64,000 nt of DNA, taken from NCBI RefSeq assembly GCF_022014595.1, contig NZ_CP091740.1, positions 4,266,200 to 4,330,199 on the forward strand. Direction: 5' to 3'. The notes under the pieces are model-generated. The model saw only the letters and a list, made by a program, of their open reading frames with translations. It searched no databases and was not told the DNA's origin. The DNA comes from Solitalea lacus (GTDB lineage: Bacteria; Bacteroidota; Bacteroidia; Sphingobacteriales; Sphingobacteriaceae). Positions 1 through 64,000 of the stretch are shown here, piece after piece. Every line of letters begins with the position of its first letter. The stretch's first letter is position 1. Position numbers and translations under genes: made by a program.

Positions 1-829
1 CATCAAGATTGTTTTTGGAAAGCATCCCCCGGTCTGCCACTACAATCACCTGATTGATCTGATAGTCTTTCTTCAGGTCTTTTACCGCTTTTTCAAACGT
101 ATGACCTTCGAACGTGTCGCCTTTGAATACCTGATACCCTATAGGCTGTTTATCCCGGTCAATCAGCAGGCAAAACAAGATCTGGGTAGTACCAATCTTA
201 CCATCTTTACTAAAGCCCTTTTGTCGTAAAGCCCCCTCTTGTTCTAGTTCACTTTCAAAATAAAGTGTGGTGACATCATAGAAAACAACATCCAGTTGCT
301 GATTGAATAAATCCCGGCCCGTTTGATAGATCTGCTTTTGGATCGCTTTGTTATAATCGGCCAGCTTATCTAAAGAACGGTAAAGATGTTGCAGCTCTAC
401 TTTCTCAATGCCCAGGTATTCGTTTTGGTTGAAATAGGAGCTTCGTTTGCTGCAGGGATCCTGCAAGCGCTCAAGAATCATTAACAGCACAGCATTCTGC
501 AGGTCAAAGCCAAGTTTATGCTTGCTGCCGATCTGCCCGAATAAACGGGGGAGTTTATAATGGGACAGGGCTTTGGAGAAAACCTGAAAGTAACCATAAT
601 TGAAACGGGCTTTTTCGCCCGTGGTAATTTCCAGAAGATCTTTCAGGTCGCCTCCGCCAAGTTCGTAAAGTTTTGAGCCGATACGTTTTAGCTCTTCTGG
701 TGTATAGTCTTCCAGTTTACCAAGGGTATATAAAATACGATGACGGCTTATTCCGCTCTCATCGCGATAGCTTTCAACGATGCGTAAATATTTTCCTGAC
801 TTCTTGTTTTCTACCCTTAGAAAGGCCAT
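1..829 (-). CDS. IS1634 family (DDE) transposase, 3' part cut by window edge
   Basis: I read an open frame on the minus strand from the ATG at 827-829 to the window edge, about 276 codons with no stop. It begins MAFLRVENKKSGKYLRIVES and later contains VVFYDVTTLYFES, FSKDGKIGTTQILFCLLIDR and VIVVADRGMLS. This pattern (DVTTLYFE, then a repeated K-DG-IG, then ADRGM) is that of IS1634/IS4-group DDE transposases; the first Asp is in YDVTT and the second in ADRGM. The catalytic Glu would lie beyond the window. No frameshift is seen, so the enzyme may be active. The family assignment is from recalled motifs, not a search. Confidence 0.8.
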   Translation of the reverse strand, partial: MAFLRVENKKSGKYLRIVESYRDESGISRHRILYTLGKLEDYTPEELKRIGSKLYELGGGDLKDLLEITTGEKARFNYGYFQVFSKALSHYKLPRLFGQIGSKHKLGFDLQNAVLLMILERLQDPCSKRSSYFNQNEYLGIEKVELQHLYRSLDKLADYNKAIQKQIYQTGRDLFNQQLDVVFYDVTTLYFESELEQEGALRQKGFSKDGKIGTTQILFCLLIDRDKQPIGYQVFKGDTFEGHTFEKAVKDLKKDYQINQVIVVADRGMLSKNNLD

Positions 830-945
830 GGGCCAAATCTAAAGTCCCTATAGGGAAAAAACAAAAAGTTGGCACACTACACTTTTTTGAAAAATCAATC
901 CAAAAATGGGCCCTGCATACCTAAAAATGAGGTTTTAGAAAATAG
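1..945 (-). mobile_element. IS1634-type insertion sequence, left part outside window
   Basis: The first ~945 bases are one end of an insertion sequence: the transposase reading frame (1-829) plus about 115 bases of non-coding terminal DNA. The right boundary lies between the transposase start at 829 and the first recognisable pdhB codons near 950; I cannot fix it to the base because the other inverted repeat is off the window. The element sits inside a pyruvate dehydrogenase gene. A small palindrome (CCCTATAGGG) lies just upstream of the transposase start. Confidence 0.75.
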
Positions 946-1271
946 TGCTGTCAAACTCAAGAGAAGGAATCAATGTTGAAGTTATCGATTTACGAACCGT
1001 TCGTCCTATTGATTACCCAACCCTAATTAATTCAGTTAAGAAAACCAATCGCATGGTAATTGTTGAAGAAGCATGGCCTTTAGCCTCTATCTCAACTGAC
1101 ATTGCTTTCAAAATCCAGAAAGATGCCTTTGACTATTTAGATGCTCCTATTTTACGTGTTGTAAGTGCAGATGTACCTCTTCCGTATGCTCCTACTTTAA
1201 TTGCTGAGGCATTGCCTAACATAGCAAAAACCATTAAGGCAGTTAAAGACGTGCTATATATCAACAAATAA
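945..1271 (+). pseudogene. pdhB: pdhB 3' fragment (pyruvate dehydrogenase E1 beta), cut by the IS
   Basis: The frame encodes the C-terminal transketolase domain of pyruvate dehydrogenase E1 beta subunit: EGINVEVIDLRTVRPID, then RMVIVEEAWPLASIS and VSADVPLPYAPTLIAEALP. Only about 105 of roughly 325 residues remain. A TAG in frame at 936-938, within IS DNA, shows the frame cannot continue leftward. The thiamine-diphosphate-binding N-terminal part is therefore missing here; it may lie across the insertion sequence. The nominal GTG start at 945 is probably fortuitous. A terminator follows directly, so this was the last gene of its transcript. Confidence 0.8.
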
Positions 1272-1295
1272 GCACCAATTTATCTTTTATCATAA

Positions 1296-1330
1296 AAAGC
1301 CTCCGGAGCAATTCGGGGGCTTTCTTTTTA
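1296..1330 (+). terminator. rho-independent terminator after pdhB fragment
   Basis: A 10-bp stem (AAAGCCTCCG / CGGGGGCTTT, one T-G pair) is followed by a T-rich tail, 25 bases after the stop codon at 1271. Confidence 0.8.
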
Positions 1331-1398
1331 CATCCCTATTACCAGTTTGATTTTTACTGGCAAATTCTATCTTTACAATTAAACATCAAACTAAAAAC

Positions 1399-2217
1399 AT
1401 GAATCAAAAACTCCCTCAAAGAATAGCAAGCTTATGGCTGTTTTTTTTGGTGTACATCAGTGCATCCATTATTACAGCAGCTCCCATTATTGCGTTGTCT
1501 TTTATTTTTGACTTCGACAATATAGTTTTGTTGGCCCTTGCCTCTATTCCTGCTAACTTAATTGTTATTTTCTATTACACTCGGAACAGATTCTCAAGTG
1601 CCTTTTCAGGTGCATTTGCCTCAAACAGCATTAATTATTCGGCAGCTAATGTTGGCTTGATACTTTTAGTTACTCTTTGTTGCATTGTTTTACTGGATCC
1701 CGTACAAGCATTTCTACCTCTAAACGACTGGGGACGTGAAGAAACCAAAGAGCTGCTTAGTAAACCTCTATGGGGCTTTCTATTAGCCTGCATAGCTGCT
1801 CCTGTACTTGAAGAGATCATTTTCAGAGGTATAGTTTTAAAAGGATTATTGCAAAGTAACTCTCCTGTGAAAGCAATTGTTATATCAGCTTTATTATTCG
1901 GAATCATTCATTTTAATCCTCCTCAATCTATTCAGGCATTTTTACTAGCCCTACTTATAGGCTGGATTTATTACCGTACCGGCGATTTGAGTCTTTGTAT
2001 TTTAGTGCACTTTATCAACAATGCTTTAAGTTTTTCATTGTTTCAAATTACATCGTTAAAAGACTTTGACACACTCTACAGCATACTTAATAATAATACC
2101 TTATACTTCAGCATCGAGCTTACAACCTTATTGTTATTTATTGGAGGATTAATTTCACTAAATAAGTTGTTCCGTTTGTCAAATAATTTGGCATCAAACC
2201 CAGTAACTGCACTATGA
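1399..2217 (+). CDS. CPBP family intramembrane metalloprotease
   Basis: This 272-residue, strongly hydrophobic protein is a CPBP (Abi/CAAX-protease-like) intramembrane protease. The diagnostic motifs are present: [13 protein letters not shown] near residue 138 (the EExxxR motif), FGIIHF near 170 with the conserved His, and HFINNALSF near 203 (HxxxN). Several transmembrane helices flank them. Bacterial members process or scaffold membrane substrates and some act in bacteriocin immunity; the substrate here cannot be told. The stop overlaps the start of the macro-domain gene by four bases (ATGA), so the two are translationally coupled. Confidence 0.85.
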
Positions 2218-2717
2218 CCGAAATTGAACTTATTAAAGGAGACATCACAAAATTGCAAGTTGATGCAATTGTAAACGCTGCCAACAGCTCACTGTTGGGA
2301 GGAGGTGGAGTTGATGGCGCCATACATCGTGCGGCCGGACCTCAATTACTGGAAGAATGCAGAACTTTGAACGGGTGCAAAACCGGACAGGCAAAAATCA
2401 CATCCGGCTATAATCTTATTGCCAATTATGTTATTCATACGGTTGGCCCGATTTGGCAGGGAGGGAGCAAGAGTGAAATGGAACTGTTAGCTGAGTGTTA
2501 TCGGAACTCCTTATTGCTGGCTATAAATAATAAACTTACAAGTATTGCATTTCCGAGCATCAGCACCGGAGTTTACGGCTTTCCCAAAGATAAAGCTGCA
2601 GAAATTGCAGTTTCAACGGTAAAAACATTCATAAAAGAAGAATCGAATTTGAACAAAATATTATTTGTTTGCTTTGATGACGAAAACTTTAACCTCTATC
2701 AACAACTATTGAAATAA
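2214..2717 (+). CDS. macro domain protein, probable O-acetyl-ADP-ribose deacetylase
   Basis: The whole 167-residue protein is one macro domain. It opens with the ligand-binding signature [21 protein letters not shown] followed by the glycine loop [16 protein letters not shown], and later has [11 protein letters not shown], the second phosphate-binding loop. This is the MacroD/YmdB-type arrangement: such enzymes hydrolyse O-acetyl-ADP-ribose or remove mono-ADP-ribose from proteins. The length matches the family. Overlap with the preceding CPBP protease gene suggests co-transcription; a terminator follows at 2769. Confidence 0.88.
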
Positions 2718-2768
2718 CGCTATTAGGAGCCCCTAAAGGCAAGATTTTCAAGCAAATTCATATAAAAA

Positions 2769-2800
2769 GGAAAGGAACCTTCATAAAGGCTCCTTTCTTA
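2769..2800. terminator. bidirectional terminator between convergent genes
   Basis: A stem of about 10 bp (GAAAGGAACC / GGCTCCTTTC, one mismatch) lies between the macro-domain gene and the convergent lipoprotein gene. A/T runs on both sides let it serve either strand. Confidence 0.6.
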
Positions 2801-2821
2801 TTATAAATTTCTTCTACCTAC

Positions 2822-3091
2822 CTATTGTTTAGCAGAATTGGCATTTACAGAGTCGGCTAAAACCTGAACCACAGTATCACTATTGAGCACTACAATTTTA
2901 CCGTGATTTGGATATTTCCACATTTCAACCATCACTAAATTGGTCTCCTTTTCAGGCTTACCAACCAGTTTAACAACTTCATCCTTTTTCATCCCTTGCT
3001 TTATGGATGAAAAGTCTTTTTTATCATCCGAATTTGCAGTACATGAAATCACTAGCAGAGCTAATGCTCCGAATACAAAAAGTCTATTCAT
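2822..3091 (-). CDS. small lipoprotein with BamE/SmpA-like fold
   Basis: This 89-residue protein has a lipoprotein signal peptide with lipobox LVISC, so the mature protein would start at Cys17 as a lipid-anchored periplasmic protein. The mature part contains IKQGMKKDEVVKLVGKPEKE followed by a Trp-Tyr strand and a hydrophobic beta strand. That is the pattern of the BamE/SmpA/OmlA fold: an xxGMxxxEVxxxLGxP-like helix, then strands. True BamE belongs to outer-membrane assembly, but Bacteroidota have many short lipoproteins of this fold without known roles, so only the fold is claimed. It lies 15 bases downstream of the Lrp-type regulator in the same direction. Confidence 0.65.
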   Translation of the reverse strand: MNRLFVFGALALLVISCTANSDDKKDFSSIKQGMKKDEVVKLVGKPEKETNLVMVEMWKYPNHGKIVVLNSDTVVQVLADSVNANSAKQ

Positions 3092-3106
3092 AATTGTTGT
3101 GAACGC

Positions 3107-3589
3107 CTAGTTATCAAGTAAAGTTATTTGGCGCTTAATGCTCTCTTCCAATGAGATAAATGTCTCTGTACGTTGAATACCAGGAATAACCTGAATTTTT
3201 TCATTCAACACTTCGCGTAAATGAGCCGTATCACGACAAATGATTTTGGCAAACATACTCCACAAGCCTGTTGTATAGTGCAATTCAACAACTTCTTTCA
3301 CACTTTCCAAAATTTTAACTGCTTCATGATACTGTGAGCCTTTCTCAAGATAAATACCCAAGAAAGCACACACATCAAAGCCGATACGCTGCGGATTAAC
3401 AATTAAATTAGAGCCTGTAACAATGCCCATTTCCTGCAACTTTTTCATACGTACGTGTACGGTACCTCCTGAAATGATCAACTCTTTTGCAATGTCGGTA
3501 TAGGGAATTGTGGCGTCATTCATCAACATTGACAAGATCTGTAAATCGAGTTTATCAACTTGTAAAATTTGGAGCTTCTTTTCAAACAT
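3107..3589 (-). CDS. Lrp/AsnC family transcriptional regulator
   Basis: This 160-residue protein has the full Lrp/AsnC layout. An N-terminal helix-turn-helix (LDLQILSMLMNDATIPYTDIA, then ISGGTVHVRMKKLQEMGIV) occupies residues ~15-65, and a C-terminal RAM ligand-binding domain covers ~70-150 (CAFLGIYLEKG; VVELHYTTGLWSMFAKIIC; IPGIQRTETFISLEES). Family members sense amino acids or small metabolites and act as local or global regulators. The gene is divergent from the tRNA-like gene at 3755 and probably co-transcribed with the lipoprotein at 2822. Confidence 0.9.
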   Translation of the reverse strand: MFEKKLQILQVDKLDLQILSMLMNDATIPYTDIAKELIISGGTVHVRMKKLQEMGIVTGSNLIVNPQRIGFDVCAFLGIYLEKGSQYHEAVKILESVKEVVELHYTTGLWSMFAKIICRDTAHLREVLNEKIQVIPGIQRTETFISLEESIKRQITLLDN

Positions 3590-3662
3590 AAATTTTTATT
3601 TTAATACCGATTCTAATTCTTATTTATAAATATAGTAAATTTTAAAGTTTTTTTATAAAATA

Positions 3663-3694
3663 TTTGCAACAAATTAATGTTTACTCTATATTTG
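3663..3694 (+). promoter_or_regulatory. Bacteroidota-type promoter for the tRNA-like gene
   Basis: TTTG at 3663-3666 and TATATTTG at 3687-3694 are separated by 20 bases. This matches the Bacteroidota primary sigma consensus (TTTG at -33, TAnnTTTG at -7). Transcription would start near 3698-3702, about 55 bases before the tRNA-like fold. Confidence 0.7.
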
Positions 3695-3754
3695 TATCAA
3701 CAACAACGGCAAAGAAGTTTAAACCAAACTTAAGCCGAAGGTTCTTAAACATAA

Positions 3755-3868
3755 TGTAGGGTGGTGAAATTGGCAGACACACCTCCTTGTCTCGGTGGCG
3801 GAGAGTCCGGAAAATCAAGCCTTGGCTTGGCTAACCGCTCCGTGAAGGTTCGACTCCTTCCCCTACAG
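3755..3868 (+). tRNA. class II tRNA-like gene with GUC anticodon position and very long variable arm
   Basis: A cloverleaf can be drawn. The 7-bp acceptor is 3755-3761 with 3861-3867 (U1-A72), with T8 and G9. A Leu-type D arm (GTG AAATTGGCAGA CAC) is 3764-3780. The anticodon stem is 3782-3786 / 3794-3798 with one T-T mismatch and the 7-base loop TTGTCTC. A 45-base variable region is 3799-3843, closed by CGGAG/CTCCG with a nested CAAGC/GCTTG hairpin. The T arm GAAGG-TTCGACT-CCTTC is 3844-3860. At 114 bases it is far longer than ordinary Leu/Ser tRNAs (~85-90). The anticodon position reads GUC (Asp), which no canonical class II tRNA uses, and position 37 is a pyrimidine, which is unusual. CCA is not encoded. 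It has its own promoter and terminator. It could be a non-canonical tRNA, a decayed tRNA-Leu or a tRNA-like regulatory RNA. Confidence 0.6.
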
Positions 3869-3903
3869 CAAACTTCATAAGGTTTATTGATTGGTACTAA
3901 AAC

Positions 3904-3928
3904 ACCCTGTCTCCCCGACAGGGTTTTT
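3904..3928 (+). terminator. strong terminator after tRNA-like gene
   Basis: A perfect 8-bp stem ACCCTGTC / GACAGGGT with loop TCCCC is followed by a T run, 36 bases beyond the tRNA-like 3' end. It makes the tRNA-like gene a complete single-gene transcription unit. Confidence 0.88.
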
Positions 3929-4060
3929 GGTTTAATAAGCCTTATTGCAAATAATCTACTATTGTAGCAATTTTTATTTGATTTATGCAACAAAAATTAT
4001 CATTTTCTTAAAAAAAGGCCTTAAAACTGCGCCTCTATTAACACTTCCTGAATAACTGAT

Positions 4061-4096
4061 ATAAAAAAATAACGTCGCACCATTAGACACGACGTT
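4061..4096 (-). terminator. terminator of the amidohydrolase operon
   Basis: On the minus strand the stem AACGTCG / CGACGTT is followed by a run of T (A run at 4063-4069 on the plus strand). It lies ~25 bases past the stop of the 4119-5402 gene. Confidence 0.75.
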
Positions 4097-4118
4097 CTCA
4101 TTATAAACTTATAGGCAA

Positions 4119-5402
4119 TTATTTCAAATTATACTTATCAGAAAATTTACGCATTAATTGTTTTTGTTTGTTATTCAAATCAATTTGACGACCCTGTATA
4201 AATGCTTGCTCTATGTTACTGCTCTTCATATCAAGCAAATCACCATTAACCAATAACAAGTTAGCATCCTTTCCAACTTCAATACTTCCTGTTTTTTTAT
4301 CAATACCCAAAATTTTTGCAGTATTAAGTGTTACTGAAGCCAACGCCTTTTCTTTTTCCACTCCATAAGCCACTGTGGTACCGGCCATAAATGGCAAATT
4401 ACGCTGCTGCCAGAAACCATCCATACTTAATCCATAAAGAACACCTGCATCTTCCAATTGCTTTGCAAGTTTATAGGGTTGGTCAATATCGACATCCTCT
4501 CGACCTGGCAATGAATGTACACGTTCAATTAGTACCTGTACATTATTTTCTTTTAAGAAAGGAATAAGCATATATGCATCAGCCGCCCCAACAATCACCG
4601 GAGTAAAACCGAAGGAACGACTAAAACTGACTGCCGCCAGGATTTCCTTTGCTGAATTTGCATTAACGAACAGTTTTTTCGTACCGTTAAACAAACCTTT
4701 CATTGCTTCAAACTTCGGATTTCTTACACTTGAAGCATTCGATTCGGCATAAGCTTTGGCTTGTGTAAAGTACGCAACAAGTAATTGCAGGCCTTTCTCG
4801 CGTTGCTCTTTTTGCTGTTCTTCGGTCGGCCCATTTGGACGCCCTCCTGTTGAAGCCATTGAGGGCCAGTTTAAATGAATAGCATTGTCAGAAGCATAAG
4901 CTGCATCTTCCCAGTTCCACGCATCTAGTTGAACAACCGATGATGCTCCTGTAATCAGTCCGCCTTGAGGCACTACTTGCGCCAATAAAACCCCATTAGA
5001 TCGGACTGTTGCCGGTACATCTGAATCAGTATTATATGAAATTAACGATCTGACATTGGGATTGATATAGCCAACTTCAGCTTCGTCAATAGTTGCTCTT
5101 ACAGATTCAACTTCCACCAAACCCAGGGTTGTATTTGGAGCAATTAATCCAGGGTATACATGCTTGCCTTTAGCATCAATAATTGTAGCCTCATTTGTCA
5201 CAGAAGCAGCGTTACCTACTGAAACAATCTTTCCATTTTCAAACACAACTGATGCATTATTGATAACCTCCCCATTGCCAATATGCACCGTTGCCCCAAC
5301 AATGGCCACTGGTTTACTTTGGACAGGAGCCGGAGCCGGTGTTTGCGCATTTGCAACTAAGGATGCAAAACAACATATAATTGATAAATACTTTCTTTTC
5401 AT
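4119..5402 (-). CDS. exported amidohydrolase-like protein lacking the HxH metal motif
   Basis: This 427-residue protein has a signal peptide (CCFASLVANAQ) and the small beta-sandwich plus TIM-barrel layout of imidazolonepropionase-like amidohydrolases. It keeps the opening GAT-HIGNGEVI and KHVYPGLIAP, and the closing TLNTAKILGIDKKTGSIEVG and KDANLLLVNGDLL. Where active family members have HxH after PGLID, this protein reads PGLIAPNTTLGL, so the first two metal ligands are missing. A canonical late Asp-containing motif is also not evident. I infer a catalytically altered or structural paralogue. It is 23 bases downstream of the 1018-residue amidohydrolase and is probably its operon partner. 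Substrate unknown. Confidence 0.75.
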   Translation of the reverse strand: MKRKYLSIICCFASLVANAQTPAPAPVQSKPVAIVGATVHIGNGEVINNASVVFENGKIVSVGNAASVTNEATIIDAKGKHVYPGLIAPNTTLGLVEVESVRATIDEAEVGYINPNVRSLISYNTDSDVPATVRSNGVLLAQVVPQGGLITGASSVVQLDAWNWEDAAYASDNAIHLNWPSMASTGGRPNGPTEEQQKEQREKGLQLLVAYFTQAKAYAESNASSVRNPKFEAMKGLFNGTKKLFVNANSAKEILAAVSFSRSFGFTPVIVGAADAYMLIPFLKENNVQVLIERVHSLPGREDVDIDQPYKLAKQLEDAGVLYGLSMDGFWQQRNLPFMAGTTVAYGVEKEKALASVTLNTAKILGIDKKTGSIEVGKDANLLLVNGDLLDMKSSNIEQAFIQGRQIDLNNKQKQLMRKFSDKYNLK

Positions 5403-5425
5403 GATAAAATCAGGTTTGATTTTAA

Positions 5426-8400
5426 TTAATGCTTGTTTTCTTTATGCTCTAATTGATAGTGATAATTATATTCTCCGTCACCTTCTCCACCTCCTAAATG
5501 GAAATCTGAATCGCAGTGATATTCCAAGGCAAACTCCTGAATTGGCTTTTGAGTTTTAGCGCCTTTAGATTTCGCATCCAACATTTTTTGAATCAATCGA
5601 GCTCGCTCAGCTTTTACTTCTGTTTGCAACTGTTTATCTTTTTCTAAGTCGAAATAGACAATTCCGTCAACAAAAGTTTTTTCAGCTTTAGCATAAATAG
5701 AAAGCGGATGATCGGTCCATAATACTAAGTCTGCATCTTTTCCAGCTTTAATACTTCCTACTTTCCCATCAACATGAAGCATCTTAGCCGGATTTAGTGT
5801 AACAAACTTCAAAGCATCTTCTTCCGAAACATTGCCATATTTAATTGCTTTAGCTGCTTCCTGATTTAAACGACGGGCCATCTCTGCATCATCTGAATTG
5901 AAAGAGGTCAACAAGCCCATATTGTGCATAATAGCTCCATTATACGGAATAGCATCTCTGACTTCCATCTTATAAGCCCACCAATCAGAAAAGGTTGAAC
6001 CCGCTGCACCATGTGCTTTCATCTTATCAGCCACTTTGTAGCCTTCCAAAATATGGGTAAAGGTATTTACCTTAAAGCCCATTGAATCGGCCACATGCAT
6101 CAGCATGTTAATTTCTGACTGAACATATGAGTGACAAGTAATATGGCGTTTCTGATTCAGAATTTCTACTAAAGCATCTAATTCCAAGTCCTTCCTTGGC
6201 ATTAATCCAGATTTGGCTTTATTCCATGAGGCCCATTTATTCTGATATTCCTTGGCACGCTGAAAAGCATCAGTCATCACCTGTTCAACACCCATACGGG
6301 TTTGTGGATAACGGGAACGTTGGTTCTCTCCCCAGTTAGCCTGTTTTACGTTTTCACCTAATGCAAACTTTATAAAGTTATCAGATCCTTCAAACTTCAA
6401 TTCTTCTGCCGATTTACCCCAGCGGAGTTTAATCAATTGACTTTGACCACCAATTGGATTAGCTGATCCATGCAATAAATGAGAACTGGTAACCCCACCA
6501 GCCAACTGACGATAAATATTGATATCATCTGCATTTAATACATCACCTATCCGGACTTCAGAAGTTACGGCTTGAGTACCTTCATTTACTCCTCGTGAAA
6601 TAGCAATGTGTGAATGTTCATCAATAATACCTGGCGTTAAATGCTTTCCCGTACCATCCACCTGCTTTACTCCTGCAACATTTAAGTTTTTCCCAATTTG
6701 AACAATCTTACCTCCGTCAATCAGCACATCAGTATTCTCCAGCTTACCCTCTTTTTCATTTGTCCAAACAGTGACATTCTTAATCAGTACTTTTTCAGCT
6801 TTTGGCTGTTCGGTATTTCCAAATGCCAATAACGGATAGGTTATTTTCCCAAGATTGAGATCAGGTTTCAGTTCATCTTTCTTTGCCGACTCTTTGCCGG
6901 CTTCTTTCCAGTCAGCTACCCAAACAACCGAATTGCCATTAGGTAAAACCGCAGTGCCTTTTAATTGCAATGGGGATTGTTGTGCAACATAACCTGTTAA
7001 TGCAATATTCCCTTTAGCCGCATTTTTTAGGGAGAAATTAAGACTGAACATGTCATTCAACCTAGAAACTGATAATCTAGCTTTGACACTATCTAACTGA
7101 ACAGTCCATTCATTGGCAAACTGATTTGAACCATTAGCAATTAGCTTTAATGTTGGCAGTGATGGTATTTTCAAATCGTATACACCTCGCAAATCAACTA
7201 AAGAAGCGTCATTAACAATTAACCGCTGCCCTTGAACCCAACTCTCCAGAATAAGGTTATCTTTTTTGAATAAGTCAGAAGTAGTGATCAGAAAATTAGC
7301 GTACATACCAACTTTAAGACTCCCCACTTTATCCGCAACGTTTAGCAACTGAGCAGGAGCTTCAGTTAAAGCTCTCAAGGCTTGCTTTTCGCTTAGTCCA
7401 TATTGAATAGCCTGACGAATGTTTTCCCAAAAATCCTTCCCTTCGCCAGCAGTAATCGCAAATTTAACTCCGGCTTTTTCCAGCTGTGCCGGATTACCAG
7501 GCGCTAACTCCCAATGCTTCAATTGCGAAAGAGCAATTTGTTGTGCATCAAAAGGATCTTCAACATCAAATGCTTTTGGGAAGTTTACTGGAACAATCAG
7601 CGCTCCCTTGGCTTCCTTTACTTTGTCAATCCGCTTATACTCATCACCTGCCGACTTAAAAATATATTGCACCCCAAACTCGTCCCCAATTTTATCAGCT
7701 CGAAGAATATCCTGGTAATTGTCAACTTCAAAAATCTGAGTAAGGTCTTGCTGTTTATTCAATTCGTCCAATGAGATATTATACTCAACCTTGCCATTGT
7801 TGGCTTTATACCATCGGGCATCATAATATGTTTGACGCAGTAAGGCGATACTTCCCATTAAAGAACTAGGATAATCTTGAGTTGAAGTTCCTTTATTAAA
7901 TGAATAGTTTGAAGAAGTTCGTTCACTTATAATTACTTCATTTTCTTTACCTGTCGCCAGATTCACAAATGTTGCTGTTCCCCGGATAATCCCATCACGA
8001 TTTACAACATTGGCGGCTCCAAAACCAAGCTTGCGTAATTCGGCAGCCTTTTTTTCATCAACTTGGAAATTATTCTTAGCTGCATACTCAGGCACTATGG
8101 CTTCATTCCAGTTATAAGCACCCTTTTTATTGGATAAAAACTGTGGAGCAGACCTGAAATTACGTGAGTCGGCTTTTATTTCGGGCAAACCATAACCTGA
8201 ATAAGCCTCAACCAATGCAGGGTAAATATATCGACCCTTTAAATCAGCAACTACAGCTCCTTTGGGTATCTGAACTGAAGCACCAACCGCTTCAATCTTT
8301 TTATCACGGATTATAAGGGTTGCATTCTGCAAAACAGTTTCGGAGTTTACAACAATGGTGGCATGGGTAAAAGCATACAACTCCGGCCGCTTGTCGTTAA

Positions 8401-8482
8401 CACCATTTACCGGAAAGGTTTCCTGAGCCAAAGCCCCGGTAACACTCGCTATAAACAATGCAATGAGTAAACTTTTCTTCAT
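5426..8482 (-). CDS. exported tandem amidohydrolase (degenerate + intact module)
   Basis: This 1018-residue protein with a signal peptide contains two amidohydrolase modules. The N-terminal module (about 30-440) ends with KVGSLKVGMYANFLITTSDL but has YIYPALVEAYSGYGL where the HxH should be. The C-terminal module (about 580-960) is complete-looking: LTPGIIDEHSHIAISRG supplies HxH, ITCHSYVQSE and TFTHILEGY supply the later His ligands, and SFNSDDAE supplies the catalytic Asp; it closes with VGSIKAGKDADLVLWTDHPL. The C-terminus is a tail rich in His, Asp and Glu (LEYHCDSDFHLGGGEGDGE) that might bind metal. The likely product is a periplasmic metal-dependent hydrolase, perhaps a dipeptidase. A TATATTTG box at 8519-8526 lies 37 bases upstream of the start. 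Confidence 0.82.
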   Translation of the reverse strand: MKKSLLIALFIASVTGALAQETFPVNGVNDKRPELYAFTHATIVVNSETVLQNATLIIRDKKIEAVGASVQIPKGAVVADLKGRYIYPALVEAYSGYGLPEIKADSRNFRSAPQFLSNKKGAYNWNEAIVPEYAAKNNFQVDEKKAAELRKLGFGAANVVNRDGIIRGTATFVNLATGKENEVIISERTSSNYSFNKGTSTQDYPSSLMGSIALLRQTYYDARWYKANNGKVEYNISLDELNKQQDLTQIFEVDNYQDILRADKIGDEFGVQYIFKSAGDEYKRIDKVKEAKGALIVPVNFPKAFDVEDPFDAQQIALSQLKHWELAPGNPAQLEKAGVKFAITAGEGKDFWENIRQAIQYGLSEKQALRALTEAPAQLLNVADKVGSLKVGMYANFLITTSDLFKKDNLILESWVQGQRLIVNDASLVDLRGVYDLKIPSLPTLKLIANGSNQFANEWTVQLDSVKARLSVSRLNDMFSLNFSLKNAAKGNIALTGYVAQQSPLQLKGTAVLPNGNSVVWVADWKEAGKESAKKDELKPDLNLGKITYPLLAFGNTEQPKAEKVLIKNVTVWTNEKEGKLENTDVLIDGGKIVQIGKNLNVAGVKQVDGTGKHLTPGIIDEHSHIAISRGVNEGTQAVTSEVRIGDVLNADDINIYRQLAGGVTSSHLLHGSANPIGGQSQLIKLRWGKSAEELKFEGSDNFIKFALGENVKQANWGENQRSRYPQTRMGVEQVMTDAFQRAKEYQNKWASWNKAKSGLMPRKDLELDALVEILNQKRHITCHSYVQSEINMLMHVADSMGFKVNTFTHILEGYKVADKMKAHGAAGSTFSDWWAYKMEVRDAIPYNGAIMHNMGLLTSFNSDDAEMARRLNQEAAKAIKYGNVSEEDALKFVTLNPAKMLHVDGKVGSIKAGKDADLVLWTDHPLSIYAKAEKTFVDGIVYFDLEKDKQLQTEVKAERARLIQKMLDAKSKGAKTQKPIQEFALEYHCDSDFHLGGGEGDGEYNYHYQLEHKENKH

Positions 8483-8518
8483 AAAACAGTATTTTTTTTA
8501 CCTAAAGTAATTAATAAC

Positions 8519-8526
8519 CAAATATA
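8519..8526 (-). promoter_or_regulatory. -7 box (TAnnTTTG) for the amidohydrolase operon
   Basis: TATATTTG on the minus strand lies 37 bases upstream of the ATG at 8482. No clear TTTG is seen at the expected -33 position, so the call rests on the -7 box and placement. Confidence 0.45.
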
Positions 8527-8668
8527 ATTTCGAAATTCAATCTGTCACTTTTTAGATACGAAGAAACTATAAGCGTTCATATTCGCTTACGCTATAACTC
8601 TATTGTTAGATCATTCTACACTTCTATCATTCCATAACCGTATATTTGGCTGAAAAAATCCAACATTT

Positions 8669-9112
8669 ATGTATAACGGACTATTACATCTTCACTCATT
8701 TATGCGCTGGATAGCGCTTATATTACTTGTTATCGCGGTAGTTAAGGCTGTTAGCGCTTGGAATAACAGTAGCAAACCATACACCGAAGGCAATCGTAAA
8801 CTAAATTTATTTACTTTGATCTCGGTTCACCTTCAATTAGTAATCGGTATTGTTTTATACTTTGTAAGTGAAAAAGTTGAGTTCGGAGCCGATACCATGA
8901 AAAATCCGATTATTCGTTATTTCACGGTTGAGCACGTTTTAATGATGATTATTGCCATTGCTTTAATCACCATTGGTTACTCCAAAGCAAAGCGTATTGA
9001 ACTTGGTTTTGAAAAGCATAAAAAAATTGCAGTGTTTTACGGCTTAGGATTATTGTTGATTTTAGTGAGCTTGGCTGCTGCTCCTTACAACATTATCACC
9101 AAGTTATTTTAA
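8669..9112 (+). CDS. conserved four-helix membrane protein
   Basis: This 147-residue protein has four hydrophobic helices (about 12-30, 47-66, 88-106 and 122-142) with conserved-looking His residues in helix 1 (LHLHSFMRW), near helix 2 (SVHLQL) and before helix 3 (VEHVLM). Such paired His positions could bind haem, as in small cytochrome b-like proteins, but that is inference. It resembles a conserved Bacteroidota family of unknown function. A TATATTTG box sits at 8641-8648, 20 bases before the start. The gene ends just before the trp leader promoter. Confidence 0.65.
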   Translation: MYNGLLHLHSFMRWIALILLVIAVVKAVSAWNNSSKPYTEGNRKLNLFTLISVHLQLVIGIVLYFVSEKVEFGADTMKNPIIRYFTVEHVLMMIIAIALITIGYSKAKRIELGFEKHKKIAVFYGLGLLLILVSLAAAPYNIITKLF

Positions 9113-9118
9113 ATTTTA

Positions 9119-9150
9119 TTTGGAATCGTCAACTTCGTTTTTCATTTTTG
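9119..9150 (+). promoter_or_regulatory. trp operon promoter
   Basis: TTTG at 9119-9122 and CATTTTTG at 9143-9150 (one mismatch to TAnnTTTG) are spaced 20 bases, as in the promoter at 3663. The predicted start, about 9154-9157, is almost on the leader-peptide ATG at 9156, which would make the leader peptide nearly leaderless. Confidence 0.55.
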
Positions 9151-9155
9151 GCCAC

Positions 9156-9206
9156 ATGAACAAAATCAACTCAAATAAGTTTGCCTGGTGGCGTTGCAAT
9201 AATTAA
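9156..9206 (+). CDS. trpL: trp leader peptide with tandem Trp codons
   Basis: A 16-codon frame reads MNKINSNKFAWWRCNN followed by TAA at 9204-9206. Two adjacent TGG codons (9186-9191) lie just before the first attenuator hairpin, as in classical trp leader peptides. When charged tRNA-Trp is scarce the ribosome would stall at these codons and allow the antiterminator to form. The reading frame, the Trp pair and the three mutually exclusive hairpins downstream support each other, so the call is strong despite the tiny size. Confidence 0.85.
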   Translation: MNKINSNKFAWWRCNN

Positions 9207-9292
9207 TTGCGACAAGGCTTACTATTGAGTTAACGATATAACCATTTAAAAAGGATTTTATTAAGCTTGTCGCACTGCGGCAAGCTTTTTTT
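9193..9292 (+). promoter_or_regulatory. trp operon transcription attenuator
   Basis: Four segments form alternative helices. Segment 1 (9193-9200, GTTGCAAT) pairs with segment 2 (9206-9213, ATTGCGAC) as the pause hairpin. Segment 2 extended (9208-9220, TGCGACAAGGCTT) pairs with segment 3 (9263-9274, AAGCTTGTCGCA) as the antiterminator. Segment 3 pairs with segment 4 (9276-9287, TGCGGCAAGCTT; 11 Watson-Crick pairs plus one G-U) as the terminator, followed by a T run to 9292. The Trp codons of the leader peptide abut segment 1. This is the ribosome-mediated attenuation design known from enteric trp operons. Confidence 0.88.
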
Positions 9293-9351
9293 ATGCTCTA
9301 TCCGCAAATACCCGAACATAGCTTTAAAAGTTAAACTATTGAAAAAGAGCA

Positions 9352-10761
9352 ATGAAAACATTCAAATCAGACACAACCTTTAAAAAACTACTGGCTGATA
9401 CGGCTACACCAGTTAGCATTTACCTGCGCCTACGTGACGAGTTTCCTAACAGCTTATTACTCGAGAGTTCCGATTACCATACACGCGAGAACAGTATGTC
9501 GTTTATTTGTTGTAATCCGGTGTCAGAAGTAAAAATTGAGAACGGAATCTATTCGGAGACCTATCCAGATGGTAGTTCAAGAAAATTTACTTCTGCTAAT
9601 GAAAACATTGTTGAACGTATAACACAGTTTTGTAACTGCTTTGAATACGAACAAAGCCAGTTCAATTTTATTACCAATGGTTTATTTGGCTACTTCAATT
9701 ACGATGCAGTTGAATATTTTGAGGACATAAAACTAAAAAACACTCACGCTCACGAAAAGCAAACTCCCGACTTGCTGTACCATGTTTATCAAACGGTTAT
9801 TGCCATTAACCATTTCAAAAATGAGTTATACATTTTTAACCATCGTTTTAAAGAACTAGAAACAAATATCAGCATCGATCGGATTGAATATTTAATTCGC
9901 CACAAGGATTTCCCTCAATATAAATTCAGCTCGAAGAATAATGAAACATCCAACTTCAGCGATGAAGAGTTTTTGGAAGTTCTGGAAAAAGCACAAAAGA
10001 ACATATTTAGGGGTGATGTGTTTCAGATCGTTATTTCGCGCTGTTTTTCGCAACAATTTCAGGGTGATGAATTTAATGTGTATAGGGCTTTGCGCTCCAT
10101 TAACCCTTCGCCATATTTATTTTACTTTGACTACGGCAATTTCAAGCTATTCGGATCTTCTCCTGAAATACAGCTTGGCATTAAAAAAGGGAAAGCCACA
10201 ATTCACCCTATTGCCGGCACTTTCCGTCGCACAGGAAACGACACTGCAGATGCAGAACTGGCAGAGGAGCTAAAAAAAGACCCAAAGGAAAATGCAGAAC
10301 ATGTGATGCTGGTAGATTTAGCCCGCAATGATTTAAGTCGCCACTGCGACCATGTCAAGGTTGACAAGTTCTGTGAAATTCAATATTACTCGCATGTAAT
10401 TCACATGGTATCAGAAGTTACCGGCAAATTAAAAGATGGAACTCCAGGATTAAAAGTTGTTGCCGATACTTTTCCTGCAGGAACATTATCGGGCGCTCCG
10501 AAATACAGGGCCATGCAACTAATTGATGAGTATGAAAAAGGCCGCAGAGGTTTTTATAGTGGCGCAATTGGGTTTTTAGGCTTTAACGGCGACTTCAACC
10601 ATGCAATTATGATCCGTACATTTTTAAGCAAGAATAATACATTGAATTATCAAGCCGGGGCCGGCTTAGTTGCTGATTCCATTTTGGTTAACGAACGCCA
10701 GGAAGTAAACAATAAACTGGCTGCATTGAAAAAAGCCATTGAACTTGCAGAAGAAATCTAA
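9352..10761 (+). CDS. trpE: anthranilate synthase component I
   Basis: This 469-residue protein is the chorismate-binding subunit that makes anthranilate from chorismate with ammonia supplied by TrpG. The C-terminal chorismate-binding domain shows RGDVFQIVISRCFSQ, LFGSSPEIQLGI, HPIAGTFRRTG, LVDLARNDLSRHC and FPAGTLSGAPKYRAMQLI. The N-terminal region carries LLESSDYHTRENSMSFICC, resembling the tryptophan feedback site (LLES). Length is normal for the family. It is the first structural gene after the attenuator and is followed 49 bases later by trpG. Confidence 0.95.
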   Translation: MKTFKSDTTFKKLLADTATPVSIYLRLRDEFPNSLLLESSDYHTRENSMSFICCNPVSEVKIENGIYSETYPDGSSRKFTSANENIVERITQFCNCFEYEQSQFNFITNGLFGYFNYDAVEYFEDIKLKNTHAHEKQTPDLLYHVYQTVIAINHFKNELYIFNHRFKELETNISIDRIEYLIRHKDFPQYKFSSKNNETSNFSDEEFLEVLEKAQKNIFRGDVFQIVISRCFSQQFQGDEFNVYRALRSINPSPYLFYFDYGNFKLFGSSPEIQLGIKKGKATIHPIAGTFRRTGNDTADAELAEELKKDPKENAEHVMLVDLARNDLSRHCDHVKVDKFCEIQYYSHVIHMVSEVTGKLKDGTPGLKVVADTFPAGTLSGAPKYRAMQLIDEYEKGRRGFYSGAIGFLGFNGDFNHAIMIRTFLSKNNTLNYQAGAGLVADSILVNERQEVNNKLAALKKAIELAEEI

Positions 10762-10810
10762 TAATGGCTCTTTAAATCTGTTAAACTTTTAAATCAAAGT
10801 AAATCACTGT

Positions 10811-11380
10811 ATGAAAATCCTTATTCTAGATAATTACGATTCGTTTACTTACAACCTTGTGCATTTGGTTGAAGAAATTGGCGGGGTGCAGGTTGAGGTT
10901 TATAGGAATGATAAAATTTCTTTGGAAGACGTTGATAACTACGACAAAATCATCCTTTCTCCAGGACCGGGTTTACCGGAAGAAGCTGGCATTATGCCCC
11001 AATTAATCAAAACTTATGCAGGCAAAAAGCCAATTTTAGGGGTTTGCTTAGGCCATCAAGCCATTGGGGAAGCTTTTGGCGCCAAGCTCTTTAACCTTTC
11101 AAGAGTACTGCATGGTATTGCATCACCTATAACTATTGTTGACACTGATGAGGTTATATTTAAAAATGTGCCGCAAGGAGTAAACATCGGCCATTACCAC
11201 TCATGGGCAGTTGACAATGAGAACCTTCCTCAAGATTTAGTTGTGACTGCAGTTTCTGATGATGGGACAATTATGGCCATGCGTCATCGTCATTTTGACA
11301 TCCGCGGGGTACAATTCCACCCAGAATCTGTGTTAACAGAACATGGCAGAACAATGTTGGAAAACTGGATAAGAAAGTAA
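10811..11380 (+). CDS. trpG: anthranilate synthase component II (glutamine amidotransferase)
   Basis: This 189-residue class I glutamine amidotransferase has all the expected motifs. ILDNYDSFTYNLVHL is at the N-terminus and LSPGPGLPEEAG forms the oxyanion region. The nucleophile Cys is in ILGVCLGHQAIGEAFG, and the catalytic His/Glu pair is in VQFHPESVLTEHG. It hydrolyses glutamine and channels ammonia to TrpE. The stand-alone small form (no fused TrpD) fits the length. It is 11 bases before trpC. Confidence 0.95.
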   Translation: MKILILDNYDSFTYNLVHLVEEIGGVQVEVYRNDKISLEDVDNYDKIILSPGPGLPEEAGIMPQLIKTYAGKKPILGVCLGHQAIGEAFGAKLFNLSRVLHGIASPITIVDTDEVIFKNVPQGVNIGHYHSWAVDNENLPQDLVVTAVSDDGTIMAMRHRHFDIRGVQFHPESVLTEHGRTMLENWIRK

Positions 11381-11391
11381 TTTGAATAAAC

Positions 11392-12186
11392 ATGACCATT
11401 TTAGATAAAATAGTTGCCCGTAAGCGGGAAGAAATACTTGAGAACAAAGCAAAAAATCCTGTTAAACAACTTGAGCAAAGTGAGTTTTTTGAACGTAGCT
11501 GCTACTCGATGAAAGACGCATTAACCAATCCTGAAAAGATTGGGTTAATAGCTGAATTTAAACGCAAATCCCCATCAAAAGGTATTTTAAATGCAGAGGC
11601 AGATGTAACTGAAACAACTAAAAGCTATGTTAATTCTGGCGCATCAGTCCTTTCAGTTTTAACCGACGTTGATTTTTTCAACGGTTCAAACGAAAATCTG
11701 ATTAAAGCCCGTAGAGTTAATGAAGTTCCCATTCTCAGAAAAGATTTCATCGTTGATGAATATCAGATTTTGGAAGCAAAAGCGATTGGATCCGATGTGA
11801 TTCTATTGATTGCAGCTTGTCTACAACCTGAAGAGCTCAAATCGTTGGGTGCATTTGCTCAAAGCTTAGGCATGAGCGTATTATTGGAAGTACATGATAA
11901 AAACGAGTTATTGTGCAGTATTAGCCCATATATTGATGCCATTGGCGTAAACAACCGTAACCTGGCTACTTTTAACGTAGACATCCAAACCTCTTTTGAA
12001 CTAGCAGAGCTAATTCCAAATGAGTTTTTAAAGGTATCAGAAAGTGCTCTGTCATCTCCTCAAACCATCATTGACTTAAAGAATGTTGGTTATAATGGAT
12101 TTTTAATTGGAGAAACATTTATGAAAACAGGGAATCCAGGGGAGACCTGCAGAAACTTTGTAGAAGCGGTAAAAGCATTAAGATAG
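11392..12186 (+). CDS. trpC: indole-3-glycerol phosphate synthase
   Basis: This 264-residue TIM barrel converts carboxyphenylaminodeoxyribulose phosphate to indole-glycerol phosphate. Motifs are IAEFKRKSPSKG (catalytic Lys and phosphate region), PILRKDFIVDEYQI (second catalytic Lys), IGVNNRNLATF and VSESALSS near the C-terminus. It is monofunctional; no TrpF domain is fused. It follows trpG by 11 bases. In most Bacteroidota trpD would lie between trpG and trpC, and trpF, trpB and trpA would follow; none is here. Confidence 0.95.
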   Translation: MTILDKIVARKREEILENKAKNPVKQLEQSEFFERSCYSMKDALTNPEKIGLIAEFKRKSPSKGILNAEADVTETTKSYVNSGASVLSVLTDVDFFNGSNENLIKARRVNEVPILRKDFIVDEYQILEAKAIGSDVILLIAACLQPEELKSLGAFAQSLGMSVLLEVHDKNELLCSISPYIDAIGVNNRNLATFNVDIQTSFELAELIPNEFLKVSESALSSPQTIIDLKNVGYNGFLIGETFMKTGNPGETCRNFVEAVKALR

Positions 12187-12301
12187 ATAATAGTTGACGA
12201 TCCTAAATACTGTGGCCTCAATCATTTGGCTTATAGAAGGTAAGCCGCACTGCTTCATTCTGCTAACTATATATCATGAACCATCAACTATAAATTTTCC
12301 G

Positions 12302-12309
12302 TAAATTTG
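12302..12309 (+). promoter_or_regulatory. -7 box for hflX
   Basis: TAAATTTG matches TAnnTTTG and lies 18 bases before the ATG at 12328. No good -33 element was found. Confidence 0.45.
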
Positions 12310-12327
12310 CACCCTTGAATTTGATTG

Positions 12328-13530
12328 ATGGGAAATTATAGCACTGCAAAGAAAATAGAACGAGCGGTTTTGGTGGGAGTTGTTACTCCTGATGAAACCG
12401 AAGAGCAGGAAAGAGAATATCTTGACGAATTAGCGTTTTTAGCCGAAACTGCCGGTGCACAAACGATTAAGTCATTTATGCAAAAATTACAACGCCCCGA
12501 CACCAAAACATTTGTGGGCAGTGGTAAGTTGCAGGAAATTGTAGAGTACGTACAAGCCGAAGAGGCTGACATAGTCATCTTTGACGATGAATTATCGCCT
12601 TCGCAACTACGTAACCTTGGCCGCGAGTTTAAGGATGTAAAAATCCTGGACCGTAGCAATATGATTTTAGACATTTTTGCCAATCGAGCACAAACGGCAC
12701 AGGCAAAAACACAGGTAGAACTTGCTCAATATCAATACCTATTACCCCGTTTGACTCGTATGTGGACCCACTTGGAGCGTCAACGTGGAGGTATTGGTAT
12801 GCGCGGACCAGGTGAATCACAGATTGAAACTGACCGCCGGATCATTCTCGATAAAATTTCATTGCTAAAAGAAAAACTTGAGAAAATTGACAAACAAAAT
12901 GCTCAACAACGTAAAAACCGTGGCGAATTAGTGCGGGTTGCTTTAGTGGGGTATACCAACGTAGGCAAATCAACGCTGATGAATCTCATGAGTAAATCAG
13001 AAGTTTTTGCTGAAAACAAACTATTTGCTACGCTCGACACTACGGTGCGAAAAATGGTGATTCAGAACCTGCCGTTTTTGCTTTCAGATACGGTTGGATT
13101 TATTCGTAAACTTCCGCACCATTTAGTTGAGTGTTTTAAATCAACTTTGGCAGAAGTACGTGAGGCTGATATTCTGATTCATGTGGTGGATATTTCTCAC
13201 CCTAATTTTGAAGATCACATTATCACTGTTAATGAAACCTTAAAAGAACTTGGCGCTCGCGACAAGGACATGATAACGGTATTCAACAAAATTGATGCTT
13301 ATAAAGGAGAAGGTGACACGACTTTGTCTCTGGAAGAATTTAAAAGCACCTGGATGGCCAAACACAATTCGCCCGCCATCTTTATTTCAGCGCAAGAGCG
13401 AACCAACATTGACAGTTTGCGTAAAGAAATTTACGAACGTGCTAAGGCCATTCATTTAAGCCGTTACCCTTATGATGGCTTGCTATATAACATGGATTAT
13501 GTAGAAGATCAAGACAACGAAGTTGAGTAG
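12328..13530 (+). CDS. hflX: ribosome-associated GTPase HflX
   Basis: This 400-residue protein is HflX, a GTPase that splits stalled or hibernating ribosomes. The N-terminal domain holds the family signature (ETAGAQ near residue 35, FVGSGKLQEI near 60, DDELSPSQLRNL near 88). The linker has RGGIGMRGPGESQIETDRR. The G domain follows: G1 GYTNVGKSTL, G3 DTVGFIRKLP and G4 FNKID. I prefer ATG 12328 (MGNYSTAKK) over the TTG at 12325. The gene is transcribed separately from trp, with its own -7 box. Confidence 0.93.
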   Translation: MGNYSTAKKIERAVLVGVVTPDETEEQEREYLDELAFLAETAGAQTIKSFMQKLQRPDTKTFVGSGKLQEIVEYVQAEEADIVIFDDELSPSQLRNLGREFKDVKILDRSNMILDIFANRAQTAQAKTQVELAQYQYLLPRLTRMWTHLERQRGGIGMRGPGESQIETDRRIILDKISLLKEKLEKIDKQNAQQRKNRGELVRVALVGYTNVGKSTLMNLMSKSEVFAENKLFATLDTTVRKMVIQNLPFLLSDTVGFIRKLPHHLVECFKSTLAEVREADILIHVVDISHPNFEDHIITVNETLKELGARDKDMITVFNKIDAYKGEGDTTLSLEEFKSTWMAKHNSPAIFISAQERTNIDSLRKEIYERAKAIHLSRYPYDGLLYNMDYVEDQDNEVE

Positions 13531-13553
13531 CTAAATCTTATTTGAATATTGAC

Positions 13554-13609
13554 AAATCCCCCATCAAATCCCTTCCTCTAAAGAGATTTGCCGGGGGATT
13601 CATCTTTTT
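13554..13609. terminator. terminator between hflX and the convergent methylase gene
   Basis: The outer stem AATCCCCC / GGGGGATT encloses a smaller AAATC / GATTT pairing and is followed by CATCTTTTTC. It separates two convergent genes. Confidence 0.65.
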
Positions 13610-13612
13610 CAA

Positions 13613-14323
13613 TTATCTTTTATACAAAACAAACACTGTAGGGCGTTTATGTAAATCTGGCTTTTCGACTTTCCATTGGGCAACGGTTTTAGTTTTTAAA
13701 AACTCCGTATCGAGTGTTAAATCGCAAGCAATGCATAGCTCTGTATTAGGCTGACAGCTTTTAAAAATATCATCAAGCAATTGGTTATTGCGAAATGGGG
13801 TTTCAATAAACAGCTGCGTTTGTTTAAGTCGCTGCGAGAGACTTTCAAGTTCCTTCAGTTTTCTTAAACGCTCCCCTTTATCAATAGGCAAGTACCCTTG
13901 GAATGCAAATCCTTGCCCATTAAATCCTGAACCCATTAAAGCTAATAAAAGCGAACTTGGCCCCACAAAAGGCACTACTTTAATCCCTTTTTGATGTGCC
14001 AAAGCCACAATATCGCTACCCGGATCAGCTATAGCAGGACAACCCGCTTCCGACAATAATCCAACATCCTTTCCCTGCTCTAAGGCTTTCAAAAACCGAC
14101 TCTGATCTCCATCTCTTGAGTGCTTTCCATAGTCGTGCATAATCAACTCACTTTGTGGCTTATTGATTCCAACTTCTTTTAAAAATTTACGTGCCGACTT
14201 TTCATTTTCAACAATAAACTCATCCAATCGATTAATTGTGTCCTTTAAAGCGGGAACAATCGACCGTTCTATCACATTTTCACCTAATGAACAAGGAAGC
14301 AGGAACAAAGTACCTTTCTGCAT
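13613..14323 (-). CDS. RsmI-like SAM-dependent methyltransferase (tetrapyrrole methylase fold)
   Basis: This 236-residue protein resembles the RsmI family (16S rRNA 2'-O-methyltransferase for C1402). It shows GTLFLLPCSLGENV at the N-terminus, then the SAM-binding GLLSEAGCPAIADPGS and VVPFVGPSSLLLALMGSG, and FIETPFRNNQLLDDI. It is shorter and more diverged than canonical RsmI (about 280 residues). Many Bacteroidota encode such a short paralogue next to a full RsmI elsewhere, so the exact substrate is open. It faces hflX convergently across a shared terminator. Confidence 0.75.
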   Translation of the reverse strand: MQKGTLFLLPCSLGENVIERSIVPALKDTINRLDEFIVENEKSARKFLKEVGINKPQSELIMHDYGKHSRDGDQSRFLKALEQGKDVGLLSEAGCPAIADPGSDIVALAHQKGIKVVPFVGPSSLLLALMGSGFNGQGFAFQGYLPIDKGERLRKLKELESLSQRLKQTQLFIETPFRNNQLLDDIFKSCQPNTELCIACDLTLDTEFLKTKTVAQWKVEKPDLHKRPTVFVLYKR

Positions 14324-14487
14324 AATTGATTAACTACTTAATTTTTAGTAAATTTTAGTAATTGAAGTTTGATCGTTCAATTTGAGTTTGCGCAAAAATA
14401 ATCAATGTTTTCGCCCTAATTCAATTAAACACAGCCTTAAAATTTGTGTTTTTTTATTGGAGCATATTCAGTTTAAGATCAAAGTTT

Positions 14488-15204
14488 ATGAAAACGTTAA
14501 ATGACAATTGGTTTGCAGAAGGCAGAATTGATTTTGAGTTGAAGAAATACACCTTACTCTCCTATTTGCAGGAAATAAATAGCCACTTCAGAAACAATAA
14601 GCTATATCCTCCTTTTTCTGATCTTATTTACCATTATCGTAAACTTGTGGAGTTCAAAGAAAGTAAGAATGCGATCAGCAAATTATTTCCTGAACGACTC
14701 AAGGATTTCAATTGGGAAGAATTAAAGGTTACCTATGAAAAAATCATTAATGATGATAAATTGATGCAAGAGATAGAAGCCATTATCTCCTATTCATTAT
14801 ACAAAATGAACGATACATTATCAGAAGGAAAAGAAATTTATGAATTTGTAGAACGGCAGATAAACATTGAGCCGGTAGGTTTAGTGCCAATTCATAACGA
14901 CCAAGGCTATTTATTTATTTGTGATGGCAACTACAGTGAAATTAAAGTATATGAATATAGGATTACCCTAATTGAAAATGCACAAGAACGTCTGAGAGGC
15001 ATTAATACCACCTACCTGGTTTCGTATGCTAAAACATTTTTCAACACACTTGAAAACATAAAAGTTGATTTGATTAAAAACAGAACCTGGTTACCAATTC
15101 CGGCGGTTTATGCGGTTGAAACCGAATTGAATTTCCCTGTGGAAGAGACGCTGTTGCCAATAGCCAAAAGAAGCTTGGTAAAGTACATCAGTACTGCAGC
15201 CTAA
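14488..15204 (+). CDS. conserved protein of unknown function
   Basis: This 238-residue soluble protein has no signal peptide or membrane helix and no motif I recognise. It is rich in Lys, Glu, Leu and Ile, with a helical first half and a mixed second half (VGLVPIHNDQGYLFICDG, then LRGINTTYLVSYAKTFFNTL). I start it at ATG 14488 (MKTLNDNWFAEG) because the upstream in-frame codons encode an unlikely hydrophobic extension. It stands alone, with a terminator 22 bases after the stop. Confidence 0.6.
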   Translation: MKTLNDNWFAEGRIDFELKKYTLLSYLQEINSHFRNNKLYPPFSDLIYHYRKLVEFKESKNAISKLFPERLKDFNWEELKVTYEKIINDDKLMQEIEAIISYSLYKMNDTLSEGKEIYEFVERQINIEPVGLVPIHNDQGYLFICDGNYSEIKVYEYRITLIENAQERLRGINTTYLVSYAKTFFNTLENIKVDLIKNRTWLPIPAVYAVETELNFPVEETLLPIAKRSLVKYISTAA

Positions 15205-15225
15205 AATCATTTCACACAAAAAAAA

Positions 15226-15260
15226 CGCCCAACTTAAAATCAAGTTGGACGCTCCTTTCT
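15226..15260 (+). terminator. terminator after the unknown gene
   Basis: A stem of about 10 bp (CGCCCAACTT / AAGTTGGACG, one mismatch) is followed by CTCCTTTCTT, just beyond the stop at 15204. Confidence 0.65.
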
Positions 15261-15408
15261 TCATAGACTGTACTACATTATTTTGTATTACAATAATGGT
15301 GTAATGTTAGAAAAATTTTTCCTTATTATAAAAATACTATGCTTGCATTTTATTTACAAAAAAACTAACCATCTGACTATCAAAGAAATAATTTATCACT
15401 CAAATATT

Positions 15409-15440
15409 AAAGCGAGAGAACTAAGAGCCCTCTCGCTTTT
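15409..15440. terminator. terminator of the aminotransferase gene
   Basis: A perfect 10-bp stem AAAGCGAGAG / CTCTCGCTTT lies 31 bases past the aminotransferase stop. A/T-rich flanks allow either direction. Confidence 0.75.
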
Positions 15441-15470
15441 GACTTATTAATATTCGGTTTTAAATTTACC

Positions 15471-16730
15471 TTACGATAATTTTTGTAAAGCTGCTTTTAA
15501 ACGAGGAATTCCTGCTTCAATATCGGCCAACGATGCTGCACCGATTGAGGCGCGGAACCAAAACTCATCTTCTGTAGTACCAAATGCAGAGAATGGAACA
15601 AAAGCCATACCTGCCTCTTTAATTAAATAGAAGTTAACATCTGAAGCCGTACTTAACACTTTACCCTCAGGAGTAGTTTTTCCTTTCATGTTAACTTTTA
15701 CAGTAAGATAAATAGCCCCCATCGGCTCAATGGAATCCACATCAAAGCCTTCGTTCTTTAAATGCTGAAATCCGGTATGCAGGGCCGAAAGACTCTTTTG
15801 AACCTTTTCTTTAAAGTTTGACATATAGGTTGCAACCTCTTCTTTTTGTTGTAAAAATACAGAGGTAGCCACCTGTTCCGCTTTAGGAGCCCACGCACCC
15901 ATGTGACCAACAATAGGTTTCATTTTTGAGATTACTGACTCTGGCCCAAAGCCCCATCCTACACGCACTCCGGTAGCAGCAAAAGCTTTCGAACTTCCAT
16001 CAATATAAATAACATAATCTTTCAACTCCGGGCGTAATGAAACCGGATCATAATGTTTGTGATCACCAAAGGTTAGCATCCAGTACATTTGGTCAAACAT
16101 AATGTATAGTGGCTTTTCACCTTCTTTACGTGATTTATTTTCAGCAATTACTAAATCGCAAATTTCCTCTAAATCTTGTTTAGAGAACATTGTTCCGGTT
16201 GGATTTAGTGGAGAACATAGAGCCAATAACACAGCACCCTTTACATGTGGGGCAATATCAGCGGCACTTGGCATATAATTGTGCTCAGGCTTGGTTTCAA
16301 GCATTACAGCATTAGCCTGCGTTAAGTACGCGTAGTGATTATTGTTCCATGATGGAGTTGGGAAAATTATTTTATCTCCCGGATCAACAATTGCTAAATA
16401 AGTTGAATAGATTAACGGACGAGAACCTCCGGCAATCATAATTTCCTTATCTGCAGAATAGCTTAAACCTAAATGCTCTTTTAAAAACGCTGAAACTGAT
16501 TGGCGTAAAGCCATTACACCATCTGCTGGAGGGTAGTTGGTATGTTTTGCAGCATAAGCTATTGCAATTTCTTCTTGTAATGCTTCAGGAATTGGAAAAA
16601 TAGACGGATCAAAGTCCCCAACAGTAAGGTTACTCACTTGCGCCCCTCCCGCTTTCATAGCGTTTACCTGTGCCGCAATTTTTAATATTTCTGAACCGAT
16701 AAGGTTCTCTGCTAAATTAGATACAAGCAT
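15471..16730 (-). CDS. pyridoxal-phosphate aminotransferase, class I/II
   Basis: This 419-residue fold-type I aminotransferase has a nucleotide-like PLP loop (AGGSRPLIYSTY), CSPLNPTGTMFS (the conserved Asn), MFDQMYWML (Asp that pairs with the PLP nitrogen) and the Schiff-base lysine in DGSSKAFAATGVRVGW. The closing Arg for the substrate carboxylate is in FWFRASIGA. The substrate is probably aspartate or another amino acid, but the specificity cannot be read from sequence. It is monocistronic with its own terminator. Confidence 0.85.
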   Translation of the reverse strand: MLVSNLAENLIGSEILKIAAQVNAMKAGGAQVSNLTVGDFDPSIFPIPEALQEEIAIAYAAKHTNYPPADGVMALRQSVSAFLKEHLGLSYSADKEIMIAGGSRPLIYSTYLAIVDPGDKIIFPTPSWNNNHYAYLTQANAVMLETKPEHNYMPSAADIAPHVKGAVLLALCSPLNPTGTMFSKQDLEEICDLVIAENKSRKEGEKPLYIMFDQMYWMLTFGDHKHYDPVSLRPELKDYVIYIDGSSKAFAATGVRVGWGFGPESVISKMKPIVGHMGAWAPKAEQVATSVFLQQKEEVATYMSNFKEKVQKSLSALHTGFQHLKNEGFDVDSIEPMGAIYLTVKVNMKGKTTPEGKVLSTASDVNFYLIKEAGMAFVPFSAFGTTEDEFWFRASIGAASLADIEAGIPRLKAALQKLS

Positions 16731-16859
16731 GGTTTATTGAAATTAAAAACGGCCAAAGATACTATTTTACGTGGCAGAATTTAGAATGAACTCGTGGGAT
16801 TGTTGAATTTAAGTTACTTAAGCACAGTCAAGTTCTTCATACTAAAACTATCGTGACAC

Positions 16860-17112
16860 CTAAATTGTCACAATGGGATAATCGACATCTTCCAGTTGTA
16901 CAATGCGCGCTTTAACGCCGTAAAGCTCAAGCATCAATTGCTCGGTCAAGGCGTAATCAGGCAATCCTTCTGCGATCATTTCCCCATCTTTCAATGCCAC
17001 CAAATAATCAGCATACTGCAATGCAAGATTCAAATCATGAACAATTGCAACCACAACAGTATTTTCACCAGCTAATTCTTTCGCCATCTTTAGAAACTCA
17101 TGTTGAAAGCCT
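16860..17112 (-). pseudogene. hmuV: hmuV 3' remnant (heme ABC transporter ATPase)
   Basis: The frame ends in the C-terminal quarter of a HmuV/BtuD-type ATPase: VVVAIVHDLNLALQYADYLV carries the switch His (H-loop), then ALKDGEMIAEG. Reading upstream of the internal Met, the family match continues for a few residues (QHEFLKMAKEL) and then stops abruptly near 17112. Walker A, the signature motif and Walker B are all gone, so it cannot be a working ATPase. It is joined to the start of an unrelated lipoprotein gene, which marks an internal deletion of the transport operon. Confidence 0.75.
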
Positions 17113-17214
17113 ATAGCTAAGGATGTAATTATGACTCGTAGTTCCTGAGTTTTTACATGAATTTAATCCGCAAACTACCAGGAATGTCACTATAGTAAGA
17201 GTTACTTTTTTCAT
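17098..17214 (-). pseudogene. lipoprotein 5' remnant fused out of frame to hmuV tail
   Basis: From an ATG at 17212-17214 a 38-codon frame reads MKKVTLTIVTFLVVCGLNSC and then a short tail to TGA at 17098-17100. The first 20 residues form a textbook lipoprotein signal with lipobox GLNSC. The tail overlaps the hmuV remnant in another frame, so the gene has lost nearly all of its mature part. By position, after an iron TonB receptor, it was probably the surface or periplasmic binding lipoprotein of the same uptake operon. Confidence 0.65.
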
Positions 17215-17232
17215 CTGTTATAGTTAAAAGAA

Positions 17233-17268
17233 CATAAGCTGATAGTATTTTACAACTACCAGCTTATG
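17233..17268. other. 13-bp hairpin downstream of the TonB receptor
   Basis: CATAAGCTGATAG / CTACCAGCTTATG pairs 12 of 13 bases with a 10-base loop. It lies between the receptor stop and the lipoprotein start. There is no strong T run, so it is either a weak terminator or an mRNA-stabilising hairpin. Confidence 0.5.
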
Positions 17269-17293
17269 AAATAAAAACATTAAATCTGCTCCA

Positions 17294-19492
17294 TTAGAAA
17301 GTGTATTTCAAATTGGCACCGCCATAGAAATTAGCTTTTGTTGGACCAGGGATATAAGCATCAGGCATTTGATTAATAAACACCATGTTATAGTTTTGTT
17401 TTTCAAAGATGTTATTAACACCACCAAAAACATCTACTCCTAAACACTTTATAAAAGTATACTCATAGCCAACTTTAGCATTAAATAAATTGAACGATTT
17501 TGTCTTGTATACCCCATCAGAAGTAATTGGCATTGCATCTCTATAGTTATAGCTCACATTCGCATAAACACCTTTATTGCTCACCATATCAACGCCAGCA
17601 TTGAAAGTCCAAGGAGCTACTCCGGCAACTGCTAAGCCCGAATAATCAGACACAACTCGGGTTGAACTCGACTGGTACTTATAATCGTCGTATTTAAAAT
17701 CGTTATAAGTTAAATTAGCAAACGGACGAATGGTTTGGATAAAACTAGTGGCCGATTGATAAGCGAGGTATTTCACTAATACTTCTGCCCCTTTATTTTT
17801 TTGGTTTCCACCATTTATGATGTAAGAATATAACGTGGCGGTATTACCTGCATTGGCAACCGATACAGAAGTCATCTTATTAGAGAAAACTGCATCAAAC
17901 AAAGCTACCTGATAGTTTAAACGATCATTCAACAAAAAACCTTTTGTTCCGATTTCAATCTGAGAACCTTTCTCTGGTTTCAGTTCAGTATTTACTTTAC
18001 CTGTGTAAGGAATAAACAGGTTCGAGCTTACAGGTGCTCTATATCCTACACTATATGAAACATAAGCCAGCATATTTTTGCCAAATGCTTTATTTAAAGC
18101 GAGGCGTGGCGAGAACAAATTACCATATTTTGCACCGTATGAAGTAGGTTTATTCGTTTCTGGTGATGAAGTATTATTTGCTGCATTATAGAACCTGTCT
18201 TGCAATCTAGCGTCCATGGTACCTAAACTTAACCCGGCAGTAAAGTCAAACATCATTGGCAATTTCAAATTCCACTGAGTAAATACATTATACGTTTTAT
18301 TTGTGATTGCCATGTTGCTCTTCATCGAACCAACAATATTGTATCCATTTGGATTTAAATTGTCAGTCACCATGTTATAACCAATGCTCTCATAGGTTTG
18401 TTGCTGTGCTTCAATTCCGGCAGTACCATTTAAATTGCGACCCAACAGATTTAAGTTAAAGTCAAATGCAGAACGGACACCCACATTCACCGGTGATTTG
18501 TCTGTCCAACCACCTGCAGAGCTAGCAGTGTTTTTATTTGAAGAACCGAAGACAGAAGTGCTGTTCGATAAAAATTTATTGAAGGCATAGGTATGTCCTA
18601 ATCCAAATCTGTAACCAATTAATTCAGAGTGTGCATTGTTCTTAATATAAGCTGGATTACCTGAATAATCCTTATTGTTATACTGATCAATGGTTAACTC
18701 TCCGGCACGCTCATCATAACTATTTGCATAACCGAAATAAGAGGTAAGCTTTTGTTTGTCATTCAATTGAACATCGCCTACTATGCTAACGAAATCCTTT
18801 TTTGATTCATTATGCGGCATAAATCCATTCGACAATTGTTTGCCATAATTGATTAAAAGTGATGAATGCTGACCACCAACATGCAAACTAGTAGAATAGC
18901 GCTTCAAACCAAAATCACCAATGGTTACATTTTGGCCAATAGATACCTTGTTGCGCTCAGCCTGCAATGTTTGCATATTCACAACTCCGGCAATGGCAAA
19001 ACCATAAGCACTACCTGAAGGACCTTTCAGCACCTCCACACTAGACATTGAACCGAAATCAATATCATCCATAATGGTCACCCCTTCTGCGTCAGTCACT
19101 GGAATTCCATTCAAGTACATTTTTAGGCCCTGGCTGTCAAAATTGTTATTAGCCCCTCTTGGCCCTAAACCGTTACCATATCCGCGAATATTAAATTGTT
19201 GTCCCCCAGACATTGAACGACGTATCATTAATACACCCGGTACGTTAGTATTAATTGCATCATCCATAAATACACCTTGTCCTCTGTTTATCTCCGTTGC
19301 ACCTAAGCGAACGATTGACTGAGGCTTTTTTAATGATTCGGCAACTACAACTTCATCTAATTGGCGAGTAACTTTTGATTTTACTGTATCAACAGGTTTT
19401 TGAGCGTATAAATTTCCTGAGAATAATGCAGGCATCACACAACCTGCCAAAAAAGCATAAGGGTATAATTTAAATTTCATACTTAATTTCAT
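17294..19492 (-). CDS. TonB-dependent outer-membrane receptor, iron/heme type
   Basis: This 732-residue receptor has a signal peptide, a TonB-box-like start (LDEVVVAES), a plug domain at about 45-170 (GVLMIRRSMSGGQQFNIRGYGNG, VEVLKGPSGSAYGFAIAGVVNM) and a beta barrel ending in Phe (GGANLKYTF). It lacks the carboxypeptidase-like N-terminal extension of SusC proteins, so it is a classical FecA-like receptor. The remnant heme ATPase downstream suggests heme or ferric-chelate uptake. Translation may start at the internal Met (MKFKLYPYAF), which gives a more usual signal peptide. Confidence 0.85.
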   Translation of the reverse strand: MKLSMKFKLYPYAFLAGCVMPALFSGNLYAQKPVDTVKSKVTRQLDEVVVAESLKKPQSIVRLGATEINRGQGVFMDDAINTNVPGVLMIRRSMSGGQQFNIRGYGNGLGPRGANNNFDSQGLKMYLNGIPVTDAEGVTIMDDIDFGSMSSVEVLKGPSGSAYGFAIAGVVNMQTLQAERNKVSIGQNVTIGDFGLKRYSTSLHVGGQHSSLLINYGKQLSNGFMPHNESKKDFVSIVGDVQLNDKQKLTSYFGYANSYDERAGELTIDQYNNKDYSGNPAYIKNNAHSELIGYRFGLGHTYAFNKFLSNSTSVFGSSNKNTASSAGGWTDKSPVNVGVRSAFDFNLNLLGRNLNGTAGIEAQQQTYESIGYNMVTDNLNPNGYNIVGSMKSNMAITNKTYNVFTQWNLKLPMMFDFTAGLSLGTMDARLQDRFYNAANNTSSPETNKPTSYGAKYGNLFSPRLALNKAFGKNMLAYVSYSVGYRAPVSSNLFIPYTGKVNTELKPEKGSQIEIGTKGFLLNDRLNYQVALFDAVFSNKMTSVSVANAGNTATLYSYIINGGNQKNKGAEVLVKYLAYQSATSFIQTIRPFANLTYNDFKYDDYKYQSSSTRVVSDYSGLAVAGVAPWTFNAGVDMVSNKGVYANVSYNYRDAMPITSDGVYKTKSFNLFNAKVGYEYTFIKCLGVDVFGGVNNIFEKQNYNMVFINQMPDAYIPGPTKANFYGGANLKYTF

Positions 19493-19596
19493 TTTTGAAT
19501 TTTAAATAACAATTCTCTTCCCTTCCGAGCATTATATGGCCTTTACCATTGATTTCTCGGCTGGAATTAATCTTTAATAATTAAAAAGAAAAAAAG

Positions 19597-20115
19597 TTAA
19601 ACCTCTGGAGGAGGACAAGGGGGGATAATAGATCTTTTTAAAACGGGAACAGGTAAAAAGAATTTATGAGGAAATACTTTACATTCAACCCATAGACATG
19701 GATGGTCTTCAACCAAATAATTACTTTTAATTAATTTAGCAAATGCCTTTTTGTGACTAAGCTCAACTTCTAAATCGGTTCGCTTTTGACTTTTTTTATA
19801 CGAAGAATAGGCCAAATCATCTTTATGATCTGCAATGCACTTCAGTATAATAGTATCTCCTTTTTCTTCCTTTGCAACCACATCATACATTTTGCCTTTA
19901 TAGCGAACTTCATCCTCTTCCACCCACTGAAAATCAAGATCTCGTTGTGAATGCTTAGAAATTTTTACAATGGAAAGATCGGAAGTTAAGTTCTGAGAAA
20001 TTTGGGTATAAACTTCACTCTTTATCTGCCGGTGTCTTAAAAAAAATAAAAGAGAAGCCCCCTCAAACTGAAAAAGCAGAATGATCAATAGCAATATGGG
20101 AACTATTCTTTTCAA
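19597..20115 (-). CDS. conserved exported/membrane-anchored protein of unknown function
   Basis: This 172-residue protein has one N-terminal hydrophobic segment (residues ~5-25) and an extracytoplasmic domain of about 145 residues that ends in a Pro-rich tail (SIIPPCPPPEV). Small proteins of this layout often precede iron TonB receptors in Bacteroidota. Here it lies 104 bases upstream of the receptor in the same direction, so a linked role in metal uptake or sensing is plausible but unproven. Confidence 0.6.
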   Translation of the reverse strand: MKRIVPILLLIILLFQFEGASLLFFLRHRQIKSEVYTQISQNLTSDLSIVKISKHSQRDLDFQWVEEDEVRYKGKMYDVVAKEEKGDTIILKCIADHKDDLAYSSYKKSQKRTDLEVELSHKKAFAKLIKSNYLVEDHPCLWVECKVFPHKFFLPVPVLKRSIIPPCPPPEV

Positions 20116-20137
20116 AGATTAAGGTTTAGGTTTAAAA

Positions 20138-20167
20138 TTAAGCCAGGGTTATTAAACCCCGGCTTAA
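20138..20167 (-). terminator. terminator of the T9SS protein gene
   Basis: TTAAGCCAGGGTT / AACCCCGGCTTAA pairs 12 of 13 bases around a 4-base loop. On the minus strand it is followed by TTTT, 19 bases after the stop at 20186. Confidence 0.7.
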
Positions 20168-20185
20168 CACTATTGGCTGGTTAGG

Positions 20186-23100
20186 CTATTGTTTAATTAA
20201 AGTCTGACTAGAAGTACCATGTTCAGTGGTAACCTTTAAGATTAACGTACCATTAGGTACATTACCAACATTCAACCTATACTCTCCAATTCCGTTTACA
20301 GAACCAGTAAAGGTTTTATGAGTGTATTCAACAACTGAATTGGCATCAAACAACACTAGTTCAATCCGCTCTCCTTTATGCTCCTTTACTTTCACTGTTA
20401 GGGTTGATCCCGACAATGGATTTGGATAAACACTGGAAATTAGACTTTCTCCTCCCTTACCAATGGTTACGTTTACCGGAGAAGAAGTTACCGTTGCGCC
20501 CCTTTCATCAGTAGCCTTAGCGGTAAGCACGTAAGTTCCTGCCGGAGCATTTGCCCATTTATAGGTATAAGGAGTACTTACATCTTCTCCTAACTTAGTT
20601 TGGCCATTGAAAAACTCAACTTTGGTCACATATCCGTCACTATCACCCGCATTAGCTTTAATTGCAAAAGTAGTAGAATCTGCTAAATTTGCGCCTGTTT
20701 CAGGAGCTGTAATATTTACTGATGGGAATGAATTGTTTGATGGTGTGCTTACTCCACAGAACTCAATCTCGGCAACGTTACAAAAACCATTATTAGGTGA
20801 AAGGTAACGTACATACTTGAATGAATTGCTACTCGTTGATGACACTTCGTTCCATCCCACTGCAGGTTCGGTTGCAATTACATATAAATCAACTACGCCA
20901 GTATTAAAGTTAGCAACGTTACTTCCTTGGAACTTTCCACCAGTCATACGGCTTGTCCAGCCCGCACGAGGATAGAACCTGATGGTGTTTACCACTTTTG
21001 CAGTTCCTAAATTTAACCCTGTGTATCCTCCATTCGCATTCGCATAGTCAAAGAACGTACTGATATTGCCATCAAACGCTTTATCATATTCGCTTCCGGC
21101 CGCGTAAGCAGGGCTGGTACCGAATGTAGTTCCTGTTAACGTATTACAAGTAGGAAGATTGACAATTACATTTATCGTAGCAGAAGTAGTTGAAGCTCCT
21201 AAATTGTCAAATGCTTTTGTAGTAAGTGCATAGTTTCCGACAGAAACATTGGACCAGGTATAGGAATAAGGGGCGGTTGTGTCCTCACCCAATTTAGTAC
21301 TACCTTGGTAAAATTCCACTTTGGCAATGGTGCCGTCTGCATCTGCTGCATTTGCATTAATCGTTATGTTGGCCGGCTGTACGAAGGTTGCATTGTTTGC
21401 CGGAGAAGTAATGCTGGTTGTTGGCGGCATATTTGAACCGGCTGTACCACAGAACTGGATCTCGGCCACATTACAAAACCCATTACTAGGCGATAAATAA
21501 CGTACGTATCTAAACGTATTGGAATTATTAACCGGGGCGTCGTTCCAGCCGTCTGCGGGAGTTGAGACTATTGTATATAAATCCACCACTCCGCTGCTGA
21601 AATCGGCTACATTTGAACCCTGGAAGACACCACCTACCATACGGCTGGGGCCGTAAGAACCGGATCTAGGATAGAAGCGAACTCCACCAATTACAGTAGC
21701 CGTACCTAAGTCCAAACCTGTATATCCGCCATTGGCATTAGCATAATCAAAGAATGTACTTGTATTACCATCAAACGCTTTGTCATATTCATATCCGGCT
21801 GCATAAGCAGGACTGGTACCAAATGTCGTACCTGTTTGAGGACTACAATTGAGATTAACGCTAACAAATGCTGTTGGCGAGGCATTAAACGTAGTGCTAT
21901 TGTAGGCTCTGGCTGTTAATGCATGATTACCTAAGCCGGCATTTGTCAAACTAAATGAGTAAGGAGCAGAAGTATCTGTACCTAACAAGGTTACCCCATC
22001 ATAAAACTCCACTTTGGTAATTGAACCTGCCGTAGTAGAGGCTGTTGCAGTAAGGTTGATGGTACTAGGGTAGTTAAACGAAGTCCCATTAGCCGGCGCA
22101 GTAAGGGTAACTGTAATAGGATTTGTACTGGCATTCCACAAAGGGGTTTCCCAAACTCCCCGTCCATAGGTACCTACCCGCAGCACGCTGTTGGATGTAC
22201 CGTCGTTAAAAGTCATCAGGTCAACAATTTGAGGTATTGATGCCATGTTTTGATTAAACAGGGTCCAGTCAGACATGGCATTGTTTTTATAATAAATACC
22301 GACAGCCGATGCCAGGTACATCGATTCATTTGTAGTATATTCATCATTGATGATTTTAATGATGTTTACAGCAGGAAGTCCACCTGTAACATTAGCCCAT
22401 GTCACCCCTTTATCTGCTGACCGGTAAACTTTACTATTGCAGGTGAGGTATACAATATTGGTATTATTTTTACATACAGCAATGCTTGCTCTCACATTGG
22501 CTGCACTGGGAGCAGTACTTACCAGGGTAAAATTAGGCCTGGAGGCCAAGGCATTATCAGAACGGTATACTGTTGCATCATCTGCAATAGCATAAACTAC
22601 ATTGGCATCAGTTGGAGATACTGCCAACGCCTTCATCGTTTTATTTATTGTACTAATTTTTTTCCACATTGGCGATGCAGCAGAAATATTTGAACAGATA
22701 TAAACATCTGTTTGTGCTCCAAAGCCCAGGCTCGTGTTTGACGGGAAAAATGCCATTTGAGCATTATAATTCCACCCCCCGGCACCCGTCGTAAACAATG
22801 ATCCAAAGCTTTGCGTAGCGCCTGTTGCTATAATCCGGCGGTTATCGTCTTGATTTATATAATAAACTGCATTATTAGTAGGTCTGTAATCAAAGGCCAT
22901 TTGTTCAATCCAATCACCTCCCCTGTTAGTGTACCAGGTACCGTTTGAGAAGTACAATTCGCCGTTATCTTGTGTACCAATACTAAGCAGATTTTTGTTA
23001 ATGGGGCTTTGCGCGGCATGATAGCACTCTGTAGCATTTAGCCCATCACTCTTAGGAGTCCAATTAACTCCGCCATTGGTTGAAAGCCAAATCCCTCCAT

Positions 23101-24157
23101 CATTAATATTATATTGTTTGCTGTCATCGTATGGAGAAAAGACAGCCTGATGCATATCCGAGTGCAGCTCTGACCACCAATTGGTCAATTGCGTCCATGT
23201 AGTTCCACCATTTGTTGATTTCCATACCACATGGCCTACAATATAAACTGTGTTTGCATTTAGTGGATCAACCGTCATGCCGTAATTATAGTCCCCTTGG
23301 CCACTTGAAGTTCCATCGTATCCGTTAAAGTTGGTACCACCTGCAGCTTTTACCGTTGTAAATGAAACACCGCTATCGGTGGATTTGTATACCGGCGTTG
23401 CGGTTCCAGCATTAAAGTCACCAACAAACGTTAAATACACCACATTGGGATCGGCTTTAGTCACCCCAATTCTCCCTCCAGTTCCGGTAGTGCCCGGAAG
23501 GGTAGTTTGGGTCCAGGTATCGCCAAAGTCGGTAGATCGCCAAAAATCCGTATTCGTGACTGCATACAATGTTGTTGAACCAGCCTCCGGCTTCAAGTAC
23601 ATATTGTAGAAAGCACCACCCGTTTTCTTAACAGTCCAGGTAGCTCCTCCATCTGTGGTTTTCCAGATACCATCATCAGTTGCAGCTACTAATACATTAT
23701 GATCTGTTGGACTCATCAATAGTTCCACTGTTAAGCGGCCACCCACTCCATTATTTGACTGCGCCCAGGTAGCCCCACCATCAGTACTCTTCCAAATCCC
23801 GAAGCTTCGTCTATAAAAATTCGGGTCTCCGGTTCCCAGATAAATAATTTGATCATTAGTGTAATCAATACAAACAGATGCACAATTGGTACCTGTGGGA
23901 AAAATGTCAGTACCTGTTTTTACCCAATTATTTCCGCCATCGCTGCTTGTCCACAAACCTGCGGAGGCAGTTGTGGCATACATTTTTTGGGCATTTGAAG
24001 CGTGAAACTTCAGTTGGGTGGCACGGCCAATTCCATGAATTTGGCCACTTATATTGGTTGGAAAGGCAATTGGCCCAATTGGGCTCCAATTGGCAGTTTG
24101 AGCAATTGCACTGGTGGCCCAAAATGCCACCGCAAGCAAAGTGTAGAGTTTTTTCAT
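20186..24157 (-). CDS. T9SS-secreted BNR/VPS10-like beta-propeller protein with discoidin-like and Ig-like domains
   Basis: This 1323-residue protein has a signal peptide (ends SAIAQ) and a sialidase/VPS10-like propeller at about 20-690 with repeated BNR (Asp-box-like) motifs such as SSDGGNNW, KSTDGGATW, KTTDGGATW, RSTDFGDTW and SADKGVTW. It then alternates three Ig-like modules (each with KVEFY/F-G-T-LGxD) and two nearly identical discoidin-like modules (both start TGTTFGTSPAYAAG and end GFCNVAEI-FCG). The last ~80 residues (SVYPNPLSGSTLTVKV onward) are a type A sorting domain for type IX secretion. It probably binds or acts on glycans at the cell surface; no catalytic residues are evident. 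Confidence 0.85.
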   Translation of the reverse strand: MKKLYTLLAVAFWATSAIAQTANWSPIGPIAFPTNISGQIHGIGRATQLKFHASNAQKMYATTASAGLWTSSDGGNNWVKTGTDIFPTGTNCASVCIDYTNDQIIYLGTGDPNFYRRSFGIWKSTDGGATWAQSNNGVGGRLTVELLMSPTDHNVLVAATDDGIWKTTDGGATWTVKKTGGAFYNMYLKPEAGSTTLYAVTNTDFWRSTDFGDTWTQTTLPGTTGTGGRIGVTKADPNVVYLTFVGDFNAGTATPVYKSTDSGVSFTTVKAAGGTNFNGYDGTSSGQGDYNYGMTVDPLNANTVYIVGHVVWKSTNGGTTWTQLTNWWSELHSDMHQAVFSPYDDSKQYNINDGGIWLSTNGGVNWTPKSDGLNATECYHAAQSPINKNLLSIGTQDNGELYFSNGTWYTNRGGDWIEQMAFDYRPTNNAVYYINQDDNRRIIATGATQSFGSLFTTGAGGWNYNAQMAFFPSNTSLGFGAQTDVYICSNISAASPMWKKISTINKTMKALAVSPTDANVVYAIADDATVYRSDNALASRPNFTLVSTAPSAANVRASIAVCKNNTNIVYLTCNSKVYRSADKGVTWANVTGGLPAVNIIKIINDEYTTNESMYLASAVGIYYKNNAMSDWTLFNQNMASIPQIVDLMTFNDGTSNSVLRVGTYGRGVWETPLWNASTNPITVTLTAPANGTSFNYPSTINLTATASTTAGSITKVEFYDGVTLLGTDTSAPYSFSLTNAGLGNHALTARAYNSTTFNASPTAFVSVNLNCSPQTGTTFGTSPAYAAGYEYDKAFDGNTSTFFDYANANGGYTGLDLGTATVIGGVRFYPRSGSYGPSRMVGGVFQGSNVADFSSGVVDLYTIVSTPADGWNDAPVNNSNTFRYVRYLSPSNGFCNVAEIQFCGTAGSNMPPTTSITSPANNATFVQPANITINANAADADGTIAKVEFYQGSTKLGEDTTAPYSYTWSNVSVGNYALTTKAFDNLGASTTSATINVIVNLPTCNTLTGTTFGTSPAYAAGSEYDKAFDGNISTFFDYANANGGYTGLNLGTAKVVNTIRFYPRAGWTSRMTGGKFQGSNVANFNTGVVDLYVIATEPAVGWNEVSSTSSNSFKYVRYLSPNNGFCNVAEIEFCGVSTPSNNSFPSVNITAPETGANLADSTTFAIKANAGDSDGYVTKVEFFNGQTKLGEDVSTPYTYKWANAPAGTYVLTAKATDERGATVTSSPVNVTIGKGGESLISSVYPNPLSGSTLTVKVKEHKGERIELVLFDANSVVEYTHKTFTGSVNGIGEYRLNVGNVPNGTLILKVTTEHGTSSQTLIKQ

Positions 24158-24203
24158 ATAAATTGTTTTTAGTAGGATTCAAGATAAGTGAGCAGTTAAT
24201 TTA

Positions 24204-24650
24204 TTACTGCTTCTTTTGCTGTTGCTGCTGTTTCCAGATTTCGAGACGTTGGTCAGCATTTAATATACTGCCGTCTGGCTGCACAAAAGGCTCACTAACA
24301 CGTCGCCAATTCTTAAATTTCTTATATTCAAAAGCATACTGTTGACCTTCCTTTGCATCCTTTTCACGTCGAATAGACTCGTCCCCATTTTCACCTTTTT
24401 CTTCACCCTCCTCTTCTGGCAACTTTCTGCCAGCCCAGAAAGCCTCAAATGCTTTAATCGTTTCAAAATAATTAGCATTCGGATCGTTCATCATATCTAT
24501 CCACTTCGGCTCTTTTCTGTACAATTTCAATTTTGATTTTTCTTCTTTAGAAAGCCGTTGCTGCCCTTTCGGTGTTTGGCAGCCACCTGTTAACAGTAAC
24601 ACCAGCAGCATCATACTTAGTGCGATGTTTTTAAGAATTGCTCTGTTCAT
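24204..24650 (-). CDS. lipoprotein partner of the T9SS propeller protein
   Basis: This 148-residue protein has lipobox LTGGC, so it is lipid-anchored. The mature part is highly charged, with an acidic patch (EEEGEEKGENGDE) and a Gln-rich end (WKQQQQQKKQ). It contains PKWIDMMNDPNANYFE and then FEAFWAGRK, which looks like a conserved aromatic motif region. It lies 46 bases upstream of the propeller gene in the same direction. Such pairs occur repeatedly in Bacteroidota; its role is unknown. Confidence 0.65.
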   Translation of the reverse strand: MNRAILKNIALSMMLLVLLLTGGCQTPKGQQRLSKEEKSKLKLYRKEPKWIDMMNDPNANYFETIKAFEAFWAGRKLPEEEGEEKGENGDESIRREKDAKEGQQYAFEYKKFKNWRRVSEPFVQPDGSILNADQRLEIWKQQQQQKKQ

Positions 24651-25355
24651 AAATTTTAAAATGAATGTTAACCTTTAATTATATAACACAACAGCCTTAC
24701 GCGCTTATTGAAAATGACGCAAATAGTTCAAGGCCATAAAATAATATTCCAACATTGTCAATATTGTACATTGTATATAATATATAATTAATAATTAGGA
24801 AATAAATGCAGAATAATATTTGGAAAGCAAAAGCATTTATAATTCCTATTTCCCCTAAATGGCTTATCAATTATTTCACCAAACGGCATATAGCCAATAT
24901 AAGATTGCGTATATATGTATGTACCAAAAAAAGGTAGCATCCCCTAATGAAAATGAAAAAAATGTTAATTTTTTATTAACAAAAAGTAAAATAAGTGCCT
25001 ATTACTAAATTTCACCAATTATTAAGCAGCCTAGTCTACAAACATTAAAGGCCATCACTTTTGTAATGGCCCTTGGCAGAAGTTATAAACTTTTAAAAAA
25101 TTGGATCTTACGGCAGCATTGTTAAATTAATTGTAGGCTACATTATAAACAATACTACCGATTGAAAATCAACTATATTGACTGATTTTCTAGTCGAAAA
25201 TTTGCAATCTGAAATATTTTACAGCCTTCACTGTAAGCATATAAAATAGGGTAATCGTCTTTGATTATTAGAGCGAATAATCAAACAATGGAGTGGATGT
25301 AAGCCTTTATTGTGTAGGTTAAAAGCACTTAAATCAGGTCGCTACATCTCTTTAG
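24651..25355. other. AT-rich intergenic region without genes
   Basis: About 700 very AT-rich bases separate the lipoprotein gene from the decayed DUF5077/DUF3472 gene. I see no convincing reading frame. A small hairpin, GGCCAT / ATGGCC (25050-25071), lies in the middle and might terminate residual transcription. The region probably contains promoters for the minus-strand pair at 20186-24650. Confidence 0.5.
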
Positions 25356-26067
25356 TTATTGACGTAAAGTTGTAAGATCAACTATTGGTTGCTGCCCTGT
25401 ATCCGTTCTGGTGTAATTTACATTTGCATTAACAAAATCAGCAAAGAAACCACCGTTTTTCAAGAAGAAATGGCCATTCTCAACCCCGCCGAAAAAATCC
25501 AATCGCTGTTTATTTGAGGCAGTTGCGTCACAGGTAAATCTGCCGCTGGTTAATTCCGCCCAGGTTCCGGTTGAACTTCTGGCCCATTGATTATTAAAAC
25601 TTACTTTTCGACCTAAATAACCTGCGTTGGGATGAAGTTTTCAAGAAATGAATGAAGTTCCTTTAAATAGGTATTTGTATTAGGTCTTTTCCAGGTAGCC
25701 ATAAATTGCCAGATTTACTGTAAAGGCCGTACCGTTTACGCTTACTTTAATGGCACTGCTATTACCTACAGGAGCTACTTTGACTTTTAGCTGTAATGTA
25801 AGCTGGCCTATTTGCCCAAGCCTGAAATATGCACTGGCAATACTTCCTGCGTTAGTCCAATCGGCTAAGCCATTTTCTACAATTACTTCATGGCTACCTG
25901 AGGCCATTGTAGTAATGTAAGCATTACCTGCCAATGGAATCGTAATCTTAGGGCCAATAGGCGTAGGTGGATTTGGGGAATTGCTTGGATTAACAATGTC
26001 ATTCTTTTTACATGCTGAAAATCCTATCAAGGAAAATAAGTATGACTCTTGAAAGTGCCTTTTTCAT
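25356..26067 (-). pseudogene. DUF5077-DUF3472 lipoprotein gene, decayed
   Basis: The remains of one gene lie in three frames. From ATG 26067 a lipoprotein signal begins (MKKALSRVILIF), shifts frame near 26030, and continues as LIGFSACKK (lipobox) into a DUF5077-like domain (IPLAGNAYITTMASGSHEV). Near 25690 the match jumps to the middle of a DUF3472 domain in another frame (ATWKRPNTNTYLKELHSF), which shifts again near 25630 to GYLGRKVSFNNQWARSS and LDFFGGVENGHFFLKNGGFF, ending at TAA 25356-25358. An internal deletion plus two frameshifts exclude a full product. It is the last gene of the polysaccharide locus. Confidence 0.75.
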
Positions 26068-26073
26068 TAAAAA

Positions 26074-26134
26074 TTTTTTATTGAACAAAGGGGGGATTCT
26101 TAAAAGAATCCCCCCTTTGTTCAATAAAAAAAAA
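26074..26134. terminator. very long perfect palindromic terminator
   Basis: Two arms of about 26 bases (26075-26100 and 26105-26130) are perfectly complementary around a 4-base TAAA loop. Each includes a run of six G or C and an A/T run at the outer edge. It sits between the discoidin lipoprotein and the decayed DUF3472 gene and would stop transcription in both directions. Confidence 0.85.
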
Positions 26135-26144
26135 TGATTTTGGG

Positions 26145-26684
26145 TTATTTTGCTACAACCACATCTATTTCGGCCAGGTGTGTATGTTTGGCTTTTCCCT
26201 CTAAAGCAGTAAGTTTTAAATATCTCGTAGCTTTAGAAGATGAAACAGGATAGGTCTGAGGTGTTTTTGTTGCTGGGTTAAAAACTAAATTCTCACCTAA
26301 AACAAACCATTTTGTGCCATCGTTACTACCTTCAAGTTTAAATTTAGTCATACCACTCCCGTTATTTTGGCGGGCAGTAACATTAACAGAAATTAAATGT
26401 AAATCCTTTTTCATGTCGATATTAACCCAATGCGGATACCCAGGATAGTCGCCGTCATCATAATTGGTATGCCAAATGGTATTTACATTACCGTCAAGCA
26501 GCGCTGAGGCAAACCCTGTATCTTCCCATCCCTCAGGTGTTTCACTATCAGCAGTGGCTGTCCACCCTGTTTTATTCGCTTGCTCAGCGGTTGATTTATC
26601 CTGAAAAATCACGGCTGTATCTTTTTCACATGCAGCAGTAAAGGCCATCGCTGCAACAAGCATTGATATATAGAGTTTTTTCAT
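26145..26684 (-). CDS. discoidin (F5/8 type C) domain lipoprotein
   Basis: This 179-residue protein has lipobox FTAAC and a single F5/8 type C domain. It starts with GWTATADSETPEG, continues with ALLDGNVNTIWHTNYDDG and HWVNIDMKKDLHLISV, then KFKLEGSNDGTKWFVLG and RYLKLTALEGKAKHTHLAEI. These are the usual discoidin landmarks, so a surface glycan-binding role is likely. It lies 88 bases downstream of susD and belongs to the same locus. The 26-bp palindrome follows it. Confidence 0.85.
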   Translation of the reverse strand: MKKLYISMLVAAMAFTAACEKDTAVIFQDKSTAEQANKTGWTATADSETPEGWEDTGFASALLDGNVNTIWHTNYDDGDYPGYPHWVNIDMKKDLHLISVNVTARQNNGSGMTKFKLEGSNDGTKWFVLGENLVFNPATKTPQTYPVSSSKATRYLKLTALEGKAKHTHLAEIDVVVAK

Positions 26685-26772
26685 TTTATTGTAATTTTAA
26701 AAAAACATTTGAACACATTCATTAACCGGCAGTTTAACCCACCGGTTTTTGAAACATCTGTTTTATCCTTTT

Positions 26773-28278
26773 TTAAGGATTTTGTATAAGTTTTTTATTT
26801 TTATCTATTTCAGTTTGAGGGATAAAGAAGACTACTCTGTTTGCTGATGGTTCAACCGTTTGATTAATATTACCACCGGCATCCAATGAGTGAGTCCCTG
26901 GATAATTTCTTATCATTGGAAGATTATTTCTGAACAAATCATAATGACGGTGTCCTTCAAATGCAAGCTCTAACCAGCGTTCATCCAAAACAACATCTAA
27001 AATAGTTTTACCACTTGTGGCCACACTCGCAAGAGTATGACCCGGAATGCCTGCTCTTGTGCGAATTATATTAACGTCATCAAGCGCTGCTTGAGCATTT
27101 CCTAATTTGGCATTGGCTTCTGCCCGGTTCAGGTAGATTTCTGCCAGGCGCAAATATACCGGCGAGCTTAAATTAACTAAATTTTCTTGTAGGTTATACT
27201 TGATCATATAGTTCATTGGAACATTAGGAGTAACTTTCTTATTAGTTTGCAAAACTCCATTAACTGTGTATGGAACAATGAAGCTATTTCGCCTGTCTCC
27301 GGGATTTTCAGCCAGTTTATTCACATACTTTTTCGAGGCATAGATTTCTCCCCATCCGCTAAATGCCTGGTTTTGTGCATTTCCATTGGCATCTCCACTA
27401 TAGTACATAGATCCAAGACCAGACCAACCCTGATCCTGTGTTTTCATGTGCCTGATACAGAAAATAGTTTCTTTATTACCCTCAGGAGCGCCTTTGAAAT
27501 AATTTTGATACTCACTGCCCTGTAGAAGTTCGTATCGCCCAGAGTTAATTACCAGATCAGCATATTTTATAGCATTTTGATTATCACCTTTATACAAATA
27601 AACACGTGATAATAAGGCTTGCGCTACTTCTTTAGAGGCAAAAGGATTGGCTTTTCCTGCTTCTCCCCCATTCATAAAGTTTGCAGCTTTTTCCAAATCT
27701 GCAATTACAAAATCATACACTTCTTTTACTGTACTTCTTGCCAAGGTAAGCGTTTCTTCCTCGGTTAGCCCATCCTTCAGAATGGGAACACCCAGATTCG
27801 TTTCTCCTTGTGTATAGGGCCTACCGAATACGCGCACCAAGTTAAAATGCACCATTGCCCTCAGGTAAAGATTTTCTCCTTTTAATTGCTTAAGATCAGC
27901 AGTGGCATTGTCAGGTATAGCCGCAATGACTTTATTGGCTGCGGCGGCAACCTTATAAGCCTGACCCCAAAAATCAGCAGCATGTCTGCCGGTAGTAAGG
28001 TGAGTATACCGATAGCAACGGCTCAAATCATCACTAGAGTTTTGTCCCTGAGCAAGCTCATCCCCTGGTAATTCCATCAGGAAATGCAAACTTCGTACAT
28101 ATAGAGGATTTCTTAATACAGCATAAGTGCCAATAGTAGCTGTTTCAATATCCGCCGCAGTTGTTAAGGCTGAATTTTCATCTATTGCTGTTGAGGGATC
28201 AAAAGTTTTCTCGCAGGCGCTTAAACTAAAGACAATGGCGCCGATAGTCACTAAATATTTTATATTTTTTGCTCTCAT
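26773..28278 (-). CDS. susD: SusD/RagB family nutrient-binding lipoprotein
   Basis: This ~501-residue surface lipoprotein partners SusC. I start it at Met 28278 (MRAKNIKYLV) because upstream codons overlap susC and break the signal peptide. The lipobox is FSLSAC. Family landmarks follow: LYLRAMVHFNLVRVFGRPYTQ (TPR helix), ASKEVAQALLSRVYLYKGD, VYLRLAEIYLNRAEANAKLG, and the C-terminal ERWLELAFEGHRHYDLFRN. It binds oligosaccharides and forms the lid of the SusC transporter. Ten bases separate it from susC. Confidence 0.92.
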   Translation of the reverse strand: MRAKNIKYLVTIGAIVFSLSACEKTFDPSTAIDENSALTTAADIETATIGTYAVLRNPLYVRSLHFLMELPGDELAQGQNSSDDLSRCYRYTHLTTGRHAADFWGQAYKVAAAANKVIAAIPDNATADLKQLKGENLYLRAMVHFNLVRVFGRPYTQGETNLGVPILKDGLTEEETLTLARSTVKEVYDFVIADLEKAANFMNGGEAGKANPFASKEVAQALLSRVYLYKGDNQNAIKYADLVINSGRYELLQGSEYQNYFKGAPEGNKETIFCIRHMKTQDQGWSGLGSMYYSGDANGNAQNQAFSGWGEIYASKKYVNKLAENPGDRRNSFIVPYTVNGVLQTNKKVTPNVPMNYMIKYNLQENLVNLSSPVYLRLAEIYLNRAEANAKLGNAQAALDDVNIIRTRAGIPGHTLASVATSGKTILDVVLDERWLELAFEGHRHYDLFRNNLPMIRNYPGTHSLDAGGNINQTVEPSANRVVFFIPQTEIDKNKKLIQNP

Positions 28279-28288
28279 TATTTCAAAA

Positions 28289-31200
28289 TTAGAATCCAAC
28301 GTTAATACCAAAGATGATTTTCTTGCTGACAGGGTATTTAATATTTGACTGACCTGTAAGTTTATTACCGTAAGCGTCTCTTATATCTCCTTGCAAAATA
28401 ACTTCCGGATCAGGTCCTGAAAAATTAGTACCGGTCCACAAGTTATCGCCGCTTACAAAAATACGGGCGCTGCCTATCTTCGCCTTATTGATCAGGGAAG
28501 CTGGCAATTGGTAGCCTAAGGTAATGTTACGTAAGCGAATATAACTTCCATCTTCCAGGTATCTTGATGAAGAGGAATTAGCATTTCTGTTTCCTCCGTG
28601 TATGGGCTTAGGATGAGTTGCTAAATCACCCGGTTTTTGCCACCTGCTCCAGCCATTAGCCAATACCATGGCATTGTAACTTTCATAAACACCATCATTG
28701 TCGAACAAGAAACGGCTGGCATTATATACATAGTTACCATAAACAAAATTGAAAAATGCTGAAAGCGTTAGGCCTTTATAGCCAAATGTATTGGTAATAC
28801 CACCGGTAAATTTAGGAGCTGAAGATTTTCCAAGAAACTGTCTGGATGTGGGTGTAGCAACCAGGTTATAATTGTTGGTATAACTTAGATAGTTCTTACC
28901 ATCAGCATCAGAAGAGATCTGTTCCCATAATGGATCACCATTTGCTGGATTAACACCAGCCCAAACAGGCATGTACCATTCATCCATATCATGACCAATA
29001 GCAATTGGCTGGCGGGCACCGGAATATACTTCATTTCTGCCTTCATTTAACGCTAGTACTTTATTGCGGTTAAAGGCCATATTGAAATTAGTCTCCCAGG
29101 TAAATTTCTTCACAAAATTTTTGGTGGTCAGATTAAATTCCAATCCTCGGTTTCTTACTGACCCTACGTTTTTATAAACATGTTTATATGTAGAAGTACC
29201 AGGTAAATCTATCCTGAACAAAAGGTCGGATGTTAATCTGTCGTAAGCATCAATGCTTAAGTCTATTCTTTTAAACAAACCAAGATCCAAACCAATATTA
29301 TTAGTTCTTGCTTTTTCCCAAGTTAAATCCGGGTTTGCTTGCTGATAAGGCGCCGCACCCGGTACACCTGCATAACTCGCCTCTTCAGATATAGAGTACA
29401 ACCCCCTGGAAGCATAAAGGTCTATTCCATATGCATTTCCTGTAGTTCCATGGCTGGCGCGAAGCTTTAAGAAATTAATTGCCTTTAGGTCTTGCATGAA
29501 TGATTCATTACTGATAATCCAAGAAGACCCTAATTGATAAAAGGTACCCCAAGGGTTATTTTCACCAAATCGTGAACCATATTCACGTACCAATGAGGCA
29601 ACTGCAAAATATTTATTAGCATAGTTATAATCTGCCTGACCGAGGTATTTGCTAAAGCTAAATTCATACTTTGAACCATAGATAGGATTTTCCTGGCTTG
29701 CAGCTGTCGAAGCAAAAGGTCTGCCTGCCGGTAAAGTTTTCCCACTAAACCCAAGATTGTCGGAATATTCTTTTTCAGCCTCTCCCACAGCTAAAAACGC
29801 CAGGTTATGATTACCAAAGGTGTTTTCATATTTCAACCTGTTTGAGGTAATCATATTGTTTGTATAAGAAGCAGAGTTACCCATTGCTCCTCCACTTGCT
29901 CCCCCGGCTTGAGATCTTTTGTCATTAAACCAGCTATCCTGGTAATTAAAGAATTTTACCCTGTTGTAAGTAGCAAAACTAAAGTGCTTAGTGATGGCGT
30001 AATCTAAATTCAGATCTACAGATAAATTCTGGCTTCTGGCATTAGAAGTGTTATATTGTTGATCATAAGTAAAATTACCTCTATCTCTTCCAAACCATGT
30101 TCCATACCTTGAATCTATTGGCTCACCGTTGGCATTATATGCTGCATCAAAAGGCATATTATTATAAGCCTGATATAAAGCACCTGTTGTGTTATAGTCA
30201 TCCTTTGTAAAAATACCATTGAATAAAGCGCTCAATTTTAATTTATCATTTAGCTTATGCGAAATATTCGTACGGAAATTATAAGCCGTTTTGTCATTAG
30301 AAATTAAAGTACCTTCTTCCTTAAAGTAATTTCCAGAAATATAAAACAGGGTTTTCTCATTTCCACCTGAAGCGGAAAGTGTATAATTATTTACCATACC
30401 TGTTCTAAACGCCTCATTCCACCAATTGGTATTTGCATTTAACGCTGCAGGATCAGGAGTATAATAAAGTTTCTGATAATCAAATAATTGCTGCGAATTC
30501 ATCAATTTAAACTTACCGGTAGTAGCTTCGGCAAATCCGGTACTGCTATTGAAGTCTATTTTAGTTTTGCCTGCCTTTCCTGTTTTAGTGGTAATAATCA
30601 ATACCCCGTTTGAAGCTCTTGATCCATACAAACCGGTAGCCGCGGCATCCTTTAGGAGTGTAATTGATTCAACATCAGCAGGACTATAGGTACCGCCAAT
30701 CATACCATCCACAACAACCAATGGTGCAGAGCTGGCTGTAATAGTCCCAGCACCTCGTATCATAATATTGGAACCTGAAGTAGGGTCTCCTGAATCTGAT
30801 GATGCTACAACACCTGGCGCCTTACCTTGCAAAAGGCTGGCGATATCATTAGATGTCACATCTCTTAACTTCTCTCCCGATACTGTAACCACCGAGCTTG
30901 ATAATTCCACTACCTTTTTAGAAGAGTAACCCACTACTGCAACCTCATTCAGAGAAGTAATGGACTCCTTCAGCACAATATTAAACGATTGGTTATTTCC
31001 AACTGTAATTACGCGTTGTTCAAAACCAACCATGCTGAATACTAAAACATCCTTCTCAGATGAAACAGTAACTTGAAAATTACCTTCAACATCAGTAACT
31101 ACTCCATTTGTAGACCCTTTTACTGATACACTAACACCTGGTAATGGAAGACCTTTCTCATCAACTACTTTTCCTTTAACCGGAATAGAAATAATCTTTT

Positions 31201-31588
31201 GAGCTTCCTTTTCACGGCGTTCTTTGACTAACTCTTCCTCTGATTTGCGGAAAATAGTTACGCTGTTACCCGTTTCTTTATAGTCAAATTCGGTATTAGC
31301 CAACATTTTATCTAAAACAGAGCTAACACTCGTATTCTTAAAGCTTGCCGCTGCAACACGATACTTTTTAAGTTCATTATAGTTATAGGTAAAGTCAATC
31401 TGGCTGGCTTTACTGATTCGTTCCACGGATTCACTCATGGACTCAGACTTTAAGTCTAAAGAAATTTTCACTTTGGTTAAATCCTGACCATTGGTCGAAT
31501 TCGCAAATATTGCACCGCCAAGAGTCATTATAGAACCAAAGACAAGAACACTTACCCTCATAATTAATAGTGTAGTCTTTTTTTTCAT
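28289..31588 (-). CDS. susC: SusC/RagA family TonB-dependent transporter with STN domain
   Basis: This 1099-residue receptor has a signal peptide, an STN domain at about 35-115 (VKISLDLKSESMSESVERIS; VLDKMLANTEFDYKE), a carboxypeptidase-regulatory-like domain at about 135-210 (VKGKVVDEKGLPLPGVSVSV), a TonB box/plug (ESITSLNEVAVVGYSSKK; IMIRGAGTITASSAPLVVVDG; ATGLYGSRASNGVLIITTK) and a beta barrel ending IIFGINVGF. The STN domain marks a receptor that signals to an anti-sigma factor; the FecR and ECF sigma genes directly upstream complete that circuit. Confidence 0.93.
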   Translation of the reverse strand: MKKKTTLLIMRVSVLVFGSIMTLGGAIFANSTNGQDLTKVKISLDLKSESMSESVERISKASQIDFTYNYNELKKYRVAAASFKNTSVSSVLDKMLANTEFDYKETGNSVTIFRKSEEELVKERREKEAQKIISIPVKGKVVDEKGLPLPGVSVSVKGSTNGVVTDVEGNFQVTVSSEKDVLVFSMVGFEQRVITVGNNQSFNIVLKESITSLNEVAVVGYSSKKVVELSSSVVTVSGEKLRDVTSNDIASLLQGKAPGVVASSDSGDPTSGSNIMIRGAGTITASSAPLVVVDGMIGGTYSPADVESITLLKDAAATGLYGSRASNGVLIITTKTGKAGKTKIDFNSSTGFAEATTGKFKLMNSQQLFDYQKLYYTPDPAALNANTNWWNEAFRTGMVNNYTLSASGGNEKTLFYISGNYFKEEGTLISNDKTAYNFRTNISHKLNDKLKLSALFNGIFTKDDYNTTGALYQAYNNMPFDAAYNANGEPIDSRYGTWFGRDRGNFTYDQQYNTSNARSQNLSVDLNLDYAITKHFSFATYNRVKFFNYQDSWFNDKRSQAGGASGGAMGNSASYTNNMITSNRLKYENTFGNHNLAFLAVGEAEKEYSDNLGFSGKTLPAGRPFASTAASQENPIYGSKYEFSFSKYLGQADYNYANKYFAVASLVREYGSRFGENNPWGTFYQLGSSWIISNESFMQDLKAINFLKLRASHGTTGNAYGIDLYASRGLYSISEEASYAGVPGAAPYQQANPDLTWEKARTNNIGLDLGLFKRIDLSIDAYDRLTSDLLFRIDLPGTSTYKHVYKNVGSVRNRGLEFNLTTKNFVKKFTWETNFNMAFNRNKVLALNEGRNEVYSGARQPIAIGHDMDEWYMPVWAGVNPANGDPLWEQISSDADGKNYLSYTNNYNLVATPTSRQFLGKSSAPKFTGGITNTFGYKGLTLSAFFNFVYGNYVYNASRFLFDNDGVYESYNAMVLANGWSRWQKPGDLATHPKPIHGGNRNANSSSSRYLEDGSYIRLRNITLGYQLPASLINKAKIGSARIFVSGDNLWTGTNFSGPDPEVILQGDIRDAYGNKLTGQSNIKYPVSKKIIFGINVGF

Positions 31589-31680
31589 ATATTTATTTGT
31601 TTAAGTTTTATTGCTTAATTCAGCGTCAACGGTTAACAATCATTGCCGTGATTATTAAACTCTGTCTTGGCGCTGCCTAT

Positions 31681-31709
31681 AACCGATTGCGTTGTCGCGT
31701 CAATCGGTT
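31681..31709. promoter_or_regulatory. inverted pair of AACCGATTG motifs upstream of susC
   Basis: AACCGATTG (31681-31689) and its reverse complement CAATCGGTT (31701-31709) face each other across GTTG/CGCG-type spacer DNA in the FecR-susC gap. The motif recurs upstream of several other genes in this window. The pair could also fold as a hairpin followed by T7 on the plus strand, so a terminator role is an alternative. Confidence 0.5.
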
Positions 31710-31748
31710 TTTTTATTACTCACAGATTGATTTTAATTAATACTCCTC

Positions 31749-32708
31749 TTATTTACATTTAGCCCCTCCTGTAATTTTGATCGTTTTACCATTAACTGAA
31801 TAATCAATTCCTTGAATAGCCTTTAGCATATCAAGCACTTGCGCTAAAGGCTGCTTATAACTAAAGCGGATATAGTTTCTACAATAAGTAAATTGTGTTG
31901 CATTATATTCGATATCTACATTGTACACATCTTCAATGGCTGTTATGATTTCATCAAACGAAACCATACGTAAAACCACATCACCATTTCGCCATGCAAC
32001 TACTTCATCGGTATTAACTTCTTTTGTTTGAGCTGTACCGGTTTGTTTGTTATAAGTCACCGACTGATTTTTGGTAATTACATCAAATGTTTGTTGGGCA
32101 TTGCCTACAGCAACACGACCATGCAATACTGCAACTTTGATTTCCGCCAGATTTTTCATTGATTTCACGTTAAATCCGGTGCCCAATACCTTCGTTTCAA
32201 TCCCGTTTGAATGCACTACGAATGGTTTTTCTTTATTTGGAGTAACTTCAAAAAAAGCTTCCCCATCTATCAGGTATACATCACGTTGCTGAGTAAATTT
32301 TTGGGGAATTCTTACTTCGGTTGCTGCATTTAACCAAATCACAGATTTATCAGGCAGCTCAAGCATTTGGGTCTGCCCTTTTGGTGTTTTATAGGTTACA
32401 TATTCAATTATTGCATTTCGCTTGGTAAGTTTACGATGGACCAGCAGGCCCAATACTGAGAAGAAAGTGATAGAAGCCGCAACAAGAATCAGTTGTTTTC
32501 TATTAATCGAAACTACTTTTGGAGAAGGAAATTCTCCAAGTTGTTGACGAGCATCATTTATCTTAGACCAGATCTCTGCTTTTACTTGCGCTTTATGTCC
32601 TTCACTACTAAATGGAGAAGGTTCGTTTCCTGTTAATCCTAATAATCTATATAAGTCCTTTAATTGCATTCTTGTTGTACGCCTTTTAATGGTATTACGT
32701 ACAGGCAT
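31749..32708 (-). CDS. FecR family anti-sigma factor
   Basis: This 319-residue single-pass membrane protein has a cytoplasmic N-terminal anti-sigma region, one transmembrane helix at about 90-107 (LILVAASITFFSVLGLLV) and a periplasmic FecR domain (YKTPKGQTQMLELPDKSVIWLNAATEV; GEAFFEVTPNKEKPFVV). The last ~70 residues form an STN-like DUF4974 domain (FDEIITAIEDVYNVDIEY). It holds the ECF sigma factor until the SusC STN domain signals substrate. The internal Met at residue 14 (MQLKDLYRLLG) may be the true start. Confidence 0.9.
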   Translation of the reverse strand: MPVRNTIKRRTTRMQLKDLYRLLGLTGNEPSPFSSEGHKAQVKAEIWSKINDARQQLGEFPSPKVVSINRKQLILVAASITFFSVLGLLVHRKLTKRNAIIEYVTYKTPKGQTQMLELPDKSVIWLNAATEVRIPQKFTQQRDVYLIDGEAFFEVTPNKEKPFVVHSNGIETKVLGTGFNVKSMKNLAEIKVAVLHGRVAVGNAQQTFDVITKNQSVTYNKQTGTAQTKEVNTDEVVAWRNGDVVLRMVSFDEIITAIEDVYNVDIEYNATQFTYCRNYIRFSYKQPLAQVLDMLKAIQGIDYSVNGKTIKITGGAKCK

Positions 32709-32835
32709 GCTTTCAGTACTAGATCATTTTCATTTTTTTAGAAATAAATTTTAAAAAAGAAGGATAAAGCAAAATTAAAGTTCGCCGCCTTGAAGTTATA
32801 CGAGGATAATTAGATGAATAGAAACCAGGTATAAA

Positions 32836-33378
32836 CTAAAAAAACAATGTATAAACAGCTGCCCTGATGCGCTTTAAAGCAGTGGTAATTTGATTCTTAA
32901 CGGTTTGATCAGACAAGGATAACCGTTCGGAAATTTCATTGATAGTCAGTCCTTCTTCTCTGCTAAGTCTATACACTTCCTTCATCTTTTGAGGCAAATT
33001 TTCTACCTCCGCAGAAATCTGCAACTTTAGTTCTTTGAACGCTAACTGATCGTGGGTAGATTCTTCATACACGGAAAGACTACGTTGCAAATCTTCTATA
33101 TGGTTATTTCTGCAAACATCTTTTCGAGCTTGATCAATTATACCATTTTTTAGTATGGTATAGAGGTAAGGTAAGATTTCTTTTTCTTCGTTTAGCTGTT
33201 CTCGTTTAATCCATATACCCACAAATACTTCTTGTACAAAGTCTTTTGCCTTATCTTCATCTCTTAGTTTTCTATAGGATATATTGTATACAATCTCCCA
33301 ATAGCGATTATATAATTCGCTAAACGCTTTTTCGTTACCTTCCTTAAGCAGTAGAATCAAGTCTTTGTTAGTATTCAC
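32836..33378 (-). CDS. ECF sigma-70 factor
   Basis: This 180-residue protein is an extracytoplasmic-function sigma factor of the SusC/FecR-linked Bacteroidota group. Region 2 is at residues 8-75 (FSELYNRYWEIVYNISYRKL; AKDFVQEVFVGIWIKR). Region 4 is at about 120-175 (LPQKMKEVYRLSREEGLTINEI; LSLSDQTVKNQITTALKRIR). It is presumably released by FecR when SusC binds substrate and then drives the susC-susD operon. It lies 127 bases upstream of fecR. Confidence 0.92.
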   Translation of the reverse strand: MNTNKDLILLLKEGNEKAFSELYNRYWEIVYNISYRKLRDEDKAKDFVQEVFVGIWIKREQLNEEKEILPYLYTILKNGIIDQARKDVCRNNHIEDLQRSLSVYEESTHDQLAFKELKLQISAEVENLPQKMKEVYRLSREEGLTINEISERLSLSDQTVKNQITTALKRIRAAVYTLFF

Positions 33379-33512
33379 AGCTTTATCGTTTAGATAGATT
33401 TGATTTCATGTTCAAAATTTCATGAAGAATCTGAATCCAAATAATAAAAAAGTAACAAAGATTTCAAGTGGCATTAACCTAAGCTGTGTTTAAAATAGCT
33501 TTATTATGCAAT

Positions 33513-33524
33513 GCAACCGATTGC
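33513..33524. promoter_or_regulatory. LacI-type operator-like palindrome (copy upstream of the sigma gene)
   Basis: GCAACCGATTGC is an inverted repeat around a central CpG (GCAAnCGnTTGC), the layout of LacI-family operators. It lies about 135 bases upstream of the ECF sigma start codon. Confidence 0.5.
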
Positions 33525-33575
33525 GTAATTTTTAAATAAATCTTACGACTGACTCAAACCCATTCTACCTCACCG

Positions 33576-34308
33576 TTAGATGAAACTTATGACAGCATTT
33601 ATCAACTGATCCATTTCAACGCATGAAAGCCATTCGTCCTGGTAACGAAATGCGCTTTCTATTGCAGCCTTATACTTAATCAATTTTTTTTGAGACAAAT
33701 CATTATAAAAACAATAAGTCCGGACAAAAGCTCCTCCTTTTTTCTGAATGACTAAGACCCATAGATTGTTATATTTCCCCTGATAGTAATTGCGCTGGGC
33801 AAGGCGAACGTTATAATTAATCGTCGTATCTGCATTAAATTTCTTTTTTGCCTGATGTGAGGGTTAATAAGTAACGTACTTTGTCCGGTTTAAGGCCGCA
33901 GCTTCTCCTAATGATTGTTTAATATCATTTTGTATATGCCGGATATGTTTTTTAGCCATGGCCGCAAAGGCATCCGTTCCCGGAGGATCGACAAGGTAAA
34001 GTTGTTGGGAACCACCCAGATTAAATAATTCAGAAACCATAATAAAAGCTATAAAACGTCCATCTGTTGACCGGAGTTGATTGTTGCCACACCAAATCAT
34101 ATTTCGAAGCTTCACGTTGTTTTCAATCGAAGCCGGGGACTTCCTTAAATAAATCCGGTTTCTTATAAGTTAGTTTCATGGATGTTAAAGCGTCAATTTG
34201 ATCTTGAGACATCCAGTCTGATGATTGGGAAAAAGCCGGTCGATTTAAGAAAAATGTAATTGCAATGATCAGGCAAATACATTTTATCTTGTTTATCTTT
34301 AAATGCAT
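33576..34308 (-). pseudogene. exported protein gene broken by a frameshift and a stop
   Basis: From ATG 34308 the frame encodes a signal peptide (ends PAFSQ) and 35 more residues to VPGFD, then hits TGA. One base shifted, the sequence continues as ENNVKLRNMIWCGNNQLRST through LGGSQQLYLVDPPGTDAFAA to KYVTY, then a TAA at 33864-33866. The same frame then stays open for another 95 codons (KFNADTTINYNVRLAQRNYY, GGAFVRTYCFYND, and so on) to TAA at 33576. The intact form would be a secreted protein of about 240 residues. I do not recognise the family. Two independent lesions argue for decay over a sequencing slip. Confidence 0.7.
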
Positions 34309-34323
34309 AGTAACTATTAAAAA

Positions 34324-34454
34324 TAGGTTGAATTTGGATTGATTGCTTTAATCAAAATCCAATTACTAAAAAAGTCACAAACTAATCAAACTGCCTTAAC
34401 ACGCATTTTGACCAAATCCAACCGATTGCGTATTTTTCAATTAAAATAGATGCC
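34324..34454. repeat. dispersed intergenic repeat, copy R1, with operator-like palindrome
   Basis: This segment matches R2 (47671-47830) closely: it starts with AGGTTGAATTTG-like sequence, then a hairpin (TTGGATTGATT / AATCAAAATCCAA), then AAAAAGTCACAAACTAATC and ACACGCATTTTGACCAAATC. It ends in the operator-like motif CCAACCGATTGC at 34418-34429. R1 lacks about 17 bases just before the operator that R2 has. It lies upstream of the decayed gene at 33576-34308 and is read on its minus strand from that gene's viewpoint. Confidence 0.7.
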
Positions 34455-34474
34455 GATAGTAACTATAAAAGCCA

Positions 34475-34503
34475 AAAAGACCGTCCTTTTAAGACGGTCT
34501 TTT
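34475..34503 (-). terminator. terminator of the GH2 gene
   Basis: AAAAGACCGTC / GACGGTCTTTT forms an 11-bp perfect stem with a 7-base loop, followed on the minus strand by T5. It lies about 70 bases past the GH2 stop at 34572. Confidence 0.8.
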
Positions 34504-34571
34504 CGTTTATATTCTTTAATCTTACCTGAATGTATATTAGGCTTGACCATTGAAAGTAGAGTTTACTTCTA

Positions 34572-37121
34572 CTAATAGTTTCTTGTATCCGTTTTACTTG
34601 TAATAGTAAGAGCGGCTGTCTTTAAACCTTTAGCTGTTGCTTTAATCACTATTGGTCCTGTTTGTTCCGTTGATCTTATTAAAATTGAAGCAATGCCCCC
34701 TCGTACCTTAACAATTTTAGGGCTCACTATAACTCCATTGCCTTCAACTGTAAAGTCTACTTCGGTTTCATTATCCAAGAGAACGATTGAACCACTAACA
34801 TCCTGAATTTCGGCATGAATAAAGATGGCGTCAGCCCCATCAGCTACTAAGCCTAAGCCTTTCGTATCTGCAGTCAATGAAAGTTTATTAGGCGCCGATG
34901 GAGTAATTACCTTACTACTTGTTACTTTTTTACCCTTAATGTACCCAACTGCCTTCAACTCTCCCGGTTGCCAGTTAACCTTGTTAAAGGTAAATGGCGG
35001 ATGATCTAAATGAATGCAGTTACCCCCATCAAAAGGGTTCCCTCCTTTGTAAAAATCGCCATAAGGGGTATCTTTTCCGCTGTCGGGCTTTTGCTTACTA
35101 ATCAGTTTTCCATTGAGATATAAAGCGATTTCATCGCAATTTGAGAACACAACCACTTTGTCGGCCGAGTTAGCAGAGGTCCACCAGTTAGCTATATAGG
35201 CCATTGGAGTATTTTCTGCAGCAGCACTAGGACGAGTAGGACTTAGCTGGCTTCTGAAAAAATAAAAACCAAACTTAGGCAAGCGGTACACATCCATCAC
35301 GCCCCAATCTGATGTATTTTTATCAAACACTTCAAAGCCATCAAAAAATGCCCAAGTAGCATCCCCTATCGTCCAGGGTTGGTATTCAGGGCCTCTTAAT
35401 AAATTATGTTCCCATTGAAAGTTCCACGCGTTTTGCAACAGTGCTTTTTCACCATGACTTCTGTTTACCCGGGTGGTGGACTCAGCTCCACCAAATTCGT
35501 AATCGCCGTATTCACGTACAAAACTTGGCGCTTCCGGTTGCACATTTTGAGGTCTTCCGAACGGATCTCCCCATCCACAAAAGGGCACATCCCAGTTCGT
35601 TTTTTTCGCAGCGTAGGTATCCCCACAGGTAAAGAAATTGTCACCTGGGTATTCTTCATGCGCCACTTCAGCCGATTTTATTCTGAACTCGTCATAAGGA
35701 TAGCTCTCATTTAAACTGGCTTCCCACATAATTACAGAAGGGTGATTCCGGTCCCTTCTTATCATGTCTCTGATGTCTCTGAACACACGATCGGTAAACA
35801 CCTTGTTTTTATTGAAGAATTGCCAACCCGGAATCGGATTACCAACCATTATGCCCAGTGAGTCGCAGATATCATATACAGAAGGATCATGTGGATAATG
35901 CGCCAGGCGAACAAAATTAAATCCAGCCTCTTTTATTCGCTTCAGGTCGCGGTATTGAGCAGCATCCGATAAAGCATTGCCTATAAAAGGGTGATCCTGA
36001 TGCCGGTTGGTGCCAACAATCCACAATGGCTGATCATTTAATTTAAAACCTTCTTTTCTGCTAAACGATAATTTACGGATACCAATACGCTGCGTAAGGC
36101 GATCAACCAACTGCCCTTTATTCCATACTTCAGTAATGAGCAAATAACGATTGGGCGCATCAGGTGACCATAACTTCGGTTTAGCAATCGTTATTTTCTG
36201 TTCGACCTCTTTTTGGACTCCTTGTTCAATGTCAAAACGTTCAGAACTTACTTGCCATTGCTGCTTTTCTTTAGGATTGGAAATGATTTGTTTTATTACA
36301 AATGAATGATCACTAATTCCGTCGTTCTTAACCTGGGTTTTAATCAGGATATCAGCAGCATTAACAGAAACATTTTCATAACGCACAAAAACACCACCAC
36401 CGGCAACGGTGTTTGCTTCTACAGGATCGGTTATATAAACCGGATTAGTCGCAATTAGCCAGGTATCACGGTAAATCCCGCTCCAATACAAAAATCCTAA
36501 AGAAGCCAGCGGTTTTCCTGGCGGGGTATTTTTATCATCGGTATTATCTAATCGAACGATGATTTCATTTGTCGCATTTGGATCGATATATCCATTTAAA
36601 GGAATCATAAATGGAGTATACCCTCCTCGGTGCTGCATTACAAACTTTCCGTTTATCCATATCGAAGCCGTTTGCATTGCTCCCTCAAATTGAATAGACA
36701 ATTTACAGTTCCGGAAATTAACCGGAACAGTAAATTGCTTTCTGTAATAACAAATGCCTGTAAATTGATTTCCTGCAGGATTAAGATTTTTTTCGTACCG
36801 CACAGGATGTGGTAATGAAACTTTCTCCCAAGGCAACGCTTTTATTATTGAATATTCATCGGCAAAACCTTTAACCGCATCTCCTATTTCTTTTCGTGCA
36901 ATCGAATCTTGTGACTCATTTTTAAGGTCGACAACTTCCTGATTAAATTGAGCCTGAAACGAAGTCCCGACTCTGGCATTTTTAATTTTTATTTCAGTTG
37001 TCTTTTCAATAGGAAACATTTCCCAAGAATGGTTAAAACTAAGAACAGTTCTTGGTTCGGTTTGCGAAAATGCAATTTGTGTAATGATCAATAAGACAAT
37101 ACTGATGGAGAATCTTTTCAT
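34572..37121 (-). CDS. glycoside hydrolase family 2 (beta-galactosidase-like), exported
   Basis: This ~849-residue enzyme starts at ATG 37121 (MKRFSISIVLL, signal peptide ending IAFSQ); the upstream codons are not signal-like. GH2 order is seen: N-terminal sugar-binding jelly roll (ICYYRKQFTVPVNFRNCKLS; SIWINGKFVMQHRGGYTPF), an Ig-like domain, then the TIM barrel with IRKLSFSRKEGFKLNDQPLWI, GFNFVRLAHYPHDPSVYD and the acid/base Glu in RNHPSVIMWEASLNES. The nucleophile Glu is probably in SFVREYGDYEFGG. C-terminal Ig-like domains follow. It removes terminal beta-sugars in the periplasm. An operator-like palindrome lies at 37236-37247 upstream. Confidence 0.9.
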   Translation of the reverse strand: MKRFSISIVLLIITQIAFSQTEPRTVLSFNHSWEMFPIEKTTEIKIKNARVGTSFQAQFNQEVVDLKNESQDSIARKEIGDAVKGFADEYSIIKALPWEKVSLPHPVRYEKNLNPAGNQFTGICYYRKQFTVPVNFRNCKLSIQFEGAMQTASIWINGKFVMQHRGGYTPFMIPLNGYIDPNATNEIIVRLDNTDDKNTPPGKPLASLGFLYWSGIYRDTWLIATNPVYITDPVEANTVAGGGVFVRYENVSVNAADILIKTQVKNDGISDHSFVIKQIISNPKEKQQWQVSSERFDIEQGVQKEVEQKITIAKPKLWSPDAPNRYLLITEVWNKGQLVDRLTQRIGIRKLSFSRKEGFKLNDQPLWIVGTNRHQDHPFIGNALSDAAQYRDLKRIKEAGFNFVRLAHYPHDPSVYDICDSLGIMVGNPIPGWQFFNKNKVFTDRVFRDIRDMIRRDRNHPSVIMWEASLNESYPYDEFRIKSAEVAHEEYPGDNFFTCGDTYAAKKTNWDVPFCGWGDPFGRPQNVQPEAPSFVREYGDYEFGGAESTTRVNRSHGEKALLQNAWNFQWEHNLLRGPEYQPWTIGDATWAFFDGFEVFDKNTSDWGVMDVYRLPKFGFYFFRSQLSPTRPSAAAENTPMAYIANWWTSANSADKVVVFSNCDEIALYLNGKLISKQKPDSGKDTPYGDFYKGGNPFDGGNCIHLDHPPFTFNKVNWQPGELKAVGYIKGKKVTSSKVITPSAPNKLSLTADTKGLGLVADGADAIFIHAEIQDVSGSIVLLDNETEVDFTVEGNGVIVSPKIVKVRGGIASILIRSTEQTGPIVIKATAKGLKTAALTITSKTDTRNY

Positions 37122-37526
37122 TTTTCCTTTTATGAATGCGATAAACTTATCTAATAAAATGTTGAACAATTTTTCTGAAAAGTACTTGGTGGTCTTTCTT
37201 GTGCAATTAACAAAAAAGTCACCTTTTAAAACCACGCAACCGATTGTGTAATATTCAATTAATTAGATGCAGATGACGGGAGATGGACGATTTAAGACCA
37301 GTTGTGTGGATAAAGCTTATGTGTGACTTGGTTGGCGCAGCCTTATTATGGCGACGATTGACGGATGTCTATTTATTCTTGTAGGGACAATCTGAGTTGT
37401 AAGGAATCAAGAACATCTTTCCAGTAACTTGTGAACACTCTAATAAAAAAATCTAAACCTTATTAATTCTTAAGATAATATTTATTAAGTATTTTTAACT
37501 TTTATTATTAAATATTAATTCATAGT
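37122..37526. promoter_or_regulatory. divergent intergenic region with partial repeat R4 and operator-like palindrome
   Basis: This 405-base gap separates the divergent GH2 and GT14 genes. The part 37211-37283 resembles the dispersed repeat (CAAAAAAGTCAC, then GCAACCGATTGT at 37236-37247, then TCAATTAATTAGATGCAG shared with R3). The remaining sequence up to 37526 is AT-rich promoter DNA with no reading frame I trust. Confidence 0.5.
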
Positions 37527-38393
37527 ATGAAAGCAGCCTATTTAATTTTAGTTCATCGTGATTTTGATCATTTAATAAGGATCGTGAATAGCTTGGTTCA
37601 TCCTAATGTTACTTTTTTTATCCATGTAGATAAAAAGATCGAATTCGATGTGGATAATCTCTCTCAAAGAATGCCTCAAAATGCAAATTTCTTTTTTATT
37701 GAGGAACGAATTAATGTTTCCTGGGGTGGATTTAGTTTAACTTATGCATGTTTAGAGCTATTATGGGCAAGTTTACAACACGGTCAATATGATTATTTCA
37801 GTCTTTTGAGTGGTCAGGATTTTCCTTTAAAATCAACCCATGAGATCTTACAATTTTTAGAAGATAATTCAGGAAAAGAATTTATTGAACACTGGGCAAT
37901 ACCAGATCCTCGCTGGGTTGGAAACGGAGGAAGAGATCGTTATGAATATTATTGGCTTGTAGATGAAATTGGAATACAAGCTAGTCAAATTTTTGTGGAA
38001 ATTCAACGTAATGAAAATCAAAAACGAAATCTGCCATTTAACTTAAAACCTTATGGTGGTTCTCAATGGTTTACTATTACTCAAGCATGTGCTCAATATA
38101 TTTACACTTATTTAACCGATCATGAAGAAGTTGTTGATTTCTTTCAATATACTTTAATATCAGACGAGATATTAATTCCAACAATTGTTTTAAATTCTGA
38201 ATTTAAAAGGAATGTTATAAACAATAATCTCCGTTATATTGACTGGGGAACTGGCCCTCATCCAAAAACATTAGGGATGTCCGATATTCAATCACTTTTA
38301 TCAAGCAATTGTCACTTTGCAAGAAAATTTGACCACTTATTTGATGCCGATGTTATTCAAGAATTAGAAACAAGAATTTTTAAAGAGAACTAA
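37527..38393 (+). CDS. glycosyltransferase family 14 (core-2/I-branching type)
   Basis: This 288-residue protein has the GT14 signature: AAYLILVHRDFDHLIRIVNSL at the N-terminus, FFIHVDKK, WGGFSLTYACLELLWASLQ, and DYFSLLSGQDFPLKS, followed by the mid-domain GGSQWFTIT. GT14 enzymes transfer N-acetylglucosamine or xylose to glycans. No signal peptide or membrane helix is present, so it acts in the cytoplasm. It is the only plus-strand gene in a long leftward region and is AT-rich, hinting at separate origin. A role in peptide glycosylation with the neighbouring GT25-like genes is possible but unsupported by operon structure. Confidence 0.82.
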   Translation: MKAAYLILVHRDFDHLIRIVNSLVHPNVTFFIHVDKKIEFDVDNLSQRMPQNANFFFIEERINVSWGGFSLTYACLELLWASLQHGQYDYFSLLSGQDFPLKSTHEILQFLEDNSGKEFIEHWAIPDPRWVGNGGRDRYEYYWLVDEIGIQASQIFVEIQRNENQKRNLPFNLKPYGGSQWFTITQACAQYIYTYLTDHEEVVDFFQYTLISDEILIPTIVLNSEFKRNVINNNLRYIDWGTGPHPKTLGMSDIQSLLSSNCHFARKFDHLFDADVIQELETRIFKEN

Positions 38394-38940
38394 AGAATTA
38401 TATAAGGGTTATATTGATACTTTAAAGCCATGCAGTTAATTCTCTGCTTTAACGCTAAAAAACCTCTCACTTTTCCGAAATTCATGAAATTAAGAATCAT
38501 CCCAGAACTTGGGCTTGTCTAGCTGTTTTTTAAGTTGACGACCCAGTTTTCTTAGGTTTGTCTTTTATATATCTCAACTCATCAATTTTGTTACCGGGTT
38601 CCAAGCAACTCAAATTATTTACAAGCCAATCTAAGCCCTCAGCATTCAATTATAATGGTAAAGCAGAGTTATTTATCCGATATTTTAAAACAATATTGGC
38701 AAATTTTGAATGGTGATTTCAAGAGTGTCGTTAATTGAAGGACTGATCTCAAAAACCCCATATTTAATTGCAGACTTCTCACCCCAACATTCTGTTTACA
38801 ATTAATCTATCAAATATTTCAGAAACAAGAAAGGATTGTTTGTATTGCAAAAGTGAATATACTTGCAAGTAAATTTTTTCTGCAAAAACATAAGTTTTGA
38901 CCCTCCTCCATTACTTACAAATTTAAGAATGTCGAAAACT
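38394..38940. other. 547-base region with no clear gene
   Basis: All six frames are broken by frequent stops. The longest run I can read is minus-strand, around 38540-38650 (NLSCLEPGNKIDELRYIKD), without a start or family I recognise. It may contain a decayed gene. It separates the convergent GT14 and GT25-like genes. Confidence 0.4.
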
Positions 38941-39609
38941 TTAAAATCCAGATCTGTACCTATGATAAACAGTCATGATTATCTCAAAGCGTTTTGCTGT
39001 ATCTTCAAAAAGCTTGGCTACATTGCCAAATGCTTGATTGCTTTTTGTTACATCTGAATAACCGAAGTCTTTTTGGATAGAAATAAAAGGATACAGAGTC
39101 ATTTTGTTACTAGTCATTTCAGAAAACTTTCCATCGGCGGTATCTTCATTGGTAAATTTTTCATCTAAAATAGTTTGAAAGAACTTTTTATAAATTACTA
39201 GAAACTGTGTTCCCCAGAATGAATTAATCCAATATCTGTTTTCTGTGATAGGAACTGCAAGGTTAAAGCCGCTTACACCTCCTGATAAAATATTAATGCC
39301 CTGATCGTGAGCATCGATAATATTCTCCAACAAAAATTGTTTGGAATAACTTGCTGTAAACTCATGATCGTCTTCACAGATAATAATCACGTCCTCGTCA
39401 TTCGCCATGGCCAGTTTCACAATTTTAACGATGCTCTGCCAAAGCCCCACTGCTCCTATCTCATGTTTACAGGCTTCCACTAGCGTGACATCAAACTCTC
39501 TCTTTCCATCAAATTGCTTTTTTATATGGGTTAAACGGTCTACTCTTTCTTTTAGATTTATAATATAAGTAGGTATAGTTATATCATCATAAGTATCAAT
39601 TTGGCTCAT
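38941..39609 (-). CDS. GT25-like glycosyltransferase (second of a tandem pair)
   Basis: This 222-residue protein starts TIPTYIINLKERVDRLTHIKK, the opening of family 25 glycosyltransferases (INLxxRxDR), and has the metal/donor motif IIICEDDHEF near residue 75 (GT25 EDD). It also shares KHEIGAVGLWQSI and the C-terminal PFISIQKDFGYSDVTKS with its neighbours. The product is soluble. It is 3 bases downstream of its paralogue, and both follow a GG-leader peptide gene, so the likely substrate is that peptide or an associated glycan. The family is by motif only. Confidence 0.7.
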   Translation of the reverse strand: MSQIDTYDDITIPTYIINLKERVDRLTHIKKQFDGKREFDVTLVEACKHEIGAVGLWQSIVKIVKLAMANDEDVIIICEDDHEFTASYSKQFLLENIIDAHDQGINILSGGVSGFNLAVPITENRYWINSFWGTQFLVIYKKFFQTILDEKFTNEDTADGKFSEMTSNKMTLYPFISIQKDFGYSDVTKSNQAFGNVAKLFEDTAKRFEIIMTVYHRYRSGF

Positions 39610-39612
39610 TCG

Positions 39613-40266
39613 CTATATTTTTAAATCATAAAAAAATGCTACTTCTTTCAGCTGTGAAAGTTTTTCTGAAGAATCTTTAAATATCTGGGTGACGTAGCCT
39701 TCATTTTCATCATTTTTGCGGGTAACATCCGAATAACCAAATTCTTTCTGTATAGAAATATAGGGATGTATTAACATCTTGTTAGTGGTTAAAGACGATA
39801 TTTTATAATCTGCAGCATCGCCATGCACAAATTCAACTTCCAAAATGATGCTAAAAAACTTCTTGTAGATCACCGTAAACTGCAGACCTGAAAATTTCTC
39901 TACCCAAAACAGATCATGAGAAATTTGAAGAGCAGAATTAAACCAACTTGCCCCTCCTAATAATATATCAGCACCTTTGTCTTTAGCCTCCTTAATATTT
40001 TTGAACAAGGATTCTTTTGTATAATGGTTTGTAAACTGGTGATCATCTTCGCAAATAATGATATACTCTTCATCTCCGTGCAATAAATTTTGTAGAATAT
40101 GCTTTATTGTATTCCACAAACCTATAGCTCCCACTTTATGTTCGCAGGCCTCAACTATATTTAAATCAAATTCTTCTCGTTTTTTAAATTCGTTTAACAA
40201 ATGAACTCTTCGATCAACTCGACGTTTTAAATTGATTGCGAATATTGGGAAGTTTGGCTTTGCCAT
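39613..40266 (-). CDS. GT25-like glycosyltransferase (first of a tandem pair)
   Basis: This 217-residue paralogue of the next gene contains FPIFAINLKRRVDRRVHLL, CEHKVGAIGLWNTIKH, the EDD motif in YIIICEDDHQF near residue 70, GGASWFNSALQIS, and HPYISIQKEFGYSDVTRK at the C-terminus. It lies 107 bases downstream of the GG-leader peptide gene at 40374-40601 and abuts the second glycosyltransferase, so the three are probably one transcript. The same pair of domains occurs as a single fused protein at 51270-52607 after another GG peptide. Confidence 0.72.
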   Translation of the reverse strand: MAKPNFPIFAINLKRRVDRRVHLLNEFKKREEFDLNIVEACEHKVGAIGLWNTIKHILQNLLHGDEEYIIICEDDHQFTNHYTKESLFKNIKEAKDKGADILLGGASWFNSALQISHDLFWVEKFSGLQFTVIYKKFFSIILEVEFVHGDAADYKISSLTTNKMLIHPYISIQKEFGYSDVTRKNDENEGYVTQIFKDSSEKLSQLKEVAFFYDLKI

Positions 40267-40373
40267 AAATGAATTTCAAGTTAATTATGTAACTGAGTCT
40301 TTAATTGTCAGGAAAATTTAATCTTCCGAGCAGACCAGATTCTAGTCCCTAAAAAGTGAGAGCTCACTTTTAA

Positions 40374-40601
40374 TCAAGAAAAGCAAGCATTTTCACAAAA
40401 ATTACTTGCCTCAGCCACACAACCTGGTCCACTACCTCCAAACGCCATGCATGTTGACATTCTACTATCATAACAACCAGAATAACATACATACGGATCA
40501 TAACTCCCGCTTCCTGCCCCGCCCAATACATTTTTCAATTGCTCTCTGGTGAACACTTCTGAAGTTTCTAAGTTCAGTTTTTTTAATGTTAACTTTTTCA
40601 T
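40374..40601 (-). CDS. GG-leader peptide precursor 1, six-cysteine core
   Basis: This 75-residue precursor has leader MKKLTLKKLNLETSEVFTRE continuing QLKNVLGG, the double-glycine leader type cleaved by C39 peptidases. The 47-residue core begins AGSGSYDPYVC and contains six cysteines and no Trp or Lys. The leader is almost identical to those at 41525 and 52779, while the cores differ entirely apart from Gly/Ser-rich starts and the Cys count. Two GT25-like genes follow in the same direction. It is probably exported and matured by the C39-ABC transporter at 45382. Confidence 0.85.
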   Translation of the reverse strand: MKKLTLKKLNLETSEVFTREQLKNVLGGAGSGSYDPYVCYSGCYDSRMSTCMAFGGSGPGCVAEASNFCENACFS

Positions 40602-40634
40602 TTTTATTTCTTGTTAAAATTCAAAATAGATTAA

Positions 40635-40696
40635 TGCTCTCGTTTTAGCCGTGAAGCGGCAACTGCTTTGGTTTCAGCAACAGAGGTGCACCTTCT
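40635..40696 (-). promoter_or_regulatory. conserved leader element upstream of GG peptide 1
   Basis: On the minus strand this segment runs from GGTGCACC, through TGAAACCAAAGC, to CACGGCTAAAACGAGAGC. The same order of blocks recurs 25-35 bases upstream of each GG-peptide start (also 41804 and 53001). Here a small hairpin GCCG-CTTCA-CGGC lies in the middle. Confidence 0.7.
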
Positions 40697-40789
40697 ATAT
40701 TTTATTCATTACATTCTTTTGGAAAGAGGAATTTAGTTAGGGTTCATGAAAGAGGTTGCTAATTATGCAATGAATTAAAAACTTTACAC

Positions 40790-41305
40790 TTACTTCAATG
40801 CTAAATTAATTACCCCAAAAGGAGTAACTCCATGTTTTTTCATAGCCCGTTTATTGTCTATATATTCAATATTCTTAATTTGACTCATTTCTAACTTAGC
40901 TAATGTTGCCTCTTTCTCCTTATTGGTCAATAGTTGTCCGTTGATTGAAATTGGAAGCCGTATATCCAAATTGTATTTATAACTAGCAATAAAATCTGGA
41001 CGAGAATATAATATACTATCAATTTTAGATTCCATATTTGATTTGTCACTCTCTATTATCATTACGGGCTTATCTGTATAAATTCCTAAACGAACTATTT
41101 CTTCTTTATCTGTAATGCATTTTATCCTCTCAAAATTTTTAATGGAATAATTATTCTTAATAATTATTCCATTAAAAATTCGCAAATACGAAGTATCATT
41201 TACTTTGAAGTTAATCAGTATGTTGGATTGAGGCGGTTGGTTAATTTGTGCCCATCCATTTACCCCAATAAAAAAGAATATTATTGTAAAAAGATTTGTT
41301 TTCAT
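40790..41305 (-). CDS. exported protein with TonB-plug-like C-terminal segment
   Basis: This 171-residue protein has a signal peptide (ends GVNGWAQ). The C-terminal part, DIRLPISINGQLLTNKEKEA then IKNIEYIDNKRAMKKHGVTP and GVINLAL, follows the pattern of a receptor plug domain (a named short loop, xxxIxxIEYI, then GxxGVINI), but there is no beta barrel. It lies between two GG-peptide genes and is read in the same direction. It may help the peptides interact with an outer-membrane receptor, or be a free-standing Bacteroidota plug-like protein. Function unknown. Confidence 0.55.
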   Translation of the reverse strand: MKTNLFTIIFFFIGVNGWAQINQPPQSNILINFKVNDTSYLRIFNGIIIKNNYSIKNFERIKCITDKEEIVRLGIYTDKPVMIIESDKSNMESKIDSILYSRPDFIASYKYNLDIRLPISINGQLLTNKEKEATLAKLEMSQIKNIEYIDNKRAMKKHGVTPFGVINLALK

Positions 41306-41370
41306 AATGGCTAGTCAAATTTATTTTCGGGTCGTTTGCATAAGCTCCCTTGGGATTCGTCTTCGCGCTT

Positions 41371-41379
41371 CAATCGGTT
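41371..41379. promoter_or_regulatory. CAATCGGTT operator-like half motif
   Basis: The reverse complement of AACCGATTG, the core of the LacI-type motif seen elsewhere in the window, lies 66 bases upstream of the exported protein at 40790-41305. Flanks differ from the other copies, so support is weaker. Confidence 0.35.
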
Positions 41380-41524
41380 TTGCGCTATTATCATCCCGTA
41401 CAAGGGCTGTCTCAAAATACACTTAGTCACATTTGATTCAATTTTGTTCTTTAATCATCTCCCGCGTACGAAATGTAATTTATAAAATAACTTTTGAGAC
41501 ACCTGCTTATTATTTATTTATGAT

Positions 41525-41779
41525 TTATGCATGACCGCATGGTTGTGGTGTAGTTATCGTTGTTGAACATAAACAACGGCCCGGAACTGATGTCCAGCCA
41601 GTACATGTCGTAATCCCGCATCCATCAGTCCCTGAATAAAAATAGGAAGAAATACAATCAGTGTTGCCGCTGCCGCTGCCGCCGCCGCTGCCATCTCCCC
41701 CTAAAACAGTTTTTAATTGTTCTCTGGTAAGTACTTCCGAATTCTCTAGGTTCAGTTTTTTTAATGATAATTTTTTCAT
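41525..41779 (-). CDS. GG-leader peptide precursor 2, six-cysteine core
   Basis: This 84-residue precursor has leader MKKLSLKKLNLENSEVLTRE continuing QLKTVLGG, then a 56-residue core. The core starts with a Gly/Ser stretch (DGSGGGSGSGNTDC), then YFYSGTDGCGITTCTGW and PGRCLCSTTITTPQPCGHA, giving six cysteines. It is the last gene of export cassette A, downstream of the (frameshifted) C39-VKOR-thioredoxin gene. The Ser/Thr-rich linker would suit glycosylation, but no glycosyltransferase gene follows immediately; the nearest are at 38941-40266. Confidence 0.85.
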   Translation of the reverse strand: MKKLSLKKLNLENSEVLTREQLKTVLGGDGSGGGSGSGNTDCISSYFYSGTDGCGITTCTGWTSVPGRCLCSTTITTPQPCGHA

Positions 41780-41803
41780 TTGTTTTTGTTTTTAAATATT
41801 AAT

Positions 41804-41874
41804 AAATAGATACTCTCGTTTTAGCCCGTGAGGTGGTATCGGCTTTGGAGTTTCAATAACAAGGTGCACTCTTA
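41804..41874 (-). promoter_or_regulatory. conserved leader element upstream of GG peptide 2
   Basis: On the minus strand: GTGCACCTTGTTATTGAAAC, then CCAAAGCC, then CTCACGGGCTAAAACGAGAG and TATCTATTTATTAATA. It aligns block by block with the elements at 40635 and 53001. It occupies most of the gap between the VKOR-fusion gene and the peptide gene. Confidence 0.7.
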
Positions 41875-41912
41875 TCATTTACCGTCCAGTTTTTAGCTAA
41901 AATTTTTAGTGG

Positions 41913-43528
41913 CTAATTCGCCAAAATATTTTTTATATCGCTTATAGAATATAGTTCAGGCAATTGATGGCCATTAATGAAAAAAGTTGGAGTAAAAGCA
42001 ATTTCAATATCTTTTGTCCATTTATACATTGCTTCCATCCCTTCTTTTTGTTGCTGTAGCTCTCCGTTAAGCGGATACTTTGCGGCAAATGTTTCGTAGA
42101 CCTTTATCGGGGCATTATACCAATCATCCAATGCTTGTCGTATTAGGGTGTTGTCCTTTTTATAAATAGCTACAAGGTGTTTTACGATAGCTTCATGCGT
42201 AAACATAAAAATCATTTGAACTTGTACATCCTCGTATTGATCAATTATTTCATCAATAAGCGGATGAGCTGTTGCACATGGCCCACAGTAAGGATTGCAA
42301 ACCTTTACAATTTTATTTTTAGCATTTGGGTTACCTAATACAATACCCAAGCCTGTTTGGATCATGCGTAATGGCTTTTTGTTTATGCAGTAAGGCCTCA
42401 AAAACAAGCGGGTTATGTTTTAATCGCTGTAATTCAATTTTAGTACGTTTATAATTTTTGGCCTTTTCTATATATGACTTCAAAATAAACCATGCTGTCC
42501 CAATGCCTAAATATGAAAAAACAAATAGGATGATATTGATCCAATTGAGTGATGAAATATTGAGAATATGAAACCTGCCTACTAGTGCTATGATAAATCC
42601 TAATGCTAATAAAGCCTGTACGCCCAGGCATAACCTGCACCACTGTTTGGCGACCCTCCCTTGATAGTATAGTGAATAAACAATGTAGGGCAGTGCTAAC
42701 ACATTCAACCAAGCTAAAAGCGAAATCATGCAGGGGTTAAAGCTACTTAAAGCTAATACAACTGCTCCTCCCGTAAAAATAGATAAAGCCAAGATCACTC
42801 CAGGTGATATCGCCCCAAGCTTTAGCTGCCTTAGATTGAAGAATTGCATTACAGTTTGTCTTTCTTCCACCTGTACATATTTTTTGTAATAAAGGATTAT
42901 TCTTATCAAACTCATACCATAGCAAAAGTGAAGTAATAATAACACCTATAAGTTTGGATGTGAATAAGAGTATTGCAAATAAAGCATTGGTTCCATTAGC
43001 ATAAATGGAATTGATAACGAGACCAAAACTGGCAACGAAAAAAAGCGTTAATAAGAGAGTCGGCGCAATGGATTTTACCAATTGTTCTTTGTAGGCATTT
43101 TTATAATCCTTTTCGCCAGCCTGTTCCAAGGGTTCAGCCAGTAAAACGATACTGGTTGATTTTTCATTAAACTCATCAATTGAAACGGTTTTCCATTTAG
43201 CCGATTCGGGGTCTTGCCAGGTTACGTGGGCAGCATCCAGCTTTTTTACTACAGCAAAATAATTGTGACGCTCGCCTCTTACTTGGGTGATGAAAGGAAG
43301 CGGAAGTTCCTGCATTTTTTCAGGACCAACTTGTATGGCCAGTGTTTCTACTTTCCAGCTTGTTAAAGCATCAGCAACGCTCAACAGACTGGGATAGTCA
43401 GGGTGCTCCTGTAAGGTTTTTTCTAAGGTGCCACTTGTAACTTTTACATTTAATAATTTAAGTAAGCTATCGGCGGCTGTCACACAATTATCTCTTGAAC
43501 TGGTAAAATTTTTAATAACTGAAAGCAT
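41913..43528 (-). pseudogene. C39-VKOR-thioredoxin fusion, copy A, two frameshifts
   Basis: This locus is collinear with the intact gene at 53114-54748 but is split into three frames. The first part encodes the C39-like domain and first VKOR helices up to WSDLGFIYF, where a T5 run (A5 at 42775-42779 on the plus strand) replaces T4 and shifts the frame. The second carries the VKOR core (QWCRLCLGVQ) to KAITHDPN, where AAA (42356-42358) replaces AA. The third carries the thioredoxin-like domain (VCNPYCGPCATAHP). Both lesions are single-base homopolymer expansions, so real decay and sequencing error are both possible. Confidence 0.8.
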
Positions 43529-43590
43529 ATACTTGTGCGCTCAAATAGTATGGTTAATGTTTAAATCTTAGACTGCTAAAGTAAAATTGC

Positions 43591-43911
43591 TCAGTCCAAT
43601 ATTTTCGGACTGAAATCAAAAGTGAAAAAAAAAGTTCCCAGCCCTCCTTTGTAGTGCCTTAACTCTTCTTTTTCAACTTCATTATCAAACAGGGTATTAA
43701 CCAGCTTACCATTCCTTGCATAATAATAGCTGTTACGGCTTTTGCAATAGGAAATTGGAAACCCCAGTTCTTTCATCTCCCGTAAGTATTCATTAAGCAT
43801 ACTACGGCTCATATTTAGCTTCAGAGCAAATTCTTCCTGATTACCGGTTGCCTTTCTTCTAATTAATGAATCAATTGATTGCAGTTTTTTAAAATATTTT
43901 ATGATTGCCAT
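43591..43911 (-). CDS. small helix-turn-helix protein, cassette A
   Basis: This 106-residue protein carries a helix-turn-helix at about residues 12-50 (IDSLIRRKATGNQEEFALKL, then NMSRSMLNEYLREMKELGFP), followed by YCKSRNSYYYARNGKLV, a winged-helix-like strand pair. The architecture resembles HTH_11-type regulators without a ligand domain. Its product is identical to the one at 54804-55124. Lying inside the export operon between HlyD and the VKOR fusion, it may be an autoregulator of the cassette. The final codons form a small hairpin (CAGTCC / GGACTG). Confidence 0.65.
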   Translation of the reverse strand: MAIIKYFKKLQSIDSLIRRKATGNQEEFALKLNMSRSMLNEYLREMKELGFPISYCKSRNSYYYARNGKLVNTLFDNEVEKEELRHYKGGLGTFFFTFDFSPKILD

Positions 43912-43953
43912 TGGGATAGATTACTGTTTTCTTGGTTATCGGTTTCTTATTAT

Positions 43954-45279
43954 TTATTTGGGATTTGTAGGGTTTGTGCCCGGTTTATTCAATAATTTGT
44001 TAATGGTGAATAGCAATTTATTAATGAGCCTGATTTTCTTAGTAATGATTTCAGCACTACCTGCCATACCGTTTTTAAAGTTTAAGTCGATGTTATTACC
44101 TGTTTTTAAACCAGTACTTAATTTAACTGTGGCCTGATATAGCCCTTCTTTATTGGGTGTTTTTGAAATGAATGCAATACGACCCTTTAATTTTCCATAT
44201 TCTTCATAAGGATAACTGGCCAAACTGATTAATACATCCTGGCCAATTTGAATCTTCCCAAAGTTGTCTTGAGCCAGTTGCAGTTCGCCATAATACCCGG
44301 CATTTTTGGGAGTGATATAAAAAATCTCCTGTCCTGTTTTCACATCCTGGTTTTCATGTAGTACAGTAGGAAATGTTACGCTGCCGGCTATTGAAGCAAT
44401 TAATAAGTATTGTTTCTTCCAGGCATCAGTGCTGCTTATCAGGGTGTTAAGGGCTTGAAGGAAGTTGCTTTTTTGATCGGTAAATTGTTGGTCTAATGCA
44501 AGAATTTCTTGCTGTTTGGTAGCAATGCTTGTATTACTGTTGATCAGGGAGGTTCGCAGATTTTCGAGTGGCAAACGCTTATTTAAATATTTGCTTTGTT
44601 CTTGCTTATATTCCAGCAAGGGCATCACTTTTTCATTAAACAATTGCTCTTTAGCTGAAAAGTCTTTTGATGCGATCTCATAATCGCTCTTTAGCACATT
44701 TTGTTGCGTTAACAGACTTTTGCGCAGTTCATGCAGACTATTTAATTCTTTTTGCAATAAAAATTTCTTCTGAACGTAAGTTCCATTATGTAAATACGAC
44801 TTTAATTGGATAAATGCTGCGCTAAAAGTTTGATAGGCAGATTGCAACTCACCTAACTGTTTATATTGAGCGGGATCATGCTCAATTAGTTTTTCCCATT
44901 TATTAATACGAATCGCTAACCATATATGCTCTAACTCTGATGAAAGTCTTATTACATCTTGATGGCTTGCTGTACTTTCCATATAGGCTAGTATCTCTCC
45001 ACTTTTAACCTGTCTATTTTCGACTGTAAATAATCGGATAAGTTTAGCATCGGTCTTCACTAAAACTGACTTCGGAGTATTATTAGCATTGATGGTTACT
45101 GTTGCATTAATAACATCGGCGTACTTTACAAACCAGCTTACTGAAAAAATAAATAGCAAAACAATAAGAAATACCATTGAACCCCAGCGAACAATGCCTT
45201 TAGGTGCCTGTCCGACAATTTCCTGCATTTCTTCACTATATATTTCGTGTAGTTCTTCGCGTTGTAGTGTTTGTGGCAT
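43954..45279 (-). CDS. HlyD-family membrane fusion protein, cassette A (intact)
   Basis: This 441-residue periplasmic adaptor has a short cytoplasmic N-terminus, one transmembrane helix at about 35-53 (MVFLIVLLFIFSVSWFV), a split biotinyl-lipoyl domain (VLVKTDAKLIRLFTVENRQV; LIASIAGSVTFPTVLHENQ), a long coiled coil at about 115-285 and a beta-barrel domain (ISLASYPYEEYGKLKGRIAF). It links the inner-membrane ABC transporter to an outer-membrane channel; no TolC-type gene is in the window. It lies 102 bases downstream of the transporter. Confidence 0.88.
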   Translation of the reverse strand: MPQTLQREELHEIYSEEMQEIVGQAPKGIVRWGSMVFLIVLLFIFSVSWFVKYADVINATVTINANNTPKSVLVKTDAKLIRLFTVENRQVKSGEILAYMESTASHQDVIRLSSELEHIWLAIRINKWEKLIEHDPAQYKQLGELQSAYQTFSAAFIQLKSYLHNGTYVQKKFLLQKELNSLHELRKSLLTQQNVLKSDYEIASKDFSAKEQLFNEKVMPLLEYKQEQSKYLNKRLPLENLRTSLINSNTSIATKQQEILALDQQFTDQKSNFLQALNTLISSTDAWKKQYLLIASIAGSVTFPTVLHENQDVKTGQEIFYITPKNAGYYGELQLAQDNFGKIQIGQDVLISLASYPYEEYGKLKGRIAFISKTPNKEGLYQATVKLSTGLKTGNNIDLNFKNGMAGSAEIITKKIRLINKLLFTINKLLNKPGTNPTNPK

Positions 45280-45381
45280 ATTCTAGTTGTCCGTTGTCCG
45301 TTGTCAGTTGTTAGTTTAAAATAGGTGTACATTAAGGGAGGAGCCAGTTATTGGTCTTTGTGCCTTTGTCTTTGTTCTCTG

Positions 45382-47562
45382 TTAATTTCCCAATTCCAAC
45401 TGGTTTTTCACCAATTTATAATAATCACCACCTGCAGAAGTAAGTTCTTCATGTGACCCTATTTCGGTAATCATCCCTTTATCGAGCACAATGATTTGAT
45501 CGGCATTTTTAACGGTACTTAGCCGGTGGGCAACCACAACAACTGTTCTTCCCTTAAAAAACTCATCCATATTTTCCATAATTGCTTTTTCATTATTGGC
45601 ATCCAAAGCATTGGTTGCTTCATCAAAAAAGAGGAATTCAGGATCTTTGTATACAGCGCGGGCAATTAATATCCGTTGTCGTTGCCCTTGACTAATACCG
45701 TTTCCTTCAGCTCCTATTTTTGTATTGTAACCCAATGGAAGTGCTTCGATAAACTCCTGAATATTGGCAACTTTAACTGCATGCATCAAACGTTTCATAT
45801 TGAGGTGCTCCTCTCCAACCGCAATATTATTGGCTATTGTATCTGAAAAAATATAACCATCCTGCATCACCACACCACAGTTTCTTCGCCAGTGACGGTG
45901 GCTGATATTGCTTAATCGAGCTTCTCCAACTTTTATCTCACCGCTTTCGGGGTTATAAAACTTTAATAAGAGCTTTAACAGGGTGGTTTTACCACTACCA
46001 CTCATACCCACAATAGCCGTTGTTTTCCCTTCTGGTATGTACATGTTAATATCCTTCAGCACATATTCATTATCATATCCCGGATATTTATAGCTAAGAT
46101 TTTTTATTACAATGCTTTTGTTTTCAGGCAGTACAGTAAGCAAAGGCTTGTCAACAGGTTCTTCATCCTGCATTTGATGTATTTCGTTTATCCGTTCCAA
46201 ACTGATCTTGGCATCTTGCATGGATTGAATAAACTGAATAAACTGTTGCACAGGCGCATTTAATTGCCCAATGATATATTGTACCGCCAACATTCCTCCA
46301 AGGGTCAAATGACCATTTACAACAGCCTGAGCCGATAAAAATGTAATGAGTATATTTTTTGATTGATTAATAAAGAAAGCTCCGCCTTGTTGAAGCTGAT
46401 TGATGCTTAATGATCTTACATTCAATTTAAATAGCTTTGCTTGTATCCGCTCCCACTCCCAACGTTTCAAAGTCTCACAATTGTTCATCTTTATTTCCTG
46501 CATGCCCTGTACTAATTGTATAGTCGTACTTTGATTCCTCGCTGAAATTTCAAAGCGTTTGAAATCTAAATTCCTTCGGGCCCGTAGGAAAAGAAAACCC
46601 CAAGAGAAATAGAAAATACTACCAAGCAAGAAAATCAAGAATATATTCACATCATAGGCAACCATTAAAAAGGTGAAAATGACAAAATTGAATATTGAAA
46701 AAATGATGTTGATGGTGGATCCTATTAAGAAAGATTCTATCCTGCTATGATCACCCAATCGTTGCATAATATCACCGATCATTTTGGTATCAAAATAAGA
46801 AAGCGGCAATCTCATTAGTTTGATCAAAAAATCCGATAGTAATGCAAGATTTATCCGAGTACTTATATGCAATAATATCCAGCTACGCACAAAATCTACT
46901 AATGTAGAACCCACAAACATCATTAACTGCCCTGCCAAAATCAGATAGATGAACTGCATGTCTTTGGTGGCAATCCCAACGTCAACTACAGCTTGCGTTA
47001 AAAAAGGTAAGACCAACTGAAGAATCGTGCCTGCCAATAAGCCCAGCATTAATTGCCCAAACAGTTTTCTGTATTTTAAAAAGTACCCGGATATACTTTT
47101 AAAATTTAAACTTTGCGACAGCTCTTCATGCTCTTCATTAAAACGGTTAGTTGGCTCCATTAATAAGACAATACCTAAATCATCTTTAGAAGTGCCTTGC
47201 CATCCTTGCAAAAACTCCTGCTTGGTGTACTGCATTAACCCTTTAGCCGGATCGCTTACAAATACTTTGTTTCCTTTGATTTTATAAACGACTATGAAAT
47301 GATTCTGCTTCCAATGCACAATGCAGGGAAGGGTGGCTTCACCAAGTAATTGCTCATAGTTGATTTTTACGGCAATGGTTCTAAAACCTATTTGTTCCGA
47401 TGCTTCACTGATGCCTAATAACGAAACACCTTCACGATTTATGCAACATTTTTCTCTTAAATACTGCAGGGGATAATTTCTTCCGTAATATTTTGCAATG
47501 ATCCGGATGCAAGTAGGACCACAGTCCATTGCATCCAATTGTTTAAAAAAGGGAAATGACAC
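45382..47562 (-). CDS. C39 peptidase-containing ABC transporter (PCAT), cassette A
   Basis: This 726-residue transporter cleaves double-glycine leaders and exports the core peptide. The C39 domain (1-135) has the oxyanion Gln and nucleophile Cys in FKQLDAMDCGPTCIRI, the His in WKQNHFIVVYKI and the Asp in VFVSDPAKG. The membrane domain spans about 165-440. The ATPase domain (480-726) has Walker A GMSGSGKTTLL, signature ISQGQRQRI and Walker B EFLFFDEATNALD, with the H-loop in VVVAHRLSTV. All catalytic residues are present, so this copy should be functional. It is the first gene of cassette A. Confidence 0.93.
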   Translation of the reverse strand: MSFPFFKQLDAMDCGPTCIRIIAKYYGRNYPLQYLREKCCINREGVSLLGISEASEQIGFRTIAVKINYEQLLGEATLPCIVHWKQNHFIVVYKIKGNKVFVSDPAKGLMQYTKQEFLQGWQGTSKDDLGIVLLMEPTNRFNEEHEELSQSLNFKSISGYFLKYRKLFGQLMLGLLAGTILQLVLPFLTQAVVDVGIATKDMQFIYLILAGQLMMFVGSTLVDFVRSWILLHISTRINLALLSDFLIKLMRLPLSYFDTKMIGDIMQRLGDHSRIESFLIGSTINIIFSIFNFVIFTFLMVAYDVNIFLIFLLGSIFYFSWGFLFLRARRNLDFKRFEISARNQSTTIQLVQGMQEIKMNNCETLKRWEWERIQAKLFKLNVRSLSINQLQQGGAFFINQSKNILITFLSAQAVVNGHLTLGGMLAVQYIIGQLNAPVQQFIQFIQSMQDAKISLERINEIHQMQDEEPVDKPLLTVLPENKSIVIKNLSYKYPGYDNEYVLKDINMYIPEGKTTAIVGMSGSGKTTLLKLLLKFYNPESGEIKVGEARLSNISHRHWRRNCGVVMQDGYIFSDTIANNIAVGEEHLNMKRLMHAVKVANIQEFIEALPLGYNTKIGAEGNGISQGQRQRILIARAVYKDPEFLFFDEATNALDANNEKAIMENMDEFFKGRTVVVVAHRLSTVKNADQIIVLDKGMITEIGSHEELTSAGGDYYKLVKNQLELGN

Positions 47563-47670
47563 TAAATAATTTGGTTAGGATTAGATGTTTATTCTTGAAT
47601 TGTTTTAGATATTCATCCACATATCTAGATAGATGGCAATAAGTCTTTTTCGGTTTTCACAGTTTTAAAA

Positions 47671-47830
47671 TTAGGTTGAAGTGAATTTGGGTTGATTGCT
47701 TTAATCAAAGTCCAATTAATAAAAAAGTCACAAACTAATCAAACTGCCTTAACACGCATTTTGACCAAATCCGCTTTATTTTCAAATGCAACCGATTGTG
47801 TAATTTGCAATTAATAAGATGCAAAGGAAG
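47671..47830. repeat. dispersed intergenic repeat, copy R2, with operator-like palindrome
   Basis: This is the fullest copy: TTAGGTTGAAGTGAATTTGG, a hairpin (TTGGGTTGATT / AATCAAAGTCCAA), AAAAAAGTCACAAACTAATC, ACACGCATTTTGACCAAATC, and the operator-like GCAACCGATTGT at 47788-47799, then TAATAAGATGCA. It sits upstream of cassette A (start 47562) and probably includes its promoter. R1 at 34324 and R3 at 58441 share most of it. Confidence 0.7.
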
Positions 47831-47924
47831 AAGAAGCGATTTAAGAGCAGAACTATTGTATGTTTACCGCTATTGATTTCCTTGTTAGTGGAATTAATTT
47901 CAGTACAATTAAACCCATACTACT

Positions 47925-47965
47925 AATAAAAAACCAAAGGCCTTCTTAAAAATGGACGGCCTTTT
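47925..47965 (-). terminator. terminator of the outer-membrane receptor gene
   Basis: On the minus strand AAAAGGCC and GGCCTTT pair around a 14-16-base loop and are followed by GGTTTTTTATT. It lies about 165 bases past the stop at 48129. Confidence 0.55.
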
Positions 47966-48128
47966 GAGTTAACTTTACTTAAGCGATTGGAAGCATATTT
48001 ATTTTCCAGCATCAATTGTTGAAACTCTTGTCTTAAACCGTATTGAGGGTGGCCATTAATAGTAATGATGAGCCCATTGTAAAAACGAATAATTTATTCA
48101 TGTTTTGATTTACTTATCAGTTTGGATT

Positions 48129-50945
48129 TTAATGCTTTGATTGCGAACCTCCAAATTTGCTCACCTTATACGTAAAGCTTAACATAAAATACCGTTGTAA
48201 TACATTGGTTTGACGGTCTTCAATCTGGTTCTCGAGCACATTACGGTAGGCCGATTGATTTTGATTCAATAAGTCAAGCCCCTGTAATGTAATGCGGGCG
48301 CGTTTATCTTTCAGAAACTCTTTATAAAAGCTTGCATTTAACATGGTAACGTTTCTGTTGGTACCGGGGACATTGCTGTTGTTGTTGAAATAAGTTACAT
48401 CGGTACTCAGTGCAAATCCTTTAGGAAAATAGTAGCTAAAGCCCGATGAAGCATTCAGCTTAACAAATTCAACATCTTTTAACGTTGATTGGCCATACCT
48501 GGTTTTGTTAACATCTGCTCCGCTTGAAATATCAAATTCTAACAATTCTTTATAACGATAGTTAAAGCTTAATCCTCCGCTGCAGCTAAGAGTATTGGGC
48601 GAAACTTTTTCACCATTTACAAATTTGATTTCCGTAGAATAACTCGATGAAAGATTGGCCTTGAGCGAAGTTTTTAAGCGCTTTAGCGGTATGCCATACA
48701 TAATGTAGCCAAACATATTATAATTGCCCGAAACATTTTCAGGCTTGCTGGTCTGTTTGCCACTTTCGAGGTCTAAAATACTGTTATAGGTAATTTTATT
48801 GAAGGTATTGCTTATGTTAAAGCTGGCCCAGAAGCTGCTGTAAGAGGCCGCATCGTAATAGCTATAATAAATATGAACGAAATTATATAGCTCGGGCTTT
48901 AGGTTGGGATTACCCAAGCGTAAATATAAAGGATTACTATTATCGGTTACTGGTTGTAAATCATAAACACTTGGCTGGTAAACATTGCCCCTATATCTAG
49001 CCTCTAAGCGTTTGTTTTTCGAGAAAGTGTATTTAAAGTTAGCATTCGGCATAAGGCTAAAACTGCGCTGACGGTAAACGCTGTCCTTAGTGAGCGAATG
49101 TCCTTTTAAATCATTTTGTTGCCAGACAAGCCCCAGGGTATAGCCGTATTTTTTCTTTGTAGTGCTGATGTTTAGGCCATATTTGTTGTAATTGGTCCGG
49201 GTTCTATAGGCAATGCTTAACTCCGGATTCAATAAGTCGTAATCATTGCTTGCGGAGTTAAAGTCGTAAGTAGCTCGATCACTGTTTTCAATGCTGTTGT
49301 TAAACTCATAACTTAAATTGAGGTAATAATCTTTGATAAGAGGCTCCGTATAAGCCAGGAGAATGGAATTATTGCCGTTTTTATTGTCCTGCTCAAGGTT
49401 TTGGTTAATGATGCTTTGGGAGCCGTTCGAATAATAATTGCTCAATGAATTATTTAATGAGTGAGTTTCTGTATCCTTCCAGTGATTGCTGATGGTTGCC
49501 GAAAATGAGCGGCCTTTTTTCTTAAACCGTTTGCCAAAGAAAAAGTTGCTGTTCAGGTTTGGCGAAAGCGAGTTTGAACGGGTGCGCTGAGAACCATCAT
49601 TGATCTTTTGCTGATTGGCGTTTAATGATTCATAGTTGCTTAATCCCGAAGAACTATTTTTCCGTAGGCCAAGATTGGGTGTAAACTTGATGGTATGCAT
49701 CGAGTCAATGCGGTACTCCAGATTAAGGTTCAGCGTATGATTTAATGATTCACTGTTGCCGGTGTTATTATCAGCGTAATACAATGATTGATTTTGAACA
49801 ATGGTGTTTCTTCTCAGCTTATCGTCGCGGCCATTATTTACGTTTCCAAAGAAATAACTTCCAGCCATATCCAGCCTTTTGCCAAAGGAGTCGATGAAAT
49901 TTAAACCTCCTGCATTTGAACGACTGAGACCTGAGCGACCAAAGCCACCAAAGATATTGTCCAGATCATACGTGTCCCCGCTGCGTCCTCTTGACATTAC
50001 CTTAAAACTAGTAGCTCCTCCCCTCGGATTTGAACCGGCAAAGTCTAAAACATCACTAGAGGAGAATCCTGCTTTGTTGGTGTTATTGGTCATTGCCAAA
50101 ATGGAGAACTGCTGCTGGTTGTTAAAGTGATTAACGTTTAAACCGCCTTCGTAGCGATTATTGCTGCTAAAACTATTATCGCTGCCATTGCCCAGCGTGG
50201 CATTGCCAAAAGTGCCCTTCTTTTTATCCTTTTTGATGGTAACGTTCATAACCTTCTCTCGCTCCCCATCATCTACTTTTGAGAGTTGTGCCTGGTCTGA
50301 TTTTTTATCAATTACCTGTATCTTATCAATTATATTGGCTGGTAGGTTCTTTGTCGCAATCTTGGGATCATTGCCAAAGTAAGGTTTCCCGTCAACCAAT
50401 ACTTTCAATATTTTTTGTCCATGGGCATTTACTGAGCCGTCTTTTTCAACTTCAACGCCGGGCAATTTTTTCAGCAGGTCCTCTACAACCGCTCCATCTT
50501 TGGTTTTAAAGGAACCGGCATTAAATTCAACAGTATCCTGTTTTAGTTTGACAGGAGGTGCCTCGCCAACAATTACCACTTCATTGAGGCCAATTGCCGC
50601 CGCCGAATCCAGTTTAATATCAAGCTGCTGATTTAATAGCTCTTTAGTGATGGAAAAGTACTTCACCGCATCTTTATAGCCAATGTAATTCACAAAAAGC
50701 TTGTAATTCCCCAGTGATAGTGATTTGATTTCGTACGAACCATTTTTAGTGGTAAGTGCACCGCGGTGAAAGGTGGAATCTTTTAGGCTATATACCATTA
50801 CCATCGCCGATTCAAGGCCATGATTTGTTTGGGCAGTTGTTATTTTTCCTTTTAATGATCCCTGAATTTTTGATTGTGCGTTTACCGCAATCACAAGAAG
50901 GCTCAGCGAGCATGCCAGCACGACCACTTTTAGTAGATTGCTCAT
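48129..50945 (-). CDS. outer-membrane beta-barrel receptor with carboxypeptidase-like N-terminal domain
   Basis: This 938-residue protein has a signal peptide (ends VNAQ), a carboxypeptidase-regulatory-like domain at about 28-115 (LKGKITTAQTNHGLESAMVM; LGNYKLFVNYIGYK), a plug (NAGSFKTKDGAVVEDLLKKL; KVLVDGKPYFGNDPKIATKN) and a large barrel (OMP_b-brl_3/PF14905-like) rich in Asn, Tyr and Ser. Such TonB-dependent relatives have unknown ligands. It lies between the two peptide-export cassettes and could take part in peptide passage across the outer membrane or be the peptide's receptor, but that is conjecture. Confidence 0.8.
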   Translation of the reverse strand: MSNLLKVVVLACSLSLLVIAVNAQSKIQGSLKGKITTAQTNHGLESAMVMVYSLKDSTFHRGALTTKNGSYEIKSLSLGNYKLFVNYIGYKDAVKYFSITKELLNQQLDIKLDSAAAIGLNEVVIVGEAPPVKLKQDTVEFNAGSFKTKDGAVVEDLLKKLPGVEVEKDGSVNAHGQKILKVLVDGKPYFGNDPKIATKNLPANIIDKIQVIDKKSDQAQLSKVDDGEREKVMNVTIKKDKKKGTFGNATLGNGSDNSFSSNNRYEGGLNVNHFNNQQQFSILAMTNNTNKAGFSSSDVLDFAGSNPRGGATSFKVMSRGRSGDTYDLDNIFGGFGRSGLSRSNAGGLNFIDSFGKRLDMAGSYFFGNVNNGRDDKLRRNTIVQNQSLYYADNNTGNSESLNHTLNLNLEYRIDSMHTIKFTPNLGLRKNSSSGLSNYESLNANQQKINDGSQRTRSNSLSPNLNSNFFFGKRFKKKGRSFSATISNHWKDTETHSLNNSLSNYYSNGSQSIINQNLEQDNKNGNNSILLAYTEPLIKDYYLNLSYEFNNSIENSDRATYDFNSASNDYDLLNPELSIAYRTRTNYNKYGLNISTTKKKYGYTLGLVWQQNDLKGHSLTKDSVYRQRSFSLMPNANFKYTFSKNKRLEARYRGNVYQPSVYDLQPVTDNSNPLYLRLGNPNLKPELYNFVHIYYSYYDAASYSSFWASFNISNTFNKITYNSILDLESGKQTSKPENVSGNYNMFGYIMYGIPLKRLKTSLKANLSSSYSTEIKFVNGEKVSPNTLSCSGGLSFNYRYKELLEFDISSGADVNKTRYGQSTLKDVEFVKLNASSGFSYYFPKGFALSTDVTYFNNNSNVPGTNRNVTMLNASFYKEFLKDKRARITLQGLDLLNQNQSAYRNVLENQIEDRQTNVLQRYFMLSFTYKVSKFGGSQSKH

Positions 50946-51269
50946 GAAATAATTTAAGTTAGTTGATTATGGGATAGTCGGGTGTTCACTGATTTCTTTT
51001 GCATTGTTTCGTATCTGACACCTTTACATTCAATAGCGAAAGAAACATAATGGTTGCTTTAGGCCCGTTATTTTTGGGTTCAAGAAGCTTTGAAAGGTAT
51101 TTCTTCATTCAAATTGTTTGTCGATTAAACAGATTCATAAATCCTTTCTTTTTTTGTGGTATGTTTATCGGTCCTCGCAGTTTATCAACTTTTTTGCTTC
51201 CTGTGAATAGAAGATTGTTAAACATATCATTTTGTGGTTAGGTTCATAAGTCAAGCGTAGAAATAAGAA
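50946..51269. other. 324-base intergenic region, no firm gene
   Basis: The region between the receptor gene and the tandem GT25-like gene is AT-rich. Only short frames occur, such as a 38-codon minus-strand frame at 51109-51225. No terminator or repeat is clear. Confidence 0.4.
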
Positions 51270-52607
51270 TTATTTACAATAACAAGAATAGGCCATACTA
51301 ATATTTTGGAGCATCTTGCTACATTCGTTAAACATTTTGGTTGACAAACCTTCTTTATTATTAAAAACTGCCGTAACATCGGAATAACCAAAATCTTTTT
51401 GAATAGAAATAAAAGGGTGAAGCGCCAACTTATTTGCTGTTAGTTCAGAAAGTTTAACGTCTGCTAGCACGTCATCGTTGTAAGGTGAGTCTAAAACTTT
51501 TTGGAAAAAAGAACGGTATAGTATTATAAACTGTGTACATCTTGCAATATCCACCCAAAACCTGTTTTCAGCAACCATTACCGCATTATTAAATATAGCT
51601 ATACCTCCGTTTAAATAATCGGTTCTTTGGCTGTGGGCTTCCAAAACATTTTTCAAGAAATAATCTCTGTTGTAATACGGTGTGAATTGATGATCATCTT
51701 CACAGATAACAATTACATCATCATCATTATCGATAGCCATTCTGACTATTTTCCTGATACTTTGCCAAAGACCAACAGCACCTATTTCGTGTCGGCATGC
51801 CTCAACAAACGTTATATCAAATTCAGTCCGTCCCTCAAACTGTCCTTTGATATGAGCCAACCGATCTGTACGTTCAGGTAAATTGAGGATATAGGTTGGG
51901 ATAGCTACCGGCTCTTCCAGAATGACTGGATCCCAAATACTTTGATGTTCTCTGTAAAAGGTACGGATATTGTTCAGGTTATTCAATAGTTGTTTGGAAT
52001 TTAAATAGGCCTGAACTATGTTGCTTTGCTTCCCATTGTCATCTTCGAAATCATATTGAATATCCTCTTGTATGGAAATAAGGGGATTAATTATAAATTT
52101 ACTTTCAGATATTGAGGATAGCAATTCGTGAACTGATTGAGCTCTACCTAATTCCGCACCTAAAATCTTTTCATAGCTCCGCTGAAAGATTACCATGAAA
52201 TGTATTCCTAAAAATTTTTCAACCCAATAGAGGTTTTCAGATACTTGAAACGGTGACCTAAACCGCGTCAACCCTCCTAACAAATAATCTGCGTTCTTTT
52301 TATCGGCCTCGCTAATGATGGAAAGAAAGTTGTCATATGAAAAGTCGTTAGTAAAATAATGGGACGTATTGCACAACAAGAAAAATTGGCGTTCTTCCTG
52401 TTGTGCAGAGAGAACAGCGCTTTTGATAGCTTGTAACAAATCTATCTCTGGTCCTCTTCCTCCCTCAGCATTAACAAGTTTTAAAGAAAATACTGAGTAT
52501 TTAGCAAATCGTTCCACAAGCCCAACATATTCTCCATCGGCATTCTCACTATTAAAGGCATACACGGAAATTTTATCAAACTTAATAGATTTACTATTTA
52601 ATGTCAT
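51270..52607 (-). CDS. tandem GT25-like glycosyltransferase with one degenerate domain
   Basis: This 445-residue protein is two GT25-like domains in a row. The C-terminal domain (about 230-445) is complete: AIPTYILNLPERTDRLAHIK, CRHEIGAVGLWQSI, the EDD motif in IVICEDDHQF, and HPFISIQKDFGYSDVTAV. The N-terminal domain (1-225) shares the fold landmarks (DYLLGGLTRFRSPF; NPLISIQEDIQYDF) but reads FFLLCNTSHYFTND where the EDD motif should be and has lost the INLxxRxDR start, so it is probably inactive. The gene is 171 bases downstream of GG peptide 3, presumably co-transcribed, and mirrors the two separate genes at 38941-40266. Confidence 0.72.
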   Translation of the reverse strand: MTLNSKSIKFDKISVYAFNSENADGEYVGLVERFAKYSVFSLKLVNAEGGRGPEIDLLQAIKSAVLSAQQEERQFFLLCNTSHYFTNDFSYDNFLSIISEADKKNADYLLGGLTRFRSPFQVSENLYWVEKFLGIHFMVIFQRSYEKILGAELGRAQSVHELLSSISESKFIINPLISIQEDIQYDFEDDNGKQSNIVQAYLNSKQLLNNLNNIRTFYREHQSIWDPVILEEPVAIPTYILNLPERTDRLAHIKGQFEGRTEFDITFVEACRHEIGAVGLWQSIRKIVRMAIDNDDDVIVICEDDHQFTPYYNRDYFLKNVLEAHSQRTDYLNGGIAIFNNAVMVAENRFWVDIARCTQFIILYRSFFQKVLDSPYNDDVLADVKLSELTANKLALHPFISIQKDFGYSDVTAVFNNKEGLSTKMFNECSKMLQNISMAYSCYCK

Positions 52608-52778
52608 TGTTCAAATACAAACAGAATTCTTAAACGTTAAAACTATGTGGAAAAAGGCTATCTCCTGACTCAGAGACAGCCAATTTTTCCTTTAATTTAG
52701 AAAGATTTAATTTGGGTCATTTGTTCGTGGATACCCAAAAGCTGATTTGTTTTGGGATCCGATCTTTATAAAGGGGTG

Positions 52779-52973
52779 CTAAACGCAGGTACCTTGGCTA
52801 CACACACAACCCGTTGCACAGTTCCCATCAACTTTACATGTTCCTCCGCAACTGCTACCGCTACCGGTGGTTCCGCTTCCGCTTCCGCCTCCGCCCATAA
52901 CTGCCTTCAATTGCTCTCTGGTAAGAACTTCTGAACTTTCTACGTTCAATTTTTTCAATGTTAACTTTTTCAT
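52779..52973 (-). CDS. GG-leader peptide precursor 3, six-cysteine core
   Basis: This 64-residue precursor has leader MKKLTLKKLNVESSEVLTRE continuing QLKAVMGG. The 36-residue core starts with a long Gly/Ser/Thr stretch (GGSGSGTTGSGSSC) and then packs cysteines densely: CGGTCKVDGNCATGCVCSQG ending TCV, six in all, in a knottin- or EGF-like spacing. It is the last peptide gene of cassette B and is followed by the tandem GT25-like gene. Of the three cores it has the clearest disulfide-miniprotein look. Confidence 0.87.
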   Translation of the reverse strand: MKKLTLKKLNVESSEVLTREQLKAVMGGGGSGSGTTGSGSSCGGTCKVDGNCATGCVCSQGTCV

Positions 52974-53000
52974 TTTTTAGTTTTTGTTAAAATGTTAATA

Positions 53001-53074
53001 GATAAATGCTCTCGTACAAAGCCCGTGAGATAGTATTGGCTTTGGGTTTTCAGTAATAAAGGTGCACACTCTAC
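53001..53074 (-). promoter_or_regulatory. conserved leader element upstream of GG peptide 3
   Basis: On the minus strand: GTGTGCACCTTTATTACTGA, then CCCAAAGCC, then CTCACGGGCTTTGTACGAGAG and CATTTATCTATTAACA. In this copy CAAAGCC pairs perfectly with GGCTTTG. It is 28 bases upstream of the peptide start and aligns with elements at 40635 and 41804. Confidence 0.7.
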
Positions 53075-53113
53075 TACTTCATCCCTTTTTCTTTGCGCAA
53101 AGCTCTTTATTGG

Positions 53114-54748
53114 CTAATGGGCCAAAATATTTTTTAGATCCTGAATGGAGTAAAATTCCGGCAGTTGATAACCATTGATGAAAAAAGTTGGAGTGAAAGC
53201 AATTTCCATTTTGTTACTCCATTCATGCATAGCCTGCAATCTTGTTCCTTGTTTTTGCAATTCGCCATTCATGAGGTACTTTTTAGCAAAAGTCTCGTAA
53301 TCCTTTTTGGGGTTATTGTACCAATCATCCATTGCTTGCTGAATTAATTGGGCATCCTGTTTTTCATTTAATGCCAACAGATGTTTTACAGGTTGAGATC
53401 TTCTATCATTTTCATCCTCAGATGCCGTAAATATTATCTGCACTTGAACATCCTCATTTAAATGTATGAGTTCATCTATTATTGGATGTGCACTAGCGCA
53501 GGGCCCACAGTAAGGATTACAAACTTTTATAATTTTCATTTTAGCATTTGGATTGCCTAATACTATCCCTAATCCAGTTGGGTCATGAGTAATGGCTTTT
53601 TGTTTGTGCAACAAAGCTTCAAATAGTTGAGGATTGTACTTTAAACGCTTGAATTCGAGCTGAGTTCGCTTATAGTTTTTTGCCTTTACTATATATGACT
53701 TCAAGGTAAACCATGCGGCTGCAGTACCTAAAAACGAAAAAACAATGGCTGCAACATTGGACCAATTAAGCAATGCCGCTTCGAAAAAAAGAAATCTGCC
53801 ACCTGATGCAATTATAAATTCCAATGCCAGTAAAGCTTGCACTCCAAGGCACAACCTGCACCATTGTTTGGCAATTTTCCCCTGATAATAAAGTGAGTAA
53901 ACTATATAAGGCAGTGCCAATAAATTAAACCATGCTAAAGATGAAAGCATGCTCTTGTTAAGATTGCTTAATGCCAATACAACAACTCCTCCTGTAAAAT
54001 AGATAAATCCGAGATCACTCCAGGTAATCTCGCCCCATGCTTTAGCCGCTTTAGATTGCAGAATTGCATTACAGTTTGTTTTGCTTCCACCTGTACATAT
54101 TTTTTGCAATAAGGGATTGTTTTTATCGAATTCATACCATAGCAAAAGTGAAGTAATTAATACTCCAACAAGTTTTGTGGTGAATAAGAGCGCCGGAAAT
54201 AGGGCATTGGCTCCGGTAGTATAAAAGGAATTAATTACCAAGCCAAAACTGTAAACAGTAAGAAGTATTAAGAGGAGAGCTGGAGCAATGGATTTTACCA
54301 ATTGGCTTTTATAAGCGCTTTTATAATCTTTTTCGCCTGCCTGTTCCAAAGGTTCAGCCAATAATACGATGCCTGTCGATTTTTTATTAAACTCATCAAA
54401 AGGTATGGTTTTCCATTTAGCTGATGCAGGATCTTGCCAAGTTATTTTGCCTTCATCCAGTTTGTTTACTACCGCAAAATAATTATGACGATCTCCTTTT
54501 ACTTGGGTCATAAAAGGAAGCGGGAGTTCCTGCATTTTTTCGGGAGCAACCTTTATCGCCAGCGTTTCAATTTTCCAGCTTGTTAAAGCATCGGTAACGC
54601 TCAATAGACTGGGATAGTTAGGATGTTCCTGTAAGGTTTTTTCTAAAGTTATACCCGTCACCTTTACTTTTAATAATTGCAGCAGACTATCAGTAGCGGT
54701 TACACAATTCTCTCTCGATCCGGTAAAATTTTTAATGACTGAAAGCAT
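53114..54748 (-). CDS. C39-like/VKOR/thioredoxin fusion, cassette B (intact)
   Basis: This 544-residue membrane protein joins three modules. Residues 1-135 form a C39-like domain with Cys in SRENCVTATDSLL, His in KGDRHNYFAVV and Asp in TWQDPAS; the usual upstream Gln is not evident, so peptidase activity is uncertain. Residues ~150-345 are a vitamin-K-epoxide-reductase (VKOR) domain with several helices, the loop cysteines in ICTGGSKTNCNAIL and the CxxC in QWCRLCLGVQ. Residues ~380-544 are a thioredoxin-like domain with KVCNPYCGPCASAHP. VKOR plus thioredoxin oxidises dithiols to disulfides on the periplasmic side, which fits six-cysteine peptides. Confidence 0.88.
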   Translation of the reverse strand: MLSVIKNFTGSRENCVTATDSLLQLLKVKVTGITLEKTLQEHPNYPSLLSVTDALTSWKIETLAIKVAPEKMQELPLPFMTQVKGDRHNYFAVVNKLDEGKITWQDPASAKWKTIPFDEFNKKSTGIVLLAEPLEQAGEKDYKSAYKSQLVKSIAPALLLILLTVYSFGLVINSFYTTGANALFPALLFTTKLVGVLITSLLLWYEFDKNNPLLQKICTGGSKTNCNAILQSKAAKAWGEITWSDLGFIYFTGGVVVLALSNLNKSMLSSLAWFNLLALPYIVYSLYYQGKIAKQWCRLCLGVQALLALEFIIASGGRFLFFEAALLNWSNVAAIVFSFLGTAAAWFTLKSYIVKAKNYKRTQLEFKRLKYNPQLFEALLHKQKAITHDPTGLGIVLGNPNAKMKIIKVCNPYCGPCASAHPIIDELIHLNEDVQVQIIFTASEDENDRRSQPVKHLLALNEKQDAQLIQQAMDDWYNNPKKDYETFAKKYLMNGELQKQGTRLQAMHEWSNKMEIAFTPTFFINGYQLPEFYSIQDLKNILAH

Positions 54749-54803
54749 ATATGTTATACTTTGTAATAATGTTCGTTTAATGTGGTTGCGAAGGTAAAAT
54801 CAC

Positions 54804-55124
54804 TCAGTCCAATATTTTCGGACTGAAATCAAAAGTGAAAAAAAAAGTTCCCAGCCCTCCTTTGTAGTGCCTTAACTCTTCTTTTTCAACTTCATTATCA
54901 AACAGGGTATTAACCAGCTTACCATTCCTTGCATAATAATAGCTGTTACGGCTTTTGCAATAGGAAATTGGAAACCCCAGTTCTTTCATCTCCCGTAAGT
55001 ATTCATTAAGCATACTACGGCTCATATTTAGCTTCAGAGCAAATTCTTCCTGATTACCGGTTGCCTTTCTTCTAATTAATGAATCAATTGATTGCAGTTT
55101 TTTAAAATATTTTATGATTGCCAT
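54804..55124 (-). CDS. small helix-turn-helix protein, cassette B
   Basis: This 106-residue protein is identical to the cassette A product at 43591-43911, with the same flanking DNA to its right. It keeps the helix-turn-helix (NQEEFALKLNMSRSMLNEYL) and the Tyr-rich wing. Full identity while the adjacent VKOR-fusion genes differ widely suggests recent gene conversion or strong constraint. A local regulatory role is inferred from the fold and operon position only. Confidence 0.65.
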   Translation of the reverse strand: MAIIKYFKKLQSIDSLIRRKATGNQEEFALKLNMSRSMLNEYLREMKELGFPISYCKSRNSYYYARNGKLVNTLFDNEVEKEELRHYKGGLGTFFFTFDFSPKILD

Positions 55125-55166
55125 TGGGATAGATTACTGTTTTCTTGGTTATCGGTTTCTTATTAT

Positions 55167-56182
55167 TTATTTGGGATTTGTAGGGTTTGTGCCCGGTTTA
55201 TTCAATAATTTGTTAATGGTGAATAGCAATTTATTAATGAGCCTGATTTTCTTAGTAATGATTTCAGCACTACCTGCCATACCGTTTTTAAAGTTTAAGT
55301 CGATGTTATTACCTGTTTTTAAACCAGTAGTTAATTTAACTGTGGCCTGATATAGCCCTTCTTTATTGGGTGTTTTTGAAATGAATGCAATACGACCCTT
55401 TAATTTTCCATATTCTTCATAAGGATAACTGGCCAAACTGATTAATACATCCTGGCCAATTTGAATCTTCCCAAAGTTGTCTTGAGCCAGTTGCAGTTCG
55501 CCATAATACCCGGCATTTTTGGGAGTGATATAAAAAATCTCCTGTCCTGTTTTCACATCCTGGTTTTCATGTAGTACAGTAGGAAATGTTACGCTGCCGG
55601 CTATTGAAGCAATTAATAAGTATTGTTTCTTCCAGGCATCAGTGCTGCTTATCAGGGTGTTAAGGGCTTGAAGGAAGTTGCTTTTTTGATCGGTAAATTG
55701 TTGATCTAGTGCTAGAATTTCTTGCTGCTTGGCTACAATGCTCGTATTATTATTAATCAGGGAAGTTCGCAGATTTTCAAGTGGTAAACGCTTATTTAAA
55801 TATTTACTTTGCTCTTGCTTATATTCAAGCAAGGGTATTACTTTTTCATTAAACAATTGCTCTTTAACTGAAAAGTCCTTTGAAGCGATTTCATAGTCGC
55901 TGTTTAGCACATTTTGTTGTGCTAACAGGCTTTTGCGTAGTTCATGCAGACTATTTAATTCTTTTTGCAATAAAAATTTCTTCTGCACGTAAGTTCCATT
56001 ATGCAAATACGACTTTAATTGGATAAATGCGGCGCTAAATGTTTGGTAGGCAGATTGCAACTCTCCTAACTGCTTATATTGAGCGGGATCATGCTCAATT
56101 AGTTTTTCCCATTTATTAATACGAATCACATTTCTTCACTATATATTTCGTGTAGTTCTTCGCGTTGTAGTGTTTGTGGCAT
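55167..56182 (-). pseudogene. HlyD-family protein, cassette B, N-terminal anchor deleted
   Basis: The original start is still visible at 56180-56182 (MPQTLQREELHEIYSEEM) but runs directly into TGA. Compared with 43954-45279, a 310-bp deletion with its junction at 56127-56129 removes the transmembrane helix and first lipoyl half and shifts the frame. The remaining frame (about 320 codons from a GTG near 56129) keeps the coiled coil and beta-barrel parts, but a product would have no membrane anchor or export signal. Confidence 0.85.
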
Positions 56183-56284
56183 ATTCTAGTTGTCCGTTGT
56201 CCGTTGTCAGTTGTTAGTTTAAAATAGGTGTACATTAAGGGAGGAGCCAGTTATTGGTCTTTGTGCCTTTGTCTTTGTTCTCTG

Positions 56285-58441
56285 TTAATTTCCCAATTCC
56301 AACTGGTTTTTCACCAATTTATAATAATCACCACCTGCAGAAGTAAGTTCTTCATGTGACCCTATTTCGGTAATCATCCCTTTATCGAGCACAATGATTT
56401 GATCGGCATTTTTAACGGTACTTAGCCGGTGGGCAACCACAACAACTGTTCTTCCCTTAAAAAACTCATCCATATTTTCCATAATTGCTTTTTCATTATT
56501 GGCATCCAAAGCATTGGTTGCTTCATCAAAAAAGAGGAATTCAGGATCTTTGTATACAGCGCGGGCAATTAATATCCGTTGTCGTTGCCCTTGACTAATA
56601 CCGTTTCCTTCAGCTCCTATTTTTGTATTGTAACCCAATGGAAGTGCTTCGATAAACTCCTGAATATTGGCAACTTTAACTGCATGCATCAAACGTTTCA
56701 TATTGAGGTGCTCCTCTCCAACCGCAATATTATTGGCTATTGTATCTGAAAAAATATAACCATCCTGCATCACCACACCACAGTTTCTTCGCCAGTGACG
56801 GTGGCTGATATTGCTTAATCGAGCTTCTCCAACTTTTATCTCACCGCTTTCGGGGTTATAAAACTTTAATAAGAGCTTTAACAGGGTGGTTTTACCACTA
56901 CCACTCATACCCACAATAGCCGTTGTTTTCCCTTCTGGTATGTACATGTTAATATCCTTCAGCACATATTCATTATCATATCCCGGATATTTATAGCTAA
57001 GATTTTTTATTACAATGCTTTTGTTTTCAGGCAGTACAGTAAGCAAAGGCTTGTCAACAGGTTCTTCATCCTGCATTTGATGTATTTCGTTTATCCGTTC
57101 CAAACTGATCTTGGCATCTTGCATGGATTGAATAAACTGAATAAACTGTTGCACAGGCGCATTTAATTGCCCAATGATATATTGTACCGCCAACATTCCT
57201 CCAAGGGTCAAATGACCATTTACAACAGCCTGAGCCGATAAAAATGTAATGAGTATATTTTTTGATTGATTAATAAAGAAAGCTCCGCCTTGTTGAAGCT
57301 GATTGATGCTTAATGATCTTACATTCAATTTAAATAGCTTTGCTTGTATCCGCTCCCACTCCCAACGTTTCAAAGTCTCACAATTGTTCATCTTTATTTC
57401 CTGCATGCCCTGTACTAATTGTATAGTCGTACTTTGATTCCTCGCTGAAATTTCAAAGCGTTTGAAATCTAAATTCCTTCGGGCCCGTAGGAAAAGAAAA
57501 CCCCAAGAGAAATAGAAAATACTACCAAGCAAGAAAATCAAGAATATATTCACATCATAGGCAACCATTAAAAAGGTGAAAATGACAAAATTGAATATTG
57601 AAAAAATGATGTTGATGGTGGATCCTGTTAAGAAAGATTCTATCCTGCTATGATCACCCAATCGTTGCATAATATCACCGATCATTTTGGTATCAAAATA
57701 AGAAAGCGGCAATCTCATTAGTTTGATCAAAAAATCCGATAGTAATGCAAGATTTATCCGAGTACTTATATGCAATAATATCCAGCTACGCACAAAATCT
57801 ACTAATGTAGAACCCACAAACATCATTAACTGCCCTGCCAAAATCAGATAGATGAACTGCATGTCTTTGGTGGCAATGCCAACATCTACTACAGCTTGCG
57901 TTAAAAAGGGTAATATCAACTGAAGTATTGTGCCTGCTAACAGGCCCAGCATTAATTGTCCAAACAGTTTTCTGTATTTTAAAAAGTACCCGGATATACT
58001 TTTAAAATTTAAACTTTGCGACAGCTCTTCATGCTCTTCATTAAAACGGTTAGTTGGCTCCATTAATAAGACAATACCTAAATCATCTTTAGAAGTGCCT
58101 TGCCATCCTTGCAAAAACTCCTGCTTGGTGTACTGCATTAACCCTTTAGCCGGATCGCTTACAAATACTTTGTTTCCTTTGATTTTATAAACGACTATGA
58201 AATGGTTTTGCTTCCAATGCACAATGCAGGGCAAGGTTGCTTCACTAAGCAATTGCTTATAGTTGATTTTTACTGCAATGGTTCTAAAACCTATTTGCTC
58301 TGATGCTTCACTGATACCAAGTAAGGAAACTCCTTCGCGGTTAATACAACATTTTTCTCTTAAATACTGCAGGGGATAATTTCGTCCGTAATATTTTGCA
58401 ATGATCCGGATGCAAGTAGGACCACAGTCCATTGCATCCAA
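56285..58441 (-). CDS. C39 peptidase-containing ABC transporter, cassette B, start codon lost
   Basis: From codon 9 onward this is nearly identical to 45382-47562, keeping the C39 Cys (DAMDCGPTCIRI), His and Asp, the membrane domain and a full ATPase (GMSGSGKTTLL, ISQGQRQRI, FFDEATNALD). The 5' end is missing: at 58441 the reading frame meets repeat R3, and 183 bases present in copy A (start codon, oxyanion Gln of the C39 domain, leader) are deleted. Only a TTG at 58439-58441 or the internal ATG could start it. Expression or peptidase function is doubtful, so it may be a pseudogene. Confidence 0.75.
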   Translation of the reverse strand: MDAMDCGPTCIRIIAKYYGRNYPLQYLREKCCINREGVSLLGISEASEQIGFRTIAVKINYKQLLSEATLPCIVHWKQNHFIVVYKIKGNKVFVSDPAKGLMQYTKQEFLQGWQGTSKDDLGIVLLMEPTNRFNEEHEELSQSLNFKSISGYFLKYRKLFGQLMLGLLAGTILQLILPFLTQAVVDVGIATKDMQFIYLILAGQLMMFVGSTLVDFVRSWILLHISTRINLALLSDFLIKLMRLPLSYFDTKMIGDIMQRLGDHSRIESFLTGSTINIIFSIFNFVIFTFLMVAYDVNIFLIFLLGSIFYFSWGFLFLRARRNLDFKRFEISARNQSTTIQLVQGMQEIKMNNCETLKRWEWERIQAKLFKLNVRSLSINQLQQGGAFFINQSKNILITFLSAQAVVNGHLTLGGMLAVQYIIGQLNAPVQQFIQFIQSMQDAKISLERINEIHQMQDEEPVDKPLLTVLPENKSIVIKNLSYKYPGYDNEYVLKDINMYIPEGKTTAIVGMSGSGKTTLLKLLLKFYNPESGEIKVGEARLSNISHRHWRRNCGVVMQDGYIFSDTIANNIAVGEEHLNMKRLMHAVKVANIQEFIEALPLGYNTKIGAEGNGISQGQRQRILIARAVYKDPEFLFFDEATNALDANNEKAIMENMDEFFKGRTVVVVAHRLSTVKNADQIIVLDKGMITEIGSHEELTSAGGDYYKLVKNQLELGN

Positions 58442-58550
58442 AAAAGTTACAAACTAATCAAACGGACTTAACACGCATTTTGACCAAATCAGCTTTATTT
58501 TCAATTGCAACCGGTTGTGTAATTCTCAATTAATTAGATGCAGCAACGGG
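58441..58550. repeat. dispersed intergenic repeat, copy R3, truncated, with operator-like palindrome
   Basis: Starting AAAAAAGTTACAAACTAATC, this matches R2 from its 47721 position onward, including ACACGCATTTTGACCAAATC and the operator-like GCAACCGGTTGT (58507-58518), the most symmetrical copy. The hairpin half of the repeat is lost by the same deletion that removed the transporter start. Confidence 0.7.
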
Positions 58551-58612
58551 AGCTCCCTCATTTTTCTTCCCTACCACAACCGTTTGCCCGAGTAACACAA
58601 CACTTTTACTGC

Positions 58613-58910
58613 TACGAAATCGTCTTTAATTCCCAAGAAAGCTCTCTTTCGGACTACGAAAACCCATTCGACTCCCACGAAAGCCTTTTCGTAGGACGAA
58701 TAGGCCTTTTACCAGTACGAAAAGTGCTTTTACCAATACGAATAGTACTTTTACTAAATACGAAAAGCACTTCGACCAAATATGAAAAGTACTTTTACTA
58801 ATATGAAAAGTACTTTTACTAAATACGAAAAGTACTTTTACCAATACGAATAGTGCTTCGACCAAATACAAAAAGTACTTTTACCAAAACGAATAGAGCT
58901 TCGACCAGCT
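58613..58910. repeat. imperfect 21/22-bp tandem repeat with internal palindrome
   Basis: From 58717 to 58910 about nine units of the form TACGAAAAGTACTTTTACCAA follow one another, alternating 21 and 22 bases; more degenerate units extend left to about 58613. Each unit holds AAAAGTACTTTT or a variant such as AATAGTGCTTCG, with CTTTTAC and CTTCGAC types interspersed. There are no unique spacers and no cas genes. Confidence 0.85.
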
Positions 58911-58918
58911 CATGCTCA

Positions 58919-58951
58919 AAACCTTCCAGGTTTTGGAAACCTGGAAGGTTT
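58919..58951. repeat. perfect 15-bp inverted repeat
   Basis: AAACCTTCCAGGTTT and AAACCTGGAAGGTTT pair perfectly around TGG. Each arm is itself partly palindromic (CCTTCCAGG). It resembles REP-like palindromes common in Bacteroidota intergenic DNA and lies past the 3' end of the GH43-GH35 gene, where it could act as a terminator. Confidence 0.75.
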
Positions 58952-59007
58952 AGTGCAAAAAACTGAATTTCAACCTCATGTGAATCAAATCGCACAACGC
59001 GTTAAGG

Positions 59008-62000
59008 TTAATCTTCTTTTATCTCCATCCCTTTTATCACTGCCCCATTCATGGTTTGGCGTAGCCCCAGCGTTATTACATTCTTTTGGTTGTTCCCATA
59101 ACGCAACCAGCATTCAGGCAAATAAAATTCACGTTGCGGACCAACCTCATAATGCCGGCCAATATTGTGTCCATTCAAATAAATGTAACCATTGCCCGAA
59201 GCATTAATAAGTAGTCGCCAGGTGGTTGCTGGATCTGCATTTTTAGGCAATTCAAACTCGGTTCTATACCATGTAAATAGAGCCTCCTGTTTACCTTTTG
59301 GCTGAATATTATTTCCTTTTCGAGGAATTGTTATCGTAGTATCTAATTCTGTTTCCTTCCATGAACGGTCATTAAAATTAGAGGCGATAAAGCCATGCTC
59401 AATTCCCGACAAGTCAGTTGCTACCTGCCATTGAAGCATTTTTTGAATTACTGAAGAAGTATCAGTCAAACCGGCTTTACGAATGCCGCATAATTCTTCC
59501 ATAGGATAATAACCATGCTCATGCCCAATGTTTTCGTAAACGACTATAATTTCGTTCTCTCCATTTTTTAACAAACCTGCAACATCAAAAACATTATCGT
59601 ATTCTTTGTCTTTAATTTGTGCAAAAGATTTGTCAACATTTCTGTAGGCAGCTGCTGCATAATTATCACTAGGATATAAACGTTTTGCAACCTTGCCGTT
59701 TACCTGTACATTCAAAATATCCCTTGAAAAGGTATTGAACAATAGTTTAACAAAATTTGAAGCTTCCTTTTCTGTTAATAAATCCTTTGAACGATATAAT
59801 GTATACCGGCTATCGTTCACACCTAATTCGGGAAGGGAAACTAAAGGCTTTAGAGGTTCCCAACTAGCCTTAAAATCTTCATTATAAACCCGGGCTTTTG
59901 CTATCCGTATACTATTTTTTGGCTGTTGAACTGCCGCTTTCTTCTTTAAATCCTCTGACAAACTCCACCACACCCCTTCTTTGACTGTAGCTTTAGGAGG
60001 GATGATCAATACTTTCGTCCCCAACGAATCCAATTCATATTGCACTTCGAATGCCGATTCGGAAGCCAATGCGTTTTTCTTTGTTGGATCAATTGATATT
60101 AAAACTTTCTCTTCGTTTTGGTTTACGTTATAGATTGGCTCACCCTGAGTACCGCCCGCAGCCGGATTAACAATGGCTGTGCCCGCAATGCGCTTTTTCG
60201 CAGAACTATTGTGAAGGAATACAAACTTCGTCCCGTCTTCTGCAATACGCATACCTCCTGTTAATTCATTAGGTGATTTTTCAAATACACAAACACCTCC
60301 CTTGGAGTGGATGAGTTGTTGCTGATACTTTTTAATGAAAGCTCCCAGGTTTTTAGCCGCAAAATATTTCTGTGAAAGTGCACCATTTTCTCTGATGGCT
60401 GCATTATAATCATAGCTTGTTGTTTGTCCTCTGGCTCCCCAACCTTCAAAATGAGTACCTCCATAAAACATATAACCATTCAATCCTGTAGCCCCGCCCA
60501 AAATTGACATCATACCGATTGCATAGAAATGACGATAGTCTGACTCGCTATCTTCACTTAATTTTCCTCCAACGGTAGAAAACCAGCCGCCTTGCAATTC
60601 GGTAACAAAGCCCGGAGCATTTGGCTGCTTATGCTTTAAGTCTTCCATTCTCTTAGCACAACCAATAGCGTCATTCAATCCCACATAATAATTATCGCTA
60701 TCAAAAACATCTGATAAGACGCTATCTTTACTTGCCCTACATTCAGCTGTTAAACAAGTAAACATCGGAACATTAACTCCAGCCTTTTTTACAGCTTGAT
60801 ATAAGGATTGCAAAAACGCTACTTTACCATTCGTTTCATGGTGGTTGTATTCGTTTTCAATTTGAACCAGGATAATTCCTTTTTCCCCCTTAGGCTTTTG
60901 AGTAATTTGTTCATCGGCAATAAATTTGCAAACAGCTTTATACCAATGCAAACTCCATTTTACATGTTCAGGATCATTGCTTCTAAGCCAGAAATCTTCC
61001 ACGTTGGGACGAAATTTAGCTAACCATCTTGGATAGCCCCCACCAGCCCATTCAGCACAAATGAACGGCCCGGGGCGGACAATGGTATAAAACCCAAATT
61101 CATCCTGGGCCATACGCAGCCACTCTTTTACATCCGAAAAGTCTAGCTGAGACTCATCATCAATATCCTTCGGCATATTGCGTTCGTGCCAGTTCCATGG
61201 AATATAGGTTTCAACGGTATTAAAGCCGGCTGCCTTTATCTTTTGAAACCTGTCTCGCCATAATTCTTTGGGACAACGAAAATAATGAAATGCAGCACTG
61301 TACACAAAGGTTTCTTTCCCATCTATATTTAAGCAATTGCCATTGTACGACACCTTTTGATTATTAACCAAATGGTTCTCTCCCTTAAAATGAAACCAAT
61401 TGAAATCGGCATTACCCCCAACTCCTTCTTTTTGGGTACTAAAATTAAATAAAGCGAATCGGTTGGCGGTCCAGTCTAAACCTAGTCCCATGGCAAGTTG
61501 ATTTCCGAATGGGATAAACTTTTTCCCATCTATGCTATATGAAAATGTGGCTTTAAAACCAATATGGGTTGCGTTTGCTTTGATCCAGATTTTGCTTGCA
61601 GAAAAATTATTAATGCTATCGATTACCTTACCATTATTAACCATCAGCAGGCAATTACCTTTATCTTCTTTGCGTACAGCGATGTAAGCGTAAGGAGACT
61701 GAAAAATTCCAAAACCGGCGATATTACCTTTTTCCAATCCTTTAACATCCATCTCCACAACCCCTTCAGAAACCGGCCCCTGCACACGTTGTGTAAGCGT
61801 ATTGCGAGCCATGGTTAACTCATTTGCAAAAGAGGCCTGCAAACGCATATGTCCTTTTCGTTCTGTTAATGACCATTTTTTATTATCAGGATTATGATTC
61901 CACTGCCATTGCAAACCAAGCACGGAGGTATTGAACTCATCAGAAGTAGCCGGAACTGTGGCCGGATAGACTTTACCAACATTAGGCTTTTTATGAGTTT

Positions 62001-62943
62001 GTACCCCTTTCCCATTCACGCCCAACATTGGCCATCCACCCACCCAGGTAACAGGTTCCAAATTAGGGGTTCGGCCTATGGCTCCACGATCCTGCATAAT
62101 AATAAACCACCAGGAACCATCTTTTAGTTGTACCATTCCACCCTGGTGCAGTCCATTGCCCGGATAAGTATGGTCGTCATTAATAACTACCTTCGATTCA
62201 TAAGGACCATAAATATTATCTGATCGCAAACAAACCTGCCTTCCTTTTGTACCTCCGGTAGTACCCAAAATATAATACTTCCCTTTGATTTTGTATAAAT
62301 GGGACCCTTCCAAATAAGGGTAATCACGATTATTATAAATTTCCCTTTGCGGCGTTTTCACCGATAAGGCATCGGCATTTAATTCCGTTATATACAGTTT
62401 TTGTTGACCATGAGCCACGTACACTTTTCCATCATCATCAAAAAACAACCCCGGATCATATAAGTATTCCGGCAAAATCGCTCTTTTCCAAGGTCCTTTG
62501 ATGTCTTTGGCAGTACAAATGGAGAAATTTCCTTTTTCTTTATCCCAATTGGGGGTGCAAAATCCTACATAAAACATTCCGTTGTGATGTCTGATGGTTG
62601 CAGCCCATGAACCCCGCAGGTACATATTGCCCCCTTGAAGATTATAGCGAGGATCTTCATCGTACTTGTCGACAGCATAACCAGCCATTTCCCAGTTTAC
62701 CAAATCCCTTGATTTTAGTATGGGGCAACCAGGCACATAGTGCATACTGGTTGAAACAAAGTAAAATTCATCACCGACCCGTATAAAATCCGGGTCGGGC
62801 CAATCGCCCCATAGTAAAGGGTTTTTATACGTACCATTTCCATTATCTGCTGCCCATACTTTTTGGGGTAATGACTGTGCCAAAAGGCTTAATGGTAACG
62901 TAAGAAAGATAATTTGAAGTAAAAGAAATAGCCGTTTTTTCAT
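59008..62943 (-). CDS. GH43-GH35 bifunctional glycoside hydrolase, exported
   Basis: This 1311-residue enzyme has a signal peptide (ends LSLLAQS). Residues ~35-320 are a GH43 propeller (NPLLWGDWPDPDFIRVGDEF; base Asp in the DPDF motif), followed to ~530 by a GH43 C-terminal beta-sandwich (SDEFNTSVLGLQWQWNHNP). Residues ~545-870 are a GH35 beta-galactosidase barrel (AAFHYFRCPKELWRDRFQKI; acid/base in ILVQIENEYNHHE; nucleophile in FVTELQGGWFS). The rest contains galactose-binding jelly rolls (LPECWLRYGNNQKNVITLGL). It could remove arabinose or xylose and galactose from the same side chains, as in arabinogalactan or decorated xylan. Confidence 0.88.
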   Translation of the reverse strand: MKKRLFLLLQIIFLTLPLSLLAQSLPQKVWAADNGNGTYKNPLLWGDWPDPDFIRVGDEFYFVSTSMHYVPGCPILKSRDLVNWEMAGYAVDKYDEDPRYNLQGGNMYLRGSWAATIRHHNGMFYVGFCTPNWDKEKGNFSICTAKDIKGPWKRAILPEYLYDPGLFFDDDGKVYVAHGQQKLYITELNADALSVKTPQREIYNNRDYPYLEGSHLYKIKGKYYILGTTGGTKGRQVCLRSDNIYGPYESKVVINDDHTYPGNGLHQGGMVQLKDGSWWFIIMQDRGAIGRTPNLEPVTWVGGWPMLGVNGKGVQTHKKPNVGKVYPATVPATSDEFNTSVLGLQWQWNHNPDNKKWSLTERKGHMRLQASFANELTMARNTLTQRVQGPVSEGVVEMDVKGLEKGNIAGFGIFQSPYAYIAVRKEDKGNCLLMVNNGKVIDSINNFSASKIWIKANATHIGFKATFSYSIDGKKFIPFGNQLAMGLGLDWTANRFALFNFSTQKEGVGGNADFNWFHFKGENHLVNNQKVSYNGNCLNIDGKETFVYSAAFHYFRCPKELWRDRFQKIKAAGFNTVETYIPWNWHERNMPKDIDDESQLDFSDVKEWLRMAQDEFGFYTIVRPGPFICAEWAGGGYPRWLAKFRPNVEDFWLRSNDPEHVKWSLHWYKAVCKFIADEQITQKPKGEKGIILVQIENEYNHHETNGKVAFLQSLYQAVKKAGVNVPMFTCLTAECRASKDSVLSDVFDSDNYYVGLNDAIGCAKRMEDLKHKQPNAPGFVTELQGGWFSTVGGKLSEDSESDYRHFYAIGMMSILGGATGLNGYMFYGGTHFEGWGARGQTTSYDYNAAIRENGALSQKYFAAKNLGAFIKKYQQQLIHSKGGVCVFEKSPNELTGGMRIAEDGTKFVFLHNSSAKKRIAGTAIVNPAAGGTQGEPIYNVNQNEEKVLISIDPTKKNALASESAFEVQYELDSLGTKVLIIPPKATVKEGVWWSLSEDLKKKAAVQQPKNSIRIAKARVYNEDFKASWEPLKPLVSLPELGVNDSRYTLYRSKDLLTEKEASNFVKLLFNTFSRDILNVQVNGKVAKRLYPSDNYAAAAYRNVDKSFAQIKDKEYDNVFDVAGLLKNGENEIIVVYENIGHEHGYYPMEELCGIRKAGLTDTSSVIQKMLQWQVATDLSGIEHGFIASNFNDRSWKETELDTTITIPRKGNNIQPKGKQEALFTWYRTEFELPKNADPATTWRLLINASGNGYIYLNGHNIGRHYEVGPQREFYLPECWLRYGNNQKNVITLGLRQTMNGAVIKGMEIKED

Positions 62944-63092
62944 GATAAGCTTTTAAAACAGAATGGTAAATCATAGAGAGACTCCATGTTGTCATTTTGC
63001 TATTGAATTAAAAAGCAAAAGAAATAAAATTGAAATCATATACAATGAATGAGCATTCACTAAACTAGTGAATACAAGCTTTAAGAGACTTG

Positions 63093-63104
63093 ACAACCGA
63101 TTGC
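63093..63104. promoter_or_regulatory. operator-like palindrome upstream of GH43-GH35
   Basis: ACAACCGATTGC, followed by GTAATTTTAAATAG, matches the motif at 33513 in core and right flank. It lies 150 bases upstream of the GH43-GH35 start codon. Confidence 0.5.
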
Positions 63105-63173
63105 GTAATTTTAAATAGTTTACAAACATCTTAAAGACTAATGGCTTATTTTGCTGTTTTCCCATAAAAGCAA

Positions 63174-63200
63174 GCAAGCAGCCTTGATAAGGCTGCTTGC
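63174..63200 (-). terminator. terminator after susD
   Basis: GCAAGCAGCC / GGCTGCTTGC is a perfect 10-bp stem with a 7-base loop, about 30 bases past the susD stop and followed on the minus strand by a T-containing tail. Confidence 0.75.
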
Positions 63201-63229
63201 AAAACTTAGTTTATAGAAACCATTATCCT

Positions 63230-64000
63230 TTAGTAATTTTGATTCTGCTTGAGCACACCTTGAGAAATATCAATTGCCGCCTGTGGAATTGGAAGTAAGT
63301 AATTTTTCGGAGCAAAAATGCGTTGCTCCACCAACCGGTTTGTTCCAGTCAAGGCAACAGAACCGTCAGGATTCACAACTCCTTCTCTTACCCCATAAAC
63401 AGGGTTACCGATTTTCTCTAGTTGATTCCAACGTTTCAAATCGAACCATCGGAATCCTTCCATTGCAAGTTCCACTCTTCGCTCTCTTCTGATAAGCTCT
63501 CTTAGTTTAACCTGGTTGCTATAAACCGTTCTGTCCACCGCAGGCATGCCAGCTCGTTGTCTTATGGCATCAATAGCATTATAAACGCTTGCATCAATCT
63601 GGTTCTGCTCAATTTTTGCTTCTGCATACGTTAGCAACACCTCTGCATAACGAATTAGAATGGCATTGGTTCCCCAGTTCCAAACTCCATCTCCTTCTGC
63701 AGTCGGATCCATGTACTTACGCAGGTTATAACCAGTTTCTGAAGCATTGTCGCTGTTATTATAATAATCTGCTCCGTCTTTATCTAACGAATTAAACAAG
63801 CTACCTCTCCAATCAGCGCCAGGATAAAGAATGGTTGCTTTCATTCGAGGATCTCTGTTTACATAAGGATTTTGCGGGTTATACAATGGCGAGAGCTCGG
63901 CAACTTTTCCATCTGTACACTCATATTCATCTACCAAACTTTGAGTTGGTTCTATCGACGACCAGCCACCTTCACTGTTAGGTAAATGAGCACCCATATC
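63230..64000 (-). CDS. susD: SusD/RagB family lipoprotein, C-terminal part (cut by window edge)
   Basis: The frame is open to the right edge, so the N-terminus lies outside. The visible 255 residues are the SusD C-terminal half: DPRMKATILYPGADWRGS, ILIRYAEVLLTYAEAKIEQN, YNAIDAIRQRAGMPAVD, and ERRVELAMEGFRWFDLKRW. It ends with FAPKNYLLPIPQAAIDISQG. It is distinct from the SusD at 26773. Its position just upstream of the GH43-GH35 gene marks a second polysaccharide-utilisation locus, probably with susC to the right. Confidence 0.9.
   Translation of the reverse strand, partial: DMGAHLPNSEGGWSSIEPTQSLVDEYECTDGKVAELSPLYNPQNPYVNRDPRMKATILYPGADWRGSLFNSLDKDGADYYNNSDNASETGYNLRKYMDPTAEGDGVWNWGTNAILIRYAEVLLTYAEAKIEQNQIDASVYNAIDAIRQRAGMPAVDRTVYSNQVKLRELIRRERRVELAMEGFRWFDLKRWNQLEKIGNPVYGVREGVVNPDGSVALTGTNRLVEQRIFAPKNYLLPIPQAAIDISQGVLKQNQNY

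What the first reader, a model, noticed from the sequence alone, without database searches (positions are those of the whole stretch)
37527..58441. Candidate secreted six-cysteine peptide system: GG-leader precursors, C39-ABC exporter, VKOR-thioredoxin oxidase and GT25-like glycosyltransferases
Three precursors share an almost identical leader ending in Gly-Gly but have different cores, each with six cysteines after a Gly/Ser-rich linker. They lie with a C39-ABC exporter, a HlyD adaptor, a C39-VKOR-thioredoxin fusion and, downstream of two of them, GT25-like genes. C39-ABC proteins cleaving GG leaders and VKOR forming disulfides are established. That the VKOR fusion folds these peptides and that GT25-like enzymes glycosylate them is inference. 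Known glycocins use other glycosyltransferase families, so a GT25-type system would be new as far as I know.
Basis: partly seen in the sequence, partly recalled or inferred. Interest (0 to 1): 0.9.

Follow-up and report, generated by a model that had tools for sequence, protein, structure and literature searches.

The report
Sugar-decorated, disulfide-rich peptide export system
This stretch of a Bacteroidota genome encodes small secreted, cysteine-rich peptides together with the machinery to cut, export and oxidise them, and comparison across many genomes suggests that an unusual pair of collagen-glycosyltransferase-like enzymes puts sugars on a glycine-serine tail of these peptides, which would be a new kind of bacterial glycopeptide.

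Summary
Three short genes share a GG leader and each has a six-Cys core behind a Gly-Ser linker. They sit with a C39-ABC exporter, HlyD, a C39-like–VKOR–thioredoxin fusion and GT25-like genes. The module recurs across Bacteroidota: of 67 matching precursors in 68 loci, 51 have exactly six Cys and six have eight. Part of the interpretation gains strong comparative support. VKOR loci with the GT25-like pair have Gly-Ser in the precursor linker in 52/58 cases, against 9/66 in VKOR loci without it (p=2e-18). A related GS measure survives genus stratification (p=1.5e-5), and GS goes the same way in about 6 of 8 tree-independent contrasts. GT25 loci without VKOR can carry Cys-free, GS-rich GG precursors. 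GT25+ loci also gather other sugar genes (42/86 vs 1/62). The predicted enzyme structure (pLDDT 93) best matches human collagen galactosyltransferase COLGALT1 (GT25). Corrections: the fusion's C39 domain lacks the catalytic Cys, so it is probably a leader-binding domain; the module is duplicated with complementary damage. Best reading: cytosolic O-glycosylation of linker serines, then C39 cleavage and export, then periplasmic disulfide formation. It works like a glycocin but is not one: the glycosyltransferase is not SunS-type. Biological activity is untested.

The parts
37527..38393 (+). GT14-type (Core-2/I-branching, PF02485) glycosyltransferase; possible second sugar enzyme. It follows the GT25 pair on the same strand in some other loci (e.g. 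L011, L017)
   Evidence: Pfam E=6e-34; homologues in 11 of 86 GT25+ loci, 0 of 62 GT25- loci
38941..39609 (-). GT25-like domain protein, second member of the pair (C-type); CEDDH motif intact
   Evidence: AF2 pLDDT 93, pTM 0.90; COLGALT1 Z 18.4
39613..40266 (-). GT25-like domain protein, first member of the pair (N-type); CEDDH motif intact
   Evidence: PF01755 24.3 bits, cut-off 24; alignment
40374..40601 (-). precursor 1: GG leader, GS linker, six-Cys core
40790..41305 (-). 171-aa protein with a signal-peptide-like N-terminus, no family match; possible immunity protein (inference)
   Evidence: no homologue in 148 loci
41525..41779 (-). precursor 2: GG leader, GS linker, six-Cys core
41913..43528 (-). 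copy A of the C39-like-VKOR-thioredoxin fusion, split into three frames (pseudogene or sequencing error)
   Evidence: three overlapping ORFs; tblastn in frames -2, -3 and -1
43591..43911 (-). 106-aa helix-turn-helix protein, copy A
   Evidence: weak HTH matches; homologues in 8 loci, all GT25+
43954..45279 (-). HlyD-family adaptor, copy A, intact
   Evidence: TIGR01843 E=1e-27
45382..47562 (-). C39 peptidase-ABC exporter, copy A, intact, with Cys and the FFKQ stretch before it
   Evidence: PF03412 E=1.9e-37; TIGR01846/TIGR01193; sequence
51270..52607 (-). fused GT25-like pair; N half lacks the EDD motif (CNTSH), C half intact (CEDDH)
   Evidence: model pLDDT 89, aligned to both GT domains of COLGALT1
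52779..52973 (-). precursor 3: GG leader, GS-rich linker, six-Cys core with knottin-like spacing 3-5-3-1-4
53114..54748 (-). C39-like (no conserved catalytic Cys)-VKOR-thioredoxin fusion, copy B, intact
   Evidence: Pfam; Cys 218, 226, 297, 300, 414 and 417 invariant in 108 homologues
54804..55124 (-). helix-turn-helix protein, copy B
   Evidence: same 106-aa sequence as copy A
55167..56129 (-). HlyD-family adaptor, copy B, N-terminal part deleted
56285..58441 (-). C39-ABC exporter, copy B, 5' end truncated at the duplication border (lacks the FFKQ stretch)

Best explanation
The locus makes secreted, glycosylated, disulfide-bonded peptides. (1) GG-leader precursors are made in the cytosol. (2) The tandem GT25-like pair, in which I see no signal or membrane segment, transfers sugar to serines of the Gly-Ser motif just after the GG site; other sugar enzymes, where present, extend the glycan (here perhaps the GT14 enzyme). 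(3) The C39 domain of the ABC exporter cuts after GG and exports the core with HlyD. (4) The VKOR-thioredoxin fusion, probably holding the leader or precursor through its inactive C39-like domain, oxidises the six cysteines to three disulfides in the periplasm. The hypervariable cores suggest antagonistic (bacteriocin-like) peptides. Shown here: gene anatomy, recurrence, the GT25-GS association, the predicted fold, invariant redox Cys and the missing catalytic Cys. Inferred: the transfer reaction, the sugar, the order of steps and the activity.
For: Recurrence: 68 loci in named Bacteroidota genomes; 51 of 67 precursors have exactly six Cys, six have eight. GT25-GS link: GS in linker 52/58 vs 9/66 (p=1.7e-18); per locus 32/37 vs 8/45; within one leader class 51/55 vs 2/8. 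The related measure 'GS in the first ten residues' holds after genus stratification (CMH p=1.5e-5), and GS density is 0.20 per residue in linkers vs 0.014 elsewhere. On the VKOR tree GT25 changed at least 8 times on well-supported branches, and GS went the same way in about 6.1 of 8 independent pairs, the other way in 0.5. GT25 loci without VKOR include Cys-free GG precursors with 8-12 GS against 3-5 in shuffles. Sugar genes (GT14, GT2, GT10, GLF, Mannosyl_trans3, LicD/GT25) occur in 42/86 vs 1/62 loci (p=1e-11). Enzyme: pLDDT 93; best matches COLGALT1 (Z 18.4, rmsd 3.4, 178 aligned), mimivirus R655, POMGNT1; none of 36 fused pairs has lost the EDD motif in both halves. Redox Cys 100% conserved.
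Against: No biochemical data. The GT25- comparison set comes from one family (Sphingobacteriaceae-type relatives of the window genome), and precursors were found with a leader pattern. The sign test on supported branches alone is marginal (median p 0.06). A few GT25+ precursors lack a linker GS (L043; L005 has GSG at its C-terminus instead), and some GT25- precursors have GS (L155, whose locus carries a Mannosyl_trans3 gene instead). Antagonistic activity and immunity are not shown. 'GS in the first ten' counts a core that starts with S after GG as a hit.
Confidence: 0.68

Rival explanations
1. The peptides are secreted and disulfide-bonded as described, but the GT25-like pair and other sugar genes modify something else (for example cell-surface glycan, for self-protection), and the GS linker is only a flexible spacer inherited with that lineage of clusters.
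For: GT25 was named for LPS enzymes (PF01755); GS linkers are classic flexible spacers; cluster lineages share both traits, and the sign test on supported branches is marginal.
Against: GS follows GT25 within genera (CMH p=1.5e-5), within one leader class and in about 6 of 8 independent contrasts. Cys-free precursors in other GT25 loci are GS-rich. The profile of these enzymes hits none of ten loci with PF01755 matches. The nearest solved structures include protein and peptide glycosyltransferases.
Confidence: 0.2
2. The GT25-like proteins have a glycosyltransferase fold but act as chaperones or use another nucleotide-based chemistry on the peptide.
For: One half of many fused pairs has lost the EDD motif (18 of 36), as in the window's own fused protein.
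Against: At least one half always keeps EDD; other glycosyltransferases and a UDP-galactopyranose mutase cluster in GT25+ loci.
Confidence: 0.08
3. The locus is decaying and makes nothing: both copies of the module carry broken genes.
For: VKOR copy A is frameshifted, and HlyD and ABC copy B are truncated.
Against: Between the two copies every component has one intact version; all three precursors keep leader, linker and six Cys; the ABC copies are 98.5% identical over 2313 nt.
Confidence: 0.07

Closest known systems
Glycocins (sublancin, glycocin F, enterocin F4-9, thermoglycocin)
   Same: Small Cys-rich peptides with a leader, C39-ABC export, disulfides and a dedicated glycosyltransferase; thermoglycocin has three disulfides and GlcNAc on Ser and Cys (PMC12457901).
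   Different: Glycocins are from Firmicutes, with SunS-type glycosyltransferases and thioredoxin-like proteins; here a tandem GT25-like pair, a VKOR-thioredoxin fusion, Bacteroidota, and a putative target in the linker next to the cleavage site rather than in the core.
Bacteroidetocins (PMC6671954)
   Same: Bacteroidota, GG leader cut by a peptidase-ABC exporter, four Cys in bacteroidetocins A and B, thiol oxidoreductase in the locus.
   Different: No glycosyltransferase is mentioned in that paper; different core family; no GS linker described.
COLGALT1 / GLT25D1 (collagen hydroxylysine galactosyltransferase, GT25)
   Same: Best solved-structure match; two tandem GT-A domains in one protein; acts on a Gly-rich polypeptide (general knowledge).
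   Different: Eukaryotic, acts on hydroxylysine; sequence identity 17%; here the two domains may be separate genes, and Ser is the proposed acceptor.
RiPP clusters of Bacteroidales (PMC10352776)
   Same: GG precursors with C39-ABC exporters; some clusters hold a glycosyltransferase.
   Different: Centred on radical-SAM and LanC enzymes; 'GlyS' there is the S-glycosyltransferase type; the searched terms for VKOR and thioredoxin do not occur in it.

Membership tests
Glycocin | SunS/ThuS-type peptide glycosyltransferase | tested here: not met
   No NCBIfam match of that kind in any of 31 GT members; fold and Pfam point to GT25
Glycocin | Precursor leader cut by a C39-ABC exporter | tested here: met
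   GG leader and C39-ABC present; cleavage itself not observed
Glycocin | Glycosylated, disulfide-bonded mature peptide | not testable with these tools
   Needs mass spectrometry
GT25 glycosyltransferase family | GT-A fold with GT25 nearest relatives | tested here: met
   AF2 pLDDT 93; COLGALT1 Z 18.4, top of 998 chains
GT25 glycosyltransferase family | Pfam PF01755 above its cut-off | tested here: inconclusive
   24.3 bits (cut-off 24) for one window protein, 21 for the others; 25 of 31 members match at E<=0.01
LPS-type GT25 | Close sequence relation to LPS enzymes | tested here: not met
   Profile of these enzymes matches no ORF in ten loci with PF01755 matches
C39 peptidase (in the VKOR fusion) | Catalytic Cys | tested here: not met
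   No conserved Cys at that position among 108 homologues; A/G/L/I most frequent
VKOR-thioredoxin oxidase | Loop Cys pair, membrane CxxC and thioredoxin CxxC | tested here: met
   Cys 218, 226, 297, 300, 414 and 417 invariant in 108 homologues
TIGR04149 GG leader family | Score above NCBIfam cut-off (25 bits) | tested here: not met
   Best 20.2 bits for precursor 2
Bacteroidetocin | Core peptide of the bacteroidetocin family | not tested
   Judged different from the published description only

The most novel reading that the evidence does not exclude
A Bacteroidota-wide class of secreted peptides in which a COLGALT1-like tandem GT25 pair O-glycosylates serines of a Gly-Ser linker at the N-terminus of the mature peptide, coupled to VKOR-thioredoxin disulfide formation in one branch and to Cys-free GS-rich peptides in another: the first bacterial peptide-modifying GT25 system known to me.
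Probability: 0.6. Interest if true: 0.86.

Novelty: new variant of a known kind. Interest (0 to 1): 0.74.

Why it matters
Only a handful of glycosylated bacteriocins are known, and those in the papers read here come from Gram-positive bacteria and use one type of glycosyltransferase. This system would extend peptide glycosylation to Bacteroidota with a different enzyme family, give a simple predicted acceptor motif (Gly-Ser beside the cleavage site), offer small bacterial relatives of the human collagen galactosyltransferase for mechanistic work, and provide dozens of clusters for finding new antimicrobial or signalling peptides.

Tried and rejected
Rfam found no RNA family in the window. A conserved stretch of about 75 nt upstream of the three precursors looked like a shared regulatory element; only one of the three copies fitted the pattern used, and one two-mismatch match elsewhere is at control level, so it was not pursued. 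PADLOC gave no defence match. My filter for picking full LPS-type GT25 proteins for a joint tree found none, so separation from them rests on the profile search, not on a tree. The idea that the GT14 gene is a Ser-Gly xylosyltransferase-like enzyme rests on family knowledge only (GT14 includes protein O-xylosyltransferases) and was not tested. Membrane topology of the fusion was left open: hydropathy gives five or six segments, depending on the cut-off, which decides on which side the C39-like domain lies. A literature search for GT25-type bacteriocin glycosylation and C39-VKOR fusions found nothing; the library lacks most subscription papers and bioRxiv.
Full report
What is there. The window lies in a single-contig 4.4 Mb genome. 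Between 37.5 and 58.4 kb, nearly all on the minus strand, are three short genes with an almost identical 28-residue leader ending in Gly-Gly, a Gly/Ser-rich linker and a core with exactly six cysteines. These are the only three matches to the leader in the genome. Around them is a duplicated module: C39-ABC exporter, HlyD adaptor, a small HTH protein and a C39-like-VKOR-thioredoxin fusion. The two copies are 98.5% identical over 2313 nt and 84% over about 3.3 kb and are damaged in complementary ways. Copy A has an intact exporter and adaptor but a VKOR gene split into three frames. Copy B has the intact VKOR fusion, an adaptor without its N-terminal part, and an exporter ORF lacking its first residues. 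One working set therefore remains. Downstream of precursors 1 and 3 are four GT25-like domains, as two genes and as one fused gene, and a GT14-type gene (PF02485) stands at the edge.

Recurrence. A search of 84,980 species genomes with the GT domains gave 68 loci; every record title names a member of Bacteroidota or a Bacteroidota MAG (Chitinophaga, Pedobacter, Mucilaginibacter, Niastella, Sphingobacterium, Flavobacterium, Tannerella, Hoylesella, Dyadobacter and others). In them 67 GG precursors were recognised; 51 have exactly six Cys and six have eight; a C39-ABC gene is present in 50 loci, HlyD in 43 and VKOR in 37. Among 301 genomes of the family, 98 hold the VKOR fusion and 35 the GT domains, and the two go together (28 of 35 against 70 of 266, p=1e-9). 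The domains come in pairs, as two genes or fused, and a supported set of 46 rows in the tree separates one domain type from the other (98).

The new result: Gly-Ser follows the glycosyltransferase. To test whether the GT pair has to do with the peptides, I fetched about 60 VKOR loci without it. They encode the same kind of even-Cys precursor, but the linker differs. GS occurs in the linker of 52 of 58 precursors from GT25+ loci and 9 of 66 from GT25- loci (p=1.7e-18); per locus 32/37 against 8/45; within one leader class 51/55 against 2/8. A related measure (GS within ten residues of GG) holds after stratification by genus (p=1.5e-5), and GS is fifteen times denser in the linker than in the rest of the core. 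On a tree of the VKOR proteins the GT label changes at least eight times on supported branches; GS goes the same way in about six of eight independent pairs and the other way in 0.5 (median p 0.06, so this single test is only marginal). One genome shows it directly: G223 has a GT25+ locus with TGSGIGNC (L173) and a GT25- locus whose precursor begins DGPTTPDPGDP (L174, which does carry a GGSGG further on). GT25 loci without VKOR include long Cys-free GG precursors with 8 to 12 GS against 3 to 5 in shuffles (L029, L034, L036, L071). GS thus follows the GT enzymes, not the cysteines.

The enzymes. AlphaFold2 gives pLDDT 93 and pTM 0.90 for 38941-39609. The best solved matches are human COLGALT1, a GT25 enzyme (Z 18.4, rmsd 3.4, 178 aligned), then mimivirus R655, beta-1,4-galactosyltransferases and POMGNT1. 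The fused protein (pLDDT 89) aligns across both GT domains of COLGALT1 over 346 residues, but with an rmsd of 21 A, so the domain order matches and the relative placement does not. Of 36 fused pairs, 18 keep EDD in both halves, 14 only in the first and 4 only in the second; none has lost both. Pfam GT25 scores are near the cut-off. The profile of these enzymes does not hit any of ten loci with PF01755 matches, so they are not close kin of those, presumably LPS-type, enzymes. Forty-two of 86 GT25+ loci, but one of 62 GT25- loci, carry a further gene of the sugar-related clusters GT14, GT2, GT10, UDP-galactopyranose mutase, Mannosyl_trans3 or LicD/GT25 (p=1e-11). The one exception, L155, has a Mannosyl_trans3 gene and a GSG linker.

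The oxidase. In 108 fusion proteins the loop cysteines (218, 226), the membrane CxxC (297, 300) and the thioredoxin CxxC (414, 417) are invariant, while the position of the C39 catalytic Cys is variable (A, G, L or I). The C39-like domain is therefore probably a leader-binding module, as is known for inactive C39-like domains of HlyB-type exporters (general knowledge). A separate DUF4369-thioredoxin protein occurs in 59 of 148 loci but not in this window.

Most likely mechanism. Precursors are glycosylated in the cytosol on linker serines, cut after GG and exported, then oxidised in the periplasm. The cores are hypervariable (88 spacing patterns among six-Cys cores), which suits antagonistic peptides; precursor 3 has knottin-like spacing. 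No activity, immunity or outer-membrane channel was shown. How far this differs from known systems: glycocins (PMC12457901) work alike but use another glycosyltransferase type, and bacteroidetocins (PMC6671954) share leader, exporter and thiol oxidoreductase; that paper mentions no glycosyltransferase. I found no report of a GT25-type peptide glycosylation system in bacteria, within a library that lacks most subscription papers.

Noticed in passing
window 41755-41925, 52950-53120, 40580-40800: A conserved stretch (GTGCACCT...TGAAA..CCAAAGC...CTCACGGGCTAAAACGAGAG) lies upstream of all three precursors; a shared promoter or leader RNA element is possible.
   Followed up: partly
window 58706-58907: A tandem repeat with a period of about 21 bases (8.8 copies; consensus CTTTTACCAATACGAAAAGTA) just beyond the truncated exporter copy, near the duplication border.
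   Followed up: no
window 59008-62943: A 1311-aa predicted secreted protein that looks like two glycoside hydrolases joined (GH43-like then GH35-like, by reading only).
   Followed up: no
window 48129-50945: An outer-membrane beta-barrel protein (PF14905) lies between the two module copies; relatives occur in 12 of 148 loci without preference for GT25. It might be the outer-membrane route or unrelated.
   Followed up: partly
L171:3452-5161, L137:11162-11809: VKOR loci without GT25 often carry other glycosyltransferase families (PF02709 cluster in 9 of 62, PF04488 cluster in 2 of 62), so glycosylation of this peptide class may be wider, with other motifs.
   Followed up: partly
L031:15464-17335: A run of seven tandem GG precursors (leader ..EEQLSHFMGG, core ending CCS...CC) near a GT25 pair; looks like a different peptide family.
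   Followed up: no
L189:6774-8295: A radical-SAM-like gene and a GG precursor with DGSG stand next to a diverged GT25 pair, suggesting combination with other modifying enzymes.
   Followed up: no
L065:8201-10636, L069:8162-10609: GT25-like domain inside an 811-815 aa protein next to an ABC protein: an unexplored fusion.
   Followed up: no
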